Shown here in pieces: positions 1 to 64,000 of a stretch of DNA of 64,000 nucleotides. The DNA lies in NCBI GenBank assembly GCA_963169565.1, contig CAUJDI010000056.1, positions 1 through 64,000 on the forward strand, read 5' to 3'. Made by a program: the position numbers and the translations under genes. This DNA comes from Bacillota bacterium (lineage in GTDB: Bacteria; Bacillota; Clostridia; Christensenellales; Aristaeellaceae). Below the pieces are notes generated by a model that saw only the letters and a list, made by a program, of their open reading frames with translations, ran no database searches and was not told where the DNA came from. How positions within the stretch are numbered: position 1 is the first letter of the stretch; each line of letters opens with the position of its first letter.

Positions 1-350
1 TCGGCAGCGCTGAAAGCAAGTATCAGACGGATGCGCAGAACGGGGGACCGGCCGGTGAACTGCTCACACTCAGCGTCCGGGCAAAACCGCCGGAGGGCGG
101 GGAGAGCCGTCTTTACACCTACCCGCTGGCGGCGGACAGCCTCGGGGACATGGGCGGGAACCTGCGCTTCGCAGCCGCCGTTGCGGAGGCCGGGATGCTG
201 CTGCGGGACAGCGAATGGAAGGGGAGCGCGACCTACGCGTCCGCGCTGGAGCTGCTCAGGGCCGCGGACAGCGTGACCGGCGACCCCTACAAGGAGGAAT
301 TCCTCTACCTGCTGACCCTGCTTGAAAGGTCATCCGGCCTGGACAAGTGA
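1..350 (+). CDS. C-terminal fragment of a von Willebrand factor A / DUF3520-type protein (truncated by window start)
   Basis: Open frame from the window edge to the stop at 350; C-terminal sequence LYTYPLAADSLGDMGGNLRFAAAVAEAGMLLRDSEWKGSATYASALELLR resembles the C-terminus of YfbK-like vWA proteins. Confidence 0.65.
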   Translation, partial: GSAESKYQTDAQNGGPAGELLTLSVRAKPPEGGESRLYTYPLAADSLGDMGGNLRFAAAVAEAGMLLRDSEWKGSATYASALELLRAADSVTGDPYKEEFLYLLTLLERSSGLDK

Positions 351-497
351 AGCGCCGGCCCCGGCCGCCGCATGCCTGCGGGCTGAACACGACCCGGCCC
401 GCAGGCATGCGGAAACGGAACAGGGAAAGCCCCCGCTTCGCGATTTCAGACCTTGCAAACCTCACAGGGGCATGGTAATATAACTTCTGCCCCGCGC

Positions 498-574
498 GGG
501 ATTATAGCTCAGCTGGCTAGAGCGCCACGTTGACATCGTGGAGGTCGTTGGTTCGAGCCCAATTAATCCCACCA
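498..574 (+). tRNA. tRNA-Val (anticodon GAC), CCA encoded
   Basis: Acceptor GGGATTA/TAATCCC, D-arm GCTCAGCTGGCTAGAGC, anticodon stem CCACG-TTGACAT-CGTGG, T-arm GGTTCGAGCCC, terminal ACCA. Confidence 0.93.
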
Positions 575-576
575 GG
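530..576 (+). repeat. Putative attL: 47-bp direct repeat overlapping the 3' part of tRNA-Val
   Basis: TTGACATCGTGGAGGTCGTTGGTTCGAGCCCAATTAATCCCACCAGG, identical to 32848..32894. Confidence 0.92.
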
Positions 577-580
577 CAAA

Positions 581-620
581 AAGTCTTGAGAACTCTTAGT
601 TTTCTAGACTTCTTTTTTTC
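581..620 (+). terminator. Intrinsic terminator just inside the element, downstream of tRNA-Val
   Basis: AAGTCT ... AGACTT stem (581-586/606-611) followed by CTTTTTTTC. Confidence 0.6.
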
Positions 621-944
621 ATATTCGTGCTCAATTTAGCTCTACTACCCCCACAACCACCCCCACCAGCTTTTAGGTCTCTTCCGTCCGTTTTATCATC
701 ATCGAATAAAGTATTCAAACCAAGGATATTTTGTTCATCACATACCCTTGCCACTTAAAACTCTTAGAACACTTAAAACAATCTTCCGTTTATGATGATT
801 GTAGGATAGGCAGGATCGAAAACCGAAAACTCTTTCGCTGCTGGTTCTGGCAAATCCTTAGATTTATTGCCCATATTCATCATCCTCGCAATGATAGTTC
901 ATTTCAGTTTTTGTTCCAGCGCAGAAAAGCATTGTTCCATTTTT

Positions 945-1877
945 TCAGGTTTGAGTCCGTTTGCTCTTTGCAGCGATTATATAGATGGTTCTGATTTGCT
1001 GCCGCAACTGCTCATAACAGGCTTCCTCTTTGCCTTCCTCCCGGCAGATCACTTCCGCGGAACAAATATCAATGTGATCAAAAAGCCGACGCTGTTGACC
1101 GGAGACGAGAAAGGCTGCGATGTCCTGAGTGGTAAGATCCCCCTGAGGAATGTCAAACAAGGGATGCCGATCCCCAAAAAGGGGATGATCGCTGTATTTT
1201 GAGACACTGTTTGCCAGATGAAGGTGATTCACCCTGGTATGAAGCGTCTGCATCGCCTGGTTGATATCCAGCCCCATCTGGGCGACATGGCTCGTATCAA
1301 AGGTAATCCCGAAAAGTTTGCTGTCGATCAGGGAAGCGATCTCCATCACCATGTCAGGAGTCCCGACAGACAGGAAAGGCTCGCCGAAGGGATTGAAGAA
1401 CTCCAGCGTGATCTGGGGACAGGCATGCTTGTAGAGCTGATCACCGAAAGCGATCAATTCACGGATGGATCTCACAGTGCTCTGTACAACCGTCTGCCTG
1501 CCCTGCTTCAGGCCTTCTCCGCCGGAGAGGATGAGCATCTTTTTCGCTCCAAGCCGATATGCCTGCTGCAGCAATTTCTTACATGCTGAAACGGCTTCTT
1601 TCCTTGCCGGTTCATTCGGGGACGCGATATCCAGCCTCTCCCTCTTGAGCATGAACCCTGCCAGGAACACCACGGCCAAGTGATGCTCCCTGCAGAATCG
1701 GGCGACTTGATCCAGGTGTCCGTCCGGCCCTTCGTGATAAAACTCCACGGCTGAGAATAATCCATCCGATGCGATCATGTTCAGCGAGTCTTTCAACGCA
1801 TGGTGATCGCTGACAGCCAACGGGAAAACTGCGTTCAGGCACAATCCCAGCGAGAATGGAAATCCTTCCCTGTTCAA
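945..1877 (-). CDS. Sugar phosphate isomerase/epimerase (xylose isomerase-like TIM barrel)
   Basis: 310 aa; ITLEFFNPFGEP, FDTSHVAQMG, VNHLHLAN metal-site-type motifs. Confidence 0.8.
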   Translation of the reverse strand: MNREGFPFSLGLCLNAVFPLAVSDHHALKDSLNMIASDGLFSAVEFYHEGPDGHLDQVARFCREHHLAVVFLAGFMLKRERLDIASPNEPARKEAVSACKKLLQQAYRLGAKKMLILSGGEGLKQGRQTVVQSTVRSIRELIAFGDQLYKHACPQITLEFFNPFGEPFLSVGTPDMVMEIASLIDSKLFGITFDTSHVAQMGLDINQAMQTLHTRVNHLHLANSVSKYSDHPLFGDRHPLFDIPQGDLTTQDIAAFLVSGQQRRLFDHIDICSAEVICREEGKEEACYEQLRQQIRTIYIIAAKSKRTQT

Positions 1878-2872
1878 AGCGATACCGCCTGTCTCTCTTT
1901 GTTGGACCGTAGAATGGCCAGGGAAACCTCAAGCGTTTCACGGCCTGCCCTTGCGTCGCAATGCGGCTGCCTGTCCTCCAGGATACAGGAGATGAAATAA
2001 TCATTTTCGGCCTGATACGCCGTGCCGTCCAGAAAGATGTCATTAAGTTCCGTTTGCCACTGTGTTCCATCGGAGAACGCCGCTTTTGCCATGGAAAAAT
2101 CCCAGATGGCATCGCCGTAGAGCGACAGCGTCCCCTTTGTGCCGATGAGCGTCTTGCAATTGTACGGCAGGGCGGAACTCCAGCTGGCGGCAATGGTGGC
2201 AAAGCAGCCGCTCCTGAGAGAAAGGCTTGCGGAAATGTTGTTGTCATAGGCCGGCAGCGAGGGGACCGTTCCTGACACCGCGGCACCAACGTGGGATACC
2301 TTTCCGAGGAGTGATGTAATAAAGTCGATATCGTGCGAGAGGGACTCGATGCTCATGCCGCACATCAGATCCGGATCCGTCCGCCAGCTTGCCCCCAGGT
2401 TCCCGTCATAGCCCGGCCCTGGACCGATCCGTACGCAGATGAACTGCACCGGCTCTCCAAGCTTCCCGCTTTCAAGCGTTTCCTTCATGAGCCGGTATCC
2501 ATGGCGGAAGCGCTGGGTGAACGCCACCATGAACTTGACGCCGGTCTCCGACGCCAGCCTTTCCATGAGCAGCGCGTCGGCCATCGTCATCGCCGAAGGT
2601 TTTTCGGCAAACACGTGCTTGCCGTTTCTCATGGCCAGCGAGGCATATTCCACCCGTTTGGACGGCGGAGTGAGAAGGTGGATCATGTCCACTTCCCGGA
2701 TGGCCGCCTCCAGGTCGGTCACGACAGGGACGTTGAACTCCTCTGCCAGTTTTTCCGCGTTGCCCGCTGAGATGTCATAGATACCGTACAACGAAATGTC
2801 TTTGATCCTGGACAGTGCGGCGCAGTGATGGCGGCTGATTCCGCCAGCGCCGATCATCAGTGTTTTCAGCAA
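1874..2872 (-). CDS. Gfo/Idh/MocA family oxidoreductase
   Basis: 332 aa; N-terminal GAGGISRHH Rossmann motif, VFAEKPSAMT (EKP motif). Confidence 0.92.
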   Translation of the reverse strand: MLKTLMIGAGGISRHHCAALSRIKDISLYGIYDISAGNAEKLAEEFNVPVVTDLEAAIREVDMIHLLTPPSKRVEYASLAMRNGKHVFAEKPSAMTMADALLMERLASETGVKFMVAFTQRFRHGYRLMKETLESGKLGEPVQFICVRIGPGPGYDGNLGASWRTDPDLMCGMSIESLSHDIDFITSLLGKVSHVGAAVSGTVPSLPAYDNNISASLSLRSGCFATIAASWSSALPYNCKTLIGTKGTLSLYGDAIWDFSMAKAAFSDGTQWQTELNDIFLDGTAYQAENDYFISCILEDRQPHCDARAGRETLEVSLAILRSNKERQAVSL

Positions 2873-2881
2873 AGGATTCCC

Positions 2882-3682
2882 TCACCTTTCATATTTGGAA
2901 AAAAGCGAAACGGGTTTTTGGCGGTCAGACAGCGAAAACGGGGAGACGTCGCTGTTCTCACCGGATTCAGGCGACAATTCCACGGACATATATCCGTCAA
3001 ATCCGTTCACAAGCAGCGTCTGTATGACCGCCGCATGGTCCGTGGTGCCCTCGCCGAAGCGGCAGAACGTTTTCTGGCCGAAGACCCGGTTCTCTTTCAG
3101 ATGAATGTGCTTTGTTTGGCGGGCAAAGCGTTCGGCGAACGCGCGGGGATCGACGCCCTCCGCGTCAAAATGCCCGGTGTCGATGCAGATGCCGACATGC
3201 CGGGAATCCACCTGCCGGAAGATCGCCTCATAATCCTGTTCGTTGGCCAAAACACTGCGGCAATGGTTTTCCAGCAGCAGGATCACGCCGTGCTCCTCCA
3301 AATCGGGGATGAGCAGTCTGAGCTCGCTGATGACGGCTTCAAGCCCGCCGCTGGTACCGCGTTGAAAACCGGACGCCACCACCCGCGAACAGCCAAGTTC
3401 CCTTGCCGCCTGAATGGCCCTGAGCTTATGGCAGTAGTTCATGCAAAGGGCATCCCGGTCGACGCCGCCGAAGGAGCCCACATGCAGCGCGATCGGTACA
3501 AGGCCGTGCTTCAGGCACCGAGCCTTGATGTCCGCTATTCCCGCGGGTGACAAAGTATGCGCATACCAGCAGTTGAACTCAATGAAGCGGTATCCCGCTT
3601 CCTTTGCCTGGGAAAAGGTATTGAAAAAATCATTGTCGCCGAATCCGTCAAAGCTCAGCGAGGAAGCCGCCAATTTCAACAT
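2882..3682 (-). CDS. Sugar phosphate isomerase/epimerase (xylose isomerase-like TIM barrel)
   Basis: LLLENHC, CIDTGHFDAEG, HIHLKEN, MSVELSPES; start chosen at MLKLAAS. Confidence 0.87.
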   Translation of the reverse strand: MLKLAASSLSFDGFGDNDFFNTFSQAKEAGYRFIEFNCWYAHTLSPAGIADIKARCLKHGLVPIALHVGSFGGVDRDALCMNYCHKLRAIQAARELGCSRVVASGFQRGTSGGLEAVISELRLLIPDLEEHGVILLLENHCRSVLANEQDYEAIFRQVDSRHVGICIDTGHFDAEGVDPRAFAERFARQTKHIHLKENRVFGQKTFCRFGEGTTDHAAVIQTLLVNGFDGYMSVELSPESGENSDVSPFSLSDRQKPVSLFSKYER

Positions 3683-3692
3683 ACGTTCGCCT

Positions 3693-4535
3693 CTATCCTT
3701 TGATTCCGGATGTTGCGACACCTTCGATCAGAAGCCGCTGAAAGGTCACAAAGAGCACGAGGATCGGAACGATGGACAGGGTGGACATCGCGAACATCGC
3801 TCCGTATTGGCTGAGGGCCTGCCGGTCGATGAACATCCGCAGGCCCAGCGTGGCCGTATAGGAGGTCGGCGTCCTGAGGTAGATGATCTGCGTAAAAAAG
3901 TCATTCCACGTCCACATAAAGGTGAAGATCGTCGTTGTGATCAGCGCCGGGGCCGCCAGGGGAAGCAGGATGCGGTAGAAAACCGAGTAGTGGTTGCAGC
4001 CGTCAACGATCGCCGCCTCATCCAGGTCCCTGGGAATACCTCTGTAGAACTGGACGATCAGGAAGATAAAAAATGCGTCCGTGGCCAGGAACTTCGGGAT
4101 CACGATCGGCAGGATCGTGTCCACCCATCCCATTTTATGAAAGTACGCGAACTGCGGAACGATCGTCGCATGGACCGGGAGCATCATCGTCATCAGCATC
4201 AGCGAGAAGAAGAGCTTCCTGCCTCGGTACTCCAGGCGCGCGAAAGAATAGGCCACAAGCGAGCAGGAGAGGATATTGCCGATCACCGCCAATACGGAGA
4301 TCAGTATCGAGTTGTAGAAATATGTCGTGAAGGTAACCCTGCCTGAGGAGAGCCAGCCGATGGCATAGTTCTCCAGGGTGAGCTGTCTGGGGATCAGTGA
4401 TAGATCCTTGAAGATCAAGTCCTCCGGCTTGAAGGAGCTGACGACCATCCATACCAGCGGATAGATCAGCACAAGGGCAATGACCGAAACAAGCGCTGTG
4501 CGGATGATCCTGACGGTTTTCGAATCCCGTATCAT
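3693..4535 (-). CDS. Carbohydrate ABC transporter permease (MalG type, CUT1)
   Basis: Multiple TM segments and EAAIVDGCNHYSVFYRILLPLAAPAL (EAA loop). Confidence 0.92.
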   Translation of the reverse strand: MIRDSKTVRIIRTALVSVIALVLIYPLVWMVVSSFKPEDLIFKDLSLIPRQLTLENYAIGWLSSGRVTFTTYFYNSILISVLAVIGNILSCSLVAYSFARLEYRGRKLFFSLMLMTMMLPVHATIVPQFAYFHKMGWVDTILPIVIPKFLATDAFFIFLIVQFYRGIPRDLDEAAIVDGCNHYSVFYRILLPLAAPALITTTIFTFMWTWNDFFTQIIYLRTPTSYTATLGLRMFIDRQALSQYGAMFAMSTLSIVPILVLFVTFQRLLIEGVATSGIKG

Positions 4536-4549
4536 GATGCCGGCCTCCC

Positions 4550-5434
4550 TTAGTGGTATTGCACGTGCTTGCTGAAGGCCTTGAAGGAGAGAAGAGTGAT
4601 GAGGGCGATGATCAGCAGAAGGATCCAGGAGAGCGCGGACGCGTACCCCATGCGCATCTTGCTGAACCCTTCGTTGTAGATGTGCAAGGTATAAAACAGC
4701 AGGCTGTCCAGTACGCCGCCGTTTCCGCCGCTGATGATGTAGGCTTCCGTAAACACCTTGAAGGCGCTGACGATCTGCATGATGACGTTGAACAGGATGA
4801 TCGGGGTCATCATCGGCAGGATGATCCTGGTTGTCTGCTTCATTCTGGTTGCGCCGTCGATCGCCCCTGCTTCCAGCAACTCATTGGGGATCTGCTTAAT
4901 GCCTGCCAGGAAAATGATCATCGGGGATCCGAACTGCCAGACCCTCAGGATGATGAGCGACCAAACCGCGAAACGGGGATCGGCGATCCAGCTGATATTG
5001 GAGATGGAGGTCAGGCCCAGCGCCCTGAACAGCATATTCAGAATGCCGTCCATTCCGAAAACCTGTCTCCATAAAATGGCGATCGCGACGCTGCCGCCCA
5101 GCAGCGAAGGAATATAATAGATTGCGCGGAATGCCGAGAGGAAGGGGATCCCCTTGTTGAGCGCGAAAGCGAGAATCAAGGAAAACAGCAGCTGGAGTGG
5201 CACGGATACGAAAACGTAGACGAACGTTACCCTTACCGCGTTGAGGAAATGGAAATCACGAGTAAACATTTTGACATAGTTTGAAAACCCGATAAAGCTT
5301 GGATCTGATAGCAGATTGAAATTTGTCAGGGAGTAATAGAACGAGTAAGCAAGCGGGATCAATGTGAGCAGCAGAAAACCCAGCAACCACGGTATTAGGA
5401 ATACATATCCCGCCATTTTATCCATCTTTTTCAT
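4550..5434 (-). CDS. Sugar ABC transporter permease (MalF type, CUT1)
   Basis: Multiple TM segments; EAGAIDGATRMKQTTRIILPMMTPII EAA loop. Confidence 0.92.
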   Translation of the reverse strand: MKKMDKMAGYVFLIPWLLGFLLLTLIPLAYSFYYSLTNFNLLSDPSFIGFSNYVKMFTRDFHFLNAVRVTFVYVFVSVPLQLLFSLILAFALNKGIPFLSAFRAIYYIPSLLGGSVAIAILWRQVFGMDGILNMLFRALGLTSISNISWIADPRFAVWSLIILRVWQFGSPMIIFLAGIKQIPNELLEAGAIDGATRMKQTTRIILPMMTPIILFNVIMQIVSAFKVFTEAYIISGGNGGVLDSLLFYTLHIYNEGFSKMRMGYASALSWILLLIIALITLLSFKAFSKHVQYH

Positions 5435-5465
5435 GGCTGCCTCCCGGGAGAGTTCAATATCCTTC

Positions 5466-5496
5466 GGGGCAGGCCGGGGTAAACCCGGCCTGCCCC
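5466..5496 (-). promoter_or_regulatory. Strong hairpin in the SBP-permease intergenic gap
   Basis: GGGGCAGGCCGGG-GTAAA-CCCGGCCTGCCCC, 13-bp perfect stem. Confidence 0.65.
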
Positions 5497-5524
5497 GGTT
5501 GGCAATTCAGGCTTTATCGCCAGG

Positions 5525-6832
5525 TTACTGTGCGTTTTCCGCGATGACGTCGTTGGCGATGTCAATGACGGACTGGGCGGCCTGCTCAGGTGTCATAACG
5601 CCTTCAGCAACCATGTGCGATGCGGACTCGATTTCGCTCTGCACGGCCCATACGCCGGGAGCCTTCGGAATGAAGGGAAGCGTGGTCGCGCCGACACGGC
5701 CGAGGTATTCCGCGGCTTTGACGTCCGAGGGATCTGCGTTCTTGTTCAGTTCAGCCTGGATGGTCTGGTTTCCGATGACGCCAAGCTCCATCTTGAAGAT
5801 CTTCTGGGCTTCCATGTTGTTGACGAAGAAATTGATGTAGCGCGCGGCGAGGTCAGGGTTCTTGGCAGTCTTGGAAATCCCGAACGAGGAGGTAATCAGC
5901 AGGTCGCCGAACTCGTTCTGCCCGCCGGGATGCGTGGGCACGCGGCGGAGCACGATGTCATCTTCGATGCCGTTCTGGAACATTTTATACTGGTTTGCGT
6001 TGGCGAAGAAGAACGCGACTTTGCCCATGGCCAGCGCGCCTTCCTGCCATGCGCGGGCCGCCCATTCCTGTGTCCAGGCGGCGTTGGCGATCGCGCCGGA
6101 CTTGCGCAGGCGGTTCGCGAGGTCATACCAGCCGCTCAGGGTTTCCAGGGTGGGCGCGAACTTGCCTTCCGCGTCGACCCATTCCGTTCCGATGGGGCTG
6201 TTCTGGCGGATCCAGACCCACGCCAGATCGTTGTTGTTGTAGAAGTCCAGTGCGGCGTAAGTGTCTTCGGGGAGCTTTGCCTGGAGTTCGTTCAGGAAGG
6301 CTTCGAACTCAGCCCAGGAGATGTTCTCATCCTCTCCCCAGAGCGTCATGCCGTACTTCTCGACCATGGTCTTGTTGATGATCATGCTCTGGGCGGTGAT
6401 GCCAAGGGAGATCATGTAGAGCTGGTCTTCATACTTGCCGGTCGCGGCGTAGCTCTGGTTCCATTCGCTCAGATCGATCACGCCGTCCTTGACGTACCCG
6501 TCCAGCGGCAGCAGAACGCCCTTGGAGCAGTATTCGCCGATCTGGTTGGACTGGAACTGCACGACGTCCGGGGCGCTTCCGCTGGCGTATGCTGTCGCCA
6601 TGGAGACCCAGTAATCAGCCCAGCCGGGGCTTTCGGTGACGATCTCCACGTTCGGGTTCTCGGCCATGAACAGGTCATTGATGGCGAAATACAGCTTGTC
6701 GCGGTTTGTATTTCCCCACCAGGCAACGCGCAGGACTTCTTTTCCGGAAGCCTGTGCGACCGTGCTCAGCGGCAGCACGAGCAGTACGGTGAACACCAGG
6801 AACAGAGAGACGATTCGTTTCAGGTTTTTCAT
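5525..6832 (-). CDS. Extracellular sugar-binding protein (ABC transporter, SBP family 1)
   Basis: Signal peptide MKNLKRIVSLFLVFTVLLVLPLSTVAQA; SBP1-type sequence. Confidence 0.9.
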   Translation of the reverse strand: MKNLKRIVSLFLVFTVLLVLPLSTVAQASGKEVLRVAWWGNTNRDKLYFAINDLFMAENPNVEIVTESPGWADYWVSMATAYASGSAPDVVQFQSNQIGEYCSKGVLLPLDGYVKDGVIDLSEWNQSYAATGKYEDQLYMISLGITAQSMIINKTMVEKYGMTLWGEDENISWAEFEAFLNELQAKLPEDTYAALDFYNNNDLAWVWIRQNSPIGTEWVDAEGKFAPTLETLSGWYDLANRLRKSGAIANAAWTQEWAARAWQEGALAMGKVAFFFANANQYKMFQNGIEDDIVLRRVPTHPGGQNEFGDLLITSSFGISKTAKNPDLAARYINFFVNNMEAQKIFKMELGVIGNQTIQAELNKNADPSDVKAAEYLGRVGATTLPFIPKAPGVWAVQSEIESASHMVAEGVMTPEQAAQSVIDIANDVIAENAQ

Positions 6833-6858
6833 TTTCGGTCCCCTTTCTTTGTTTTATT

Positions 6859-9102
6859 TTACTCTAAAGTAAAATCAAAGTAGTTCTGGGAGAGGATCGC
6901 ACCGTCATCCGCAACAATGGACATGTTGATCCTGTACCCCTTGCCGGCTTCTTCCTTTGGCGCTGGCCAGATGATGTGGTCGGCGATCTCCGCTGAATCC
7001 TCCAAAAGGGTCAAGACATAATCGTGCTCCCTGACGGTTCTTCCGGTGCTTTGCTCGATGATCTCCCAGCGGATGCGCGCCCTGTCGACCGTATGATAAT
7101 GGTCATTGATGATCCAGACCCGGGCGGTGAAGCTCTCTCCGGCCTTGAACACTTTCTTCCGGCCCAGCACATAGGGCGACATGCAGGGCTCCAGGGAGAT
7201 CAGCACCGGTGTGTACACCATCTGCATGGCGTCATATGCCTTGTAGGGGCGGCGATAATAGTCCAGCAGTCCGGATCCGATCATCGGGCAGGCGTCGCAC
7301 CAATAGTACAGGTACATCGTGCCTACGGGGTTGTACTTGCGCTGACGGAGAAACTCGATCTGTTCCTTGACCGAGATCGCCTCATACTCCTGGGTGTTAT
7401 TGATGAACTCCTCAATGGAACGGCCGAGCTCGACCTTTGCGAACTTGAAGGTGTTGGAATAGAACAGGCCCCAGTACTCCCAGAGGTCCCAGTCCGTGAT
7501 CGGCCACAGCTTGTCCTCGGGGATGAAGGTTTTCAGCGTTTCCAGGCAGGGCAGGGACTGCGAACCGAACTCCACGATGTTGGGCGGGATGATCTTGTCC
7601 TTCACGTTCGTATCGCCGTCGGAGCAGCAGCCTGTCATGATGTTCATGACGCCTTCGCGGTAATCGCCCAGATGCACCCAGCGTGTGGGATCGACTGACT
7701 TGAGGGTCTCCTTCAGGATCTGGCAGAGACGGAAGTAGTTGTTCGGCTTGTCCGGCAGGAAATAGATCTCCGGCTCCTTGTAGACCGACCACATGCCCAT
7801 GCAGGCGTGGCTGGTGAGCATGCAGCCCATGTCCCGAATCATATCGGACGCGCGCATGATCAGGTCGTCATCGTCACTGACGCAGTAATGCAGTGGAAAG
7901 ACCTGCCACATCAGAAGCCCGAGCTCGTCGCAGATGCGGTATACGCCATCCTTCTCCACGTGGCTGCCGATACGGATCGCATTGATGTTCATCCGGATCA
8001 TCTTGCTGAAATCCGCCTGCCACATCTCCTCGTTGGCCTCGCTCATCCAGAGGCTGGAAATATAGCGCATGCCCCGCAGGAAGATGCGTTTCCCGTTCAG
8101 GTACCACTTGCCGTACTTCTCGTCGTACTCAATATCCTTGATGCCAAAGCGCATCGTTACTTCGTCTTTTGCCATGCGAAGCCTCAGGGAATACAGGTGC
8201 GGGAAACCATGATCCCAGGTCCACCACAGCTTCGCGTCCTTCACGGTGACGACGAACTTGAATGTCGTATTGCCAGGCGGGAGTACAAGCTCCTTCCTGC
8301 GGCGATGAAGCTCGTCGCCTGCAAAATTGGCTGGCGAAATCAATGCTTCGATCGCGGTGGAAACGGTAACCCCGGTCGTATTGCTGACCGTGACATCCAG
8401 ACAGACCATCGCCTCGCCGGTCGGCTTGTCCTTTCCGTCGCCCTGCCAGTCTTTCCTGAGTACCGTCTTGGTGGTGATCTTGCAGTACGCGATGAAGATC
8501 TCGGGGCGGATGACCAGCGTCACTTCATCCCAGATCCCGGCCGAATTGCCGTCCTGCCTGAAGGACGTCATCGAACCCGGACGGTGCATCGCATCGATCA
8601 TGTGCCCCTTGATCTGCGTGATGGCCTTGGCCTGATGGCGCTGGTATTTCTCCGACAGGGGGGTATCCCTGTCCATGCCCGCGTTGATGTACTCGGTTTC
8701 GTCCCGGGGCGCGCCGTCCCTGACGACAAGCACGTTGTTTTCGCTCCGCAGAATGCCGGTGACGTCAAACTCGAAGGGATTGAAGATTCCCTCGTGTGAT
8801 CCCAGGAACACGTCGTTGAGCCAGACGTCGGCATAATAATCGACCGCGCCGAAGCGGAGGAACACCTGATCCTGCGGATTTCCTGAATGAAAATCGAAGG
8901 AGGTGCGAAACCAGACCGTTCCAAAATAATCCCCGATCTCGGTCAAGTACCAATTGTTCGGTACTTTGATCATTTTCCATGCGGTGACGTCCGCGTCGGA
9001 CGCCTGGAAGCCAAGTTCCTCGCCCTGCAGCGTTTCGTCGATCCTGTACAACCAAGACCCTGAGAGATCTATCTTCTGTCTGCCCTCATGAAGCATAATC
9101 AA
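6859..9102 (-). CDS. Glycoside hydrolase family 2-like protein (atypical KE acid/base motif)
   Basis: 747 aa; jelly-roll N-terminus (FDVTGILRSENNVLVVRDGA), TIM barrel NGKRIFLRGMRYIS, ACMGMWSVYKEPE, NIVEFGSQS. Confidence 0.83.
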   Translation of the reverse strand: MIMLHEGRQKIDLSGSWLYRIDETLQGEELGFQASDADVTAWKMIKVPNNWYLTEIGDYFGTVWFRTSFDFHSGNPQDQVFLRFGAVDYYADVWLNDVFLGSHEGIFNPFEFDVTGILRSENNVLVVRDGAPRDETEYINAGMDRDTPLSEKYQRHQAKAITQIKGHMIDAMHRPGSMTSFRQDGNSAGIWDEVTLVIRPEIFIAYCKITTKTVLRKDWQGDGKDKPTGEAMVCLDVTVSNTTGVTVSTAIEALISPANFAGDELHRRRKELVLPPGNTTFKFVVTVKDAKLWWTWDHGFPHLYSLRLRMAKDEVTMRFGIKDIEYDEKYGKWYLNGKRIFLRGMRYISSLWMSEANEEMWQADFSKMIRMNINAIRIGSHVEKDGVYRICDELGLLMWQVFPLHYCVSDDDDLIMRASDMIRDMGCMLTSHACMGMWSVYKEPEIYFLPDKPNNYFRLCQILKETLKSVDPTRWVHLGDYREGVMNIMTGCCSDGDTNVKDKIIPPNIVEFGSQSLPCLETLKTFIPEDKLWPITDWDLWEYWGLFYSNTFKFAKVELGRSIEEFINNTQEYEAISVKEQIEFLRQRKYNPVGTMYLYYWCDACPMIGSGLLDYYRRPYKAYDAMQMVYTPVLISLEPCMSPYVLGRKKVFKAGESFTARVWIINDHYHTVDRARIRWEIIEQSTGRTVREHDYVLTLLEDSAEIADHIIWPAPKEEAGKGYRINMSIVADDGAILSQNYFDFTLE

Positions 9103-9128
9103 TTGGGATACCTACTTTCTGCAAGCCG

Positions 9129-11408
9129 TCAGTTGCATGCTTTGATGACTGTCTGGTTGGACGAAAGACGATTTCCTTCGGGATCCCTCGCATCCATCCT
9201 GATGACGTACTCGCCAATGTAATCCATAGGAATGATCCACTCGATCATGTCCAGCACCTTCGCAGAATCAGGCTTTAGCAGGACGTTGCATCGATTCCCA
9301 TACAATGCTTCATCGCTGCCCTTCCGGCAGATCTGCCAGGAAATTTCGGCCTGTACTTCATGGAAATGATCATTGTTCACCCAAACCTTGCCGATGAACT
9401 TCTCACCGCGGTTGTACTTTTTGTCCCTCCCGATCAGATAAGGCGTCCGATTCCATTCCAGGCTGACCAGAACCTGCGTATAGACCGATTTCATCGAATC
9501 ATACACCTGATAGGGTTCCCTGTAATAATCCAGCAGACCGGAGCCCATGATCGGGCAGGCATCGCTCCAGTAGTACAGATACATGGATGCGACAGGCCGG
9601 TACTTACGCTGCCGCAGGACCTCGATCTGCTCCTTGACCACCAAGGCCTCGTAGCGCTGGGAGTTGTCAATGAACTCCTCCAGGGAATGGCCAAGCTCCA
9701 CGCGTCCGCGCTTGAACTGGTTGCGGTAAAACAGGCCCCAGTATTCCCAGACATCCCAGTCGATCGGCCAGAGCTTGTCCACAGGGATGAATTTCTTCAG
9801 GCTTTTCAGGCAAGGGATCGAATCGGCTCCGAACTCAACGATATTCGGCGCGAACTCTGTCTTTAGAATATCTTTGTCCCCGTCCTGGCAGGAGCCGATC
9901 ATGATGTTCTGGACGCCTTCGCGGTAATCGCCTTTGTGGATCCAGCGGATGGGATCGACCGAGCCCAAGGTCTCCTTGAGCACTTCACAGAGCCTGAAAT
10001 AAACGTTGGGCATGTTGGGAAGCGCATAGATCTCAGGTTCCTTGTAGACAGACCACATTCCCATGCAGGCATGGTTGGTAAGCATATATCCCATGTCGCG
10101 CATCATGTCAGACGCCCGGTCGATCACCTCGTCAGAGTCGTCGATGACGTAGTGCAGCGGGAACACCTGCCACATCAGCAGCCCCATCTCATCGCAGAGT
10201 TTGTAGAAACCGTCCTTCTCCACGTGGCTGCCGATACGGATGGAATTGATGTCCATGTCAAGCATTTTTTTGAGGTCCGCTCGCCACATCTCCTCGTTGG
10301 CCTCGCTCATCCAGAGGCTTGAGATATACCGCATGCCCCTTAAAAAGATCTTCTTGCCGTTGAGGTACCATTGTCCGTCCGCGTCGGTCTGGACTTCCTT
10401 GATACCGATCGTGAGCGAAACCCTGTCCGCTTCGAGGCTGAAGTCTGCAGCGTAGAGGTGCGGAAAGCCGTGGTCCCAGGTCCACCACAGCCTGACATCT
10501 TCAAGCGTGACAAACAGCTTGAAGACGTTGTCCCCAGGCTGTACGACCACGTTTCTGGTGATGGCGGCGGACTTTCCGCCTTCAAAGTTTGAGGGCTTCA
10601 CATGAAGGGCGATCGCGGTCTTTACAGCATTCTTTTCCCTGTTGTGTACATATACATCAAACGCGGCCAGTCCGGTGCCGTCCTGTTTGTCCTGCTGATC
10701 CCCCAGCCAGTCCTTTTTATAACCGATCTTCGTATAGGACTTGACATAGCTGATGTGGATATCCGGTTTTACTACGAGCGTCACCGACCCCCATATACCG
10801 CCCGAATTGCCGTCCTGACGGAAGGAAGTCATCGCGCCGGGGCGGTGCATCGCCTCCACCATGTGCCCCTTGATCTGGGTGATGCCCTTGGACTGGTGGA
10901 ATTTATAAGGGTCTGACAGCGGTGTGGCTTCCTTGTCCGTAAGGATATAATCGGTTTTGTCCTTCGGCGCGCTGTCACGCAGGACGATGACGTTTTTTCT
11001 GTCATGGTGGATGAAGTCCGTGACGTCATACTCGAAACTGTTGAACATCCCCTCATGGTATCCAAGATACTGGCCGTTGACCCACACCTCGCTGATGTAA
11101 TCAACACCTTCAAAGCGAAGATATAGATTGCTGCCCTTCAGTTCCCCGGGTACGTCAAACTCCCTGAAATACCAGATGGTACCAAAATAGTCGCCGATCT
11201 CTTCCGTCAGATACCAGTTGTGCGGGACCTTGATGTCGCGCCACGCGGAACGATCCTGGGACTCCAGATAATAACTCTGCCGTTTGCCGACATCGTTCTG
11301 ATCGAGCCTGTATTTCCACACTCCGTCCAGAACAAGCCGAGGCCTGTCGTATAATTCACAGTACATATTGACCGCTCCTATCAACGTTTCTTCCGGATCA
11401 GAGCTCAA
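9129..11408 (-). CDS. Glycoside hydrolase family 2-like protein (paralog of upstream gene product)
   Basis: 759 aa; collinear with the 6859..9102 product; ACMGMWSVYKEPE, NIVEFGADS. Confidence 0.83.
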   Translation of the reverse strand: MSSDPEETLIGAVNMYCELYDRPRLVLDGVWKYRLDQNDVGKRQSYYLESQDRSAWRDIKVPHNWYLTEEIGDYFGTIWYFREFDVPGELKGSNLYLRFEGVDYISEVWVNGQYLGYHEGMFNSFEYDVTDFIHHDRKNVIVLRDSAPKDKTDYILTDKEATPLSDPYKFHQSKGITQIKGHMVEAMHRPGAMTSFRQDGNSGGIWGSVTLVVKPDIHISYVKSYTKIGYKKDWLGDQQDKQDGTGLAAFDVYVHNREKNAVKTAIALHVKPSNFEGGKSAAITRNVVVQPGDNVFKLFVTLEDVRLWWTWDHGFPHLYAADFSLEADRVSLTIGIKEVQTDADGQWYLNGKKIFLRGMRYISSLWMSEANEEMWRADLKKMLDMDINSIRIGSHVEKDGFYKLCDEMGLLMWQVFPLHYVIDDSDEVIDRASDMMRDMGYMLTNHACMGMWSVYKEPEIYALPNMPNVYFRLCEVLKETLGSVDPIRWIHKGDYREGVQNIMIGSCQDGDKDILKTEFAPNIVEFGADSIPCLKSLKKFIPVDKLWPIDWDVWEYWGLFYRNQFKRGRVELGHSLEEFIDNSQRYEALVVKEQIEVLRQRKYRPVASMYLYYWSDACPIMGSGLLDYYREPYQVYDSMKSVYTQVLVSLEWNRTPYLIGRDKKYNRGEKFIGKVWVNNDHFHEVQAEISWQICRKGSDEALYGNRCNVLLKPDSAKVLDMIEWIIPMDYIGEYVIRMDARDPEGNRLSSNQTVIKACN

Positions 11409-11826
11409 AGATCTTCCTGACGTTTTCCTTGGTCAGCCTTCTCTCCAGAGCGAAACCGGGCATTTCCACCAGGGTGATCTCAGCCAGGTAGAGGACTTCC
11501 GTGCCATGTTCCAGGTGCCCGGCCAATACGCCGTTCCTGTCGGCGATCGTGAAATGGAAATGCGCGACGCCGTTGATCACCGTCCCGGATATACCGCCGA
11601 ATTCGAACACGCCCTTCTCGTCAAAAAACAAATCCTCGGCCTTCTCACCCAAAGAGGTTGGCTTGTGGTAACAAAGCCGCTGAGCGGATCCGATGCCGCT
11701 GGCAACGTAGGCATTCCGGATGCCCATTTCCTTCAGGGACGCCTCGACGCTTTCGATGATTTTTTCACCGCGTTCCAGCTCGAGGATCACGATTCTTCCA
11801 AAGTTTTCCGAAACGTATCTTTTCAC
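11398..11826 (-). CDS. PCC/DUF296 (PPC domain) protein
   Basis: HFHFTIADRNGVLAGHLEHGTEVLYLAEITL; GTG start with RBS CAGGAG. Confidence 0.82.
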   Translation of the reverse strand: MKRYVSENFGRIVILELERGEKIIESVEASLKEMGIRNAYVASGIGSAQRLCYHKPTSLGEKAEDLFFDEKGVFEFGGISGTVINGVAHFHFTIADRNGVLAGHLEHGTEVLYLAEITLVEMPGFALERRLTKENVRKIFEL

Positions 11827-12166
11827 TTGATTGCGCTCCTGTGTAAAAAATTTCGAGCTATAGAGTTTATACGCAGCGAGTATTGCATACATTTTTTTTG
11901 AATGCAACACGCGCCCCATCCATCAGCCGGACAGCATACTGAAAGATTGTTTCCTATGAGCATTCATCCGTTTGGACATAATACCGGCGCTTTGTCCAAC
12001 TCATTCCATAATGTTTTTTTATTGTACATGCTGTTTGTTTTTGATCCGGTAGTGTCGCTTCCTCAGCCATACACCATATGCTATACTGGCTGTGCAAATA
12101 TGAAAAGATAAATGGAGTGTTTGCGGCTTTTATCGGCTGCAGGCACGTCAGATCAGGGGTGTACAT

Positions 12167-13951
12167 GTGGTGATCCATACACTCAAAGGCAGGCTGATAC
12201 TAACCTTTACACTCATCCTGGCACTGGCCGCGGTGCTTACATTTCTTCTCTATTCTGATTATTCAAGGGCGCTGGTCGAGCGCAATCTTGTCAGCGCGAC
12301 ATCGAGCAGCATCCGCTTCATCATGGACAATGTGGACCGGAAGCTTGATGAGTGCAGGAATCTTTCTGACTGGATCTTCGTCAACCGCTACATCGACAAG
12401 ATGCTTGTGCGGAATTACGGGAGCCCCATCAACAATTTGGACCGCGATGTTTCCGCCGCGATGAAAACCATCAGTGACCGAATCACAAGCTCCACGATCA
12501 GCGATGACGTTCTGGGGATCATCATTCAAGGAGACAACGGCGTCATCCTGAGCAGCGGAGAAGAGGCATACTATACGTCCCTGGATACCCTGTCCTCCCA
12601 GGACTGGGTGCTTGCTTCCAAAAATCGGATGACCTTCTCCTGGGTAGGGTTGAAGCCGAACCTTTCCCGCCAGCACGCCAGCGGATTTTGCCTCCCCATC
12701 GCACGAGCTGTCATCTACTCGGACACCCGAAAACAGATCGGATGGCAATACATCAGCTTTTCCGCCAGCGTGATCGGCAGTGTTCTTCTGGATCTGCGGC
12801 AACCGAAAGGCTATGACCTCTTTCTGGTCGACAAGACCGGCAATGTGATTTACAGCAACCGTGCCGGTCTCCTGGGCACTGTCCTAAGCAACGAGCAAGC
12901 GCTTAAAAAGCTTGGCGAGGATCCTGGGGACACATATTTTCCCGTCACCTTTGAGGGCAGCAAGGCGCTCGCGTTTACCGCCCGCTCTTCCTATGGGAGT
13001 TTTTACGCGATGCAGTTTGTGGATGATTCCCTTCTTGAAAGCGAAAAGGCAGTCGCATCCCGCGACGCGCTTTGGAACATCCTGATCATCATTGGACTTG
13101 GCTCGGTGCTGGCTGCAATGATCACCAGCACGCTCACCCGCCCGATCGGCTTGCTGATGAAACGCATGCAGGCCATTGCGAGCGGTGATTTTGAGCAAGT
13201 CAAGGAAATCGAGGGTGATCACGAACTGGGCAGGCTTGGCAAGGGAATGAACCAAATGGCGGCCGAACTTCAGGAGCTCATCCTGAAGGCCAAGGAAGAT
13301 GAGAAGAAAAAGAGCGTTCTGGAGTTCAAGGTTCTGCAGAACCAGATCAATCCTCACTTCGTCTACAATGTGCTCAACTCAGTCAAGATGATGGCGCTCA
13401 TTCAGAAGTCGACCGGGATCTACAACATGGTGACCTCGCTTGGGGTTCTGCTCAAGGAGGTCTCAAAAGGCGCCTCAGATCTTATTCCACTTAAGGAAGA
13501 GCTATACTTGCTTGATAAATACCTCGATATCCAGATCGTACGCCGGAATGGACTGCTCAAATCGGTCTTCGACGTATCCGAGGATTCGCTTTCCTGTCTG
13601 ATTCCGAAGTTCACGCTTCAGCCGATCGTTGAAAACGCCATCGTGCACGGATTGTCGGACAAGCGTGGTATGGGGATCATCGAAATCAGGGGATGGCTGG
13701 AAAAGGATATGCTTTGGATCACGATCCGCGACAACGGCGTCGGGATCCCACCGGAGAAACTGCCCACGCTGCTGGAGGAGAGAGAGGAAAGCAGGGGGCT
13801 ATACTACAATGGCGTTGGATTGTCCAATGTCGCGCAGAGACTCCGGATGGTTTTCAGCGGCGACTGCTCACTTGACTTTTCCAGCGAGCTTGGAGGGTAT
13901 ACGCTCGTCAGTCTCCGTATTCCTGTAACGAGAAAGGTGGACGAGGCATGA
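12167..13951 (+). CDS. Sensor histidine kinase (YesM-like, HAMP + His_kinase + HATPase)
   Basis: NQINPHFVYNVLNSVKMM and C-terminal NGVGLSNVAQRLRM. Confidence 0.92.
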   Translation: MVIHTLKGRLILTFTLILALAAVLTFLLYSDYSRALVERNLVSATSSSIRFIMDNVDRKLDECRNLSDWIFVNRYIDKMLVRNYGSPINNLDRDVSAAMKTISDRITSSTISDDVLGIIIQGDNGVILSSGEEAYYTSLDTLSSQDWVLASKNRMTFSWVGLKPNLSRQHASGFCLPIARAVIYSDTRKQIGWQYISFSASVIGSVLLDLRQPKGYDLFLVDKTGNVIYSNRAGLLGTVLSNEQALKKLGEDPGDTYFPVTFEGSKALAFTARSSYGSFYAMQFVDDSLLESEKAVASRDALWNILIIIGLGSVLAAMITSTLTRPIGLLMKRMQAIASGDFEQVKEIEGDHELGRLGKGMNQMAAELQELILKAKEDEKKKSVLEFKVLQNQINPHFVYNVLNSVKMMALIQKSTGIYNMVTSLGVLLKEVSKGASDLIPLKEELYLLDKYLDIQIVRRNGLLKSVFDVSEDSLSCLIPKFTLQPIVENAIVHGLSDKRGMGIIEIRGWLEKDMLWITIRDNGVGIPPEKLPTLLEEREESRGLYYNGVGLSNVAQRLRMVFSGDCSLDFSSELGGYTLVSLRIPVTRKVDEA

Positions 13952-15516
13952 TCCGTGTCCTGCTGGTTGATGACGAGGCGCTTGTCCGCGTGGGCCTCAA
14001 ATCTCTCGTCCCGTGGAACGAACTCGGCTACGAAGTCGTCGGCGAAGCGGCCGGCGGGGAAATCGCCCTGACGCTTCTGGATACGCTGCGTCCGCAGCTG
14101 ATGATCACCGACATCGTCATGCCGCGGCTCAGCGGGACGGAACTGATCCGGATAGCAAAGAAAAAATACCCTGAACTGATCGTCATCGCCCTTTCAGGCT
14201 ACAACGAATACGACCTGGTCCGTGAAGCAATGAAAAACGGCGCCACCGATTATCTGCTCAAGCTTAACCTCAGCAGCGAATCGCTTTCGGAGCTGCTGAC
14301 GGAGCTGCGCCAGGAACATGGCCTCCCGGATGAACCTGCGGATGGGAACGGCGATAAGGACAGCAAGCTTGCGCTCCGGCATCAGATCAAGCAGGCCATC
14401 GGTTTTGAAGGCGGGAGCGGAGGGCGGGAGATCATTCTGCCTGTGAACGTGCAGGGAAACCTGATGACGCTTGGATTTATCAACAGCAACCTGTATACGG
14501 GCATGGAGCGTTACTCGCAGCAGGATGCCAAGCACCTTGAAATGACGATCGTGGATATTCTGGAGGAGATCCTTGCCAATTTCTATCCAGGGTGCGCGCT
14601 TGTGTGGTGCGGTGGCGCGTTCGTCCTGCTCTTGTTCGCCGAATCCTTCGAGCGAGGGCAGCTTGACTTGATGGGCAAGGCGATGCTGCAGATGCTCAAG
14701 ACCTATGTCAACATCGACTCAGCAGTCGCCTTCAGCGACCCTTTCCGTTCCCCTTTGGAGATCGAACCCGGATTCAAGCAGGCCAGGCACGCGATACGCC
14801 GAATTTTCAGGAGCGGTTATCACACCGTTCATTTTGCCGATGATGCGGATCCCCAGCCTTCACATACGGAAAGAGATCCGCTTCTTGTTGAGAGCCTCAG
14901 CCGCGCGCTGATCCTCCAGGATACGGAGGTGCAGCAGACAGCATTCCGGAAGCTTGAGGAGTACATCCCATCGTTTGCCCAGCGCCGCGACGCCTGCGAT
15001 TGGGTCAACCAGATCGTGTGCATGTGTGACCTGGCGCTTGGGGAAGGATTCGCAGCGTTCAGGCAGGGATCATCGCTTGCACTGGAACAGATCTACCTGT
15101 TCAGGACGGCGGATGAACTTGCCGGATGGTTCAGACAGTATGCGGAGCTGGTGACAGATTATCAGGGCGTGGAAAGCAGGAAGCAAACACACCCGCTGAT
15201 CAGAAAGGCGAAACGGTACGTACAGGAGCACATCAGCGAACAGATCGCGCTGAACGACGTCGCTGCCTTTCTGGGCATCAGCGCGGGGTACTTCTCAACG
15301 CTGTTTGCGAAGTCTGTCGGAACCAACTTCAAGGAGTACGTCAACCAGGCGAAGATTGAACGCGCCAAGGAAATCCTGCGCGAGGGCGGCCACAGGATCT
15401 ATGAGACCGCATACCTGCTGGGCTTCGACAACGTATGTTATTTCAACAAACTATTTAAGAAACAGGCGGGCTGTACACCCGGGCAATACCAGAGCTACGC
15501 GGAAAGAGAACCGTAA
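13948..15516 (+). CDS. Response regulator with AraC-type HTH (YesN-like)
   Basis: REC domain VLLVDDEALVRVGLKSL...ITDIVMP; AraC HTH AYLLGFDNVCYFNKLFKKQAGCTPGQYQ. Confidence 0.95.
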   Translation: MIRVLLVDDEALVRVGLKSLVPWNELGYEVVGEAAGGEIALTLLDTLRPQLMITDIVMPRLSGTELIRIAKKKYPELIVIALSGYNEYDLVREAMKNGATDYLLKLNLSSESLSELLTELRQEHGLPDEPADGNGDKDSKLALRHQIKQAIGFEGGSGGREIILPVNVQGNLMTLGFINSNLYTGMERYSQQDAKHLEMTIVDILEEILANFYPGCALVWCGGAFVLLLFAESFERGQLDLMGKAMLQMLKTYVNIDSAVAFSDPFRSPLEIEPGFKQARHAIRRIFRSGYHTVHFADDADPQPSHTERDPLLVESLSRALILQDTEVQQTAFRKLEEYIPSFAQRRDACDWVNQIVCMCDLALGEGFAAFRQGSSLALEQIYLFRTADELAGWFRQYAELVTDYQGVESRKQTHPLIRKAKRYVQEHISEQIALNDVAAFLGISAGYFSTLFAKSVGTNFKEYVNQAKIERAKEILREGGHRIYETAYLLGFDNVCYFNKLFKKQAGCTPGQYQSYAEREP

Positions 15517-15853
15517 ATGGGCTTCATCGAGGGATGAGGTCAGCCAGTGTAAGGAGAATACGGCAAGTACAGGTGGTCAGCCTCATCATGCGCTTTCCGG
15601 CCGCTTGATACCGCGGCATCGCCAATACCTCCTCTTCCGGGATCATCAGTCAGCTGTACTTGCCCTTCAATCTGCAAAAAGTACAAGAAAAATGAAAATG
15701 CGACATATTGCTTGCGAAGCTGCGAATGGATTTCGGTAATATCGTCAAGGTATCCGTATTCTGTGCATTGATTGCACGGCTCCCGCGGTTACAATAGATA
15801 TACAAATCGGTCAATAAATGTACATTATTGCTAAGAAACGGAGGCGGCAGAGA

Positions 15854-16282
15854 ATGGTTCTATATTCAGGGGAAGGAACGGGCCGCGTACTGGTATTGGG
15901 GCTCAAGAGAGGCGATCTCCTTCTGGAAAGCATCGTCAAGGCGCTTAAGGATGCAAACATCCGGGATGCGATCATCACCGGCGCGATCGGTTCGCTGCAA
16001 AAGGCAGTGCTCCATAGGGTGATCGGGACCGGGCGCGAACCGGAAGACGAGTTCATTACGCTGGAGCGTCCGATGGAGTTGGCCTCCCTTCAAGGTCTGG
16101 TCGTGGACGGCGAACCCCACTTCCATATGGTCGTTTCAGATACGGATTCCGCCTACACGGGTCATCTGGAGAATGGGACCACTGTGCTGTACCTGACGGA
16201 AATCACCTTGCTGGAGGTCAGCGGCCTTTCGCTTGCCCGCCGCAAAAATGAGGACAACATCGCGACGCTCACCCCGCGCTGA
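15854..16282 (+). CDS. PCC/DUF296 (PPC domain) protein, second paralog
   Basis: PHFHMVVSDTDSAYTGHLENGTTVLYLTEITL; ATG with GGAGGCGG upstream. Confidence 0.82.
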   Translation: MVLYSGEGTGRVLVLGLKRGDLLLESIVKALKDANIRDAIITGAIGSLQKAVLHRVIGTGREPEDEFITLERPMELASLQGLVVDGEPHFHMVVSDTDSAYTGHLENGTTVLYLTEITLLEVSGLSLARRKNEDNIATLTPR

Positions 16283-16334
16283 GTGAACATTGCCCCCGGA
16301 CATCGGGGGTGATTGAATAAAGGAGGTTTACGCA

Positions 16335-17660
16335 ATGAAAGGATCCTGGAGAAAACTCGCTTCCATGGTGCTGGCTATGCTGATGCTGACCTTGCTGGCC
16401 CTGCCGTCAGTCGGTCTGGCCGCGGAAAAGATTGAGATCCGGCTGATGACCCCGTGGACAGCCGGTTCCGCTGCCTATGACCAGATCGAGGCACTGCTGG
16501 CCAGCTGGGTAGAAAAGCATCCCAATGTGACGATCGTCCACGACGCGCTGCCCACTGCCGACGTCCGCACCAAGCTGACCGTCGAAATGGCGGCCGGCAA
16601 TCCCCCTGACGTGTCCTGGAGCCCGCTGAGCTATGCCCGCGAGTTCATCAAGGACAACAAGATCATCGACTGGTCCGGCGTTTTTAAAGATCCGCGCTAT
16701 CCCGAATTCAAGCAGTGGTTCTCGGAGACCTCGCTGAACTTCGCCACCACGCTGGATGGAAAGATCATGCTGGCTCCGCAGGAAGGCTCCATCGACGGCC
16801 TGTACTACAACAAGGACCTGTTTGCTCAGTACGGCTGGAAAGTGCCCACCACGTTTGACGAGCTGCTCGCATTGGTACCTCAGACAAAAGCCCAGGGGAT
16901 CGCGACCCTGGTGACCGGCGGCAAAGACGGCCGCTTTGCATGGATGGCTTCTGCCTTGCTGGCGCGCGCAGCCGGCTTGAAAAACTTCACAGCGCTCACG
17001 CTGGGTGACAACAAGACCAGCTGGGATGATCCCGCCTTCGGATTTGTCACCATGATGACCAAATTCAAGGAACTGGTCGATGCGGGCGCATTCCCCAACG
17101 GCGTGCTGGGCATGAGCGCGACGGAAGCTGACCAGCTCTTCGCCCGCGGCGAGTCCGCGATGTATTATGAAGGTGCCTGGAAGCCTGGCAACTTCAACAC
17201 CGCCGGCGGCCCTGAATTCCTGGCTAAACTCGGCCGTGTCGACTTCCCCGTGATGACAGACTGCCCAGATGGCGATGCGAATGTCCGCGTCGGCGGCAAC
17301 ATTACCGGTTTCTTCGTCGCTGCCGGACTGTCTGAGGAAAAGCAGGACCTGTGCATCCAGCTGGCCCGCGACATCTGCAGCCCTGAGTTCAATACCCCGA
17401 TCATGGAAAAAGGCGGCTTCGTGTATGCCGGCAAGACGGATTATGACGCGAGCAAGGTCTCCAGTGTCATGAACGAGCTGATCCAGGCTTACCGCACCGC
17501 CCCCGCCTACATCCCCTCGATGGATACCATCGCGCCCCCGGCCGTGGACCTGGCGATCAAGCGGACGGCCATGCCGGGTCTCATTACCGGCGAGTATGAC
17601 GTGAACGCGGCCGTCGCAGAGGTTCAGAAAGCGGCTGTGGATTATGTGAACGCCCAGTAA
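16335..17660 (+). CDS. Extracellular sugar-binding protein (ABC transporter)
   Basis: Signal peptide; SBP1-type sequence LYYNKDLFAQYGWKVPTTFDEL. Confidence 0.93.
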   Translation: MKGSWRKLASMVLAMLMLTLLALPSVGLAAEKIEIRLMTPWTAGSAAYDQIEALLASWVEKHPNVTIVHDALPTADVRTKLTVEMAAGNPPDVSWSPLSYAREFIKDNKIIDWSGVFKDPRYPEFKQWFSETSLNFATTLDGKIMLAPQEGSIDGLYYNKDLFAQYGWKVPTTFDELLALVPQTKAQGIATLVTGGKDGRFAWMASALLARAAGLKNFTALTLGDNKTSWDDPAFGFVTMMTKFKELVDAGAFPNGVLGMSATEADQLFARGESAMYYEGAWKPGNFNTAGGPEFLAKLGRVDFPVMTDCPDGDANVRVGGNITGFFVAAGLSEEKQDLCIQLARDICSPEFNTPIMEKGGFVYAGKTDYDASKVSSVMNELIQAYRTAPAYIPSMDTIAPPAVDLAIKRTAMPGLITGEYDVNAAVAEVQKAAVDYVNAQ

Positions 17661-17669
17661 ACCCTACTC

Positions 17670-17707
17670 TGTCGCCGCGCTTGCCCCACAGGACAGGCGC
17701 GGCGACA
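17670..17707 (+). promoter_or_regulatory. Hairpin in the SBP-permease intergenic gap
   Basis: TGTCGCCGCGC ... GCGCGGCGACA 11-bp perfect stem. Confidence 0.6.
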
Positions 17708-17738
17708 ATTCCTGAAACAATAAAGGAGAAGCGCCACA

Positions 17739-18626
17739 ATGGCCGGCAGGAAAAAGGGTCCGGACACGATGCCGAAAGCGGAGACAAACGCTCAGCTGAT
17801 GATCGGCAAGAAGCGCACGAAGGTCATGATCTACATCTCACTGACCTTTTTTGCGCTGCTGGTGTTTCTTCCGCTTCTGTGGCTTTTCTTCTCGTCTCTG
17901 AAGTCTCAGGCTGACCTGACGATGAACACCTGGGGACCGCCCAAAGACTGGCTCTGGAATAATTATATCAAGGCCTGGAAAGGCTCCAAAATCGACCGTT
18001 ACCTGCTCAACAGCATGTATGTCACCGCGCTCACGATCGTCATCACGGTCCTTGCGTGCACACCCATCAGCTTTGTGCTGGCCCGGTATCGCTTCCGATT
18101 CAAGAAGCTGCTGTATTACGTGGCGATCGCGGGCATGATGATCCCCATCCATTCGGCGGTCATCCCCCTGTACATGATGGTCGGTGACCTGGACAAGTAC
18201 AACAACCTCAATATGCTGGCCTTTATCTATGCCGCGTTCCGGATACCGGTCTCCATCTTCATCCTTGAGGGGTTTATGAGCAGCATACCCAGGGACCTGG
18301 AGGAATGCGCCTTTATCGACGGATGTTCGACTACCAAGCTATTCCTGAAAATCATCGTGCCACTGTCTAGGGATGGGATCGTCACCATCTCCGTTCTGGC
18401 GGTGCTGGCCTGCTGGAATGAGCTGCTTGTTGCCATGCTGATCCTCAGCAAGCCCGCGCTCAAGACGCTGCCGATCGGGCTGATGGGTTTCATTACGGAA
18501 TATAACTCCGAGTATACGCAATTGGCAGCAGGCATCATGATCGCGATCGTTCCCAGCATCTTATTCTATCTCATCGCTCAGGAGAAAATTGAGAAGGGCA
18601 TGATTGCCGGCTCGATCAAGGGGTAA
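17739..18626 (+). CDS. Carbohydrate ABC transporter permease (MalG type)
   Basis: ECAFIDGCSTTKLFLKIIVPLSRDGI EAA loop, TM segments. Confidence 0.92.
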   Translation: MAGRKKGPDTMPKAETNAQLMIGKKRTKVMIYISLTFFALLVFLPLLWLFFSSLKSQADLTMNTWGPPKDWLWNNYIKAWKGSKIDRYLLNSMYVTALTIVITVLACTPISFVLARYRFRFKKLLYYVAIAGMMIPIHSAVIPLYMMVGDLDKYNNLNMLAFIYAAFRIPVSIFILEGFMSSIPRDLEECAFIDGCSTTKLFLKIIVPLSRDGIVTISVLAVLACWNELLVAMLILSKPALKTLPIGLMGFITEYNSEYTQLAAGIMIAIVPSILFYLIAQEKIEKGMIAGSIKG

Positions 18627-18654
18627 GAGCCCTCGGATAGAAAGGTTTTATTGC

Positions 18655-19533
18655 ATGCGAATCACCAAGAGCAATCGAGGCGTCATACTGTTGTTCCTGG
18701 TTCCCGGCTTCGCGCTCTATCTTTATTTGGTGCTGTACCCCATCGTACAGTCGGCAGTTCTTAGCCTGTATAGGTGGGATACCCTGGCTTCCAAGCGCTT
18801 CATCGGATTTGGCAATTATGTATCGGTCTTCAACTCATCCCTGTTTTGGAAGTCGATGACCAATTCGATCATATTCATGCTGGCCACGACGCTGCTTCAG
18901 GTCGTTATCGGCTTTTTCCTGGGCTACCTTGTCTACCTGCAGCTGAAGGGGTACCGTTTCTATAAAACGATGCTCTTTATCCCAACGGTCCTTCCCTCTG
19001 TCGCAGTAGGCTTTATCTGGAACTATATCTACAGCCCCAGTATGGGCCTGCTCAAACCGCTTATGACAGCTCTGGGGCTCAAGGCCAGCTACATTCCCCC
19101 TCTTTCCGATCCGACGCTTGCGCTGCTGGCGATCATCATCGCGCAGACATGGAACTCCTGCGGTATCCAGGTGATCCTGTTCAACTCGGGCTTTATGAAC
19201 ATGCCCGGCGAGGTCATCGAGAGCGCGACGCTGGACGGCGCAAGCGGCTTTGGGATGATCCGGCATATGATCATCCCCCTGAGCTGGGACATCATCAAGA
19301 TGGTGATCATTCTGCAGCTCATCGGTGCGCTGCGGGCATTCGACCTTGTATACGTCATGACAGGAGGCGGTCCGAACCACGCGACTGAACTGCTGCCCAT
19401 GCACCTGTTTGTCAATGCGTTTGAGAATTTCAACCTTGGATACGGAAACGTGGTCGCGATGGTGATCTTTGTATTGGCTATGCTGATAACGATCTTTATG
19501 CGCAAACTGATGGAAAGGGACAGTTTGTATTAA
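18655..19533 (+). CDS. Sugar ABC transporter permease (MalF type)
   Basis: ESATLDGASGFGMIRHMIIPLSWDII EAA loop; ATG at 18655 after the preceding stop. Confidence 0.92.
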   Translation: MRITKSNRGVILLFLVPGFALYLYLVLYPIVQSAVLSLYRWDTLASKRFIGFGNYVSVFNSSLFWKSMTNSIIFMLATTLLQVVIGFFLGYLVYLQLKGYRFYKTMLFIPTVLPSVAVGFIWNYIYSPSMGLLKPLMTALGLKASYIPPLSDPTLALLAIIIAQTWNSCGIQVILFNSGFMNMPGEVIESATLDGASGFGMIRHMIIPLSWDIIKMVIILQLIGALRAFDLVYVMTGGGPNHATELLPMHLFVNAFENFNLGYGNVVAMVIFVLAMLITIFMRKLMERDSLY

Positions 19534-19571
19534 AGATAGATAACCAACAATATATAAAGGAGAACAAACCA

Positions 19572-20273
19572 ATGACACGCGAGGAGCTCATCACAGAAAT
19601 CAGGAAATTCAGGAACGCCGATCTTTCCGACGGCATGGACGCTCTGGGGCTTGTGGACAAGGGCACGATGAACCAGAAGATGCGTCCGCTCCGCCCGGGG
19701 ATGGAATTCAAGGGTTATGCCTACACCGTGAAGCTGCTGCCCAAACAGGACGGGGTCGTCTCCTGCACCAGCGTCGAGCAGTGGCGGGAGGAGCTGGGCA
19801 AGGGCTGCGGGGATATTTACCGCTTTGTGGACGGCATCACGGAGAAAACAGCAAAGGATATGGTCGTCGTGATCGATATGGGAGGCGTGACCGGCGGAGT
19901 GTGGGGGTCTGAGATCGCAATGAATACCATGATCCGCGGCATCTCCGGCGCGGTGATCGACGGCGGCTGCAGGGATTCCTATGAAACCAACCTGGAGAAG
20001 GCGAACGTTTTCTGCACGCGCCGGACCTTTGTACATGCTTATGGCCGCGTCACCTTCGGCGGGACCAATCTGCCCGTCAACTGTGCCGGCGTGCTGGTCA
20101 AGGCCGGTGACATCGTCTGCGCGGATGATGACGGCGTGCTGGTGATCCCCTACGAACGCGCGGAAGAGGTGTTGATGTTTGCGAGGATGCAGCTTGAGGA
20201 TGACATCAAGACGCGCGGCGAACACTACAGGAAGCTGGGCTTCAAGCCCGATGAGACGCTGAGCAGGCTGTAA
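19572..20273 (+). CDS. RraA-like family protein (HMG/CHA aldolase / demethylmenaquinone methyltransferase-like fold)
   Basis: AVIDGGCRDSYE and CADDDGVLVIP motifs. Confidence 0.85.
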   Translation: MTREELITEIRKFRNADLSDGMDALGLVDKGTMNQKMRPLRPGMEFKGYAYTVKLLPKQDGVVSCTSVEQWREELGKGCGDIYRFVDGITEKTAKDMVVVIDMGGVTGGVWGSEIAMNTMIRGISGAVIDGGCRDSYETNLEKANVFCTRRTFVHAYGRVTFGGTNLPVNCAGVLVKAGDIVCADDDGVLVIPYERAEEVLMFARMQLEDDIKTRGEHYRKLGFKPDETLSRL

Positions 20274-20298
20274 AAGGCTGCAGAATGGAGCAACAGGA

Positions 20299-21333
20299 AT
20301 GATTGCATTGCAGAAAATCGCCCAAGGGGAGGGGGGGGAGTTCCGCGACGTCCATGTCCCTTCTCCGGGCCCCAGGGATCTCCTGGTCAAGGTCCGCGCA
20401 ACCGCGCTGTGCAAGTCGGACGTGGAAGTTCTGGAGTGGACCCCGCTTGTCGCCGCAGGCAACCTGCCGCTGCCGCTGACAATGGGCCATGAGTTTGCAG
20501 GAGAGGTCGTAACGGTCGGCGACCTGGTCCGCCAGTTCAAAGTCGGTGACCATGTGGCGGGCGAGACACATATCCCGTGCGAAAAATGCCTCGAGTGCCG
20601 TACGGACCACAAGCACATCTGCTCCGGCGGCATGGGGGTCCTTGGACGCAACGTCAACGGCAGCTTTGCCGAGTATATCCTGCTGCCAGAAATTTCCGCC
20701 ATCAGGGTCAGGAAGGAAGCGCCGTTTGAAGAGATGGCCCTTCTTGAACCTCTGGGCACCGCCCTGCACGCGCTGCAGAAGGCGCAGCCCTCCGGAAAGA
20801 CCGTTGCCATCCTTGGCGTGGGGACCATTGGCCTGATGGCCTGTGAAATGGCGCGCGCGCTGGGTGCGACAAGGGTCATCGCGCTGGACATCAACAAAGA
20901 CCGCCTGGCATACAGCCTCGAACTGGGCGCGGACGTCGCCCTGGACGGGCGGGAGGGTGATTTTGTGTCTCGCGCCCGTGAAATGACCCATGGATCGGGT
21001 GTCGACGCGGTCGTGGATTTCACAGGAAGCCCGCGGGTCATCAACCAGGCGATCGACGCACTCAGGACCGCCGGGACGCTTGTTCAGGTTGGAATGGTCG
21101 GCGCCGAGATGACGATCCCCCAATACATGTACAGGGTCGTTTACCGCGAACTGCTCCTGACGGGCATTTTCGGCAGGCACATGTACAAGACCTGGGAACT
21201 GCTCAACGCCTTGCTCGAAACCGGGAAGATCAGGCCCAGCCGCTACGTGGCCAAGGTGATGCCGCTTTCCGAGTACAAAACGGCATGGGAGCAATTTGAT
21301 ACCTACAACGGCCGCGCAGTGATGATTCCATGA
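20299..21333 (+). CDS. Zinc-dependent alcohol/polyol dehydrogenase (MDR family)
   Basis: GHEFAGEVVTVG, structural zinc CEKCLECRTDHKHIC, GVGTIGLMACEMARALGA. Confidence 0.93.
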   Translation: MIALQKIAQGEGGEFRDVHVPSPGPRDLLVKVRATALCKSDVEVLEWTPLVAAGNLPLPLTMGHEFAGEVVTVGDLVRQFKVGDHVAGETHIPCEKCLECRTDHKHICSGGMGVLGRNVNGSFAEYILLPEISAIRVRKEAPFEEMALLEPLGTALHALQKAQPSGKTVAILGVGTIGLMACEMARALGATRVIALDINKDRLAYSLELGADVALDGREGDFVSRAREMTHGSGVDAVVDFTGSPRVINQAIDALRTAGTLVQVGMVGAEMTIPQYMYRVVYRELLLTGIFGRHMYKTWELLNALLETGKIRPSRYVAKVMPLSEYKTAWEQFDTYNGRAVMIP

Positions 21334-21356
21334 ACAGGGAAGGAGACCGGAAACAG

Positions 21357-22244
21357 ATGGATATCGATCAGTTCCCAAAGTCGGTTGAGATTTTTGAAGT
21401 AGGTCCGCGGGACGGGCTGCAGCCCGAACCGGTGTTTGTTCCTACCGAAAAGAAGATCGAGCTGGTGGACCGGCTCACGGATGCGGGATGCCCCCGCATC
21501 GAGGTCACATCCTTTGTCCACCCCAAATGGGTGCCCCAGATGGCTGACGCCAAAGAGGTCATCGCCGGCATCCGGCAGAAGCCCGGCGTCGTATACAGCG
21601 CACTGATCCCCAATCTCAGGGGGCTTGAGCTCGCAATCGCCGCAGGTCTTTCAGAAGTGGTGACCATCATGAGCACTTCTGAGAGCCACAATATGAAGAA
21701 CCTCAACATGACCAGGCAGCAGTCCCTTGAACAGGTCAGGGAGATCAACCGGGTCGCCCGCGAGAACGGCGTTCGTGTGCGCAGTTACATCGCGACGGTA
21801 TTCGGCTGCCCGATCGAAGGGGCCATGGATCCACAGATTGCGCTGGATACGGCCCTGCGGCTGGAGGAGTACGGATCCTATGAGATCTCCCTGGGCGATA
21901 CGACCGGCATGGCGAATCCGATCAGCGCTTACCGGATCCCGAAGATGATCCGAGAGAAACTGACCAAAGCCCGCCTGGCCGTGCATTACCACAAATACCA
22001 CGGCATGGAATTTGCCAACAACCTTGCCTCGCTGGAAGCCGGGATCACGATCTTCGACGGCGCGGCCGGCGGACTGGGCGGCTGTCCCTATGCGCCGGGC
22101 GCAAAGGGGAACTGCCAGACGGAGATCCTGGTGGAGATGTTCCACCGCATGGGCATCCAAACGGGGATCGACGAGGAAAAGATCCGCGAGACCGGCGCTT
22201 TCGCGCAGACGCTCAGCACGCTGCTGCACCAGAAGTGCCAGTAA
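21357..22244 (+). CDS. Hydroxymethylglutaryl-CoA lyase
   Basis: EVGPRDGLQPEPVFVPTEKKIELVDRL, SLGDTTGMANP, GGLGGCPYAPGAKGN. Confidence 0.92.
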   Translation: MDIDQFPKSVEIFEVGPRDGLQPEPVFVPTEKKIELVDRLTDAGCPRIEVTSFVHPKWVPQMADAKEVIAGIRQKPGVVYSALIPNLRGLELAIAAGLSEVVTIMSTSESHNMKNLNMTRQQSLEQVREINRVARENGVRVRSYIATVFGCPIEGAMDPQIALDTALRLEEYGSYEISLGDTTGMANPISAYRIPKMIREKLTKARLAVHYHKYHGMEFANNLASLEAGITIFDGAAGGLGGCPYAPGAKGNCQTEILVEMFHRMGIQTGIDEEKIRETGAFAQTLSTLLHQKCQ

Positions 22245-22260
22245 GAAGGGAGAAAAGCTC

Positions 22261-23571
22261 ATGGAAGAGCTAAAGATCGCCCAGGAATATCAGCGCGGCG
22301 AAATCAAGAGCCAGAACCTTGAGGAAGTCGTATTTGACAGGATCTATGGCAGGGACGCAAGCAAACTGAGAGATGCCTGTGACCTTGCGGCGAAGATCCG
22401 CTGTGATGCCGTACAGCAGGAGACCGGCGTGGAGATGCCGATGATCCGAAGCACGCGCATCGACAACTGCTCCCTGGCGGCAGGCGGCACGCGCCTGCTG
22501 GCCGGCATCGAGGGGAAGATCGGCGGTGCAGTCATCCCGATGGGGATCGTCGGACCCGTCCGCATCAAGGGACAATACGTCGACGAAAGCGTCTACATCC
22601 CCCTGGCAACCAATGAGGCAGCCTTGGTGGCGGGCATGCAGCGCGGCACGAAGGCTATCAACCTGGCAGGCGGCCTGCGCACCCTGGTGCACTTTGACGG
22701 CATGACCAGGGCGCCGCTGATCGAGGCCCCCGACATCGCGGAGGCAAGGCAGCTGATCGACCGGATCAAAACGGACACAGCATTGTTTGAGACGCTGCGC
22801 GGCTATTCCCGAGACCCCTTTGTCCGCCTGGACGCGATCGATCCGTATCAGCTGGGGACAAAGGTTTTCCTGCGCCTCACGTTCAAGACTGGAGACGCGA
22901 TGGGCATGAACGGGGTGACAAAGGCCTCGGCCGACATCACGCGCGCCCTGCTGGGCATGCTCCCCGGCTGGCGGCTCATCACCATCAGTTCCAACCTGTG
23001 CACCGATAAGAAGGCGGCCCATATCAACGTTTTGAACGGCCGGGGCAAGTCGGTCCAGACAGAGGTCTTCCTCTCTGATGAGGTGCTCAAAACAGTGTTC
23101 AAGCAGGGGGTTTGCGGGCGGAGCGTCGAAAAGACCGTCTTCCACAAATGCTACCTGGGTTCCGGCTTAAGCGGCACAATCGGCGGCTTCAACGTCAACG
23201 CGGCCAACGCCATTGCCGCATTCTACGCGGCGACCGGCCAGGACCTGGCCCACGTCGTTTCCTCCTCCAACATCTTCGTACAGGCGGACGCGACAGACGA
23301 CGGCGTACACTTCATGGTCAGCCTGCCCTGCCTGGAGCTGGCGACCATCGGCGGGGGAACAATGTTCGGAACGGCTCGCGAAGCCCTGCGCCTGATCGGA
23401 TGCGACGGCTTCGGCAGCAACGTGGACGACAACAAGAACGTCCTGAGGCTAGCGGAGATCGCGGCGGCGGCGGTCACATCACTGGACCTGAACACGGCCT
23501 GCGCGCAGGCGGCAGGATATGAAATGGCGGACTCGCACGTGAAGCTTGCGCGCGGTGAGGTCGATAAGTGA
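22261..23571 (+). CDS. Hydroxymethylglutaryl-CoA reductase, class I-like motifs
   Basis: PLATNEAALVAGMQRG, GDAMGMNGVTKAS, ISSNLCTDKKAAHINVLNGRGKSV, ATGQDLAHVVSSSN, IGGGT, SHVKLARGE. Confidence 0.93.
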   Translation: MEELKIAQEYQRGEIKSQNLEEVVFDRIYGRDASKLRDACDLAAKIRCDAVQQETGVEMPMIRSTRIDNCSLAAGGTRLLAGIEGKIGGAVIPMGIVGPVRIKGQYVDESVYIPLATNEAALVAGMQRGTKAINLAGGLRTLVHFDGMTRAPLIEAPDIAEARQLIDRIKTDTALFETLRGYSRDPFVRLDAIDPYQLGTKVFLRLTFKTGDAMGMNGVTKASADITRALLGMLPGWRLITISSNLCTDKKAAHINVLNGRGKSVQTEVFLSDEVLKTVFKQGVCGRSVEKTVFHKCYLGSGLSGTIGGFNVNAANAIAAFYAATGQDLAHVVSSSNIFVQADATDDGVHFMVSLPCLELATIGGGTMFGTAREALRLIGCDGFGSNVDDNKNVLRLAEIAAAAVTSLDLNTACAQAAGYEMADSHVKLARGEVDK

Positions 23572-23922
23572 GATCAGCGCTGCGGAAAGGCAGTAGTGCT
23601 GATTGAGATACGGATTGCTTCATTATATATGCAGTTGATTTTGGAAGCGCTTCCTCCCCGCAGCGGATCGCGAAATGGATGCCTTACCCAGAAAATAAAC
23701 CAGATTTCTGTAATGACTCAGCTGCCGGATGGGTTCCGAAACGGGTATCAAGCCCGGTGCGGGACCTTTTCCTGAGGCGCTAGAAAGACTGTTGAGCAGG
23801 GCTTTCAGGACAGGCAGCAAAAGAAACAGATGCTCCATTCATGGCGTGTTATAATTTAGAGAGAACGATCACGGACGCGGTGGTAGGAACCTGTTCGAGT
23901 CCAATATGAAGGAGGAACCACT

Positions 23923-25203
23923 TTGACGATCATCAAAAGAGCGTACGCGCTGCTGAAGGACTGGAAAAAGGACAGATATGTTTTCGGCCTGGATGTAATG
24001 TCCCGGCTTGGCGGGTTGGCAGCCCCTTTCGGGCGCAGGGCGCTGGTCGTTTCCAACACAACTTACCTGAAGGGGACTGCGGACGCCGTTGAGGACTCAC
24101 TGAAGAAAGCGGGCATCGCCCTCTTGACGGACGTGCCTGTGCCGGACGCGAAACCGAACGCGCCGCGGGAGGACGTGTACAGGATCGTTTCCTACATCCT
24201 GCATCACCGGCCCGACTTCCTGGTAGCGGTGGGCGGCGGCTCGACGATCGACGCCTGCAAGGCAGCCGCTCTTTTATCCGTTCTGGGCAAGGAGGTCTCG
24301 CCGGAGATCGACCGGTATTTCGGGACCGGGGCGGTTACAGAAGCGCTTAAAACGAGCGGCAAAGAGATGCTTCCCGTGATCGCTGTGCAGACCTCCGCTT
24401 CCAGCGGGGCGCACCTGACCAAATACGCCAACATCACAGACCCGGTCATTGGGCAGAAGAAACTGATTGTCGATGAGGCGATCACGCCGGTCGCTTCGCT
24501 GTTTGATTACCGCAGCACAGTCTCGATGCCGGTTTCAGTGTCCATTGACGGAGCGCTGGACGCGATCGCGCATACGTATGAGGTGTTCATAGGAGCGAAA
24601 CCGGAAACCTACGAACTGGCGAAAGAGCTGGCAGAGACAGCCATCGGCCTGGTGGTCGAATACGCTCCGCGTGTGATCAGGGATCCCGGTGATCTGGAGG
24701 CCAGGGAGGCCTTGGGACTGGCGACGGACCTGGGCGGATATGCCATCATGATCGGCGGCACGAGCGGAGCTCACCTGACAAGCTTTTCCCTGGTGGATCT
24801 GGTCGCGCACGGAACGGCCTGCGGCCTGATGAATCCATACTATACGGTTTTCTTTGCCTCAGCGATCCAGCCACAGCTGAAGGGGATGGCCGCGCTTTTC
24901 CATGACCATGGCCTGATGACAGAGCAGGAGACCTCCCTTGAGGGGAGACAGCTTGCCGAGGCGGTCGCCCGGGCGATGATGGACTTCAGCCGCTCCATCG
25001 GCGCGCCTGTCACCCTTGGGGAACTCAAGGGTTTCAGCGAACAGCATGTGGAACGGATCCTCAAGGCGGCGAAGGACCCGCAGCTGAAGATGAAACTGCA
25101 GAACATGCCGGTCCCGATGACGGCTGACGAGGTAGACCTGCTGATGGGGCCGCTGATCCGCGCGGCTGTGGCGGGAGACATGTCGCTGATCAGAAATAAA
25201 TGA
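23923..25203 (+). CDS. Iron-containing alcohol dehydrogenase
   Basis: FLVAVGGGSTIDACKAAALL, Fe-ADH-type architecture. Confidence 0.92.
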   Translation: MTIIKRAYALLKDWKKDRYVFGLDVMSRLGGLAAPFGRRALVVSNTTYLKGTADAVEDSLKKAGIALLTDVPVPDAKPNAPREDVYRIVSYILHHRPDFLVAVGGGSTIDACKAAALLSVLGKEVSPEIDRYFGTGAVTEALKTSGKEMLPVIAVQTSASSGAHLTKYANITDPVIGQKKLIVDEAITPVASLFDYRSTVSMPVSVSIDGALDAIAHTYEVFIGAKPETYELAKELAETAIGLVVEYAPRVIRDPGDLEAREALGLATDLGGYAIMIGGTSGAHLTSFSLVDLVAHGTACGLMNPYYTVFFASAIQPQLKGMAALFHDHGLMTEQETSLEGRQLAEAVARAMMDFSRSIGAPVTLGELKGFSEQHVERILKAAKDPQLKMKLQNMPVPMTADEVDLLMGPLIRAAVAGDMSLIRNK

Positions 25204-25267
25204 CGGCGGAGCTGTCCTGCAGATACCATCATCCATTCACTTCAGCTATCGCTGAAAAGGAGACGAT

Positions 25268-26536
25268 ATGAAACTGACCCTTCCCTTCGGCAGGACCGGG
25301 ATGGAATGCGAAATCCCAGACGAGCGGATACAGTCCGTTCTGGAAAGCAGACTGGATGAATGGCGTTCGCCTCTGCCGCCGGAAGGCATCGTAAAGGAAG
25401 CGCTCCGGAATCCCATCGGAACGCCCGCCCTGAGCGAGATGGCCAAGGGCCGGAGCAAGGTCGTCATCATCACAAGTGACCATACGCGCCCTGTGCCCAG
25501 CAGACTGCTGATGCCGCTGCTGCTGAAGGAGATCCGCCGCGGAAACCCCGATGCTGAGATCACGATCCTGATCGCCACCGGCTGCCACCGGGGGACCACA
25601 AGGGAGGAACTGGCAGACAAGTTCGGGCCTGAGATCATCCGCTCAGAGCGGATCGAGATCCATGACTGCGACGACAGTAACCATGTGGACATCGGAACTT
25701 TGCCGTCGGGAGGGCGCTGCCGCATCAACCGCCTGGCCGCGGAGGCTGATCTGCTGGTCGCCGAGGGATTCATTGAGCCGCACTTCTTCGCCGGCTTCTC
25801 CGGCGGGCGCAAGAGCGTGATGCCGGGTGTCGCGTCGCGGGAAACGGTGCTCAGCAACCATTGCGCCGGCTTCATCGCGCACCCGAAGGCGCGTGCCGGG
25901 ATCCTTGACGGAAACCCGATCCATGAGGACATGCTCTGGGCCGCCCTGGAAGCTGGACTGGCCTTTATCCTCAACGTCGTGCTCAACGGGAAGAAGGAAG
26001 TGGTGTTCGCGGCGGCCGGAGATCCCGGGAAAGCCCATCAGGCGGGCTGTAATTTCCTGATGCAGCGGTGCGGCGTGTCCGCTCCTTTGGCGGACATCGT
26101 CATCGCGACCAACGGCGGTTACCCCCTGGATCAGAACATCTATCAGGCTGCGAAAGGCATCTGCACCGCCGAGGGCACTGTCAAACCCGGCGGCGTCATC
26201 ATCATGCTGGCCAGGAGCGAGGACGGGCACGGCGGGGAGGACTATTACCGCCAGTTCAGGGACGCTGAAAGCCTGTCCGGACTGCAGGATGAGATCATGC
26301 GGCGCAGCCCGAAAGACACTGAGCCGGACCAGTGGCAGACACAGATCCAGATCAGGGCGCTGCAGAAGGCGTCCATCATCTATGTTTCAGAGGCCGAGGA
26401 TCAAATGGTGCGCGATATGCGCATGATCCCGGCTAAGTCAGTGGATGAAGCGCTGGAGAAAGCCGACCGGCTGCTGGGCCATTCCCGGGGAAAGATCACC
26501 GTGCTGCCCGACGCCGTATCCGTTATCTTCAGGTAG
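25268..26536 (+). CDS. LarA-like nickel-dependent 2-hydroxyacid racemase/epimerase family
   Basis: TSDHTRPVPSRLL, EPHFFAGFSGGRKSVMPGVASRETVLSNHC. Confidence 0.9.
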   Translation: MKLTLPFGRTGMECEIPDERIQSVLESRLDEWRSPLPPEGIVKEALRNPIGTPALSEMAKGRSKVVIITSDHTRPVPSRLLMPLLLKEIRRGNPDAEITILIATGCHRGTTREELADKFGPEIIRSERIEIHDCDDSNHVDIGTLPSGGRCRINRLAAEADLLVAEGFIEPHFFAGFSGGRKSVMPGVASRETVLSNHCAGFIAHPKARAGILDGNPIHEDMLWAALEAGLAFILNVVLNGKKEVVFAAAGDPGKAHQAGCNFLMQRCGVSAPLADIVIATNGGYPLDQNIYQAAKGICTAEGTVKPGGVIIMLARSEDGHGGEDYYRQFRDAESLSGLQDEIMRRSPKDTEPDQWQTQIQIRALQKASIIYVSEAEDQMVRDMRMIPAKSVDEALEKADRLLGHSRGKITVLPDAVSVIFR

Positions 26537-26691
26537 ACCTGAAACGATTTTCACACAACTCAGGCCGGGGCTGGCGATTGAACAACAAGTCCTGAATACT
26601 CCCGATCGCTATATATTCATAGAAGCAGTTATTCTGATAGAGAGCACAGGAAACGCCGGGAAATGTCCTCAAAACTTTGTGTGGGCTTACA

Positions 26692-26717
26692 GAAAAGCGG
26701 CGCTGTTGTGCCGCTTT
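26692..26717 (+). terminator. Intrinsic terminator at the end of the cargo arm
   Basis: AAAAGCGGC-GCTGTTGT-GCCGCTTTT. Confidence 0.65.
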
Positions 26718-26868
26718 TGCTGTTATTATGATCGCTATGCTGTTTTCGCGTCATGATCCCCATAAAGTTCCATGGATTCAGTCAGCTCCTGATATTCTGT
26801 TCAATCACTCTTTCAAAATCAGCTCATTTTCATACCGGCACGACCAGGAAATCCCTACAGCATGCCGG

Positions 26869-27144
26869 TCAAAGCCCCCAACTGTATATCTCGCTGCTGG
26901 GTACAGTTGGTTCGCCTTTATCAGTCACGATCTCAACAACATAGGCCGACCTGGGCAGAGATAGTCTATAAGCTTCCAGCTCTTCGGGCGTGTTTATGAT
27001 GAGGGGCTCATTGACCTTGCACCTGTCACCTGGCTTCTGCTCAAGCACATAGTATGGTGGTAACCCCTTGTAGATCACTACACACAGCCCTTTGCCCAGG
27101 TTGTCTTCCACGGTATCCAACCTTTTTCTCAATGTTGATCTCAT
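26869..27144 (-). CDS. Hypothetical protein
   Basis: 91 aa ORF, stop/start overlap with the next gene (27141..27716). Confidence 0.5.
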   Translation of the reverse strand: MRSTLRKRLDTVEDNLGKGLCVVIYKGLPPYYVLEQKPGDRCKVNEPLIINTPEELEAYRLSLPRSAYVVEIVTDKGEPTVPSSEIYSWGL

Positions 27145-27716
27145 CCCCGCCCCTTCCCTTCCGCGACAGCCTTCTCGATCTCGCTTACCCGGTCTTCAAG
27201 TTCCACCAGTTCAATGCCCTTCAGCATGGACTCCAGCATCTTCATCTCCAGAGCGGCCTGATCCTGATCTATATCCCCGCCCTGGACCCGGACGAGCAGC
27301 TTGCCCAGTTCCTGAAGGATCCCGGTTGCCGTGTCTATCTTCCCGTTCTGTTCTGGTCTGTGAAGGGGAATGTATTCGTCCTTCAGTGATGCCGTGTACT
27401 TCAGACGCATATCCAGCAGCTTCTCCGGCAGCACCATGGACAGCTCTGCCTGTTCCAGCGCGTCATCAATGCGGGCGAGTATGCCTCCCAGCTGCCGGAT
27501 GCGCGCCTCCCTGGTCATATGGAACGCATCATATAATTCCCGAAGCTGATCCGCCTTGTACTGGGCGATCTGTTCTTCCAGCAGGTGGGTATATCGGCTG
27601 GCAGTGCTCTCGCTGATGTGCAGCGCTCTGGCGATCTGCGCGTTGCTCCTTCCCTCCGCCTTCAGACGGATGAAATCAAGCTGCTTGGTAGAACTCTTCA
27701 TTGTGCCTCCACTCAA
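27141..27716 (-). CDS. Helix-turn-helix domain protein of unknown function
   Basis: LKAEGRSNAQIARALHISESTASRYTHLLEEQ HTH followed by coiled-coil-like region. Confidence 0.65.
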   Translation of the reverse strand: MSGGTMKSSTKQLDFIRLKAEGRSNAQIARALHISESTASRYTHLLEEQIAQYKADQLRELYDAFHMTREARIRQLGGILARIDDALEQAELSMVLPEKLLDMRLKYTASLKDEYIPLHRPEQNGKIDTATGILQELGKLLVRVQGGDIDQDQAALEMKMLESMLKGIELVELEDRVSEIEKAVAEGKGRG

Positions 27717-27866
27717 ACCCAGTTGTCCGGCAGAATCTGGTCATGTTCCGCATCTGCTTCTCATCCTTCGACAAGGGATCATGCCCAAGCCCTATTATTG
27801 TGTATTATCAACCCGGAGGTAAGGCCCAAGGCCCATGCTTGCATGCGGATTTGAACGGCAGCGCGC

Positions 27867-28168
27867 TTACCAGTTCTTCAGCGGGCTGGTGTATTTATCC
27901 ATAGCAATCGTGTTGTCACTCCTTGCAGAAAATACCTCTGATTCATACATCGTCCCCAGCCACGTGTCCCTCCTCCGTGCCCAAAAACCGCAGCGATGGC
28001 TCGTTCTCTCCTGACTTTGCTCATGCTTGTCCGCGCCGATTTTACCGGACGCCTCCGCTTCCATCATCTGCCGGCACAGCCACTCCAACATGTTGAGCAT
28101 TGGGTCTTCCATTCTCATGAACTGGAATAGCAATCCCTGAAATCCTTGGTATCCTTGTGCTGAGCCAT
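27867..28168 (-). pseudogene. IS256/Mutator-family transposase remnant (frameshifted and truncated)
   Basis: NMLEWLCRQMMEAEASGKIGADKHEQSQERTSHRCGFWARRRDTWLGTMY matches the IS256 N-terminal region; start MAQHKDTKDF lies in another frame. Confidence 0.75.
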
Positions 28169-28282
28169 TAGGGTTCCCTCCTTGTGAATGTCTTGGCAAC
28201 ATCCATGGTATCGGAGTCCCAATGGCTTTCCCAAATCTTCTTGTCTTGGGCAAAGCTGCGAACTATAGTAGTCTCTATCGAT

Positions 28283-29803
28283 TCATCCTTTTTCTTCTTC
28301 GTTTTTTGGTAGTATTTCTGGATGTACTTCATACAGTGATTCTGGCATTCGCCCAACAACGCCTTGCCGCTCCGGCGGAGGTATCAGTCTGATATATCCT
28401 GCAGCGGATAAACAGGAAAGCGCCTCATCAACCTTTCTGCTTTCTCTGAATTTGTTCCTGTTGTGTAGAATCTGTCGAAGGCCGTATGGGGGAAAAGGTG
28501 ATTTCCCTTGTTTTCTGATTTCCGCAAGTACTTCCTTCGCATCCGGCGTCAATCCTGAAGACTTGCCCGTTGCAACCAGGGCATGGTCGATAAAATAGCG
28601 AGCCAGATTAATAGCAGCATCAAAGTGCTTTTCGCTAATAGGAAGCACCGGATCGATCATTTCTGCCATTCTAAGCAGCCCTGCAATGCGGATAGTGTTA
28701 CCCACAAGCTTGCCTTCCCACCCATTCGCGATGCCACACCAAGCACCATCCGGACCAATGTTCTTCTCCACTTCTGCGGCCCAATTATAGTGAAGCTCCA
28801 GTGCGCTCGCTTCCAGCTTCAGTTCGCGGGCTGTACCGTCATAGGATTGCATTACGAGGGCGTCAAGAATCCCCCCATATCTCCTTGCTGTATCTGCGCT
28901 AACAGGCCATGCTGTCCTTGCATCCCTATGTCCCAGCAGAGAGCGGGGGATACAATACAGAAAACGCGCGCACAAACCACGTTCCAGCAGCGCCTCGTTC
29001 CCCAGGAACCGCTCAAGTACCTGGGGCTGTACTGCCAGTAGAATAGCAAGGGAGGCATGTTCAATCACAACAGGTTCCCGACCAATCCGCTCAACGGCGA
29101 CTGGTTCACCGGAATAAGCCTGAAGTAGCACATCGATGTTTGTCAATTGATTATATTGTCCGGAAATGATGTTGATGAGCCCGCCTTCAGCGGAGGCAAA
29201 GGACAGGGTGCCGCCGTTGTCGGACATTGCCTTGGCGAGAGCTTCCGGAGTAGCGTCCGTCAGAGGCGGGCTGTACAGCTTGACCTCAGGAAGATTCGCT
29301 ATCTTGTCCTGCAGTAACCCTGCCCCAGTTTCATCACCCTTCGCGATGGCTTTCGCCATCTGTTTCTCAAGGACAGATCGCTTTAGGTTAATTGCAGACC
29401 TATCTTTCGCTTTCAAATCATTGATCAGTTTGCCCATGTTCCTGATCGGCTGCAGCACAGAGGACAGAACAGAGGACTTCCGTTCTGATGGTGGAGCCAC
29501 GATGGCGATATATAATTGTGTTGGTTCCCTGTAGCCCGGCAAGACGGATACACTGGTACCCAGGCAAGCGATAGACAGCGCGCCCAACACAGCACATCCT
29601 GTCATATCAATAGGAACCTGGAGCGATTCGGCCAATTCAACAGCATAATCCCTGAACGCTGGAGGGAAGCTGTCAACAGGGAAGAAAGCTGTTGGTTTTC
29701 CATCCGGCAGCGGGCCCCATGGCCGCTCAGGTCCCAGCAGAAGCTGCTGTGCTTCAGCTTTTTGCAGTAAGGCTTCGTATTCGGCCAGGTCGAATGTGCT
29801 CAT
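28283..29803 (-). CDS. DUF3987 domain-containing protein
   Basis: 506 aa; PPSERKSSVLSSVLQP and overall DUF3987-like sequence. Confidence 0.82.
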   Translation of the reverse strand: MSTFDLAEYEALLQKAEAQQLLLGPERPWGPLPDGKPTAFFPVDSFPPAFRDYAVELAESLQVPIDMTGCAVLGALSIACLGTSVSVLPGYREPTQLYIAIVAPPSERKSSVLSSVLQPIRNMGKLINDLKAKDRSAINLKRSVLEKQMAKAIAKGDETGAGLLQDKIANLPEVKLYSPPLTDATPEALAKAMSDNGGTLSFASAEGGLINIISGQYNQLTNIDVLLQAYSGEPVAVERIGREPVVIEHASLAILLAVQPQVLERFLGNEALLERGLCARFLYCIPRSLLGHRDARTAWPVSADTARRYGGILDALVMQSYDGTARELKLEASALELHYNWAAEVEKNIGPDGAWCGIANGWEGKLVGNTIRIAGLLRMAEMIDPVLPISEKHFDAAINLARYFIDHALVATGKSSGLTPDAKEVLAEIRKQGKSPFPPYGLRQILHNRNKFRESRKVDEALSCLSAAGYIRLIPPPERQGVVGRMPESLYEVHPEILPKNEEEKG

Positions 29804-30372
29804 TATTTACCTCCTGCCATCATTAGCAATTCTGTAGGACCGGCATCCTCCAGCTGGCACAACTCAGCATCAGCGTTAGCAGCATCCTGTACAGCCTGCC
29901 AGAAAGAGGGGAGTTCCGCACAGATTTCAGGGTTGTCAACCATAGCGGCAATGGTGTCGGCCTTATCGCGGGATTGATGCAGCTGATCGCAAAGAGAACT
30001 CCAGCGATGGCCTTTGAAGGTATCCAGGACTCGCTTCAAGTCCATCGCGGAAGGGCCTCTGCGGAATGTCGGGGCATCGCGTTCTGGCTCGATGATGTTG
30101 AAGTCTACAGCTAAGGCGCGCGCCGCTTCCAACGCGGAAACCCCCAGAGCTTTTTGATAGAGCTCGATGGCCCCGCCACGCTCTTGACAACCGAAACAGA
30201 AGAAGTGGCCATCTGGGTAGAAGGTCAGCGAAGGGGTTTTTTCCCTGTGAATGGGGCAAAGCGCGACGAATCGGTTGCCTCGCCTGCGTAACTTGATGTT
30301 TAGCCGCTTCGCCGCATCCGCTGCCGGGATGTCCCGCACCGCGCTGAACAGTGCCTCATACGGACTGGACAT
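29803..30372 (-). CDS. CHC2 zinc-finger (primase-type) domain protein
   Basis: CPIHREKTPSLTFYPDGHFFCFGCQERGGAIELYQK. Confidence 0.9.
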   Translation of the reverse strand: MSSPYEALFSAVRDIPAADAAKRLNIKLRRRGNRFVALCPIHREKTPSLTFYPDGHFFCFGCQERGGAIELYQKALGVSALEAARALAVDFNIIEPERDAPTFRRGPSAMDLKRVLDTFKGHRWSSLCDQLHQSRDKADTIAAMVDNPEICAELPSFWQAVQDAANADAELCQLEDAGPTELLMMAGGK

Positions 30373-30563
30373 TACTCGTCCTCCAGCTTAGCTGCCTCAG
30401 ATTGCTTGGAGATCCAAGCTTCAAGCTCTCTGACAGGAATCAACACACGCCTGCCAATCCTTACAACTGGGAAATCCTTCCGCTTGGTCAGCCCCCACGC
30501 TATAGAGAGGGAGATATCAAGTCTCTTTCCCATCTCTGGGACACTGATTAGTAATTTCTCCAT
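30372..30563 (-). CDS. Excisionase-like helix-turn-helix protein
   Basis: 63 aa; ISVPEMGKRLDISLSIAWGLTKRKDFPVVRIGRRVLIPVRELEAWI. Confidence 0.8.
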   Translation of the reverse strand: MEKLLISVPEMGKRLDISLSIAWGLTKRKDFPVVRIGRRVLIPVRELEAWISKQSEAAKLEDE

Positions 30564-30726
30564 TCATTCCTCCATGAATCGTTGACATCTCTTGTGTCAT
30601 GTTATATTATCTGACACAACAAGGTGTGGCCTAATATTATGGCCATGTTCTTGAGACGTCAAGGGTCATGCGTGTCAAATATATATTTTGACACGTATAG
30701 GAACAAACTTTAGGAGGAACAGTTTT

Positions 30727-31440
30727 ATGGCACGGAAAGAAAAGCAAGGGATAGGAAAGCGAATAGAGGAACTACGAAAGCGAAAAGAGCTTACCCAGGA
30801 CGAGTTGGCAAAAGCGCTTAATATGACACGATCAAACCTCAATATGTGGGAATTAGGTGAGCGTGAGCTGAAGGCCAGAGACTTACAAGATATTGCTGAT
30901 TATTTCGGCGTAACAACAGATTATCTGATATATGGAAGGGAAACCCAGAACATTGACATATACCGCGCAACAGGCCTTTCACAGTCTGCTATTGAAACCC
31001 TCAGGAAATTTAAGGACAGCGATATAGCCCTTGGCAGCACAGAAAGCGCTGGGAAGTGCGACGCATTGAGCAAGGCGCTTTCCAACAGCGATTTGCTCAA
31101 TGTCTTGACTTCGTTGATGCTGGTTCAGCAGGGGGAGTCGGGATATTATGAGAGTTCCTATCTATCAAGTGATAGAAACTTTTATAATGTCGAATGTTCC
31201 CCGGATAGTTTCAGTGCGTTTTTATCCTTTCGGTTGCAGTTGATCATCCATGCAATAAGAACGGGCGATCAATCGATCTTCGCTTCATACGCCCCAGCAA
31301 ATCAGAGACCAAAGGATTTTGCAAAGCGTTATGGAAGACAAAACTCAATAGAAAGGCTAAAAAAACAACTTAATGCCTTAGAACAGGAAGAAGCAACGTG
31401 CGAAGAGGAAGGTGCACAAGATGGCAAAGAGAGCAAATAA
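30727..31440 (+). CDS. XRE-family HTH repressor-like regulator
   Basis: GKRIEELRKRKELTQDELAKALNMTRSNLNMWELGERELK; RBS AGGAGG. Confidence 0.92.
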   Translation: MARKEKQGIGKRIEELRKRKELTQDELAKALNMTRSNLNMWELGERELKARDLQDIADYFGVTTDYLIYGRETQNIDIYRATGLSQSAIETLRKFKDSDIALGSTESAGKCDALSKALSNSDLLNVLTSLMLVQQGESGYYESSYLSSDRNFYNVECSPDSFSAFLSFRLQLIIHAIRTGDQSIFASYAPANQRPKDFAKRYGRQNSIERLKKQLNALEQEEATCEEEGAQDGKESK

Positions 31441-32596
31441 TGAAGGAACGATCCGGCAGCGCCCTGATGGCACATGGGAAGGCCGCTTTTCTGTTGGGTA
31501 TACCGCACAAGGCAAGCGCGTAAGAAGAAGCGTCTACGGTGGTTCCCAGGAGGAAGTAACCAGGAAATTGCGCGAAGTTCTGCGACAGCTGGACAGGGGA
31601 GAATACGCCGACCCATCAGAGATCACTGTGGTAAACTGGCTTGATACCTGGTTTAATGTGTACGGCAAGCCGCGCTGGCGGGACAGCACCGCGGCAGAAC
31701 ACTACAGGAATATTAAGAACAACCTGAAGCCCAGCCTGGGACGGTACAAGCTGCAGAAACTCAGACCGGACCATATCCAGGCGTACATCAACCATCAGGT
31801 CGAAATAGGCCGCGCACCTGCCAGCATCAGAAAGCAGCTGGAGCCGCTCAAGGCCTCCCTTAAACAGGCAGTCATCAATAACCTCATCATAAAGGACCCT
31901 TCATTGCATCTGTCAATGCCAGCAATGTCCACTCGGGAGATTGAACACCTGACGATTGAGGAGCAGCAGAAGTTGGTGGAGGCATTGCCGCAAACCACTG
32001 CAGGCCGGGCATTGCGATTCATTCTGGGCACTGGATTGAGGGCTTCAGAGCTCTGCGGTCTGCGTTGGCAGGATATTAACGGCGACTCCTTCACCATCAG
32101 ACAGGCCGCGCAGCGTGTCCTCGACCTTAGTGATCATTCTGGCGGACCGAAATACAAGCTCTCGGTCTCTCCTCCCAAGACAAAGGCCGGGCGGAGGACC
32201 GTCCCGCTCATGGAAAGGATGCTCACCCTGCTGGCAGAGCAAAAAGAGGAGCAAATGAAACAACGCCTCCGTGCCGGGTCCGCCTGGGCTGGAAGAATCC
32301 CTGGTCATGGTGAAACCTATGTATTTGCGAATGAACTGGGCAGCGCTATTGACCGCTGCAACCTGGGACGGGTCCTGCGCATTAGCCTGGACACTGCAGG
32401 TGTGAAGCGAGTGGGGGTCCATGCCCTGAGACACACCTTCGCCACCAATTGCATCAGGGCTGGTGTAGATGTCAGGACACTCTCAGAAATGATCGGACAT
32501 ACAAAAGTGGCCTTTACACTGCAGCAGTATGTCCATACTAACCTGACCACGATGCGGGCAGCGATGAGCGCGGTTGAGGGTATGAGAGGGTTTTAA
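31421..32596 (+). CDS. int: Tyrosine-type site-specific integrase
   Basis: LGTGLRASELCGLRW, HALRHTFATNCIRAGVDVRTLSEMIGHTKVAFTLQQYVHT. Confidence 0.96.
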   Translation: MAKRANNEGTIRQRPDGTWEGRFSVGYTAQGKRVRRSVYGGSQEEVTRKLREVLRQLDRGEYADPSEITVVNWLDTWFNVYGKPRWRDSTAAEHYRNIKNNLKPSLGRYKLQKLRPDHIQAYINHQVEIGRAPASIRKQLEPLKASLKQAVINNLIIKDPSLHLSMPAMSTREIEHLTIEEQQKLVEALPQTTAGRALRFILGTGLRASELCGLRWQDINGDSFTIRQAAQRVLDLSDHSGGPKYKLSVSPPKTKAGRRTVPLMERMLTLLAEQKEEQMKQRLRAGSAWAGRIPGHGETYVFANELGSAIDRCNLGRVLRISLDTAGVKRVGVHALRHTFATNCIRAGVDVRTLSEMIGHTKVAFTLQQYVHTNLTTMRAAMSAVEGMRGF

Positions 32597-32847
32597 GTGT
32601 TTTAAGTGGTAGGTTGATACATTTTAACGTTTTTAGTGGACAGTATAGAAGCATTATCCAGTATTATGTATAGATACACTACTGTTTGTATTTTTATTCT
32701 TCCCTCTGCCACCCCCATTACTACCCCCACAACCACCCCCACCGCGATAATACAGGGTAGTACGCAATAATATCAATTACTCGACTTCCGTTGATTTACC
32801 TACACTAATTAGTACTCACTAAAACAGGAAAACAGCTTAAAACGGCA

Positions 32848-32894
32848 TTGACATCGTGGAGGTCGTTGGTTCGAGCCCAATTAATCCCACCAGG
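32848..32894 (+). repeat. Putative attR: 47-bp direct repeat (3' tRNA-Val fragment)
   Basis: Identical to 530..576; no 5' tRNA half. Confidence 0.92.
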
Positions 32895-32898
32895 TAAG

Positions 32899-32936
32899 AA
32901 GCCCCTGAAGGAATTTTATCTTTAGGGGCTTTTCTA
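32899..32936 (+). terminator. Intrinsic terminator downstream of attR, likely the original tRNA-Val terminator
   Basis: AAGCCCCT ... AGGGGCTTTTCT. Confidence 0.65.
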
Positions 32937-33135
32937 TTGTCCTGATTTCATGTCGGAATCGCTTTGATATGCCGTTCATTTTCCGTTTCCGCTTCGCTTC
33001 ATTCCATCAACGCGGCTCTGCTGCGCCTCTTCCATTCAGCTTTGCGGAATTCGAAAAATCCTCCGGCATCTCTTTGCGCTTCCTCAATCAATCAGGATGG
33101 GGAGAGGAACGATGGGTTATGATATAGATTAATAC

Positions 33136-36100
33136 CTATCCAACCAACAATTTATTCGTTTTCTTTAGATATTTAGCAGGGATAGGTCGAAGTAGATGAT
33201 AAGTGATGTTCATCGGTCGGCTGTCTTCATGCTTTACATACTCTGCCAAGCCAAGGTATGTGTATGGCGCTGTTCCAACAATATCATTCTTGAACTCGCG
33301 AACAAACAGCAACACTTTATTCTCTCCTTTCCCATGCTGTGTATAACGTTTTCCAGTAGGTGAATCTGACGATGTAGTGCTCTGACTTTGCCAATGGAAA
33401 AGGGATTCATTGATAGAATAATCCTTGTACATCGTAGTAGGCGAATAATCTTTGGATGATTTATTCAGCGTTATTAGGAAAACATCACACTTTATATCAC
33501 TTAGCCATCTGACACCTTCTCTGACATTTGTCGGTCTCATATAATTTAGTGCTAAGAACAACTGGTCACGTGTATAGGTGCAGTGTAAATCAAGAGGGGA
33601 ATCGAATCCCAGATCGACTTCCTCATCAATAAAGTCAATGCGATTGTAATTGTACTCAAGTAACTCTTTGAGTTCCATCAACATGACTGGACTGTTGGCA
33701 AGCTTGTAAAGATTATCCCAAACATCATCCGCAGATAAGTCCTCAGCAGGGTCTTGCCATATCGTATGATAAAACATACGCAACATGGATGATTCAACGG
33801 AATTGAGCTTTGAAAATTCAACGCTGTCTAGATGATCAAGTAGATTGAGCAAGAAATGAATCCATCGACGTGAATCAATCGCACAGATACGACGAAACGC
33901 CTTGGATATGTCTTCTTCTAAAGACTCTATAAAATCATCCTTTACTCCAGCAGAAACACAAAGGCGTGAGAAACTGCTTCTCTTATATAATGTGCGTGCA
34001 TCAAGATGATAGTGCTCAAGAAAATTAGCTAAAGATAAGGGTTTCCCGCTGTCGTCCGAAAAGTTCTTAATTCTTGAAAGGAGACCCACGGAACAATTAA
34101 AGGATGAACGGATATTATCAAGTACATAATCTCGTGCTATTTTTTCAAGGTGGATATAGCATCCCTTTGGTACAGAAATAAAACCATTCTTGATTTCATT
34201 TTGAACATTCTTTTCAGCCGTATTCAAGAGAGCAGTGAATTTTTCATCAAAATTATACCGCTTATTTGCTTGCCCAATAAAATCAAGCACTGTAAGACAT
34301 TCTTTGTTCTCTGCAAGACGCAGTCCACGTCCAAGCTGTTGCAAGAAGATGGTTAGGCTTTCTGTTGGGCGAAGGAACATTACAGTATTGACCTCAGGAA
34401 TATCAATACCTTCGTTATAAATATCAACGACAAACAAGAAACGCAATTCACCTGAAACAAGCTTTTTCTTTGCAGTATTGCGTTCGTCATCCGATGATAG
34501 TCCAGTTAATTGCATTGAAGGGATTCCATGCTCGTTGAAATAATTGGACATGAATTCTGCGTGGGCTATGGAAACACAAAATCCCAAACCAATCACTGCA
34601 TTCATGTCTGTGGAATAATTTATCAGTGTATCAATGACATGACTTGCTCTATGTTTAGCAACTTCATGGTTTATGCTGTAAATATTGGATAGTTCTGTCT
34701 TGTCATATCCCCCTCGCGCCCAAGTGAGCTCTGATAAATCAATGGTATCAGTAACCCCAAAGTATTGAAAAGGACTCAGTAATTTCCTCTCAATCGCTTC
34801 AGGCAACCTAATTTCCGCAGCAATTCTCTCATTAAAGAATTTTGTCACACTCAGTCCATCCATGCGTTCAGGCGTTGCTGTTAAGCCGAGTAATATTTTA
34901 GGTTGATAATAACCAAGTAACTTTGTATAGCTAGGTGCAGCTGCATGATGGAACTCATCAACAATGATGTAATCATAGTAATCAGGAGAAGTTTTATTTG
35001 TCCATTCCTGACTGTTGAATGTCTGAATAGACATAAACAAATGGTCTATATGCTCCGGTCTATAAGTACCGACAAACAAGTCTCCAAAATTCGCGTCTCT
35101 GAGTACACCTCTGAAACAATTGACACTCTGCTTCAGGATTTCCTCTCGATGGGCTATGAACAGTAAACGGCAGGCTTGTCCTCTGTTTTCTGACTTGAAT
35201 CGCTTGAAATCAAAGGCAGCAACTACTGTTTTCCCCGTTCCTGTGGCTGATACGATTAAGTTGCGGTATTGTTTTCTTATTTTTCGCTCAGCATCTAGTT
35301 TATCAAGAATCTCTTGTTGGAATGGGTAAGGTTTAATATCAAACAAATATGGTTGTTCACTATTAGATTCAAAATATTTTTCTGCTTTCAACGCGCTAAT
35401 GAGACGATCCCTGTGTTCAGAAGAATATGGCTCAAAATCAGCTGAATTCCAATAGCTATCAAAGGTTGCATTTATCTTCTGAATGGTTTCAGGCAGGTCT
35501 TTCGCTGACACTTTTACATTCCATTCCAATCCACTTGAAATGGCAACATTGGATAAATTGGAAGAACCTACATATGCAGTGGAAAAACCGCTGTTGCGGT
35601 AAAAGATATACGTTTTTGCATGAAGTCTTGTCCTTTTAGTGTCATAGGATATTTTTAATTGGATATTGGGTAATTCACTCAATTCTTCAACCGCTTTGAT
35701 ATCTGTTGCTCCCATATAGGATGTTGTGATGACTCGCAAAAGACCGCCGTTTTGAGTAAAGCTTTTTAATTCATCGATTATAAGGCGAAGTCCGCTCCAT
35801 TTAATAAAAGAAACAAGCATGTCAATCCTGTCACATGACAAGATTTCCTTCTTAAACTCCGTAAACAGGCTCGGCTCATGAACAGCGCCAGTAAACAGAC
35901 TACTTATAGCAATAGAAGTCTCTGGCCTGAGTATCTTCCTGTTTTCTTCAATTGTATATATGTTGTTTTCCGCCTTGATCAAGGCAAGCAGTTGTTCAGC
36001 CCGCTGGTCAATTGCCAAACTGTCAAACTCAGGTTCAGCAGTCTCTTGCATGATGAGGGATACGATTTTATTGCCTAAATTGATTTGTTGTTGTATGTCT

Positions 36101-36282
36101 TCCCCATTGTCCCGTAAAACTTCCAAGCCTTTTTCAATGACTTCTGAGAGATATTTCGATATGATTTTTGAGGCTTCCGCTTCATCAATAGGAGCTTTAT
36201 CAATGATATAGTCTTTAATACTATCAAGCTCTTTACTTAAGAGTTGATAGAGTATTTGTTCATATAAGCCTTGTTGAAGCAT
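33136..36282 (-). CDS. PLD-like + DEAD/DEAH SF2 helicase + DUF3427 protein
   Basis: RLHAKTYIFYRNSGFSTAYVGSSNLS (PLD-like), SATGTGKTVVAAFDFKRF (Walker A), YIIVDEFHHAAAPSY (motif II), QLGRGLRL (motif VI). Confidence 0.9.
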   Translation of the reverse strand: MLQQGLYEQILYQLLSKELDSIKDYIIDKAPIDEAEASKIISKYLSEVIEKGLEVLRDNGEDIQQQINLGNKIVSLIMQETAEPEFDSLAIDQRAEQLLALIKAENNIYTIEENRKILRPETSIAISSLFTGAVHEPSLFTEFKKEILSCDRIDMLVSFIKWSGLRLIIDELKSFTQNGGLLRVITTSYMGATDIKAVEELSELPNIQLKISYDTKRTRLHAKTYIFYRNSGFSTAYVGSSNLSNVAISSGLEWNVKVSAKDLPETIQKINATFDSYWNSADFEPYSSEHRDRLISALKAEKYFESNSEQPYLFDIKPYPFQQEILDKLDAERKIRKQYRNLIVSATGTGKTVVAAFDFKRFKSENRGQACRLLFIAHREEILKQSVNCFRGVLRDANFGDLFVGTYRPEHIDHLFMSIQTFNSQEWTNKTSPDYYDYIIVDEFHHAAAPSYTKLLGYYQPKILLGLTATPERMDGLSVTKFFNERIAAEIRLPEAIERKLLSPFQYFGVTDTIDLSELTWARGGYDKTELSNIYSINHEVAKHRASHVIDTLINYSTDMNAVIGLGFCVSIAHAEFMSNYFNEHGIPSMQLTGLSSDDERNTAKKKLVSGELRFLFVVDIYNEGIDIPEVNTVMFLRPTESLTIFLQQLGRGLRLAENKECLTVLDFIGQANKRYNFDEKFTALLNTAEKNVQNEIKNGFISVPKGCYIHLEKIARDYVLDNIRSSFNCSVGLLSRIKNFSDDSGKPLSLANFLEHYHLDARTLYKRSSFSRLCVSAGVKDDFIESLEEDISKAFRRICAIDSRRWIHFLLNLLDHLDSVEFSKLNSVESSMLRMFYHTIWQDPAEDLSADDVWDNLYKLANSPVMLMELKELLEYNYNRIDFIDEEVDLGFDSPLDLHCTYTRDQLFLALNYMRPTNVREGVRWLSDIKCDVFLITLNKSSKDYSPTTMYKDYSINESLFHWQSQSTTSSDSPTGKRYTQHGKGENKVLLFVREFKNDIVGTAPYTYLGLAEYVKHEDSRPMNITYHLLRPIPAKYLKKTNKLLVG

Positions 36283-36353
36283 TTGCTTTACCTCAAGTCG
36301 TATTTACCGAAAGTATCCATTCTTATACTAAGCCTAACAAAGTACGCACCTCC

Positions 36354-36947
36354 TCACACCCCGCGAAGCCCCTCATTGCACCCCTTCAATACCTCCGCGA
36401 CCTTCTCCTCAGGCAGGAGCCGGAAAGGCAGGAAGGGTGCGGGGTCCGGCCCGTAGTCCCCGATGGCTTTCTGAAACCAGGCCACGTCGTGCCACTGCCC
36501 GCGCTTGAACCCCGCGTTGCGGTACGTGCCGATACGTTCAAAGCCCAGGGAGGCGATCAGGCCCTCGCTGTTGGGGTTGGGCAGCGTGACGCCGCCGACG
36601 ACGGTGCGCACGTTCTGCAGGCGCAGGATCGCCTCCAGCGCCTGCTGGATCGTCCTTCCGATGCCGCGGCGGTGCCAGCCCCGGGCGATGTAGATGGACA
36701 GCTCCGCGCTCCACTGGTAGGCCGCGCGCTCCATGTGCCGGCGGGCGCAGCCGTAGCCGATCAAGGTCCCGCCCGCCTCGCAGGAGAGGTAGGGGTAGTC
36801 CTCCATGATCCCCCGGATCCTTTGCGCGAAGGCATCCGCGGAAGGCACCTCGCACTCAAAGGTGACCGCCGTGTTCAGGATAAAGGGCGCGTAGATGGAC
36901 AGCATCGCCTCGGCGTCCGTGTCCCGCGCCAGCCGCAGGGTGATCAT
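36354..36947 (-). CDS. GNAT family N-acetyltransferase (phosphinothricin acetyltransferase-like)
   Basis: ITLRLARDTDAEAMLSIYAPFILNTAVTFE...WHRRGIGRTIQQALE. Confidence 0.9.
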   Translation of the reverse strand: MITLRLARDTDAEAMLSIYAPFILNTAVTFECEVPSADAFAQRIRGIMEDYPYLSCEAGGTLIGYGCARRHMERAAYQWSAELSIYIARGWHRRGIGRTIQQALEAILRLQNVRTVVGGVTLPNPNSEGLIASLGFERIGTYRNAGFKRGQWHDVAWFQKAIGDYGPDPAPFLPFRLLPEEKVAEVLKGCNEGLRGV

Positions 36948-37158
36948 GGTATTGTTCCTCCCCTTATACTGAACTCAATCGTAAACGCCGTGATGAGCCG
37001 ATCTTTTTCCGCCTCCGCGTTGCCTCATTCATTTGGCGTAGACTCCGCTACGCCTCATTCTTTCGGCTTAGCGGAGCCATGAAAAATCTTCGTCCCATCT
37101 GTGCGTTTTCTCATTCGTTCAGTATTTTAATCATTCGTTCAGTATTATACCATCTCGT

Positions 37159-37968
37159 TTACTGCCGGACCAGCTTCCCCGAAACGCAGTCGAACAGCTG
37201 CTCCACGCTCCTGTCCTCCCTCTCCCCGGCGGGGTCTGAAAACACGGTCGTCAGCTTCAGGACGCCCCCCTCCATCGGGGTCAGGTAGGTGTATTTGTCC
37301 TCCCCCTCCTCCGCCCCGAAGAAGAAGCTGCCCCCGATCTCCGGCATCCCGCCCAGGCCCTGGATGGATGCGGCGCCCGGCTCGTAGCTGGAGCCGTCCT
37401 TCAGGTCGATGGGCAGGATCCAGTCCCCGTACAGCACCCAGCCCAGCCCGGCGATGTCCTCCGGCGCGTCCGGGAAAAGGGCCATGTTGTTGCTGCAGGG
37501 TTCCTCCAGCGCCAGGTTCATCCGGTTGTCCGCCAGGCTGAACAGGTAGAGGCTGCCGTGCAGGGTCCAGCCGGAAATGAGCATAAAATAGAGGTACTGC
37601 CTGCCGCTCGCCTCGAAACTGCCCTCCGCGTAGTTCAGCGCGTGGGGGTGCTCCTCCTCCTGCACCACGCTCATCAGGATCTCTTTCCCGCCGTCCGCCC
37701 GGTCCCGGTACAGCAGGATGAAGGGCTGGCCGTCGTACTCCGCGTCGCTGATGTGATAGCCCTCCGGCAGCCCCGGCACGAACTCCGGGTGCACGTCGGA
37801 GAGCAGCACGCCCTCCGGCATCGGCACGGGCACGCGGCTCCCCCCGATGTCCACCCCCTCCGGCGCCCATGCCGGCTCCGCATGGACAGCAGCGCCGATG
37901 CACATCAGCAGCGCGGCCATAAGGCATATCTTTTTCATCGTTCCCTCCATACAGTACAATTCCATCAC
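37159..37968 (-). CDS. Secreted hypothetical protein
   Basis: Signal peptide MKKICLMAALLMCIGAAVHAEPAWA; no recognised domain. Confidence 0.65.
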   Translation of the reverse strand: MMELYCMEGTMKKICLMAALLMCIGAAVHAEPAWAPEGVDIGGSRVPVPMPEGVLLSDVHPEFVPGLPEGYHISDAEYDGQPFILLYRDRADGGKEILMSVVQEEEHPHALNYAEGSFEASGRQYLYFMLISGWTLHGSLYLFSLADNRMNLALEEPCSNNMALFPDAPEDIAGLGWVLYGDWILPIDLKDGSSYEPGAASIQGLGGMPEIGGSFFFGAEEGEDKYTYLTPMEGGVLKLTTVFSDPAGEREDRSVEQLFDCVSGKLVRQ

Positions 37969-38281
37969 AGGCCTTTCGCCTCACGTCAGCCGGGCCCATC
38001 GTAACACTTTTTGAGCCGATGCGCACCGCCCCCGGTGTTTGATTCCTGTACCCGCAAGGCGCTTTGTCCGGTTCTGCGCCTGTCCGCCTGTGTGAAGGAT
38101 TGTGCGAAGGCGCGCCCGGCGATAGAATACGGACAGGGACTATCGCCCCGGGTCAGGATCCGGGGGCAGAACAGCGGGGCGTGAACGGATCGACCTCACC
38201 CAAAAGCGCCGGGTGAAGCCCCCTTCCGGCGGGAATGCGGCGGGGGCCGGAACCCTTTATCAAAGCAGGAGGCGGACAGCC

Positions 38282-39130
38282 ATGAAGGAACAGAACTATC
38301 TGGACACCCTGGTCGGCGTATTCGGACATCCGGTGGCAGAGAACCCCACCAAAGCCATCCAGGACGCGGCATTTGCGGACCTGGGCCTGAAGCGGTGGCA
38401 GTACCTGACCATCGACGTTCTGCCGGAGGATCTGGGGGACGCGGTCAGAGGCCTGAAAGCCTTCGGGATGCGCGGCGTCAACTGCACCATCCCGCACAAG
38501 ATCAAGGTGATCCCCTTTCTGGACGAGTTGAGCGAGGCGGCGAAGCTGATTGGGGCGGTCAACACCATCGTGAACACGGACGGGCGCCTGTTCGGCGACA
38601 ACACGGACGGCAAGGGGTTCCTGGAGTCCCTGCGTGAGAACGGCGTTGACCCGAAGGGAAAGAAAGCGGTGGTCCTGGGCGCGGGGGGCGCCGCGCGGGC
38701 GATCTGCGTGGAACTGTGCCTGGCCGGCACTGAAGACATCACCGTGGTCAGCCGACCCCACGGCAATGCGCAGGGCGGCAGCCTGACGGACCTTTTGGCC
38801 CGCATCTGCAGAAGGCCGCGCTTCGTCAGCTGGGAAGGCGCCTATCAGGTGCCGGGGGATACCGACATCCTGATCAACGCGACCCCCGTGGGTCTGTACC
38901 TCGGCACGGACGCCATGCCCGACGTGGACGTGCGGACGATCCGACCCTCGATGTTCGTGCAGGACGTGATCCCCAACCCCGCGGTCACGCGGTTTCTGCG
39001 GGAGGCGCAGGCGCGCGGAGCGCGATGGAACACGGGCGCCGGCATGCTCATCAACCAGGCGGCGCTCAACACGGAGATGTGGACGGGCATGAAGCCCGAC
39101 AAGGCCGTCATGCTCAGGGCGCTTGACTAA
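38282..39130 (+). CDS. Shikimate/quinate dehydrogenase family
   Basis: GVFGHPVAENPTKAIQ, NCTIPHKIKVIPFLD, GAVNTIVN, VLGAGGAARAI. Confidence 0.9.
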   Translation: MKEQNYLDTLVGVFGHPVAENPTKAIQDAAFADLGLKRWQYLTIDVLPEDLGDAVRGLKAFGMRGVNCTIPHKIKVIPFLDELSEAAKLIGAVNTIVNTDGRLFGDNTDGKGFLESLRENGVDPKGKKAVVLGAGGAARAICVELCLAGTEDITVVSRPHGNAQGGSLTDLLARICRRPRFVSWEGAYQVPGDTDILINATPVGLYLGTDAMPDVDVRTIRPSMFVQDVIPNPAVTRFLREAQARGARWNTGAGMLINQAALNTEMWTGMKPDKAVMLRALD

Positions 39131-39372
39131 GCGCTGTCATAAGCGGTCCCCCGGACCCGGTGGGTTTGAACAGGCGGCTTTTCGCCGCCTGTTCCGCGCG
39201 CCAAAAAGATCAAGCCGGAATAAAACTGCAGCGCATTGCTGAAACCCGGGCAGGCATGGTGTTTCCCGTCTGATTGTTGGCGCAGGGTTTTCATGCTATC
39301 GTTATGCGGGGCTTGCCACAGTTTTTCAGACGGACTCTTCACGGCATACAGCAACAGAGAGGAAGCAGCCAG

Positions 39373-40497
39373 TTGAACATATCCAAGAAGGACGCGCTGA
39401 CCTGGTTTGAGTTCTTCGCCTCCCTGCCGGAGGAGGAGGAGCTCATGACCCGCCAGCAGGAGATCGCGCTGGCCGCCTTTGCCCAGATCGAGGCCGCGGT
39501 TGAGCACAGGAATGCCGAGCTGATGCGGGACATTCCCGGGCTGAAGACCCTGGAGGACCGGACGTATTACGTGGGAAACGACGGGAAGTTCCCCGGGGGC
39601 TGCCGCTCCTGCCTGCTGGGGACCGGGCTTAGCGCGATCCGGAAAACGAACCGCTGCAACCTCGCCTGCAGGTTCTGCTATGACTACGGGGAGCTGGACA
39701 GTATCCCGCCCATCGGCGAGGGGATGTGGGAGATCGGGGGGACGAAGTTCAAGGGCGGGGACATCGGCCTCCTGCTGTCCGTCCAGCGCAAACCGACCGG
39801 CGTGTCCTACGTCTACCTGGAACCGTTCATGGAGATCGAGGTGTATTACCCCATCATCCGGACCTTTCATGCGGCCGGGGTGCATCAGCACCTGTACACC
39901 AACGGCACCCTGGCAAACGAAAGCAGCCTGAAGGCGCTGGGCGAGGCCGGCCTGGACGAGATCCGCTTCAACCTGGGGGCCTCCAATTGCTCCGACAGGG
40001 TGATCGAAAACATCCGCATCGCCAAGAAATACATCCCCTCCGTGGGGGTGGAGACGCCGATGACGCCGGAGTTCTATGAGGCTTTCCAAAAAAAGAGGCA
40101 GACAGTCCTCTCCACCGGGCTTGATTTCATCAACTGCGCCGAGCTGCACCTGAACGGGAACAACCTCCGCAACTTTTTCGGCGAGAACCTCTACATCTCA
40201 AGGCTCGGCTACATTTCCCCGGTATGGAGCCGGGAACTGACCCTGAAGCTCATGAGGCTGGCGGACGCAGAGGGCTGGAAAGTCGCCGTGCACGACTGCT
40301 CCAACAGGACGAAGTTCGTCAGGGACCTGAACCTGAAGGCCAAAGAGGGCGGATGGTTCGGCGAAAGCTCTTACGCCTGCGAGTTTTCCAGGATGCCTTA
40401 TGAGGCCTTCCTGCCGATCCTGCGGGATGACGGTTTCCGCTTCCTGACTGAAGAAGAGTTGCCCGACGGCTACAGGCCGGGGCAGGTGGTCCTGTAG
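39373..40497 (+). CDS. Radical SAM protein
   Basis: NRCNLACRFCYDYGE (CxxxCxxC); TTG start after AGAGAGGAAG. Confidence 0.85.
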   Translation: MNISKKDALTWFEFFASLPEEEELMTRQQEIALAAFAQIEAAVEHRNAELMRDIPGLKTLEDRTYYVGNDGKFPGGCRSCLLGTGLSAIRKTNRCNLACRFCYDYGELDSIPPIGEGMWEIGGTKFKGGDIGLLLSVQRKPTGVSYVYLEPFMEIEVYYPIIRTFHAAGVHQHLYTNGTLANESSLKALGEAGLDEIRFNLGASNCSDRVIENIRIAKKYIPSVGVETPMTPEFYEAFQKKRQTVLSTGLDFINCAELHLNGNNLRNFFGENLYISRLGYISPVWSRELTLKLMRLADAEGWKVAVHDCSNRTKFVRDLNLKAKEGGWFGESSYACEFSRMPYEAFLPILRDDGFRFLTEEELPDGYRPGQVVL

Positions 40498-40645
40498 GGC
40501 ACGTCCCGCCATCCGGCGTTCGGCGCATCAGGCCGCCGGGCCGTGCGGAACACGGCCAAATATGATAAGATGATAGGCGTTTGACGCGGCGGGACCGGGG
40601 CTTCCCCCGGCAGCCGGAGAATATCTTTGGAACGGAGAAGAACAG

Positions 40646-42625
40646 ATGAACATTCAGGAAAAGACCATCAATACCCTGCGCGTCCTGTCCGCGGAGATGG
40701 TGCAGAAGGCCAACAGCGGCCACCCCGGCGCGCCCATGGGCATGGCGCCGATGGCCTACGCGCTGTGGCTGAAGACCATGAAGCATGACCCGGGGATGCC
40801 CGGTTGGGCCAACCGGGACCGCTTCGTCCTCTCCAACGGCCATGCCAGCGCGCTGATTTATTCCCTGCTCCATGTCGGCGGCTACCGGCTGCCCATGGAA
40901 GAGATCAAGCGCTTCCGCCAGTGGGAATCCCTCACGCCCGGGCATCCCGAGCACGGCCTGACAGAGGGCGTGGAGACCTCCACAGGCCCCCTGGGCCAGG
41001 GCTTTGCCAACGCCGTGGGCTTTGCCATCGCCGAGAGCATGCTGGCCGCGAAGTTCAACCGGCCGGGCTTCCCCGTCGTTGACCACCGCAGTTATGTGTT
41101 CGCCGGCGACGGCTGCATGATGGAGGGCATCAGCAGCGAGGCCGCGTCCCTGGCGGGCACGCTGAAGCTGAACAAGCTGACCGTGCTGTATGACGACAAC
41201 GAGATCAGCATCGAGGGCGACACGGACATCGCCTTCCGCGAGGACGTGGGCGCGCGCTTTGAGGCCTATGGATGGAATGTCGTGCGCGTCAGGGACGGCA
41301 ACGATTACCGTCAGGTGCTGGAAGCCCTGGAGGGGTCCCGGGATTCGGACCGGCCCACCTTCATCGTCTGCCCCACCGTCATCGGCTTTGGCAGCCCCGC
41401 CAAGCAGGGCAAGGCCAGCGTCCACGGCGAGCCCCTGGGCGCGGACAACCTCGCGCAGGCAAAGGAGACCCTGGGCATGACAGGGGAGGCCTTCAGCGTT
41501 GGACCGGACGTTTACGCCCACGCGGCGGAATGCCTCAAACAGGGCAGGGACGCCAGGCGCGAATGGGAAGAGATGTTCAAGGCCTACGAGGCCGCCTGGC
41601 CCGAACTGGCCGCCGAATGGAAGACCTGGCACAGCGACCTGGACGCTGCCAGGCTGATGAAAGAAGAAAGCCTCAGGCCCGTTGCGGAAAAACCGGAGGC
41701 CACCCGCGCCAGCTCCGGCAACATGATCGCAAGGCTGGCAAACGTCGTGCCCAACCTGGTGGGCGGCTCCGCCGACCTTGCGCCCTCCAACAAGACGAAC
41801 ATCCCCGGCGGCGGCGACTACAGCGCGGAGAACCGCCTGGGGCGCAACCTGCACTTCGGCGTCAGGGAGCACGCCATGGCGGCCATCTGCAACGGCATCG
41901 CCCTGCACGGCGGCCTGCGCGTGTTCTGCGCCACCTTCTTCGTGTTCACCGACTACATGAAGGCGGCGATGCGCCTGGCGGCCATCATGAAGCTGCCCGT
42001 CACCTACGTGCTCACCCATGATTCCATCGGCGTGGGCGAAGACGGGGCGACCCACCAGCCCATCGAGCACCTGGCCGCCCTGCGGGCCACGCCGGGCCTG
42101 CGCGTCATCCGCCCCTGCGACGTGAACGAAACGGCGGACGCCTGGCTGACGGCCTTGACGGCACAGGGCCCCACCTGCCTGGTGCTCACCCGGCAGAACC
42201 TCAAACAGTTCAAGGCAACCGCCGGCGGAGTGGAAAAGGGCGGCTACGTGCTGATCCCGTCTGAAAAGGCGGCGCCTGACCTCATCCTGATGGGTTCGGG
42301 CAGCGAGGTCGCCCTGCTGGCGGAGGCACGGGACGCCCTGAAGGGCGAAGGCATCGACGCGTCCGTGGTGTCCATGCCCTGCATGGAGACCTTCCTGGCC
42401 CAGCCGGCATCCTACAGGGACCAGGTCCTGCCGCCCAGCGTGCGCAGGCGCCTCGCCGTCGAGGCAGGGGTCGGCATGCCCTGGTACCGCTTCACCGGCC
42501 TGGATGGCCGCGTCCTGGGCATCGACCGCTTCGGCGCCTCAGCCCCCGCGGAAAAGATCTTCCAGGAGTTCGGCTTTACGTCAGAAAACGTCACGGCCCT
42601 GGCGAAAGGGCTTCTGCTGAAATAA
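40646..42625 (+). CDS. tkt: Transketolase
   Basis: SGHPGAPMGMAPMAYALW, GDGCMMEGISSEAASLAG, THDSIGVGEDGATHQPIEHLAALR. Confidence 0.97.
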   Translation: MNIQEKTINTLRVLSAEMVQKANSGHPGAPMGMAPMAYALWLKTMKHDPGMPGWANRDRFVLSNGHASALIYSLLHVGGYRLPMEEIKRFRQWESLTPGHPEHGLTEGVETSTGPLGQGFANAVGFAIAESMLAAKFNRPGFPVVDHRSYVFAGDGCMMEGISSEAASLAGTLKLNKLTVLYDDNEISIEGDTDIAFREDVGARFEAYGWNVVRVRDGNDYRQVLEALEGSRDSDRPTFIVCPTVIGFGSPAKQGKASVHGEPLGADNLAQAKETLGMTGEAFSVGPDVYAHAAECLKQGRDARREWEEMFKAYEAAWPELAAEWKTWHSDLDAARLMKEESLRPVAEKPEATRASSGNMIARLANVVPNLVGGSADLAPSNKTNIPGGGDYSAENRLGRNLHFGVREHAMAAICNGIALHGGLRVFCATFFVFTDYMKAAMRLAAIMKLPVTYVLTHDSIGVGEDGATHQPIEHLAALRATPGLRVIRPCDVNETADAWLTALTAQGPTCLVLTRQNLKQFKATAGGVEKGGYVLIPSEKAAPDLILMGSGSEVALLAEARDALKGEGIDASVVSMPCMETFLAQPASYRDQVLPPSVRRRLAVEAGVGMPWYRFTGLDGRVLGIDRFGASAPAEKIFQEFGFTSENVTALAKGLLLK

Positions 42626-42642
42626 GAGGCTCCGTCCCGGCA

Positions 42643-42678
42643 GGCGGCCTGCCATATCCGGCAGGCCGCCTCCTTTTG
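42643..42678 (+). terminator. Intrinsic terminator after transketolase
   Basis: GGCGGCCTGCC-ATATCC-GGCAGGCCGCC-TCCTTTT. Confidence 0.6.
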
Positions 42679-42754
42679 CCAGCGTAATGTGAGCAGAACA
42701 GGAAAGCCGCCGGCAAGGATCCCCTGATGATCCGAAAGGAAAAGGAAGGACCGG

Positions 42755-44008
42755 ATGAACCCCAGCAAACCCCTGAAGAGCGCCCTGCTCTTCCTGAAAC
42801 GGCAGGATCATAACTGGAAAGTCACGATGGCCCGGACGTCCCTGGAAAAGTTCGGCTACCAGATGATCTTCCCCTACCTGTCCATCTACATCGTGGCGCT
42901 TGGGGCGACAAAGACGCAGCTGGGCCTGGTCAACAGCATCGGGATGGCCGCCGCGGGCCTGCTGGGGCCCCTGACCGGCTCCCTGATCGACAGGATCGGG
43001 CCCAAAAAGATCTACCTCTTCGGCATCGGCCTGCTGATGGCGTCCTATCTGATCTACGCCGCGGCACCCGGCTGGGGCTACTGCCTGCTGGCCATGTGCG
43101 TTTACTGGATCGGCAACAGCAGCGCCGGCCACAGCTGCGCCACGGTCTGCGGGAACTGCCTGCCCAGCTGCGACAGGGCCAGGGGCATGATGCTGTGCGA
43201 AACCGCGGCGGCCGGCCTGCTGGGCATCGCAAGCCCCATGATCGCGGCGCTGATCGTCGCGCAATTGGGCGGGGTGAGTGTTAACAACCTGAGGCCCCTG
43301 TTCCTGATCGCCTTCGCGATGACGGCGCTCTCCTTTATCCTGATCCTGACAAAGCTGTCCGACGTCAAATGGGTCTCCAAAACGAAACCAAGCGGGAACC
43401 CCCTCAGGGACAGCCTCAGGATCCTCAAGGGCAACCCCACCGCGCGCAAATGGCTGGCCATCGGCGCGCTGAGCAAGCTGCCCTTCGGCCTGATCCTCCC
43501 CTTTACCCAGGTATTCGCCCAGGAAATCAAGGGCGCGGACAGCTACGTACTGGGCGCCATGGTCACAGCGACCGCCCTGACAAGCATCGTTTTCGGGCTG
43601 CCTTCCGGCATGCTTGCCGACAGGATCGGCCGGAAAAAGGTGCTGTATCTCCTCATCCCGCTTTTCTGGGCCGCCAACCTCATCCTTCTCTGGGCACCCT
43701 CGTCTGTTTTTCTGATACTGTCCGGTGTTTTGCTCGGATTCTACTACATCATGAGCCCGATCAGCGGCGCCATCGAGATGGAGCTGGTCCCCGCCGAACA
43801 GATGGGCCGGTGGCTCGGCATGAACCATCTGGTCAAGTCGCTGTTCGGGGCCGCCATGGCCCTGCTCGGCGGCCTGATCTGGGACTGGCTCGGGCCGCAG
43901 TACGTCTTCCTGATCTTCATCGGCATCGACCTGGTTTTCCGGGTCCCGCTGCTCATCAGCATGCCGGAAACGCTGGCCGGTCGGGGTGCTACGAAAACAG
44001 AGGTGTAA
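42755..44008 (+). CDS. MFS transporter
   Basis: 417 aa, multiple TM helices, SGMLADRIGRKKVLY motif. Confidence 0.9.
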   Translation: MNPSKPLKSALLFLKRQDHNWKVTMARTSLEKFGYQMIFPYLSIYIVALGATKTQLGLVNSIGMAAAGLLGPLTGSLIDRIGPKKIYLFGIGLLMASYLIYAAAPGWGYCLLAMCVYWIGNSSAGHSCATVCGNCLPSCDRARGMMLCETAAAGLLGIASPMIAALIVAQLGGVSVNNLRPLFLIAFAMTALSFILILTKLSDVKWVSKTKPSGNPLRDSLRILKGNPTARKWLAIGALSKLPFGLILPFTQVFAQEIKGADSYVLGAMVTATALTSIVFGLPSGMLADRIGRKKVLYLLIPLFWAANLILLWAPSSVFLILSGVLLGFYYIMSPISGAIEMELVPAEQMGRWLGMNHLVKSLFGAAMALLGGLIWDWLGPQYVFLIFIGIDLVFRVPLLISMPETLAGRGATKTEV

Positions 44009-44066
44009 CCGGGGGAAAACCGGATGAACAGCGGCAATCCCATCAAGAAACGGATCGGCGGGAGAA

Positions 44067-44942
44067 ATGGTTTATCTGGACAGCATCATGTTCCCGAATG
44101 AGGACGAGGAGTGGGCCTTCCGCATGTCGGTGAAAAGGACCTGCTATACCACCCTCTACCCCTTCTATGTCCTGTCCGGGGCAGGGCTTGAACGCCTCGA
44201 TTTTGAGCCCATCACCATCCTGTACGGCGGGAACGGCTCCGGCAAGACCACCGCGCTGAACATCATCGCCGAAAAGCTTGGTGTTTTACGCAGCGCGCCG
44301 TACAACCGCTCCAACTTTTTTGAGGATTACGTACACCTGTGCCAGGCGCGGCTGGAGGCGGCCGTCCCGCCGCACAGCCGGATCGTGACCAGCGACGACG
44401 TGTTCGACTACATGCTCAGTATCCGCAGCCTCAATGAGGGCATCGACAGGAAAAAGGAGCAGCTGTTTGACGAGCATTACGAGGCAAGGCACTCCGCGTT
44501 CAAGGTACGGTCCCTAAAGGACTATGAGGAACTGAAAAAGCGCGTCAGCGCAAGGAGCAAGACCCAGTCGGCCTTTGTCCGCGAACAGCTGATGGAGACC
44601 GTCCGGGAGCAGTCCAATGGGGAGAGCGCGCTGTTTTATTTCAGGCAGAGGATTGAGGCGGACGCGGTCTATCTGCTGGATGAGCCGGAAAACAGCCTGT
44701 CCGCCGCCAGGCAGATCGAGCTGGCGGCCTATCTTGAGGAAACCGCCCGGTACATGGGCTGCCAGCTCATCATCTCCACGCATTCCCCCTTCCTTCTGGC
44801 GATCCCCGGCGCCAGGATCTACGACCTGGACGCCCGCCCCGTGGACATCAAGGAATGGACGCAGCTGGAGAACGTCCGGGCGTATCAGCAGTTCTTTCAG
44901 GAGCACGGCGGGTCGTTTGAAACGAAACCGCGTCCGGACTGA
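44067..44942 (+). CDS. AAA family ATPase
   Basis: ITILYGGNGSGKTTALNII Walker A; AVYLLDEPENSLS Walker B. Confidence 0.87.
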   Translation: MVYLDSIMFPNEDEEWAFRMSVKRTCYTTLYPFYVLSGAGLERLDFEPITILYGGNGSGKTTALNIIAEKLGVLRSAPYNRSNFFEDYVHLCQARLEAAVPPHSRIVTSDDVFDYMLSIRSLNEGIDRKKEQLFDEHYEARHSAFKVRSLKDYEELKKRVSARSKTQSAFVREQLMETVREQSNGESALFYFRQRIEADAVYLLDEPENSLSAARQIELAAYLEETARYMGCQLIISTHSPFLLAIPGARIYDLDARPVDIKEWTQLENVRAYQQFFQEHGGSFETKPRPD

Positions 44943-45034
44943 TCAAAACGGATCGATTGTGCGGCCCGGACGGCCGATATGGGGTATAATCGACGGGCAC
45001 CCCTACAACAGGACAACATGAGAAGGAGACCCCC

Positions 45035-45697
45035 ATGCCACCGGAAGCAAAAACCCCGCTTGACACGTTTGTGTCCATTCTTGAGAACCTTGACCGGGAC
45101 GGCGCGGTCAGTTACGCGCTGTCCCTGCTGGACGGCGGCAGACTGACGCTGCCGGAACTGTACGAGCAGGTCCTGGCCCCCGCCCTCAACCGCATCCAGG
45201 TGCCCCGGGAGAGAGAAGATGCGCTCATCTGGCGGGAGCACCTGCAGTCCGCCATCGTGCAGAAGGTGATGGGGGCCTGCTACCCCCATGTGCAGAAAGC
45301 GCGGGAAGCGTCCGGAGCGCCGGGGAAGGGGAAGCGCGTGATGCTGGCCTGCCCCCAGGAGGAGTACCATGAGATCGGGGTCTCCATGGGCGCGGACTTC
45401 TTTGTCATCCTGGGGTACGAGGTCGCCTACGTCGGCTGCAACACCCCCCGGGATACCCTGCTTTCCGCCGCTGAAGATCTGAAGCCGGACCTGGTGGTGC
45501 TCAGCGTGACCAATTACCTGAACCTGGCCCAGCTCCCGGTCCTCATCACCGCGCTGAAGGAAAGGCGCCCGGAGGCGAAAGTCATGCTCAGCGGCAGCGC
45601 GCTCAGGCATACCGGCAGGAGCGCCGCGGATTTCCATGCCGACGGCGCCGTCCAATCCTTTGAGGACGTCAGGATGCTGGCGGAGGTGACAGAATGA
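45035..45697 (+). CDS. Cobalamin-binding (B12-binding) domain protein
   Basis: EYHEIGVSMGADFFVILGYEVAYVGCNTP (E-x-H-x-x-G variant). Confidence 0.8.
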   Translation: MPPEAKTPLDTFVSILENLDRDGAVSYALSLLDGGRLTLPELYEQVLAPALNRIQVPREREDALIWREHLQSAIVQKVMGACYPHVQKAREASGAPGKGKRVMLACPQEEYHEIGVSMGADFFVILGYEVAYVGCNTPRDTLLSAAEDLKPDLVVLSVTNYLNLAQLPVLITALKERRPEAKVMLSGSALRHTGRSAADFHADGAVQSFEDVRMLAEVTE

Positions 45698-46845
45698 AGA
45701 CCGCGATCAAGATCGCCTGGCGATTCCTTACGCACGCCAAAGGGCAGTCCATCCTCATCGCCATCGGCATCGCCGTGGGCGTTTCCGTCCAGGTGTTCAT
45801 CGGCTCCCTGATCGCCGGACTCCAGGCTGAACTGGTCGATACCGCGATCGGGCGCAATACCCAGATCACCGTCACTGCAAAGACACGCGGCGGCGTGATC
45901 AAAGGCTACCAGGCCCTGGTGGAACAGATAGAGCAGTCCCAGCCGGAAGCCCTGCACGTTTCCCCGGTGGTGGACGCCAGCGGTTTCCTGCGCGGCAGTG
46001 ACGGAAGCGACTTCCCCATCCTGCTGCGCGGGTTTGAAATGGAGAGAAGCGACGGCATCTACCGCATCAGCGGCGCGCTGGTGTCAGGACAGCTGCCCGG
46101 CAAGGGCGAGGTCCTTGTGGGGAAAGACCTGGCGCTGGAGGCGGGCATCGTGGATACCGTCACCCTTGCGACCCCCCGGGGCAGCACCCGGGAAGCGAAA
46201 GTCTCCGGCGTCTTTGACCTGGGCGCGGCGGCGCTCAACGGGCGCTGGGTGATCTCCAACCTGGAACTGGCGCAGAGCCTGTTCAGCTACAAGGACCAGG
46301 TCTCCTCCATTGAGATGCAGGTGAAAGACCCCTTCCGGGCGGATATCGTCGCCCAGAGCCTGTCCGCCCATCTGCCCGAGGAACTGAAAGCTGTTGACTG
46401 GAAATCCCAGAATGAGCAGCTGCTCAGCGGCCTGAACGGGCAGAGCATCTCCAGCCTGATGATCCAGGTCTTTGTCCTGTTCTCCGTCGTCCTGGCCATC
46501 GCCAGCGTGCTGGCCATCTCGGTCCTTCAGAAATCCAAACAGCTGGGCATCCTCAAGGCCATCGGCATCAGCAACAGGAACGCCAGCCTGGTCTTCCTGA
46601 CGGAAGGCTTTCTCCTGGGCGTCGCGGGCGCGGTCCTGGGCGTCGCGCTGGGCCTCGGTCTGGCCTTCGCCTTCACCAAGTTCGCGCTCAACCCCGACGG
46701 CACGCCGGTCATCGCCCTGTTCATCGACCAGGGGTTCGTCGTGATCTCCGCCGCCATCGCGGTCCTGTCCGCGACCCTCGCGTCGCTCATCCCCGCCAGG
46801 CGCTCCGCCCGGCTGGACCCCATGGAGGTCATCCGAAATGGATAA
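45694..46845 (+). CDS. ABC transporter permease (FtsX/MacB type)
   Basis: N-terminal TM, MacB-like periplasmic domain, C-terminal FtsX TMs. Confidence 0.9.
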   Translation: MKTAIKIAWRFLTHAKGQSILIAIGIAVGVSVQVFIGSLIAGLQAELVDTAIGRNTQITVTAKTRGGVIKGYQALVEQIEQSQPEALHVSPVVDASGFLRGSDGSDFPILLRGFEMERSDGIYRISGALVSGQLPGKGEVLVGKDLALEAGIVDTVTLATPRGSTREAKVSGVFDLGAAALNGRWVISNLELAQSLFSYKDQVSSIEMQVKDPFRADIVAQSLSAHLPEELKAVDWKSQNEQLLSGLNGQSISSLMIQVFVLFSVVLAIASVLAISVLQKSKQLGILKAIGISNRNASLVFLTEGFLLGVAGAVLGVALGLGLAFAFTKFALNPDGTPVIALFIDQGFVVISAAIAVLSATLASLIPARRSARLDPMEVIRNG

Positions 46846-47557
46846 CATCATCAGCCTGAGGAACATCAACAAGATCTACGGGACCGAGGTGAAGACCCAG
46901 GTCCTCTTCGACATCAGTCTGGACATTGCCGAGCAGTCCTTTTCCTCCATCATCGGGGCGTCGGGCTCGGGGAAAAGCACCCTGCTGAACATCATCAGCA
47001 CCCTGGACCGGCCGACCAGCGGCAGCGTCAGGATCGCCGGCGTTGATACGACGGACATGAGCAGGGCGGACCTGGCCAGGCTGCGCAACCAGTCCATCGG
47101 CTTCGTCTTCCAGTTCCACTACCTGCTTCCGGAGTTCACCGCGCTGGAAAACGTGCTGATGCCCGCGCGCATCAGGGACGGGCGCGTCACCAGGGAGACC
47201 ATGGACCGCGCGCGCGAACTGATGAAGCTGATGGGCATCGAGAAAGTGGCGAACAACAACGCCGGCAGGATGTCCGGCGGCCAGCAGCAGCGCACCTCCA
47301 TCGCAAGGGCTTTGATCAACAGCCCGAAGCTCATCCTGGCGGATGAGCCCACCGGTAACCTGGACAGCGAATCCACCGAGGTGGTGTATGACATCCTGCG
47401 GGACATCAACGAGCGCTTCAGGACCACTTTCCTGATCATCACCCATGACCGCAGGATCGCCCAGAAAGCCGACCGCATCATCGAGATCAAGGACGGCAGG
47501 ATCCACCTCGACCTGGCCAACAGGTTAAGCCCCGCAATGGCCGGGCAAAGCGCCTGA
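46838..47557 (+). CDS. ABC transporter ATP-binding protein (LolD/MacB-like)
   Basis: GASGSGKSTLLNIISTLDRPTSG, MSGGQQQRTSIARAL, LILADEPTGNLDS. Confidence 0.95.
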   Translation: MDNIISLRNINKIYGTEVKTQVLFDISLDIAEQSFSSIIGASGSGKSTLLNIISTLDRPTSGSVRIAGVDTTDMSRADLARLRNQSIGFVFQFHYLLPEFTALENVLMPARIRDGRVTRETMDRARELMKLMGIEKVANNNAGRMSGGQQQRTSIARALINSPKLILADEPTGNLDSESTEVVYDILRDINERFRTTFLIITHDRRIAQKADRIIEIKDGRIHLDLANRLSPAMAGQSA

Positions 47558-47594
47558 CGCGATGACAGCATCAAATGGAAACGGAGAGGCCGGC

Positions 47595-49472
47595 ATGCGG
47601 TTTGATGCCCTCATCATCGGCGCCGGCCTTTCCGGACTGACGGCCGCGAGCCTTCTGGCCAAGCGGGGGCTGCGCGTCGCAGTGGCGGAGCGCCATCACA
47701 GCCCGGGCGGTTCCTGCGGGGCCTTCAAGCGCGGGGATACCCTATATGATCAGGGCTCGACCATGCTGTTCGGCTTCGGGGAGCAGGGCTTCAACGCGCA
47801 CCGGTTCGTGTTCAACTGCCTGGAGGAGCCCATCGATGTCCTGAAGCACGACCTGCTGTACTGCGTCCGTTTCATGGGCCACCGCATCCGTTTCTGGCCG
47901 GACACGGAACGCTTCGCCGAGGAACTGGGAAACGTTTTTCCGGGGGAGCGCGGGAACATCCGGCGCTTTTACCGCGACATGGAAACCATGTACCGCCACG
48001 TGATGGTGGAGCGGCCTGCTTACACCACGCCGGACGAAACAGACAAGGTCAACTCCCTGAAGGGCATGCTGGCCCATCCGCTGTCCTACGCGCGCTTCCT
48101 CAGTTACCTGAACCTCAGCGCGGAAAGCCTCCTGAAAAAGTACTTCAGCGATCCGGACATCTTCCGCTTCTTTGACAAGCTGACCTCCACCTACTGCTAC
48201 ACCACCCTTCGGGAATCCCCCGCTGTGCTGGCGGCGGTGATGTTTGTGGACAACCATGTGGGCGGCAGCTGGTACCCCGCCGGCTCCACGCTGTTCCTGC
48301 CGGGCAAGCTGGAAAAAGTGATCGAGGAGCACGGCGGCGAGATGATCTACGAAGATGAGGCCGTGGAGCTCCTGTTTGAAGGCAAGCGCGTATCGGGCGC
48401 GTGCCTGCGCAGCGGCCGGGAAGTGGCGGCGCGGCGCGTCATCTATTCGGGCACCGTCTGGAACCTCTATGACAAGCTTTTGCCGTCAGGCCATGTAAGT
48501 GAAAAACAGGCATCCTGGGCAAAAAGCCTGGTGCCCACCTATCCCAGCGTGGTGCTGTATGCCCTGGTGGACAGGCGCGTCATCCCCGAAGGCACCGCGG
48601 CGGTGGAGATGCTGGCAAACCCGCAGGCGCTGGACGAGAGCGAGGTCACCGTCTACATCCCCAGCGTCGATGACCGTACGCTCTGCCCGGAGGACTGCCA
48701 CGTTGTGACGGCGATCGGCCCCAGTTTTGACGACTGGGGGAGCGGGGACAGACGGGAATACCTCCAAAAGAAAAAGCTGGAAACGCAGCGCCTGCTCCGT
48801 CTGCTGGATTCCTACTTCCCCGGCTTCTCCGGGGCGGTGAGGCACGCGGAGGTCGCCACCCCGGCGACCATTGAGCGCTACACCCTCAAGAACGGCGGCG
48901 CGGTCGCGGGGCCCAAGCAGATGCTGGGCCAGCACCTGTTGAAGCGGCCGCACACCCGCAGCGAGTATAAGGGGCTGTACCTTTGCGGCGAATCCACCGT
49001 CATGGGCACCGGAACGCCCACCGTCACCACCTCAGGCCTCAGCGCCGCGAACGCCGTGCTGAAGGATGCAAGTCTGCCGCGCTATGTATACAGGAAAAAC
49101 ATGAGGGAGTATGTCCGAACGGTCGGAAAGCCCTTCACCCGGGATATGCTGTATGACGGGTACCCGCCCGCGGAACGCGAAATGATGCGCGGCGCGATGA
49201 TGTGCCGTTTCTGCGAGCATCCAAGCTGTTCGCGCACGCTGGACGTGCGGGGGTTCATGCGGCGCGCCGCGGTGGGCAACTTTACAGGCGCAAAGAAGGC
49301 ATTGAAACGGTATACGGATCAGGTTCCCCTGAGCTTCGAGGACCTCGCAGCGTGCGAGCGCCGCTGCGTGCGCGCCGCCCAGGGAGACGACCCGGCGCCC
49401 ATCGCTGAGGTCGCGACCTTCCTGATGAAGACAGAAGGGTTTCCTCCTCTGGAACGGCAGCTTTCTGTCTGA
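47595..49472 (+). CDS. NAD(P)/FAD-dependent oxidoreductase (phytoene desaturase/CrtI-like)
   Basis: DALIIGAGLSGLTAASLLAKRGLRVAVAERHHSPGG; C-terminal GLYLCGESTVMGTGTPTVTTSGLSAANAVL. Confidence 0.88.
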   Translation: MRFDALIIGAGLSGLTAASLLAKRGLRVAVAERHHSPGGSCGAFKRGDTLYDQGSTMLFGFGEQGFNAHRFVFNCLEEPIDVLKHDLLYCVRFMGHRIRFWPDTERFAEELGNVFPGERGNIRRFYRDMETMYRHVMVERPAYTTPDETDKVNSLKGMLAHPLSYARFLSYLNLSAESLLKKYFSDPDIFRFFDKLTSTYCYTTLRESPAVLAAVMFVDNHVGGSWYPAGSTLFLPGKLEKVIEEHGGEMIYEDEAVELLFEGKRVSGACLRSGREVAARRVIYSGTVWNLYDKLLPSGHVSEKQASWAKSLVPTYPSVVLYALVDRRVIPEGTAAVEMLANPQALDESEVTVYIPSVDDRTLCPEDCHVVTAIGPSFDDWGSGDRREYLQKKKLETQRLLRLLDSYFPGFSGAVRHAEVATPATIERYTLKNGGAVAGPKQMLGQHLLKRPHTRSEYKGLYLCGESTVMGTGTPTVTTSGLSAANAVLKDASLPRYVYRKNMREYVRTVGKPFTRDMLYDGYPPAEREMMRGAMMCRFCEHPSCSRTLDVRGFMRRAAVGNFTGAKKALKRYTDQVPLSFEDLAACERRCVRAAQGDDPAPIAEVATFLMKTEGFPPLERQLSV

Positions 49473-49476
49473 GCTG

Positions 49477-50715
49477 TCAGCGGTATTCCAGATCCTGATC
49501 GTATTGGACAGCGTTCCTTGGAACATAGGCAAAGACTTCCTCATATGCCCTGATTTCCACTGAGCACGACAGCCACCGGTCGTCAGGATCGATATACTTG
49601 GAGGAAATACCCTGTCCTTCTGTGGCGATGGAACCAAAGATCCAGGCCTTCGCCCCGGCCGGGGCAATGAACCCGCTTGGTATAAACCGGCCCTCCGGGG
49701 CATCAAAGTACAGGATCTGATCCGCCATGATGGTCCCAATGGCGCTGGCGGAACGCGTTACGTCCTGTACGTCCTCTTTGCGTACGTAGCCATGCCGATA
49801 CTGGAAGGGTTCTTCCGTTTCAATTTGGATATAGTACCGCTCGCCGCGTACTCCCAGCACGGAAAACGCTTCGTTTTGATTCAGCGTATCAACCGCTTCC
49901 GTCCCGTCAAACTCATCAAAGAGGGGCAGCGAATCCTGCAGGGCTTTGGACAGGGGCGGATAAAAGTTCTGCGTTCCGCCTGAGGAGTGGTCCAGGTCTT
50001 CAGACGGTGCGTACCCCGTCGTGTCCCCGATGCGCACCTTCTCCCATCCGTCATTGTTGACATGGCCGTCAAACAGCGCGCTGACCCTGGTCCCGCTGAA
50101 ATAACGCCCGACGGCTTCACAGTCAGCGGAGGGTTCAGCCTTCAGTTCCAGCAACCGGCTTGCCGCGCCGGTGTCGATCACATAGGAAGAGAAATTGTCC
50201 GGAAGCGTCACACCCATTCCGGACACATAGCCGTAAACGGATCGATCCTGCTGCGCATCGCAGCGCACGTGCAGCCATTCATCATCGATCGTGCCAAGAA
50301 CGCGCAGCAGGGAATTGACCTCCGCGTAAGCCAGTATTCCGGAATCGCTGTCGGGCCTGTCATAGAGAGGCAGCGAATCGTTTTGCCCGGCATAATCGAC
50401 CAGTCCGGGGACCCCCTCATACGCCAGGTCATCCTCCAGGATCTCTGCCGTAAGGAACTTCCGCATCATGAACCCTTCCCTGTCATCAATGCGGACGCGC
50501 TGCCAGTCGCCGCTTTGCTCCAGGACTTCCACAAGCACTCCGCCGAAGTATTGCCCCAGGACCGCCCCGTTCGTACTCGGCCTGTCCCGCAGCCTGACGC
50601 GGTCCAGTTCCCCGCCAAGCTGATACGTCTTCGCCTGGGAAGGGACCCCGGCCAGGGCGCCGCATGAAAAACCGGCAACAGCAGCGGCCAGCAGCAGCGC
50701 GAGGGTCTTTTTCAT
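49477..50715 (-). CDS. Secreted SH3-domain-containing protein
   Basis: Signal peptide MKKTLALLLAAAVAGFSCGALAG; repeated bacterial-SH3-like segments. Confidence 0.75.
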   Translation of the reverse strand: MKKTLALLLAAAVAGFSCGALAGVPSQAKTYQLGGELDRVRLRDRPSTNGAVLGQYFGGVLVEVLEQSGDWQRVRIDDREGFMMRKFLTAEILEDDLAYEGVPGLVDYAGQNDSLPLYDRPDSDSGILAYAEVNSLLRVLGTIDDEWLHVRCDAQQDRSVYGYVSGMGVTLPDNFSSYVIDTGAASRLLELKAEPSADCEAVGRYFSGTRVSALFDGHVNNDGWEKVRIGDTTGYAPSEDLDHSSGGTQNFYPPLSKALQDSLPLFDEFDGTEAVDTLNQNEAFSVLGVRGERYYIQIETEEPFQYRHGYVRKEDVQDVTRSASAIGTIMADQILYFDAPEGRFIPSGFIAPAGAKAWIFGSIATEGQGISSKYIDPDDRWLSCSVEIRAYEEVFAYVPRNAVQYDQDLEYR

Positions 50716-51013
50716 GCTACATCCTCCATGTTTTTCATCAGCAATCCTAACGTCCGCAGTCGCCGGAATACTGCATGACAGGTGCCGTTTTAAGAAATCC
50801 CCCTCTGCCCGATCCGGCATAATGCCCCGTAAATAAAAAAGACGCAAAGGCCGTCAGCGGATGGCCCGGCGCCGGGAACCCGGTAGAAGCTCCAGTGTTT
50901 ATATGAATTTCCTGTCGTTTATCATGATGGACCGCAGGAGACGGTCTGATGGCCGGAACCAGCAGGACCGGCCGCCACTTTCCTATCACACTATCCCGAT
51001 ACCGACCGTCCTG

Positions 51014-51946
51014 TCAGAACATCTTCCTGCGCCACAGCAGGATGAAGGCGACCAGAGCGGACAGGACGGACATGCCAAGGACCAGATAGAACCCATGGGG
51101 CGAGTTCCCGAACGGCACGGCGACGTTCATCCCCCAGAAAGCGGCGAACAGGGCGGGGACCGACAGCATCACCGTCAGGCTGGTCAGCACCTTCATGACG
51201 ATGTTGAGGTTGTTGCTGATGACGGAGGCGAAGGCGTCCATGGTGCCGGAGAGGATGTCCCGGTAGATGGTGCACATCTCCATGGCCTGCTTGTTCTCGA
51301 TGATGACGTCATCCAGCAGGTCGCCCCCTTCCGGGATCTGCCTGATGGGTTCAAGGCGCATCATCTTCTCCAGCACCACTTCGTTTCCTTTCAGGGAGGT
51401 GCTGAAAAACACCAGCGATTTCTCCAGCTTCATCATCTGGAGCAGTTCCTGGTTGCGCAGGGACTTTTCAAGCTTCTCCTGCACGATCATGCTGGCCTTA
51501 TCCACCTGCCTTAAGTAGGAAAGGAACATCGCCGCGTTGCGGTACAGCAGCTGCAGGATGAAACGCAGGCGTTTGTCTGTGGTGAAGCCGCGGATCCGCT
51601 CCTCCGTAAAATCCGTGATGATCGAGGTTTCCACAGTCGCCACGGTGATGATGACGTCGTCCACCAGGACGATGCCCAGGGGGATCGTGCTGTAGACGTG
51701 TCCGCCCCCTTCCGCCTCCATGTAGGGCGTATCCACGATGATCAGCGTCTGATCCTTGTCGTGTTCCAGGCGCGCCCTTTCTTCCACGTCCAGCGCGGCG
51801 GGCAGAAAGGTGGGGTCCAGCGCGAAGCGCTTGTTCAACCCGTCGATCTCTTCCTTCGTCGGGTTCTGCAGATGCACCCAGCAGCCTTTTTCCAGCGTGG
51901 GGCAGGCCGTGAGATGCTCATCGACCGTCTTGTAGATTTTTTTCAT
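51014..51946 (-). CDS. corA: CorA-family divalent cation transporter
   Basis: C-terminal TMs and FAAFWGMNVAVPFG (GMN motif). Confidence 0.93.
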   Translation of the reverse strand: MKKIYKTVDEHLTACPTLEKGCWVHLQNPTKEEIDGLNKRFALDPTFLPAALDVEERARLEHDKDQTLIIVDTPYMEAEGGGHVYSTIPLGIVLVDDVIITVATVETSIITDFTEERIRGFTTDKRLRFILQLLYRNAAMFLSYLRQVDKASMIVQEKLEKSLRNQELLQMMKLEKSLVFFSTSLKGNEVVLEKMMRLEPIRQIPEGGDLLDDVIIENKQAMEMCTIYRDILSGTMDAFASVISNNLNIVMKVLTSLTVMLSVPALFAAFWGMNVAVPFGNSPHGFYLVLGMSVLSALVAFILLWRRKMF

Positions 51947-51953
51947 AATAAAA

Positions 51954-51991
51954 ACCTGCCTTTCCTGCGGCGGGCGCACTTCAAGGCAGGT
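51954..51991 (-). promoter_or_regulatory. Hairpin abutting/occluding the corA ribosome-binding site
   Basis: Minus strand ACCTGCCTT ... AAGGCAGGT TTTTATT ATG. Confidence 0.65.
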
Positions 51992-52249
51992 CCGGATTTC
52001 TCTTGGGGTTACATTCCGGGGGCCGGCCTGGAAAACGCGCGTCGATCCGCCTGTTGCTGATTACCGTATGGGTCGGCTTCCACAGGCTCAGTCTCCTTCC
52101 GGTTTGATCCTGACATTCACCTGATTTCACCATATATCGTTTTGATCCGGGTGTCAATCGCGCCGCCGCATGATCACTGCTGATTTATTCACGTAATAGG
52201 GTCCCGCCGGGATACGCATTCTTCCCGGCGGCGAAGCAGCGCATTGATA

Positions 52250-52330
52250 AACCGGCTTGACCGGCGTATAGTCAGCCTGCGGACAACTGACCCGGCATGC
52301 CTGACGGACTGCATGCCGGTCAAGCCGGTT
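52250..52330 (+). promoter_or_regulatory. mgtA 5' leader with mutually exclusive stems
   Basis: AACCGGCTTGACCGGC (52250-52265) pairs with GCCGGTCAAGCCGGTT (52315-52330); CCGGCATGC (52292-52300) pairs with GCATGCCGG (52311-52319). Confidence 0.6.
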
Positions 52331-52392
52331 GCGCAGCCTGCTGTGATGACAGGATCCTGACTGTTCTGTATCAGGGGGAGGTGCGTGATCTG

Positions 52393-54954
52393 ATGAAACA
52401 CATGATGACAGCCCCGGACTTCAATTCGACCCCTTATTGGAGCCTTCCGCCGGACACCCTCTTTAAGGAAGCGGGCAGCACGCCGGACGGGCTGAGCACG
52501 TCCGCCGCGCGTGAACGCCTTGCGCGCTACGGGAGAAACGCGCTCAGTCCCCGGCGGCATGGTTCCGGGCTGAGGATGCTCCTGTCCCAGTTCACCAATC
52601 CGCTCGTGCTGATCCTCATCTTCGCCGCGGTCGTTTCCGCCGTCGTCAGCGAATGGGTCGATACGTTTATCGTGCTGACGATCGTCCTGGCCAGCGCCCT
52701 GCTGAGCTTTTCCCAGGAATACTCCGCGGGGCAGGCGGTGGAGAAGCTCCGCTCGCAGGTCACGCTGAAAACGACCGTTCTCAGGGACGGGAAACCGGTG
52801 TCCATCCAGGCGGAGGAAACCGTGCCGGGGGACATCGTCCTGCTCAGCGCGGGCAGCCTGGTCCCTGCCGACGGCATCGTGCTGGAGGCCAGGGATTTCT
52901 TCGTCAGCCAGGCAGTGCTGACCGGCGAAACTTTCCCGGTCGACAAGACGCCGGGGCAGGTGAGCGCCGATGCCCCCCTGTCCGCCCGGATCAACATGGT
53001 CTTCATGGGCACCAGCGTCCGCAGCGGGACGGCCCGCGTCCTGATCACCCGGACCGGGGCCGGCACCGCGTTCGGCCAGATCGCGGGCCGCCTGGCCCTG
53101 CGCCCGCCGGAGACAGAGTTTGAGCGCGGCATCCGGAAGTTCGGCTATCTGCTCACCAAGATCATGACTCTGCTGGTGACGGCGATTTTTGTCATCAACA
53201 CCCTCCTTGACAAGCCGGTGATCGACTCGCTCCTGTTCGCCATCGCCCTTGCCGTGGGCATCACGCCGGAACTGCTGCCCGCCATCATCAGCATCAGCCT
53301 GTCCAGGGGCGCCCAGGGCATGGCAAAAAACGGGGTGATCGTTAGGCGCCTGAACGCCATTGAGAACCTGGGCAGCATGGACGTTCTTTGCACGGACAAG
53401 ACCGGCACGCTCACCCTGGGCGTCGTGCGGCTGGACGGCGCGCTGGATACCCTGGGGCAGCCCTCGGACGAGGTCATGCGCTGGGCCTATCTCAACGCGG
53501 CGTTCCAGACCGGGATCGCCAACGCGCTGGACGAGGCGATCCTGGCCAGTCCGCACCTGGACACCTCGGGCATGGACAAGCTTGACGAGATCCCCTACGA
53601 CTTCCACCGCAAGCGCCTCAGCGTGGTCATCGACGCGGACCCCGGAAGCGCGGTCAGGCCGATGCTCATCACCAAGGGCGCGCTGGATAACGTGCTGGAC
53701 ATCTGTACACAGGTACGCCTGGGGAACGAAGACCAGCCGCTGGATACGGCGCAGCGCGGGGCGATCGGGGAACGCTTTGCCGCCTGGAGCGCCCAGGGCT
53801 ACCGCGTCCTGGGCGTCGCCGTCAAGTTCGTCCCGCGGCAGGCCGTCTATACCATTGGGGAGGATGAGCGCGGCATGACCTTCGCGGGCTTCCTGCTGTT
53901 TTTCGACCCGCCCAGGGAGGACGCGCGCCAGACCCTTGATGAGCTTAAGAAACTTGGCGTGGACGTCAAGATCATCACCGGCGACAACCGCCTGGTGGCC
54001 CGGCACATCGCGCAGATCATCGGCCTGCCGTCCGAAGCCATTCTGCCCGCAGAGCAGATGACAGATCTGCAGGACGAGGCATTCTGGCACGTCGCGCAGA
54101 ACACCTCCATCTTCGCGGAGGTGGATCCCAACCAGAAGGAGCGCATCATCCTGGCGCTGAAGAAGACCGGCCACGTCGTGGGCTACATGGGCGACGGCAT
54201 CAATGACGCGCCGGCCCTGCACGCCGCGGACATCGGCATTTCCGTGGACCAGGCAGTGGACGTGGCCAAGGAAGCGGCGGATTTCGTCCTCCTTCGGCAT
54301 GACCTGGGCATCCTGCTGGCGGGCATCCGCCAGGGGCGGCGCACCTTCGCGAATACCCTCAAATACGTCTACACCACCACCAGCGCGAACTTCGGCAACA
54401 TGCTCAGCATGGCGGGCGCTTCGCTGTTCCTCCCTTTCCTGCCGCTGCTGGCCAAACAGATCCTGCTGAACAACTTCCTCTCTGATTTCCCCGCCATGGG
54501 CATCCCCGGGGACAACGTGGACGACGAGATGCTCACGCAGCCGCGTAGGTGGGACGTCCGGTCCATCCGCTATTTCATGATCATCTTCGGGCTGGTCAGT
54601 TCCCTCTTTGACTATGCCACCTTCGGCTTGCTGATGCTGCTCGCGCGCACCGCGGAGGCCCAGTTCCAGACGGGCTGGTTCGTCGAGTCCCTTCTGTCGG
54701 AGCTGGTCATCGCCCTGGTCGTGCGGACCCGCCGGCCCTTCTTCCGCAGCAAACCCGGAAAACTGCTGTGGATGATCACCGCGGCGGTCGGCCTCGCGAC
54801 GCTGCTGATCCCCTATCTGCCCTTCGCGGGCGTCCTTGGGTTCACCCCGCTTCCGGCCTGGCTGATGGCTTCCCTTGTCGGGGTCACGGCGCTGTACGTG
54901 CTGGCGGCTGAAGCTACAAAGAAGTTCTATTTCTCACGATTCAGGGACCAGTGA
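52393..54954 (+). CDS. mgtA: Magnesium-translocating P-type ATPase (MgtA-like)
   Basis: VLCTDKTGTLT phosphorylation motif, VLTGETFPVDK, MGDGINDAPALHAADIGISVD. Confidence 0.93.
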   Translation: MKHMMTAPDFNSTPYWSLPPDTLFKEAGSTPDGLSTSAARERLARYGRNALSPRRHGSGLRMLLSQFTNPLVLILIFAAVVSAVVSEWVDTFIVLTIVLASALLSFSQEYSAGQAVEKLRSQVTLKTTVLRDGKPVSIQAEETVPGDIVLLSAGSLVPADGIVLEARDFFVSQAVLTGETFPVDKTPGQVSADAPLSARINMVFMGTSVRSGTARVLITRTGAGTAFGQIAGRLALRPPETEFERGIRKFGYLLTKIMTLLVTAIFVINTLLDKPVIDSLLFAIALAVGITPELLPAIISISLSRGAQGMAKNGVIVRRLNAIENLGSMDVLCTDKTGTLTLGVVRLDGALDTLGQPSDEVMRWAYLNAAFQTGIANALDEAILASPHLDTSGMDKLDEIPYDFHRKRLSVVIDADPGSAVRPMLITKGALDNVLDICTQVRLGNEDQPLDTAQRGAIGERFAAWSAQGYRVLGVAVKFVPRQAVYTIGEDERGMTFAGFLLFFDPPREDARQTLDELKKLGVDVKIITGDNRLVARHIAQIIGLPSEAILPAEQMTDLQDEAFWHVAQNTSIFAEVDPNQKERIILALKKTGHVVGYMGDGINDAPALHAADIGISVDQAVDVAKEAADFVLLRHDLGILLAGIRQGRRTFANTLKYVYTTTSANFGNMLSMAGASLFLPFLPLLAKQILLNNFLSDFPAMGIPGDNVDDEMLTQPRRWDVRSIRYFMIIFGLVSSLFDYATFGLLMLLARTAEAQFQTGWFVESLLSELVIALVVRTRRPFFRSKPGKLLWMITAAVGLATLLIPYLPFAGVLGFTPLPAWLMASLVGVTALYVLAAEATKKFYFSRFRDQ

Positions 54955-55085
54955 CGGGCTTTCCCCGGCATCGCAGTCAGCATCCCTATACGCCTGCCCG
55001 CGGCCCTGGTTTGCGCGGGGCACGGAGCGGATGCTATAATCAGCCCGATGTTTTTGCCCGATGAACACACAAGGAGGAAAAGCCT

Positions 55086-56471
55086 TTGCTTCCAGATATC
55101 GTTTCATCCCTGCGCGGCTCTTTCGCCCCCGGGACGCACAGCGAACTGCGCGCCCAGCGCAGCCTGTCCAGGCGCCTGACCCTGCTGGGCGGCAATCTGG
55201 TCCGCAACGCCCGCACGGACAGCCAGGGCGTCAGCGCGCGCGTCTACAGGGACGGCGTCTACGGCTTCGCTTCCGCCGCGGAGGCCAGCCCGCAGTCAGC
55301 CAGGGAGGCTTTGGCCGCGGCCAGCGGCAACGCGCGCTTCCTGGCGGACAGGGTGAACCCCGGAAAGGGCCCGCTGCCCGCCATCGCCGAGGGTTCCCTC
55401 CCCCGCCAGGAGGATTTCAGCGACATCCCGCAGAAGCAATACCTGGACTTCATCACGCCGCTGGACGAGTACATCAAAGGGAAGTACCCGGACCTGAAAA
55501 GCCGTACCGTGGTGGCTTACGCGGACTCCATGGAAAAGCAGCTGCTAACCAGCGACGGCTACGCGGCGCATACCCTGGCCCCGCGGAGCTACGTCTACGT
55601 TTTCCTCAACAGCGAGACCGCCTCGGGCATGCCGGTGGAGATCTTCAAATCCTTCGGAGGCTCCGGCTCCTTTGACACGCGGTTCATGGACCCCTCCATC
55701 CTGTACGGCGAGGTGGACCGATTGTATGAGCACCTGATGCGCAAGCGCGAGGGTGTTTACGCCAATGCCGGGCTGGCCACCTGCATCCTCTCCGGCGAGC
55801 TCTCCGGCATTCTCGCCCACGAGGCCGTGGGCCATACGGTAGAGGCGGACCTGGTGCTGGGCGGCTCGGTGGCCGGCCCGATGCTGAATCAAACGGTCGC
55901 CAGCCCCCTGGTCTCCATGACGGATTTCGCGCACACCGCCTTCGGAGAGGAAGCGCCGCTGCCGGTCTTTGTCGACGACGAGGGCGTGCTGGCGGAGGAC
56001 GCGGAACTGATCCGCAACGGCAGGCTGGAGGGATACATGCTCTCCCGTGAAACGGGCCGGCACTTCAGCATGAAGCCGCGGGGCAACGCCCGCGCCTTCG
56101 CCTTCAACGACGAGCCGCTCATCCGCATGCGCAACACCGCCATCTCCCCCGGCCCGCACAAGCTGGAGGAGATGATCGCCTCGGTCGAGGACGGCTACTA
56201 TCTGCTGTATACCAACAACGGCCAGGCGGACACCACGGGCGAGTTCATGTTCGGCGTCAGCATGGGCTACGAGATCAAAAACGGGGAGCTCGGGAAAGCC
56301 ATTTTCGACACCACGATCTCCGGCGTTGCCTTCCAGATGCTCAAGACCGTCGACATGGTCTCGGACAAACTCATCTGGACGTCCTCGGGCTTCTGCGGCA
56401 AGAAACAGCCCATGCCCGTGGGCTGCGGCGGTCCGGACCTGCGCTGCCAGGTGATGATAGGAGGCAAATAG
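55086..56471 (+). CDS. tldD: TldD family metalloprotease
   Basis: GILAHEAVGHTVEADLV (HExxxH); TTG start with GGAGG upstream. Confidence 0.9.
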   Translation: MLPDIVSSLRGSFAPGTHSELRAQRSLSRRLTLLGGNLVRNARTDSQGVSARVYRDGVYGFASAAEASPQSAREALAAASGNARFLADRVNPGKGPLPAIAEGSLPRQEDFSDIPQKQYLDFITPLDEYIKGKYPDLKSRTVVAYADSMEKQLLTSDGYAAHTLAPRSYVYVFLNSETASGMPVEIFKSFGGSGSFDTRFMDPSILYGEVDRLYEHLMRKREGVYANAGLATCILSGELSGILAHEAVGHTVEADLVLGGSVAGPMLNQTVASPLVSMTDFAHTAFGEEAPLPVFVDDEGVLAEDAELIRNGRLEGYMLSRETGRHFSMKPRGNARAFAFNDEPLIRMRNTAISPGPHKLEEMIASVEDGYYLLYTNNGQADTTGEFMFGVSMGYEIKNGELGKAIFDTTISGVAFQMLKTVDMVSDKLIWTSSGFCGKKQPMPVGCGGPDLRCQVMIGGK

Positions 56472-56472
56472 G

Positions 56473-57768
56473 ATGAGCAGGATCAGGCAAACGGCAGAGC
56501 TGGCCTTAATAGCGCTCCGTGACCTGGGCGCGGACAGCGCCGGCGTCCAGGCGCAGACAGGCAAAAAGAGCGAGTTCACCATCGAGGGCGGCAGGTTCAC
56601 CCTGCTGCGCACGACGATGGACAATTCCCTGAGCCTTCAGGCCATCAGGGATCATCGCCGCGGCAGCGTGTCCGGCAACAGCTTTGAAGAGGAGGCGGTG
56701 TACTCCGCCGCGCGCGACTGCGTCGCCTCCGCCGAGGCGGCCCAGCCCGACCCCGCCTGGGAGATGGCAGCGGACGGCCGGGGGACCTTCCGGGACGGCG
56801 CGCCGGAAGCGGACATAGTGAAGCTCTTTGACCGGACCCGCGAACTGATGGACAGCGTCCATCAGGAATACCCCAGGATCATCCTGGAGCAGGTCATCGC
56901 CGCGCACGCGAACCGGGAGGGGATCTACCTCAACAGCCATGGTGTGGAGTATGAGACCCTCAGCGGCCAGTATGAGGTCACGCTGATGTTCTCCGGCCAT
57001 GAGGGCGACAAGTCCTCCTCCTTCAATTATTCCGGCCTGGTCACCGACAGCCTGGACAAGCCCTTCCTGGAGCTGGGCAGCGTCCGGCAGAACCTGTCCG
57101 ACGCGGAGCGTCAGATCCATACGGAGCCGATGCAGGGCAAGTTCGAGGGGACGGTCATCTTCACCCCGGACTGCCTGGGGAGCATGCTGTCCGAACTGCT
57201 GGACAACTACGCCGCCGACAGAGTGCTGCTGGACGGCACCAGCCAGTGGAAGGACAGGCTGGGCGAGCAGGTCGCGGACCGGCGCGTCACCCTGTCCATG
57301 AAACCCCTGGACCCGCGGGTGGTCTGCGGGGAGCGCTACACCGCCGAGGGTTTCCTCTCGGAGGACTACGACGTGATCAGGGACGGCGTGCTCCGGCAGT
57401 TCATGCTGTCCAACTATGCCGCCAACAGGACCGGGAAAAAGCGCGCGCCCAACGGCTCGGGCAGCATGGTAATGGCACCGGGCACACAGATGCTTTCTCA
57501 GATGATTGCCGCCACAAAACAGGGCCTGCTGGTCTCCCGTTATTCCGGCGGCGCCGCCGGCACCAACGGGGAGTTTTCCGGCGTGGCCAAGAATTCCTTC
57601 CTCATCAAAAATGGCAAAATCGGTCCGGCAGTGTCGGAGACCATGATCTCCGGCAACCTGGCCGGCATGCTCAGCCGCGTCGCGGGCATCTCCAGGGAGA
57701 CTGTTGAGGACGGGATGACCTCCCTGCCCTGGCTGGCGGTGGAAGGCATCACGATCTCGGGGAAATGA
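56473..57768 (+). CDS. pmbA: TldD/PmbA family protein (TldE partner)
   Basis: PmbA-like sequence GSGSMVMAPGTQ...; tandem with tldD. Confidence 0.87.
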   Translation: MSRIRQTAELALIALRDLGADSAGVQAQTGKKSEFTIEGGRFTLLRTTMDNSLSLQAIRDHRRGSVSGNSFEEEAVYSAARDCVASAEAAQPDPAWEMAADGRGTFRDGAPEADIVKLFDRTRELMDSVHQEYPRIILEQVIAAHANREGIYLNSHGVEYETLSGQYEVTLMFSGHEGDKSSSFNYSGLVTDSLDKPFLELGSVRQNLSDAERQIHTEPMQGKFEGTVIFTPDCLGSMLSELLDNYAADRVLLDGTSQWKDRLGEQVADRRVTLSMKPLDPRVVCGERYTAEGFLSEDYDVIRDGVLRQFMLSNYAANRTGKKRAPNGSGSMVMAPGTQMLSQMIAATKQGLLVSRYSGGAAGTNGEFSGVAKNSFLIKNGKIGPAVSETMISGNLAGMLSRVAGISRETVEDGMTSLPWLAVEGITISGK

Positions 57769-57790
57769 CAGAAATGACAGGGCAGACGGC

Positions 57791-58396
57791 ATGAAAGGCA
57801 GGTTCAGGGAATCCCTGAAGAGGGCGGACCCGCGCGCCTGGGTGGAGCTCTCCTCCCCGGTGACGCTGGGTTTTGCCCTGCTGGCCTTGCTGGCCACGCT
57901 GCTCCACGCTCTGACCGGCGGCGCGTCCACCCGCGCCCTGCTCTCCGTCTACCGTGCCCCGCTGTCGGACCCCCTGTTCATCCCGCGGCTCTTCCTGCAT
58001 GTGCTGGGCCACGCGGACCTCACCCACCTCACCGCCAACCTGGGCCTCCTGCTGGTGCTGGGGCCGGCGGCGGAGAAACGCTGGGGCGCTCTGCCTTTCC
58101 TGCTGCTCATCCTGACCACGGCGCTGGTGACCGGTCTGGTCCATATCATACTATCCCCCGCCACCCTCTCCCTGGGCGCCAGCGGTGTGGTGTTCATGCT
58201 GCTCCTCCTCTCCGCCGGCGCGGGCCGGGAGGGCGGCAAGGTACCGCTGACGCTCCTCCTGGCGGCCTTCATCTACCTGGGGCGCGAGGTCGCGGACGGT
58301 ATCACGCGCAGGGACATGATCTCCCAGCTGGCCCACGTCACCGGTGGCCTGTGCGGCATGGCCTTTGGTCTGCTGCTCAACAGGAAGCGCCCCTGA
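57791..58396 (+). CDS. Rhomboid family intramembrane serine protease
   Basis: LSLGASGVVFMLL (GxSG) and QLAHVTGGLCGMAFG. Confidence 0.83.
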   Translation: MKGRFRESLKRADPRAWVELSSPVTLGFALLALLATLLHALTGGASTRALLSVYRAPLSDPLFIPRLFLHVLGHADLTHLTANLGLLLVLGPAAEKRWGALPFLLLILTTALVTGLVHIILSPATLSLGASGVVFMLLLLSAGAGREGGKVPLTLLLAAFIYLGREVADGITRRDMISQLAHVTGGLCGMAFGLLLNRKRP

Positions 58397-58412
58397 TCAT
58401 CCGATCTGCACG

Positions 58413-58440
58413 CCGCGCGGCAAAAGCCGCGCGGTTTTTT
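58413..58440 (+). terminator. Intrinsic terminator
   Basis: CCGCGCGGC-AAAA-GCCGCGCGG-TTTTTT. Confidence 0.8.
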
Positions 58441-58549
58441 ATGAAACGACGATTCTATGGTATGATGCCGCCGAAGAATTGAAAAAAACTTGCTCCCCGA
58501 TGAACCGTTCCCATCGTCCGGGCGACTACATGGATGAAAGGAGGCCGCG

Positions 58550-59053
58550 ATGCAAGAACGGGACCTGACCCTCGCCCAGCAAGGCGATCCCGCGGCCTTC
58601 GAGCGCCTGGTGACCCCTTACCTGAAAGGCCTCTTTGCCTTCATCAGAAGGCGTGCGGGGAACGAGGGGGAGGACGTCTACCAGGAGACCCTGCTGGCCG
58701 CCTGGCGGGCGATCCCCGGCTTCAGCGCCTCCTCCTCCCTGAAGACCTGGCTGTACGCCATCGCCGGCTACAAATGCGCGGACGCGCTTCGCCGGAAAGC
58801 GAGGTCCCCCCTCACGCAGGAAACGGACGAAACGCTGGGGGACGGGGGATTCGAGGAGGGCAGCCTGGAGAAGATCGACCTGAACACCGCGCTGAAGCGG
58901 CTGGACAGCGAGGACCAGGCCCTGCTCCAGCTGGTCTACCTGGAGGGATTCACGCTCAGGGAGTCCGCCTCCGTGCTGGGGATCCCCGAGGGAACGGTGA
59001 AAAGCAGACTGTACACGCTCAGAAAAACGCTGAAGGATCAGTTGGGGAGGTGA
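58550..59053 (+). CDS. RNA polymerase sigma factor, ECF type
   Basis: Sigma70 region 2 and region 4 (LRESASVLGIPEGTVKSRLYTLRKTLK). Confidence 0.93.
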   Translation: MQERDLTLAQQGDPAAFERLVTPYLKGLFAFIRRRAGNEGEDVYQETLLAAWRAIPGFSASSSLKTWLYAIAGYKCADALRRKARSPLTQETDETLGDGGFEEGSLEKIDLNTALKRLDSEDQALLQLVYLEGFTLRESASVLGIPEGTVKSRLYTLRKTLKDQLGR

Positions 59054-59058
59054 AGGAG

Positions 59059-59370
59059 ATGGAGATGGACGCGCTGCGGGAGAAGATGCCGCGCTACATC
59101 AGGGGCGCGCTGCCGGAGGAAGAGATGCTGGAAGTCAGCCAGGCACTGGCGGACAGCACGGAAGCGATCGAGGAAATGCGCTTCTGTCTCATGATGCGTC
59201 AGGCAGTCCTGCCGGAGGACGCCTCCCTTCCCGCTTTCCCGAACCTTTCAGAGCAGGGCGGGACGGCCCCCTCCCTCCTTCCCCGGTCGGTCAGCCGCAG
59301 CGTGAACCTGCTGCGCGGCGCCGCAAACGTCACAAGGAGCGCGATCCGCACCGCAATCAACTTTCTATAG
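59059..59370 (+). CDS. Small protein, possible anti-sigma factor-like
   Basis: MEMDALREKMPRYIRGALPEEEMLEVSQALADS...; directly downstream of the ECF sigma gene. Confidence 0.6.
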   Translation: MEMDALREKMPRYIRGALPEEEMLEVSQALADSTEAIEEMRFCLMMRQAVLPEDASLPAFPNLSEQGGTAPSLLPRSVSRSVNLLRGAANVTRSAIRTAINFL

Positions 59371-59398
59371 GAACACAACAATACAGAAGGAGACAGGT

Positions 59399-59767
59399 AT
59401 GAGCGATTTCAATGAAGACAGGAAACACGGACGCAGCAAGGACATGAACGAACTGAGCGACGTGCTTGAAACGGTGAGCGAGAAGGTACCCCGGCTCATC
59501 CGCGAGGTGATGGGCAGCCTGTACAGCAAGGATACCGGCGCCGCCATGGGCCAGTCCGTCGGCGCTTACTACAGGGAGTTGGTCGCCTCCGGCATCCCGC
59601 AGGACGCGGCGCTTCAGATGGCGAAGGAATTCTCCTTCTCCATGAAGAACTTCGACTTCGGCGGCGGAAAGCCGCAGGGAAAGAGCGAAGGGGGCAAGGG
59701 CAGAAGCTATCGCTTCCAGTTCGGCGATGACCAGGAAGACGACGAAGGGCAAGACAGCGCGGAATAA
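59399..59767 (+). CDS. Hypothetical protein
   Basis: 122 aa, good spacing/RBS in the sigma operon. Confidence 0.6.
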   Translation: MSDFNEDRKHGRSKDMNELSDVLETVSEKVPRLIREVMGSLYSKDTGAAMGQSVGAYYRELVASGIPQDAALQMAKEFSFSMKNFDFGGGKPQGKSEGGKGRSYRFQFGDDQEDDEGQDSAE

Positions 59768-59784
59768 ACGACAGGACGGATGGC

Positions 59785-60021
59785 ATGGGTGAAAAGAAAA
59801 CGGGGAAACTGAGGGCCGCCGTCAGCGTCCTTCGCCTGATCGGCATCGCGCCGGGCATCCTCTTCCGCTCCGTCTCCGCCTTCCGGCGGTTCAAAAGCAG
59901 CTACGTGAAAGCTGCCGCCGCGGAAGGCCTGCCGGAATCCCTGGCCAGGGAACTGGCTGACCAGCTCGCTCCGACGTCAGTCGTCAGGGACATGATCAGA
60001 AAACAGCGAGGAGAAAGATGA
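59785..60021 (+). CDS. Hypothetical protein
   Basis: 78 aa, overlaps start of the next ORF. Confidence 0.55.
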   Translation: MGEKKTGKLRAAVSVLRLIGIAPGILFRSVSAFRRFKSSYVKAAAAEGLPESLARELADQLAPTSVVRDMIRKQRGER

Positions 60022-60230
60022 AAAACAGGAAGGAAAACGCCGCCATGCTGCAAAGCCTGGCGAGGCTGAGCGGTCAGACGATCCCGGGCCGGCTGTCGCA
60101 GAAAAGCCGGTACGGGGCAAGCCCCGGCGCCTGTGGCGCCTGGACGGACTGCCTGGCACGGGAGGAAGGGAGCACGCTGAACAGCCCCTGCTCCATATAC
60201 ACCCCCGGTTGGTATGTGCGCGGGTATTGA
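60018..60230 (+). CDS. Hypothetical small protein
   Basis: 70 aa, start overlaps previous stop. Confidence 0.4.
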   Translation: MKNRKENAAMLQSLARLSGQTIPGRLSQKSRYGASPGACGAWTDCLAREEGSTLNSPCSIYTPGWYVRGY

Positions 60231-60252
60231 TCCCCATAGGAGACATACATCA

Positions 60253-60276
60253 GAGCCGCCCTGAAAAGGGCGGCTC
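60253..60276. terminator. Hairpin between converging transcripts
   Basis: GAGCCGCCCT-GAAA-AGGGCGGCTC. Confidence 0.5.
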
Positions 60277-60297
60277 CGGCATTATTCTTGTAGATCG

Positions 60298-61233
60298 TTA
60301 CTTCAGGAACCCATCAATGATCCTTGCTTCGGCCTCCGCCTCCGTCAGCCCCAGGGTGCGCAGCTTGAGGATCTGTTCGCTCGCGATCCTGCCGATGGCG
60401 GCCTCATGGATCAGCGCCGCGTCCGGGCTCAGCGCGTCCAGCTGGGGGGCGGCCGTGACCACCGCCTCATCCGCCAGGATCGCGTCACAGGAGGAATGCC
60501 CCGTGCAGCGTGCCTTTCCGACGATGCGGCTGAAGAACTCCTGCCGGGACCGCCCGCGGGCCACGGAACGGCTCACCACGTCGCAGCCGCTGCCCTCCCC
60601 TTCCATCACCACGTCAAAGCGGGTCCTGGCGTGCTGGTCCCCGTCGGTCAGCAGACGCTCGCGGATGATCAGCCTGGCGCGCGCCTTGAGCACGGCGGTC
60701 GTCACACGGTCGCTCTCATCCACCCCGCTGAGCTGGACGGTTTCAATGCTCAGGCTGGCGTCCTCCTCCAGATAGATGTCGCTGACCGGGTCGATCCGAC
60801 GGCTGCCGGACCCGCCGCCCTCGCCGATGTGCTTCTCCTCATATCTCACTTCTGCCCCGCGGCTGATAAAGAAGCGGTGCACGCCGTTGTGTTTGGCCGT
60901 GCCGCCGTCATCGGTGTGCACGCCGCATCCGGCGACGATCGTCACCTTCGCGCCCTCGCCGACGTAAAAGTCGTTGTAGGTCAGGTCCTCGACGTTCCCG
61001 TGGGACACAACAGCCGGGATATAGACCGTTTCCCCCGGTGTCCCGGTCGCGACGTGGATCTCGATCCCGGGTTTGCCTTCCCGGTGCGGGATGATCCTGA
61101 TGTTGTCCGTGGAGCGTCTGCCGGCGCAGCCGGAATCCTGGCGGATGTTGTACGCGCCTTTGAACTCGCCCTTAAAGCCCGCGACCGTGCCGAGCAGTTT
61201 TTCAGACACAGGGTTGAGCAGGTCGATCTTCAT
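60298..61233 (-). CDS. SufB/SufD-family Fe-S assembly scaffold protein
   Basis: 311 aa SufBD-like beta-helix sequence; GHSSCDAILADEAVVTAAPQLDALSPDAALIHEAAIGRI. Confidence 0.87.
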   Translation of the reverse strand: MKIDLLNPVSEKLLGTVAGFKGEFKGAYNIRQDSGCAGRRSTDNIRIIPHREGKPGIEIHVATGTPGETVYIPAVVSHGNVEDLTYNDFYVGEGAKVTIVAGCGVHTDDGGTAKHNGVHRFFISRGAEVRYEEKHIGEGGGSGSRRIDPVSDIYLEEDASLSIETVQLSGVDESDRVTTAVLKARARLIIRERLLTDGDQHARTRFDVVMEGEGSGCDVVSRSVARGRSRQEFFSRIVGKARCTGHSSCDAILADEAVVTAAPQLDALSPDAALIHEAAIGRIASEQILKLRTLGLTEAEAEARIIDGFLK

Positions 61234-61970
61234 GCGCCCACCTTTCTGCCCACGGGGCAGTGGCCGGCGATCTCCCCCGCCATCAGGCGGGGCATGATCT
61301 CTTCCATCGGCCCCTGATCCCGAAGCTGCCCTGAGGAGATGACGACGATCTCGTCAGCGATCTCAAGGATGCGCTCCTGATGGGAGATGACCACCATCGT
61401 CATGCCCTGTCGCTTCAGGGAGCCAAAAACCTCGACCAGGCCGTTGAATGACCACATGTCGATGCCGGCCTCCGGCTCGTCAAAGAAGGACACCCGCGTC
61501 CCGCGCGCCAGGACGGTGGCGATCTCCACGCGCTTGATCTCCCCGCCCGACAGGCTGCCGTCCACCTCGCGGTTGATGTAGTCCATCGTGCACAGCCCGA
61601 CTTTGCCGGTCAGGTCGCACATCTCGTCAAAGCTCAGCAACCGCCCCGCCGAGGTCTCCAGCAGTTCCTGCACCGTCAGCCCCTTGAAGCGAACGGGGGT
61701 CTGAAAACCGTAGCTGATGCCCAGTCTGGCCCGCTGCGTGACGTCAAGGTCTGTGATATCGCGCCCGTCAAGCCACACGCTGCCCGAGCTGGGCGCCACA
61801 AGACCTGCGAAGATCTTGGCCAGCGTGGTCTTCCCACCGCCGTTGGGCCCGGTGACCACCGTCAGTTTGCCGCCGGGGATGACCAGGGACAGGTCCCTGA
61901 TGATTTCCCCGCCGTCCGGGTAGACCAGGCTCACATTCCTCAGTTCCAGCAATCCGTTCCCTCCGCGCAA
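61230..61970 (-). CDS. sufC: SufC-like Fe-S assembly ATPase
   Basis: GPNGGGKTTLAKIFAGL, GSLSGGEIKRVEIATVLARG, FFDEPEAGID. Confidence 0.9.
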   Translation of the reverse strand: MRGGNGLLELRNVSLVYPDGGEIIRDLSLVIPGGKLTVVTGPNGGGKTTLAKIFAGLVAPSSGSVWLDGRDITDLDVTQRARLGISYGFQTPVRFKGLTVQELLETSAGRLLSFDEMCDLTGKVGLCTMDYINREVDGSLSGGEIKRVEIATVLARGTRVSFFDEPEAGIDMWSFNGLVEVFGSLKRQGMTMVVISHQERILEIADEIVVISSGQLRDQGPMEEIMPRLMAGEIAGHCPVGRKVGA

Positions 61971-62139
61971 CCGGGATCAACCGGCCGATTTCCAAAAGAG
62001 ATTGTACCCTTTCATCCGGATGTCCATCGTTTTCTCTCCGCACGGACGCCAGGCAACCGTTTCACCGGGTCCTTTCCTTGACGCGTGATACCGCAAAACC
62101 TACAATGGTTCCCATCATCCGGGGGGGAGGCGTCCGCAT

Positions 62140-63039
62140 ATGAACAGGAACAAGGGGGCCGGAAGCCTGATGCTGCTGGCCGCCGCCGTCATCTGGGGCA
62201 GCACCTTTGTCGCCCAGAGCCTGGGCATGCGCCACATCGGTGCCTTTACCTTCCAGGCGGTGCGCTCCCTCCTGGGCGCCCTTGCGCTCTGGCCGGTCAT
62301 CCTGCTGAATGACCGCATTGTAAAAAGGAAGGAAGGCGGAGCCAGGCGGGGGGACAGGCGCGCCCTGCTCATCGGCGGCACGCTGTGCGGGCTGGTGCTG
62401 TTCGCCGCGGTCAACCTGCAGCAGTTCGGGCTGAAGGAGACCACCGCGGGCAAGGCGGGTTTCCTGACCGCGCTGTACATCCTGATCGTGCCGCTGTACG
62501 GCCTGCTGTTCGGGCACAGGGTGCGCCCGGTGATGTGGCTGTCGGTGGCACTGGCGGGGGCCGGGCTGTACCTGCTGAGCGTGACGGAAGCGTTCACCGT
62601 CATACGGGGCGACGTGCTGCTGATCCTCTGCGCCTTTGCCTTCGCGGCGCAGATCCTGCTGGTGGACCATTACGCCGTCAGGGTCAGCGGGATGAAGCTG
62701 TGCGCGGTCCAGTTCCTGGTCTGCGGCCTGCTGTCCGGCATCGCGATGTTCATCTTTGAATCCCCTAGCGCCGGCACGATCCTGGCTGCCGCCGGGCCCC
62801 TGCTGTATGCCGGGGTGCTGTCCTCCGGCGTGGCCTACACGCTGCAGATCCTGGCCCAGCGCACCACGCCGCCGGCCCTCGCCTCGCTGCTGATGAGCCT
62901 GGAGGCGGTGTTCGCCGTATTCACCGGGATGCTGGTGCTGGGCGAGATGCCTTCGCTGCGCGAGGTCATCGGCAGCGCGCTGATGTTCCTTGCCATCATT
63001 GTGTCCCAGCGCGCCGAACAGCCCCGGCTGCCCGCCTGA
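62140..63039 (+). CDS. EamA/DMT family transporter
   Basis: 10-TM-like protein; IWGSTFVAQSLGMRHIGAFTFQAVRSLLGAL. Confidence 0.92.
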   Translation: MNRNKGAGSLMLLAAAVIWGSTFVAQSLGMRHIGAFTFQAVRSLLGALALWPVILLNDRIVKRKEGGARRGDRRALLIGGTLCGLVLFAAVNLQQFGLKETTAGKAGFLTALYILIVPLYGLLFGHRVRPVMWLSVALAGAGLYLLSVTEAFTVIRGDVLLILCAFAFAAQILLVDHYAVRVSGMKLCAVQFLVCGLLSGIAMFIFESPSAGTILAAAGPLLYAGVLSSGVAYTLQILAQRTTPPALASLLMSLEAVFAVFTGMLVLGEMPSLREVIGSALMFLAIIVSQRAEQPRLPA

Positions 63040-63158
63040 GGAATCCCGGGGTGGGACACAAAAAACCCAGTCAGATCCGGCGAAAACAACAGAAGGCTGC
63101 GAAAAACTGTGCTATACTCTGCCCGCGCAGTTTTGTCATTCCATGAAGGAGGACCGGC

Positions 63159-64000
63159 ATGGTACTTGAGATTCTGGACATCAAGAAGAGCTTTGGTGAG
63201 AGGGAAGTCCTTCACGGCATTTCCTTCGCCGTGTCCAGCGGCCGGGCGATGGGTTTCCTGGGCCGCAACGGCGCGGGCAAGTCCACCACCATCCGCTGCC
63301 TGATGGACGTCTTCCGCCCCGACAGCGGGCGTTTCCTGCTGGACAGCGTCCCGTTTCAGCCGCGGAAGATGAAGATCGGCTATCTGCCCGAGGAACGGGG
63401 CATGTACCAGAAGAACGAAGTGCTCGCCCAACTGGTCTACTTTGCCCGCCTGCGCGGAGCAAATCAAACGGATGCGCTGAAGAGCGCCAATCACTGGGTC
63501 GACTATTTCCAGCTGGGCGACTATAAAAGGAAAAAGCTGGAGACGCTGTCCAAAGGCAACCAGCAGAAGATCCAGATCGCCCAGGCCTTCCTCAACGAAC
63601 CGGACATCCTCATCCTGGACGAGCCTTTTTCAGGGCTGGATCCGGTGAACGCCCAGGTGTTCAAGGACGCCATCAAGAGTTTCGTGAAGGAAGGCCGGCT
63701 GGTCATCTTCTCCTCCCATCAGATGGGGTACGTGGAGGAGGTCTGCGACGACGTGACCCTCATTCATGAGGGACGCATCCTGCTGTCCGGCGACCTGTCG
63801 GACATCAAACTGGAGGAAGGCCGAAGCAAGCTCTTCCTCTCCCTGCTGGACGAGGGGGACAGTTCCCTGCCGGAAATAATGCACAGGGCCTTCCCGGGCA
63901 TCCTGATCACCCCGGCGCACGGGGGATTCATCCTGGACACGCAGGGTGAGGACAGGCAGGGCGACCTGCTCAAATGGCTGTCCGCGCAGGACCTGGTCAT
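63159..64000 (+). CDS. ABC transporter ATP-binding protein (truncated by window end)
   Basis: GRNGAGKSTTIRCLMDVF, LSKGNQQKIQIAQAFLNEPDILILDEPFSGLDP. Confidence 0.93.
   Translation, partial: MVLEILDIKKSFGEREVLHGISFAVSSGRAMGFLGRNGAGKSTTIRCLMDVFRPDSGRFLLDSVPFQPRKMKIGYLPEERGMYQKNEVLAQLVYFARLRGANQTDALKSANHWVDYFQLGDYKRKKLETLSKGNQQKIQIAQAFLNEPDILILDEPFSGLDPVNAQVFKDAIKSFVKEGRLVIFSSHQMGYVEEVCDDVTLIHEGRILLSGDLSDIKLEEGRSKLFLSLLDEGDSSLPEIMHRAFPGILITPAHGGFILDTQGEDRQGDLLKWLSAQDLV

Follow-up and report, generated by a model that had tools for sequence, protein, structure and literature searches.

Within a DNA stretch of 64,000 nucleotides from an uncultured bacterium (the window), we describe a 32-kb element bounded by att sites at the 3' end of a tRNA-Val gene. 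We think it likely that this is a tyrosine-integrase element of phage or satellite type that is mobile as a circle, carries about 25 kb of foreign catabolic cargo and confers the use of a glycoside. The element joins a small mobility backbone to a seemingly intact 25-kb pathway for sugar/glycoside breakdown, centred on an unusual HMG-CoA reductase-lyase pair, so that an entire nutrient-use pathway seems capable of passing from one bacterium to another as a unit.

Target site and ends of the element

The integration target is a tRNA-Val(GAC) gene identified by ARAGORN (498..574, + strand), the 3' part of which is restored by the element. As the initial annotation had claimed, a perfect 47-bp direct repeat covers the 3' end of this tRNA: by repeat comparison, the copies at 530..576 (attL) and 32848..32894 (attR), both on the + strand, are 100% identical, with the core TTGACATCGTGGAGGTCGTTGGTTCGAGCCCAATTAATCCCACCAGG. 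When the repeat was lengthened, 52 of 54 bases were identical. The element thus resembles tRNA-integrated islands in two ways, having a direct repeat of the tRNA 3' end on either side and a tyrosine integrase in between; the distance between the att cores is 32.3 kb. When up to 3 mismatches were allowed, the window contained exactly two copies of the last 25 bases of tRNA-Val (0 expected by chance), and a search of the whole genome with a 30-base piece of the att repeat returned these two copies only. The 25-base search of the whole window (≤3 mismatches) revealed no third att between cargo and backbone, and the annotated single att pair enclosing both was therefore upheld.

Directly 3' of the tRNA, the element supplies a terminator hairpin and T-run found by folding (581..619, + strand). 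The displaced native terminator lies to the right of attR (32897..32935, + strand; fold −21.1 kcal/mol) and matches that of the uninterrupted tRNA-Val in the congener G003; the elements of relatives each supply their own terminator behind the tRNA. After excision, AGGTAAGAAGCCCCTGAAGG is the sequence expected 3' of the restored tRNA-Val. Little sequence remains to the left of the element, as base 1 of the window is also the start of the contig (106,831 bp).

A motif search found the motif CYACCCCCAY in tandem at 12-bp spacing just inside both element ends, with two units on the P' side (at 645 and 657; 643..667, + strand) and three on the P side (at 32709, 32721 and 32733; 32707..32743, + strand). 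There were seven matches in the window, compared with 0.54 expected. These repeats, a family absent from the initial annotation, would be expected to act as arm-type integrase sites. The tandem motif was also present behind the tRNA in G002 and G007 and behind tRNA-Thr in G275, at a similar distance.

Backbone, sister elements and mobility

The backbone genes occupy about 26869-32596, matching the ~6 kb of mobility and replication genes originally reported. The tyrosine integrase (Int; 31412..32596, + strand; Phage_integrase 1e-23 plus a SAM-like N-terminal domain) ends 251 bp before attR, i.e., at the right end as annotated, and overlaps the gene for an XRE/Cro-type repressor (30688..31440, + strand; domain match). 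This rightward pair is divergent from a leftward CHC2 zinc-finger primase fragment (29803..30372, − strand; domain match) and a DUF3987 replicative helicase/primase-like protein (28283..29803, − strand; PF13148, phrog_2373), which is a PICI-like arrangement, and all four reading frames are open. Then follow an N-terminal remnant of an IS256-type transposase (27867..28253, − strand; PF00872), which has a 56% relative in G005, and the last backbone genes, encoding a 91-aa protein and a 191-aa HTH protein (26869..27716, − strand). The latter weakly matched a terminase small subunit (E 0.005), and by BLASTP the 91-aa and small HTH genes showed no similarity to their counterparts in G068:C58. The GC content is 55% for the element, 51% for the backbone and 63-67% for the host.

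Among the annotated element genes there was no relaxase family, nor were there any type IV secretion genes or recognised packaging genes. The element is thus non-conjugative, as had been claimed, but the earlier comparison with IMEs needs correction: without a relaxase it is not a strict IME, and its backbone is phage/satellite-like, not mobilizable. Having neither relaxase nor secretion genes, it is not an ICE.

Relatives of the DUF3987 protein were present in 27 of the 301 family genomes. Several belong to compact sister elements that share the int-XRE / CHC2-DUF3987 order and are bounded by 83-bp repeats at tRNA-Thr (10.6 kb), by 23-bp repeats at tRNA-Ser (9.4 kb; this one also encodes the large subunit of terminase and a major head protein) and by 22-bp repeats at tRNA-Trp (7.5 kb), and no catabolic genes were seen in these. 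Because the backbone recurs at other tRNAs as elements of 7.5-10.6 kb, including one that encodes terminase and capsid proteins, it is of phage/satellite type, with ~25 kb of cargo added. The comparison of 32 kb with these sisters bears out the earlier remark that the cargo is larger than usual for a satellite. The proposed comparison with relatives having the same backbone and other cargo yielded no catabolic case among the repeat-bounded sisters; G068:C58, at first a candidate, failed, its 83-bp repeats enclosing 10.6 kb only, with the catabolic genes outside. In most sisters Int faces the tRNA, whereas in the window it faces the far att.

At the same tRNA-Val, G002 and G007 have integrases 69% identical to that of the window, and G006 also has a related integrase. 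In G003, tRNA-Val is a single copy with its own terminator and nothing recognisable as an element. The empty site proposed for relatives was to that extent found, but gene neighbourhoods differ between species. There was no right-flank synteny beside tRNA-Val in congeners, and in G009 the left-flank gene directly adjoins a homologue of window 40646-42625, with tRNA-Val on a different contig; host rearrangement therefore bars an exact same-place comparison. In G005, tRNA-Val adjoins backbone pieces with a sugar transporter and without an integrase, the replication genes being reversed as in the window. G010 has tandem or accreted elements there and an 11.1-kb att-bounded islet that contains GH4, YdjC, an ABC importer, Gfo/Idh and an RpiR regulator, and no integrase. 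Since both have catabolic genes at this site, tRNA-Val is a hot spot at which such genes are found repeatedly within the genus.

That the element has undergone rearrangement is shown by the IS256 remnant and by Int, which lies unusually at the end away from the tRNA. The remnant would also suit a fixed genomic island, once mobile, that decayed after delivering its cargo, as would the integrase-free assemblages of G005 and G010. We regard this as a somewhat unlikely alternative, given that the integrase, repressor, primase and helicase frames have stayed open, the att cores are identical over all 47 bp and the arm sites are intact on both sides. It is less plausible still that a cargo island and a satellite once lay in tandem and lost the att between them. 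The accreted elements of G010 are what such a history might produce, and Int lies at the far end here rather than beside the tRNA as in the sisters; however, the search described above left no trace of a third att, if standard elements had been joined, Int would lie beside the inner att and would not face attR, and an interior inversion accounts for the layout equally well.

Our preferred reading, a mobile satellite-type element with added cargo, also has points against it. Neither excision nor transfer is directly evident, and the backbone bears the IS256 remnant and the rearranged Int. At 32.3 kb between cores the element exceeds the ~20 kb limit of ordinary satellites (PMC12595487); the island has no ABC ATPase or CoA transferase, and a motif of its HMG-CoA lyase-like enzyme is changed. 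According to this preferred reading, the element would have inserted at the 3' end of tRNA-Val(GAC), restoring the tRNA and supplying a new terminator, and ~25 kb of foreign catabolic genes would have been gained between the left end and the replication genes. Relief of the repressor would let Int, occupying the core as well as the arm repeats of either side, excise a circle (32847 joined to 577) that may use the DUF3987/CHC2 module to replicate. The circle would reach new cells passively (by helper phage, transduction or natural uptake) and then reinsert in tRNA-Val.

The catabolic cargo and its HMG-CoA reductase/lyase pair

The cargo (945-26536, ~25.6 kb) encodes 11 enzymes, two PCC-domain proteins, two CUT1-type importer sets and a sensor kinase/AraC-type response regulator pair, in accord with the ~25 kb of regulators, two importers and at least ten enzymes first reported. 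On the − strand are a xylose-isomerase-like TIM barrel of the sugar isomerase/epimerase type (945..1877; PF01261), a Gfo/Idh/MocA oxidoreductase (1874..2872; its PDB relatives include DgpA and inositol dehydrogenases), a second xylose-isomerase-like TIM barrel (2882..3721; domain match), the two CUT1-type permeases (3693-4535 and 4550-5434, together 3693..5434; PF00528) and solute-binding protein (5525..6832; PF01547) of importer A, GH2-type glycoside hydrolases a (6859..9102) and b (9129..11408), both by domain match, and PCC (DUF296) domain protein 1 (11398..11919; PF03479). On the + strand are the sensor histidine kinase (12167..13951; Cache/HAMP/His_kinase) and, all by domain match, the response regulator with an AraC-type DNA-binding domain (13948..15516), PCC (DUF296) domain protein 2 (15818..16282) and importer B (16335..19533), comprising a solute-binding protein (16335-17660) and permeases (17739-18626 and 18604-19533). 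These are followed on the same strand by an RraA-like aldolase (19572..20273; PF03737), an L-threonine 3-dehydrogenase-like zinc alcohol dehydrogenase (20299..21333; domain match), an HMG-CoA lyase-like DRE-TIM metallolyase with an HxHK motif (HMGL; 21330..22244; NF004283, 365 bits, cut-off 246), a class I-like HMG-CoA reductase (HMGR; 22261..23571; domain match, with the four catalytic residues present), an iron-containing alcohol dehydrogenase (23923..25203; domain match) and a member of the LarA nickel-dependent lactate racemase family (25268..26536; NF033504, 588 bits, cut-off 460).

Each importer set consists of a binding protein and two permeases; neither A nor B has its own ABC ATPase, and there is none in the island, so that the two annotated importers stand only as to these components. 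No CoA transferase was found in the island either. The pathway had been called complete-looking, which holds in that the gene set recurs elsewhere; for ABC ATPases and any CoA-transfer step it would depend on the host. The cargo does form a coherent, regulated catabolic gene set.

The window HMGR was found in 1 of the 301 family genomes, its own, and the cargo is therefore foreign. In a scan of 85,462 species genomes, homologues occurred at 25 bacterial loci (64-77% identity) in Clostridia, Spirochaetes and Planctomycetota, and archaeal homologues were about 40% identical. In the HMGR tree the archaeal sequences fell outside the bacterial clade that contains the window sequence (98/94 support, group of 16). 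An ABC importer, RraA, Zn-ADH, HMGL and HMGR, often joined by PCC and GH2, make up the set found on the chromosomes of scattered Clostridia and Spirochaetes, and one carrier of the cluster is Ruminiclostridium cellobioparum. HMGL adjoins HMGR in nearly all 25 bacterial loci, and the recurring neighbours are Zn-ADH, RraA, PCC, importer B or A, GH2b, Gfo and TIM2; at one locus (L094), ten genes are colinear with window 12167-23571, at 37-80% identity. With rpsB/tsf/pyrH nearby, the cluster is chromosomal in L089, L090 and L094, and its flanks at these three loci yielded no integrase of this kind. We found no description of an HMG-CoA reductase/lyase sugar cluster in the literature searched.

The window HMGR scored 284 bits with TIGR00533 as against 26 bits with TIGR00532 and is thus class I-like; it does not show the feature of the class II, NAD-dependent degradative reductases. 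The catalytic Glu, Lys, Asp and His of HMGR are conserved. HMGL keeps the metal ligands and cysteine loop, but because its whole clade has HxH[K/R/Q] in place of the canonical HxHD, its substrate may differ from HMG-CoA. None of the seven carrier genomes tested had HMG-CoA synthase, and none had mevalonate kinase over the cut-off. By contrast, ispH was over the cut-off in six of the seven, the window's own genome included (with a weaker match in the seventh), and dxr was present in five; it was not found in the window's own genome, the assembly of which is 90% complete. Because the seven carriers have MEP enzymes and no HMG-CoA synthase, HMGR is probably catabolic, acting on a glycoside or mevalonate-like substrate, and is unlikely to make isoprenoid precursors. 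That HMGR serves isoprenoid synthesis in an island of mixed, unrelated genes, as its four conserved catalytic residues might suggest, is highly improbable and already contradicted, both by this enzyme inventory and by the occurrence of HMGR together with HMG-CoA lyase, sugar importer, aldolase and dehydrogenase genes in 20+ loci.

In Pseudomonas mevalonii, the HMG-CoA reductase and lyase genes (mvaAB) lie side by side and serve mevalonate breakdown. The two genes are likewise adjacent in the window, but here the reductase is class I-like, the HxHD motif of the lyase is altered and the pair stands amid glycoside import and hydrolysis genes. In the pathway that we propose, the two importers, GH2 and Gfo/TIM enzymes would take up and open a glycoside, and HMGR would either catalyse the oxidation or act on an analogue. 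A branched, glycoside-derived mevalonate/HMG-like intermediate would be oxidised and cleaved by RraA, Zn-ADH, HMGR and the HMGL-like enzyme and so pass to central metabolism, under the control of the resident sensor kinase and response regulator.

Comparison with known systems

Islands at tRNA genes with metabolic cargo, tycheposons and I55-like elements are already known (PMC10872708, PMC12595487). New here are the pairing of a satellite-type backbone with a complete-looking catabolic set of 25 kb and, in its own right, the conserved HMGR/HMGL cluster. The element offers a clean, testable case of a self-regulated nutrient pathway on an element without conjugation genes, its sisters showing the bare backbone. 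It also exposes a conserved, apparently catabolic HMGR/HMGL cluster in plant-degrading anaerobes, which could explain plant-glycoside use by gut, termite and digester bacteria. Much more tentatively, one might suppose that an oversized class derived from phage satellites moves catabolic pathways among anaerobes via tRNA-Val, and that the HMGR/altered-lyase pair degrades a branched plant-glycoside intermediate in a pathway not described in the literature searched.

Islander-type and I55-family islands (PMC12595487) share with our element insertion at a tRNA 3' end, direct repeats, a tyrosine recombinase, variable cargo and the absence of autonomous-transfer genes. The I55 cargo described is mainly defence (PMC12595487), whereas here it is a 25-kb catabolic pathway. 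Tycheposons, known from Prochlorococcus and also found in Methylophilaceae (PMC10872708), are tRNA-bounded elements of 4-200 kb with an XerD-type tyrosine recombinase and nutrient-use cargo. Their tRNA border, tyrosine recombinase and nutrient cargo are all present in the window element; our host belongs to another phylum (Clostridia-like), and the backbone is of the CHC2/DUF3987/XRE phage type. PICIs differ in that the window element is 32 kb long and has catabolic cargo, no recognised packaging genes and no known helper. With PICIs and their capsid-encoding relatives it nevertheless shares an Int and a repressor that are oriented divergently to a primase/replication module, and terminase and capsid genes occur in one of its sister elements.

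Surroundings of tRNA-Val in the window and in congeners

Immediately beyond attR of the tRNA-Val element lies a solitary gene for a type IV methyl-directed restriction enzyme (window 33136-36282, 39% GC), for which PADLOC returned a match to mREase_IV with 762 bits. This gene is a foreign insertion, distinct from the element that it adjoins.

In the congener G009 (contig C74), the homologue of window 40646-42625 directly adjoins the left-flank gene (window 1-349), and the tRNA-Val of that genome is on a different contig from this pair. Thus, a stretch of about 40 kb that contains the tRNA is not located at the same place in different congeners.

Related elements and possible traces of cargo joining

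Another congener, G010, has an 11.1-kb catabolic islet (L059; contig C73, 19595-30751) with tRNA-Val at one border and a further copy of att at the other. An integrase is absent from these 11.1 kb, and the islet resembles a cis-mobilizable islet.

N-terminal remnants of an IS256-type transposase, 56% alike, occur at window 27867-28253 and in G005 (contig C53, 8780-8992), in both genomes within or next to the phage/satellite-type backbone. These are perhaps traces of the process that joined the cargo.

The 9.4-kb element at tRNA-Ser in G068 (contig C97, 16469-25871; L200, L201) encodes Int, XRE, primase, DUF3987, a major head protein and terminase, and looks like a capsid-encoding satellite or a tiny prophage.

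Cargo-like clusters in other genomes

Loci L089-L113 carry a conserved cluster, i.e., HMG-CoA lyase/reductase with a sugar importer, RraA, Zn-ADH and PCC (a DUF296 domain protein), to which some add a glycosidase (apiosidase-like, as judged by eye) and a hydroxyacid dehydrogenase. The HxHD motif is altered in the lyase clade of this cluster.

Follow-up and report, generated by a model that had tools for sequence, protein, structure and literature searches.

In this work we have analysed a stretch of 64,000 nucleotides (the window) from contig CAUJDI010000056.1 of a Bacillota bacterium of the family Aristaeellaceae, and our results indicate that an operon within it probably serves to degrade mevalonate, or a precursor from which mevalonate is set free, by means of a class I HMG-CoA reductase (HMGR) run backwards and an HMG-CoA lyase (HMGL). 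As part of the same explanation, and with the same degree of confidence, we consider the cassette to be a catabolic module that has spread horizontally. The direction of the pathway, its use of NAD+ and its substrate are what we infer from the genes and their distribution.

HMGL and HMGR close an operon in which they are preceded by a PCC protein, a sugar-type ABC importer, an RraA-like aldolase and a zinc alcohol dehydrogenase (ZnADH) (Table 1). The HMGR ORF has its first ATG at 22261 and ends at 23571, while position 21357 is an ATG internal to the HMGL ORF (MDIDQF), which starts at 21330. That a lyase gene adjoins a class I-like reductase gene had been predicted from the letters of the DNA, and profile scores now confirm both identities. 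Judged by its sequence, the HMGR is a divergent class I enzyme, since it scores 285 bits with TIGR00533 (class I, NADPH), under the equivalog cut-off of 441.8, and only 26.9 bits with TIGR00532 (class II degradative). Membership of class II, for which the degradative cut-off is 259.95, was ruled out by the latter score. The nearest solved structures are 6hr7, 8ecg and 1dq8, plant and human enzymes being among them. The four catalytic residues of the original prediction are present, E119, K250, D328 and H426 aligning to human E559, K691, D767 and H866, and all the aligned HMG- or catalysis-related residues that we tested are retained (R150, S243, D249, K250, K251, N316, D328 and H426). Likewise, the lyase carries the GGCPYA motif noted earlier, together with the RD, E, HxH and GN motifs. 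Both enzymes also have changes of their own: in the window and in all 25 other cassette lyases the Asp of HDT, after the metal-binding HxH, is replaced by Lys, Arg or Gln and the GxA that follows HDT is GxE, and the cassette reductases have fixed N118, G218 and N313.

A YesM/YesN-type kinase and regulator stand upstream of the PCC-to-HMGR operon. A divergent cluster on the minus strand encodes two GH2 proteins, two TIM-barrel proteins, an oxidoreductase and, judging from the sequences, a second sugar-type importer. An iron-type alcohol dehydrogenase (window 23923-25203) lies downstream of the cassette, ahead of a nickel-dependent lactate racemase, LarA (25268-26536; 588 bits, cut-off 460); both are on the same element as the cassette, and neither is conserved with it at other loci.

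Table 1. Features of the HMGL-HMGR operon, its surroundings and the element that carries it (window coordinates).
Feature	Position	Strand	Evidence or remark
Left attachment repeat, 3' end of tRNA-Val(gac) (gene 498-574, ARAGORN)	530..576	+	47-bp exact direct repeat
25-bp repeat near the left end, possible integrase arm site	643..667	+	second copy at 32719-32743
GH2 family protein a	6859..9102	-	Pfam GH2 domains, VEFGS motif; homologues adjoin the cassette elsewhere
GH2 family protein b	9129..11408	-	Pfam GH2 domains, VEFGS motif; 57% identical to a
YesM-type sensor histidine kinase	12167..13951	+	profile match; homologue in locus L027
Response regulator with AraC-type DNA-binding domain	13948..15516	+	profile match
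PCC/DUF296 protein, recurrent cassette partner	15818..16282	+	PF03479, 66 bits; 7 loci including the window
ABC solute-binding protein (CUT1 sugar type)	16335..17660	+	profile matches
ABC permease	17739..18626	+	profile matches
ABC permease	18652..19533	+	profile matches
RraA-like aldolase/decarboxylase, GGCRD motif retained	19572..20273	+	PF03737, 94.8 bits; closest solved relative 3noj
ZnADH, threonine-3-dehydrogenase-like	20299..21333	+	284 bits, cut-off 380
HMGL	21330..22244	+	NCBIfam PRK05692, 364.7 bits, cut-off 246
Class I HMGR, D185-P186-F187 at the cofactor site	22261..23571	+	PF00368, 280.5 bits, cut-off 27
Tyrosine integrase of the element	31412..32596	+	PF00589, 84.5 bits; just inside the right repeat
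Right attachment repeat	32848..32894	+	47-bp exact direct repeat with 530-576

The cassette is sporadic. Five genomes with reductases 66-76% identical were found in samples of the host's class and phylum, and when the GTDB genome collection was scanned, 27 loci with orthologous reductases (64-77% identity) emerged, a set that overlaps with these five. They belong to Bacillota (among them the cultivated species Ruminiclostridium cellobioparum), Spirochaetota, Planctomycetota and one Desulfuromonadaceae bin. HMGL adjoins HMGR in 25 of these 27 other loci, one of the two exceptions beginning at a contig end, so the pairing is not due to chance. The distances of the two proteins co-vary (Mantel r 0.84, reached by 0 of 2000 permutations), to which shared ancestry contributes. 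The reductase was found in none of 59 sampled relatives from the host's genus, family and order, and among 393 genomes sampled from the phylum of a spirochaete carrier the sole match was the carrier itself. The companions are less constant: within the limits set by the many short contigs, which affect the GH2 counts as well, 15 of the 27 loci have ZnADH (49% or more) and 8 have RraA (56% or more), and some cassettes have neither. Some spirochaete cassettes (L034, L041, L044) have in place of ZnADH an SDR, for which no model scored over its cut-off. The importers vary too. Some cassettes have the same or other CUT1 systems, and others have likely organic-acid importers belonging to unrelated families, namely TRAP (L052), TctABC (L046), LIV-type ABC (L036) and AEC-type (L037/L038), types that were named by reading the sequences and of which the AEC type alone was confirmed by Pfam.

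We propose that the importer takes up mevalonate or a mevalonate-releasing conjugate, that HMGR would convert mevalonate, CoA and two NAD(P)+ (NAD+ being predicted) to HMG-CoA, and that HMGL would cleave HMG-CoA to acetyl-CoA and acetoacetate. RraA and GH2 probably work on the precursor. The acetoacetate may leave the cell or be reduced, and ZnADH (the SDR in some spirochaete cassettes) is a candidate for the enzyme that would turn it into 3-hydroxybutyrate and so dispose of electrons; threonine is 2-amino-3-hydroxybutyrate, which links a threonine-3-dehydrogenase-like enzyme to this compound. We set aside the classical use of acetoacetate through activation by a CoA-transferase, a route that the host probably does not have: PF01144 is missing there and in 18 of the 26 carriers. 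Acetoacetate decarboxylase is likewise missing in the host, and in 23 of the 26.

What is the compound that these bacteria take up? Cassettes whose importer is of an organic-acid type agree with free mevalonate; the window, whose cassette is accompanied on its element by GH2 and a sugar importer, agrees with a conjugate. No natural mevalonate supply for the carrier organisms is documented in the literature searched, and our search for papers on bacterial mevalonate degradation and on glycosides of mevalonate or HMG was without usable result. The original prediction had favoured a plant HMG- or mevalonyl-glycoside, which GH2 would cleave and whose acid part would pass to HMGR and HMGL. As the main substrate, such a glycoside is compatible with our best explanation and seems to us rather unlikely. 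The GH2 pair lies on the same element, homologues of these two proteins adjoin the cassette in four other loci (L029, L042, L045, L047), the window has a CUT1 importer, and the carriers include plant-fibre degraders such as R. cellobioparum. Nevertheless, most of the 27 loci, many of them short, are without GH2 in the DNA examined, and no glycosidase was recognised in the cassettes with likely organic-acid importers (L052, L046, L036, L037/L038). An HMG ester is unlikely to be the main substrate, because the annotated cassette genes include no recognisable esterase or HMG-activating CoA enzyme and HMG acid needs no reductase. Apiosidase-like proteins occur near the cassette in L025, L048 (PF13204) and L040 (by clustering), and in L047 (2-1604) a pair of proteins, UPF0261/Tm-1-like (by eye) and PEP_hydrolase-like, lies upstream of GH2-HMGL-HMGR.

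Since both enzymes carry subfamily-specific residues, some of them near the active site, they might instead act on a mevalonate analogue, a 3-hydroxy-3-methyl-branched acid or aldehyde made from a branched sugar or glycoside by ZnADH and RraA. ZnADH or SDR, and RraA, are indeed frequent companions, and a sugar importer, GH2, an apiosidase-like protein, a 2-hydroxyacid dehydrogenase and a glycerate kinase are found nearby in several loci. We regard this as improbable, because the retention of all the tested HMGR residues speaks against a different substrate, as do the loci that consist of HMGL-HMGR and a likely organic-acid importer alone.

Catabolism is by far the best reading of the gene pair. 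This rests on the lack of an HMG-CoA synthase, on the lack of a mevalonate kinase over the cut-off, on the presence of IspH and on the HMG-CoA lyase reaction, which runs toward cleavage. HMG-CoA synthase was found in 0 of the 26 carrier genomes, host included, by a search that was positive in 7 control genomes, and a mevalonate kinase over the cut-off was likewise found in 0 of the 26; the host is 89.9% complete and the other carriers are mostly draft bins, so that single absences are weak. Twenty of the 26, the host among them, have the MEP-route enzyme IspH. The host has a single HMGR, and each carrier has none but the cassette kind. The catabolic direction had been predicted from the absence of synthase and mevalonate kinase in the neighbourhood, an absence that we can now extend to the genomes. 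By contrast, the class I HMGR of Streptomyces adjoins HMG-CoA synthase, phosphomevalonate kinase, mvaD and fni, the HMGR of a DPANN relative (L062) is next to HMG-CoA synthase in a biosynthetic setting, and no HMGL was found near the archaeal HMGR loci. Although characterised class I HMGRs are mostly biosynthetic (PMC13370337, PMC13001223), it is so improbable that the cassette HMGR makes mevalonate for isoprenoids that, as far as these searches go, we reject this role, and with it membership of a mevalonate pathway, on account of the missing synthase and kinase, the host IspH and the constant company of HMG-CoA lyase.

In human HMGR the NADPH contacts include Ser626, Arg627 and Phe628 (PMC7503714), to which D185-P186-F187 aligns without gaps in a profile alignment. 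All readable cassette HMGRs have D-P-F where the NADPH-using class I enzymes have Ser-Arg; archaeal HMGRs have mostly T or S followed by R, K or S, and those of Streptomyces and Sinorhizobium have S-R-F. Because D-P replaces S/T-R, and because an Asp near the ribose is associated with NAD use in class II enzymes (PMC12292504), the cassette HMGRs are predicted to use NAD(H). D-P-F is also found at this site in an archaeal HMGR, that of Candidatus Alkanophaga (L078). The S-R-F enzyme of Sinorhizobium meliloti pMl1 (L126, 4872-6116) lies in an operon with acyl-CoA carboxylase, biotin carboxylase and MmgE-PrpD genes.

A phylogeny of the reductase had been proposed as a check on the original prediction. 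In our maximum-likelihood tree the 26 cassette HMGRs included form one group (support 100/100), with spirochaete, clostridial and planctomycete sequences interleaved; the DPANN archaeal enzymes L049 and L050 are its sister (98/91) and L062 comes next (100/99). The branches are long, so the exact donor is uncertain. Our current hypothesis, offered tentatively as a serious possibility that falls somewhat short of being probable, is that a class I HMGR lineage derived from DPANN archaea switched to NAD+, took the oxidative direction and spread between phyla in a mevalonate-fermenting cassette that would yield acetate and acetoacetate or 3-hydroxybutyrate.

The operon sits in an integrated element of 32.3 kb that spans the whole cluster and is bounded by the 47-bp tRNA-Val repeat. 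With its integrase and the flanking att repeat at a tRNA gene, this is a tRNA-integrated mobile element, and the earlier suggestion of a mobile element thus has support at the base level from the tRNA-Val gene, the 47-bp repeat, the tyrosine integrase and the 25-bp repeat. The part of the element that we scanned with conjugation or packaging genes in mind gave only DUF3987, CHC2 zinc-finger and HTH proteins. At the same tRNA-Val, three sister species (L114, L115, L118) carry a related integrase, so there is no clean empty site, and these integrases suggest a hot spot at which elements with different cargo integrate. Just outside the element, a low-GC gene (about 0.39; window 33136-36282) encodes PLD, ResIII helicase and DUF3427 domains and possibly serves defence. 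Carriage of the cassette by viruses was rejected, the viral contigs containing no relative, and plasmid relatives are distant (38% or less).

Class I HMG-CoA reductase is the target of the statins, and bacterial breakdown of mevalonate is known with a class II reductase, in the MvaA/MvaB system of Pseudomonas mevalonii. Class I enzymes have been described as NADPH-only (PMC13370337, PMC13001223), and the P. mevalonii reductase is listed as NADH-only (PMC13370337). A clade that lacks the NADPH site and stands beside HMGL would show that class I has also evolved a role in breakdown, and the cassette HMGRs are natural candidates for NADH-linked class I reductases. Our reading would also correct the annotation of lone HMGR genes that are labelled as isoprenoid synthesis, and would indicate turnover of mevalonate by bacteria of anoxic habitats.

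As in the mvaAB system of P. mevalonii, a reductase that would convert mevalonate to HMG-CoA is beside a lyase that would yield acetyl-CoA and acetoacetate, and NAD(H) use, established there, is predicted here. Unlike in that class II system, the HMGR of the cassette is of class I. It is borne by an integrated element, its companions are RraA, ZnADH and importers that vary, and its carriers are Clostridia, spirochaetes and other bacteria. With the archaeal and eukaryotic class I HMGRs (6hr7, 1dq8) it shares the family, the class I motifs including the CTDKK region and the four catalytic residues, but it differs from them in having D-P for S/T-R, a catabolic neighbourhood and a score below the TIGR00533 cut-off. 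The cassette lyases, which score over the PRK05692 cut-off, have the RD, E, HxH, GGCPYA and GN motifs of 1ydo and 1ydn, but where these have HDT and GxA the cassette lyases have H followed by K, R or Q, and GxE. Finally, the DPANN HMGRs (L049, L050, L062) share N118, A120, S425 and other residues with the cassette HMGRs, to which they are sister in the tree, although they have neither the D-P motif nor an HMGL neighbour.
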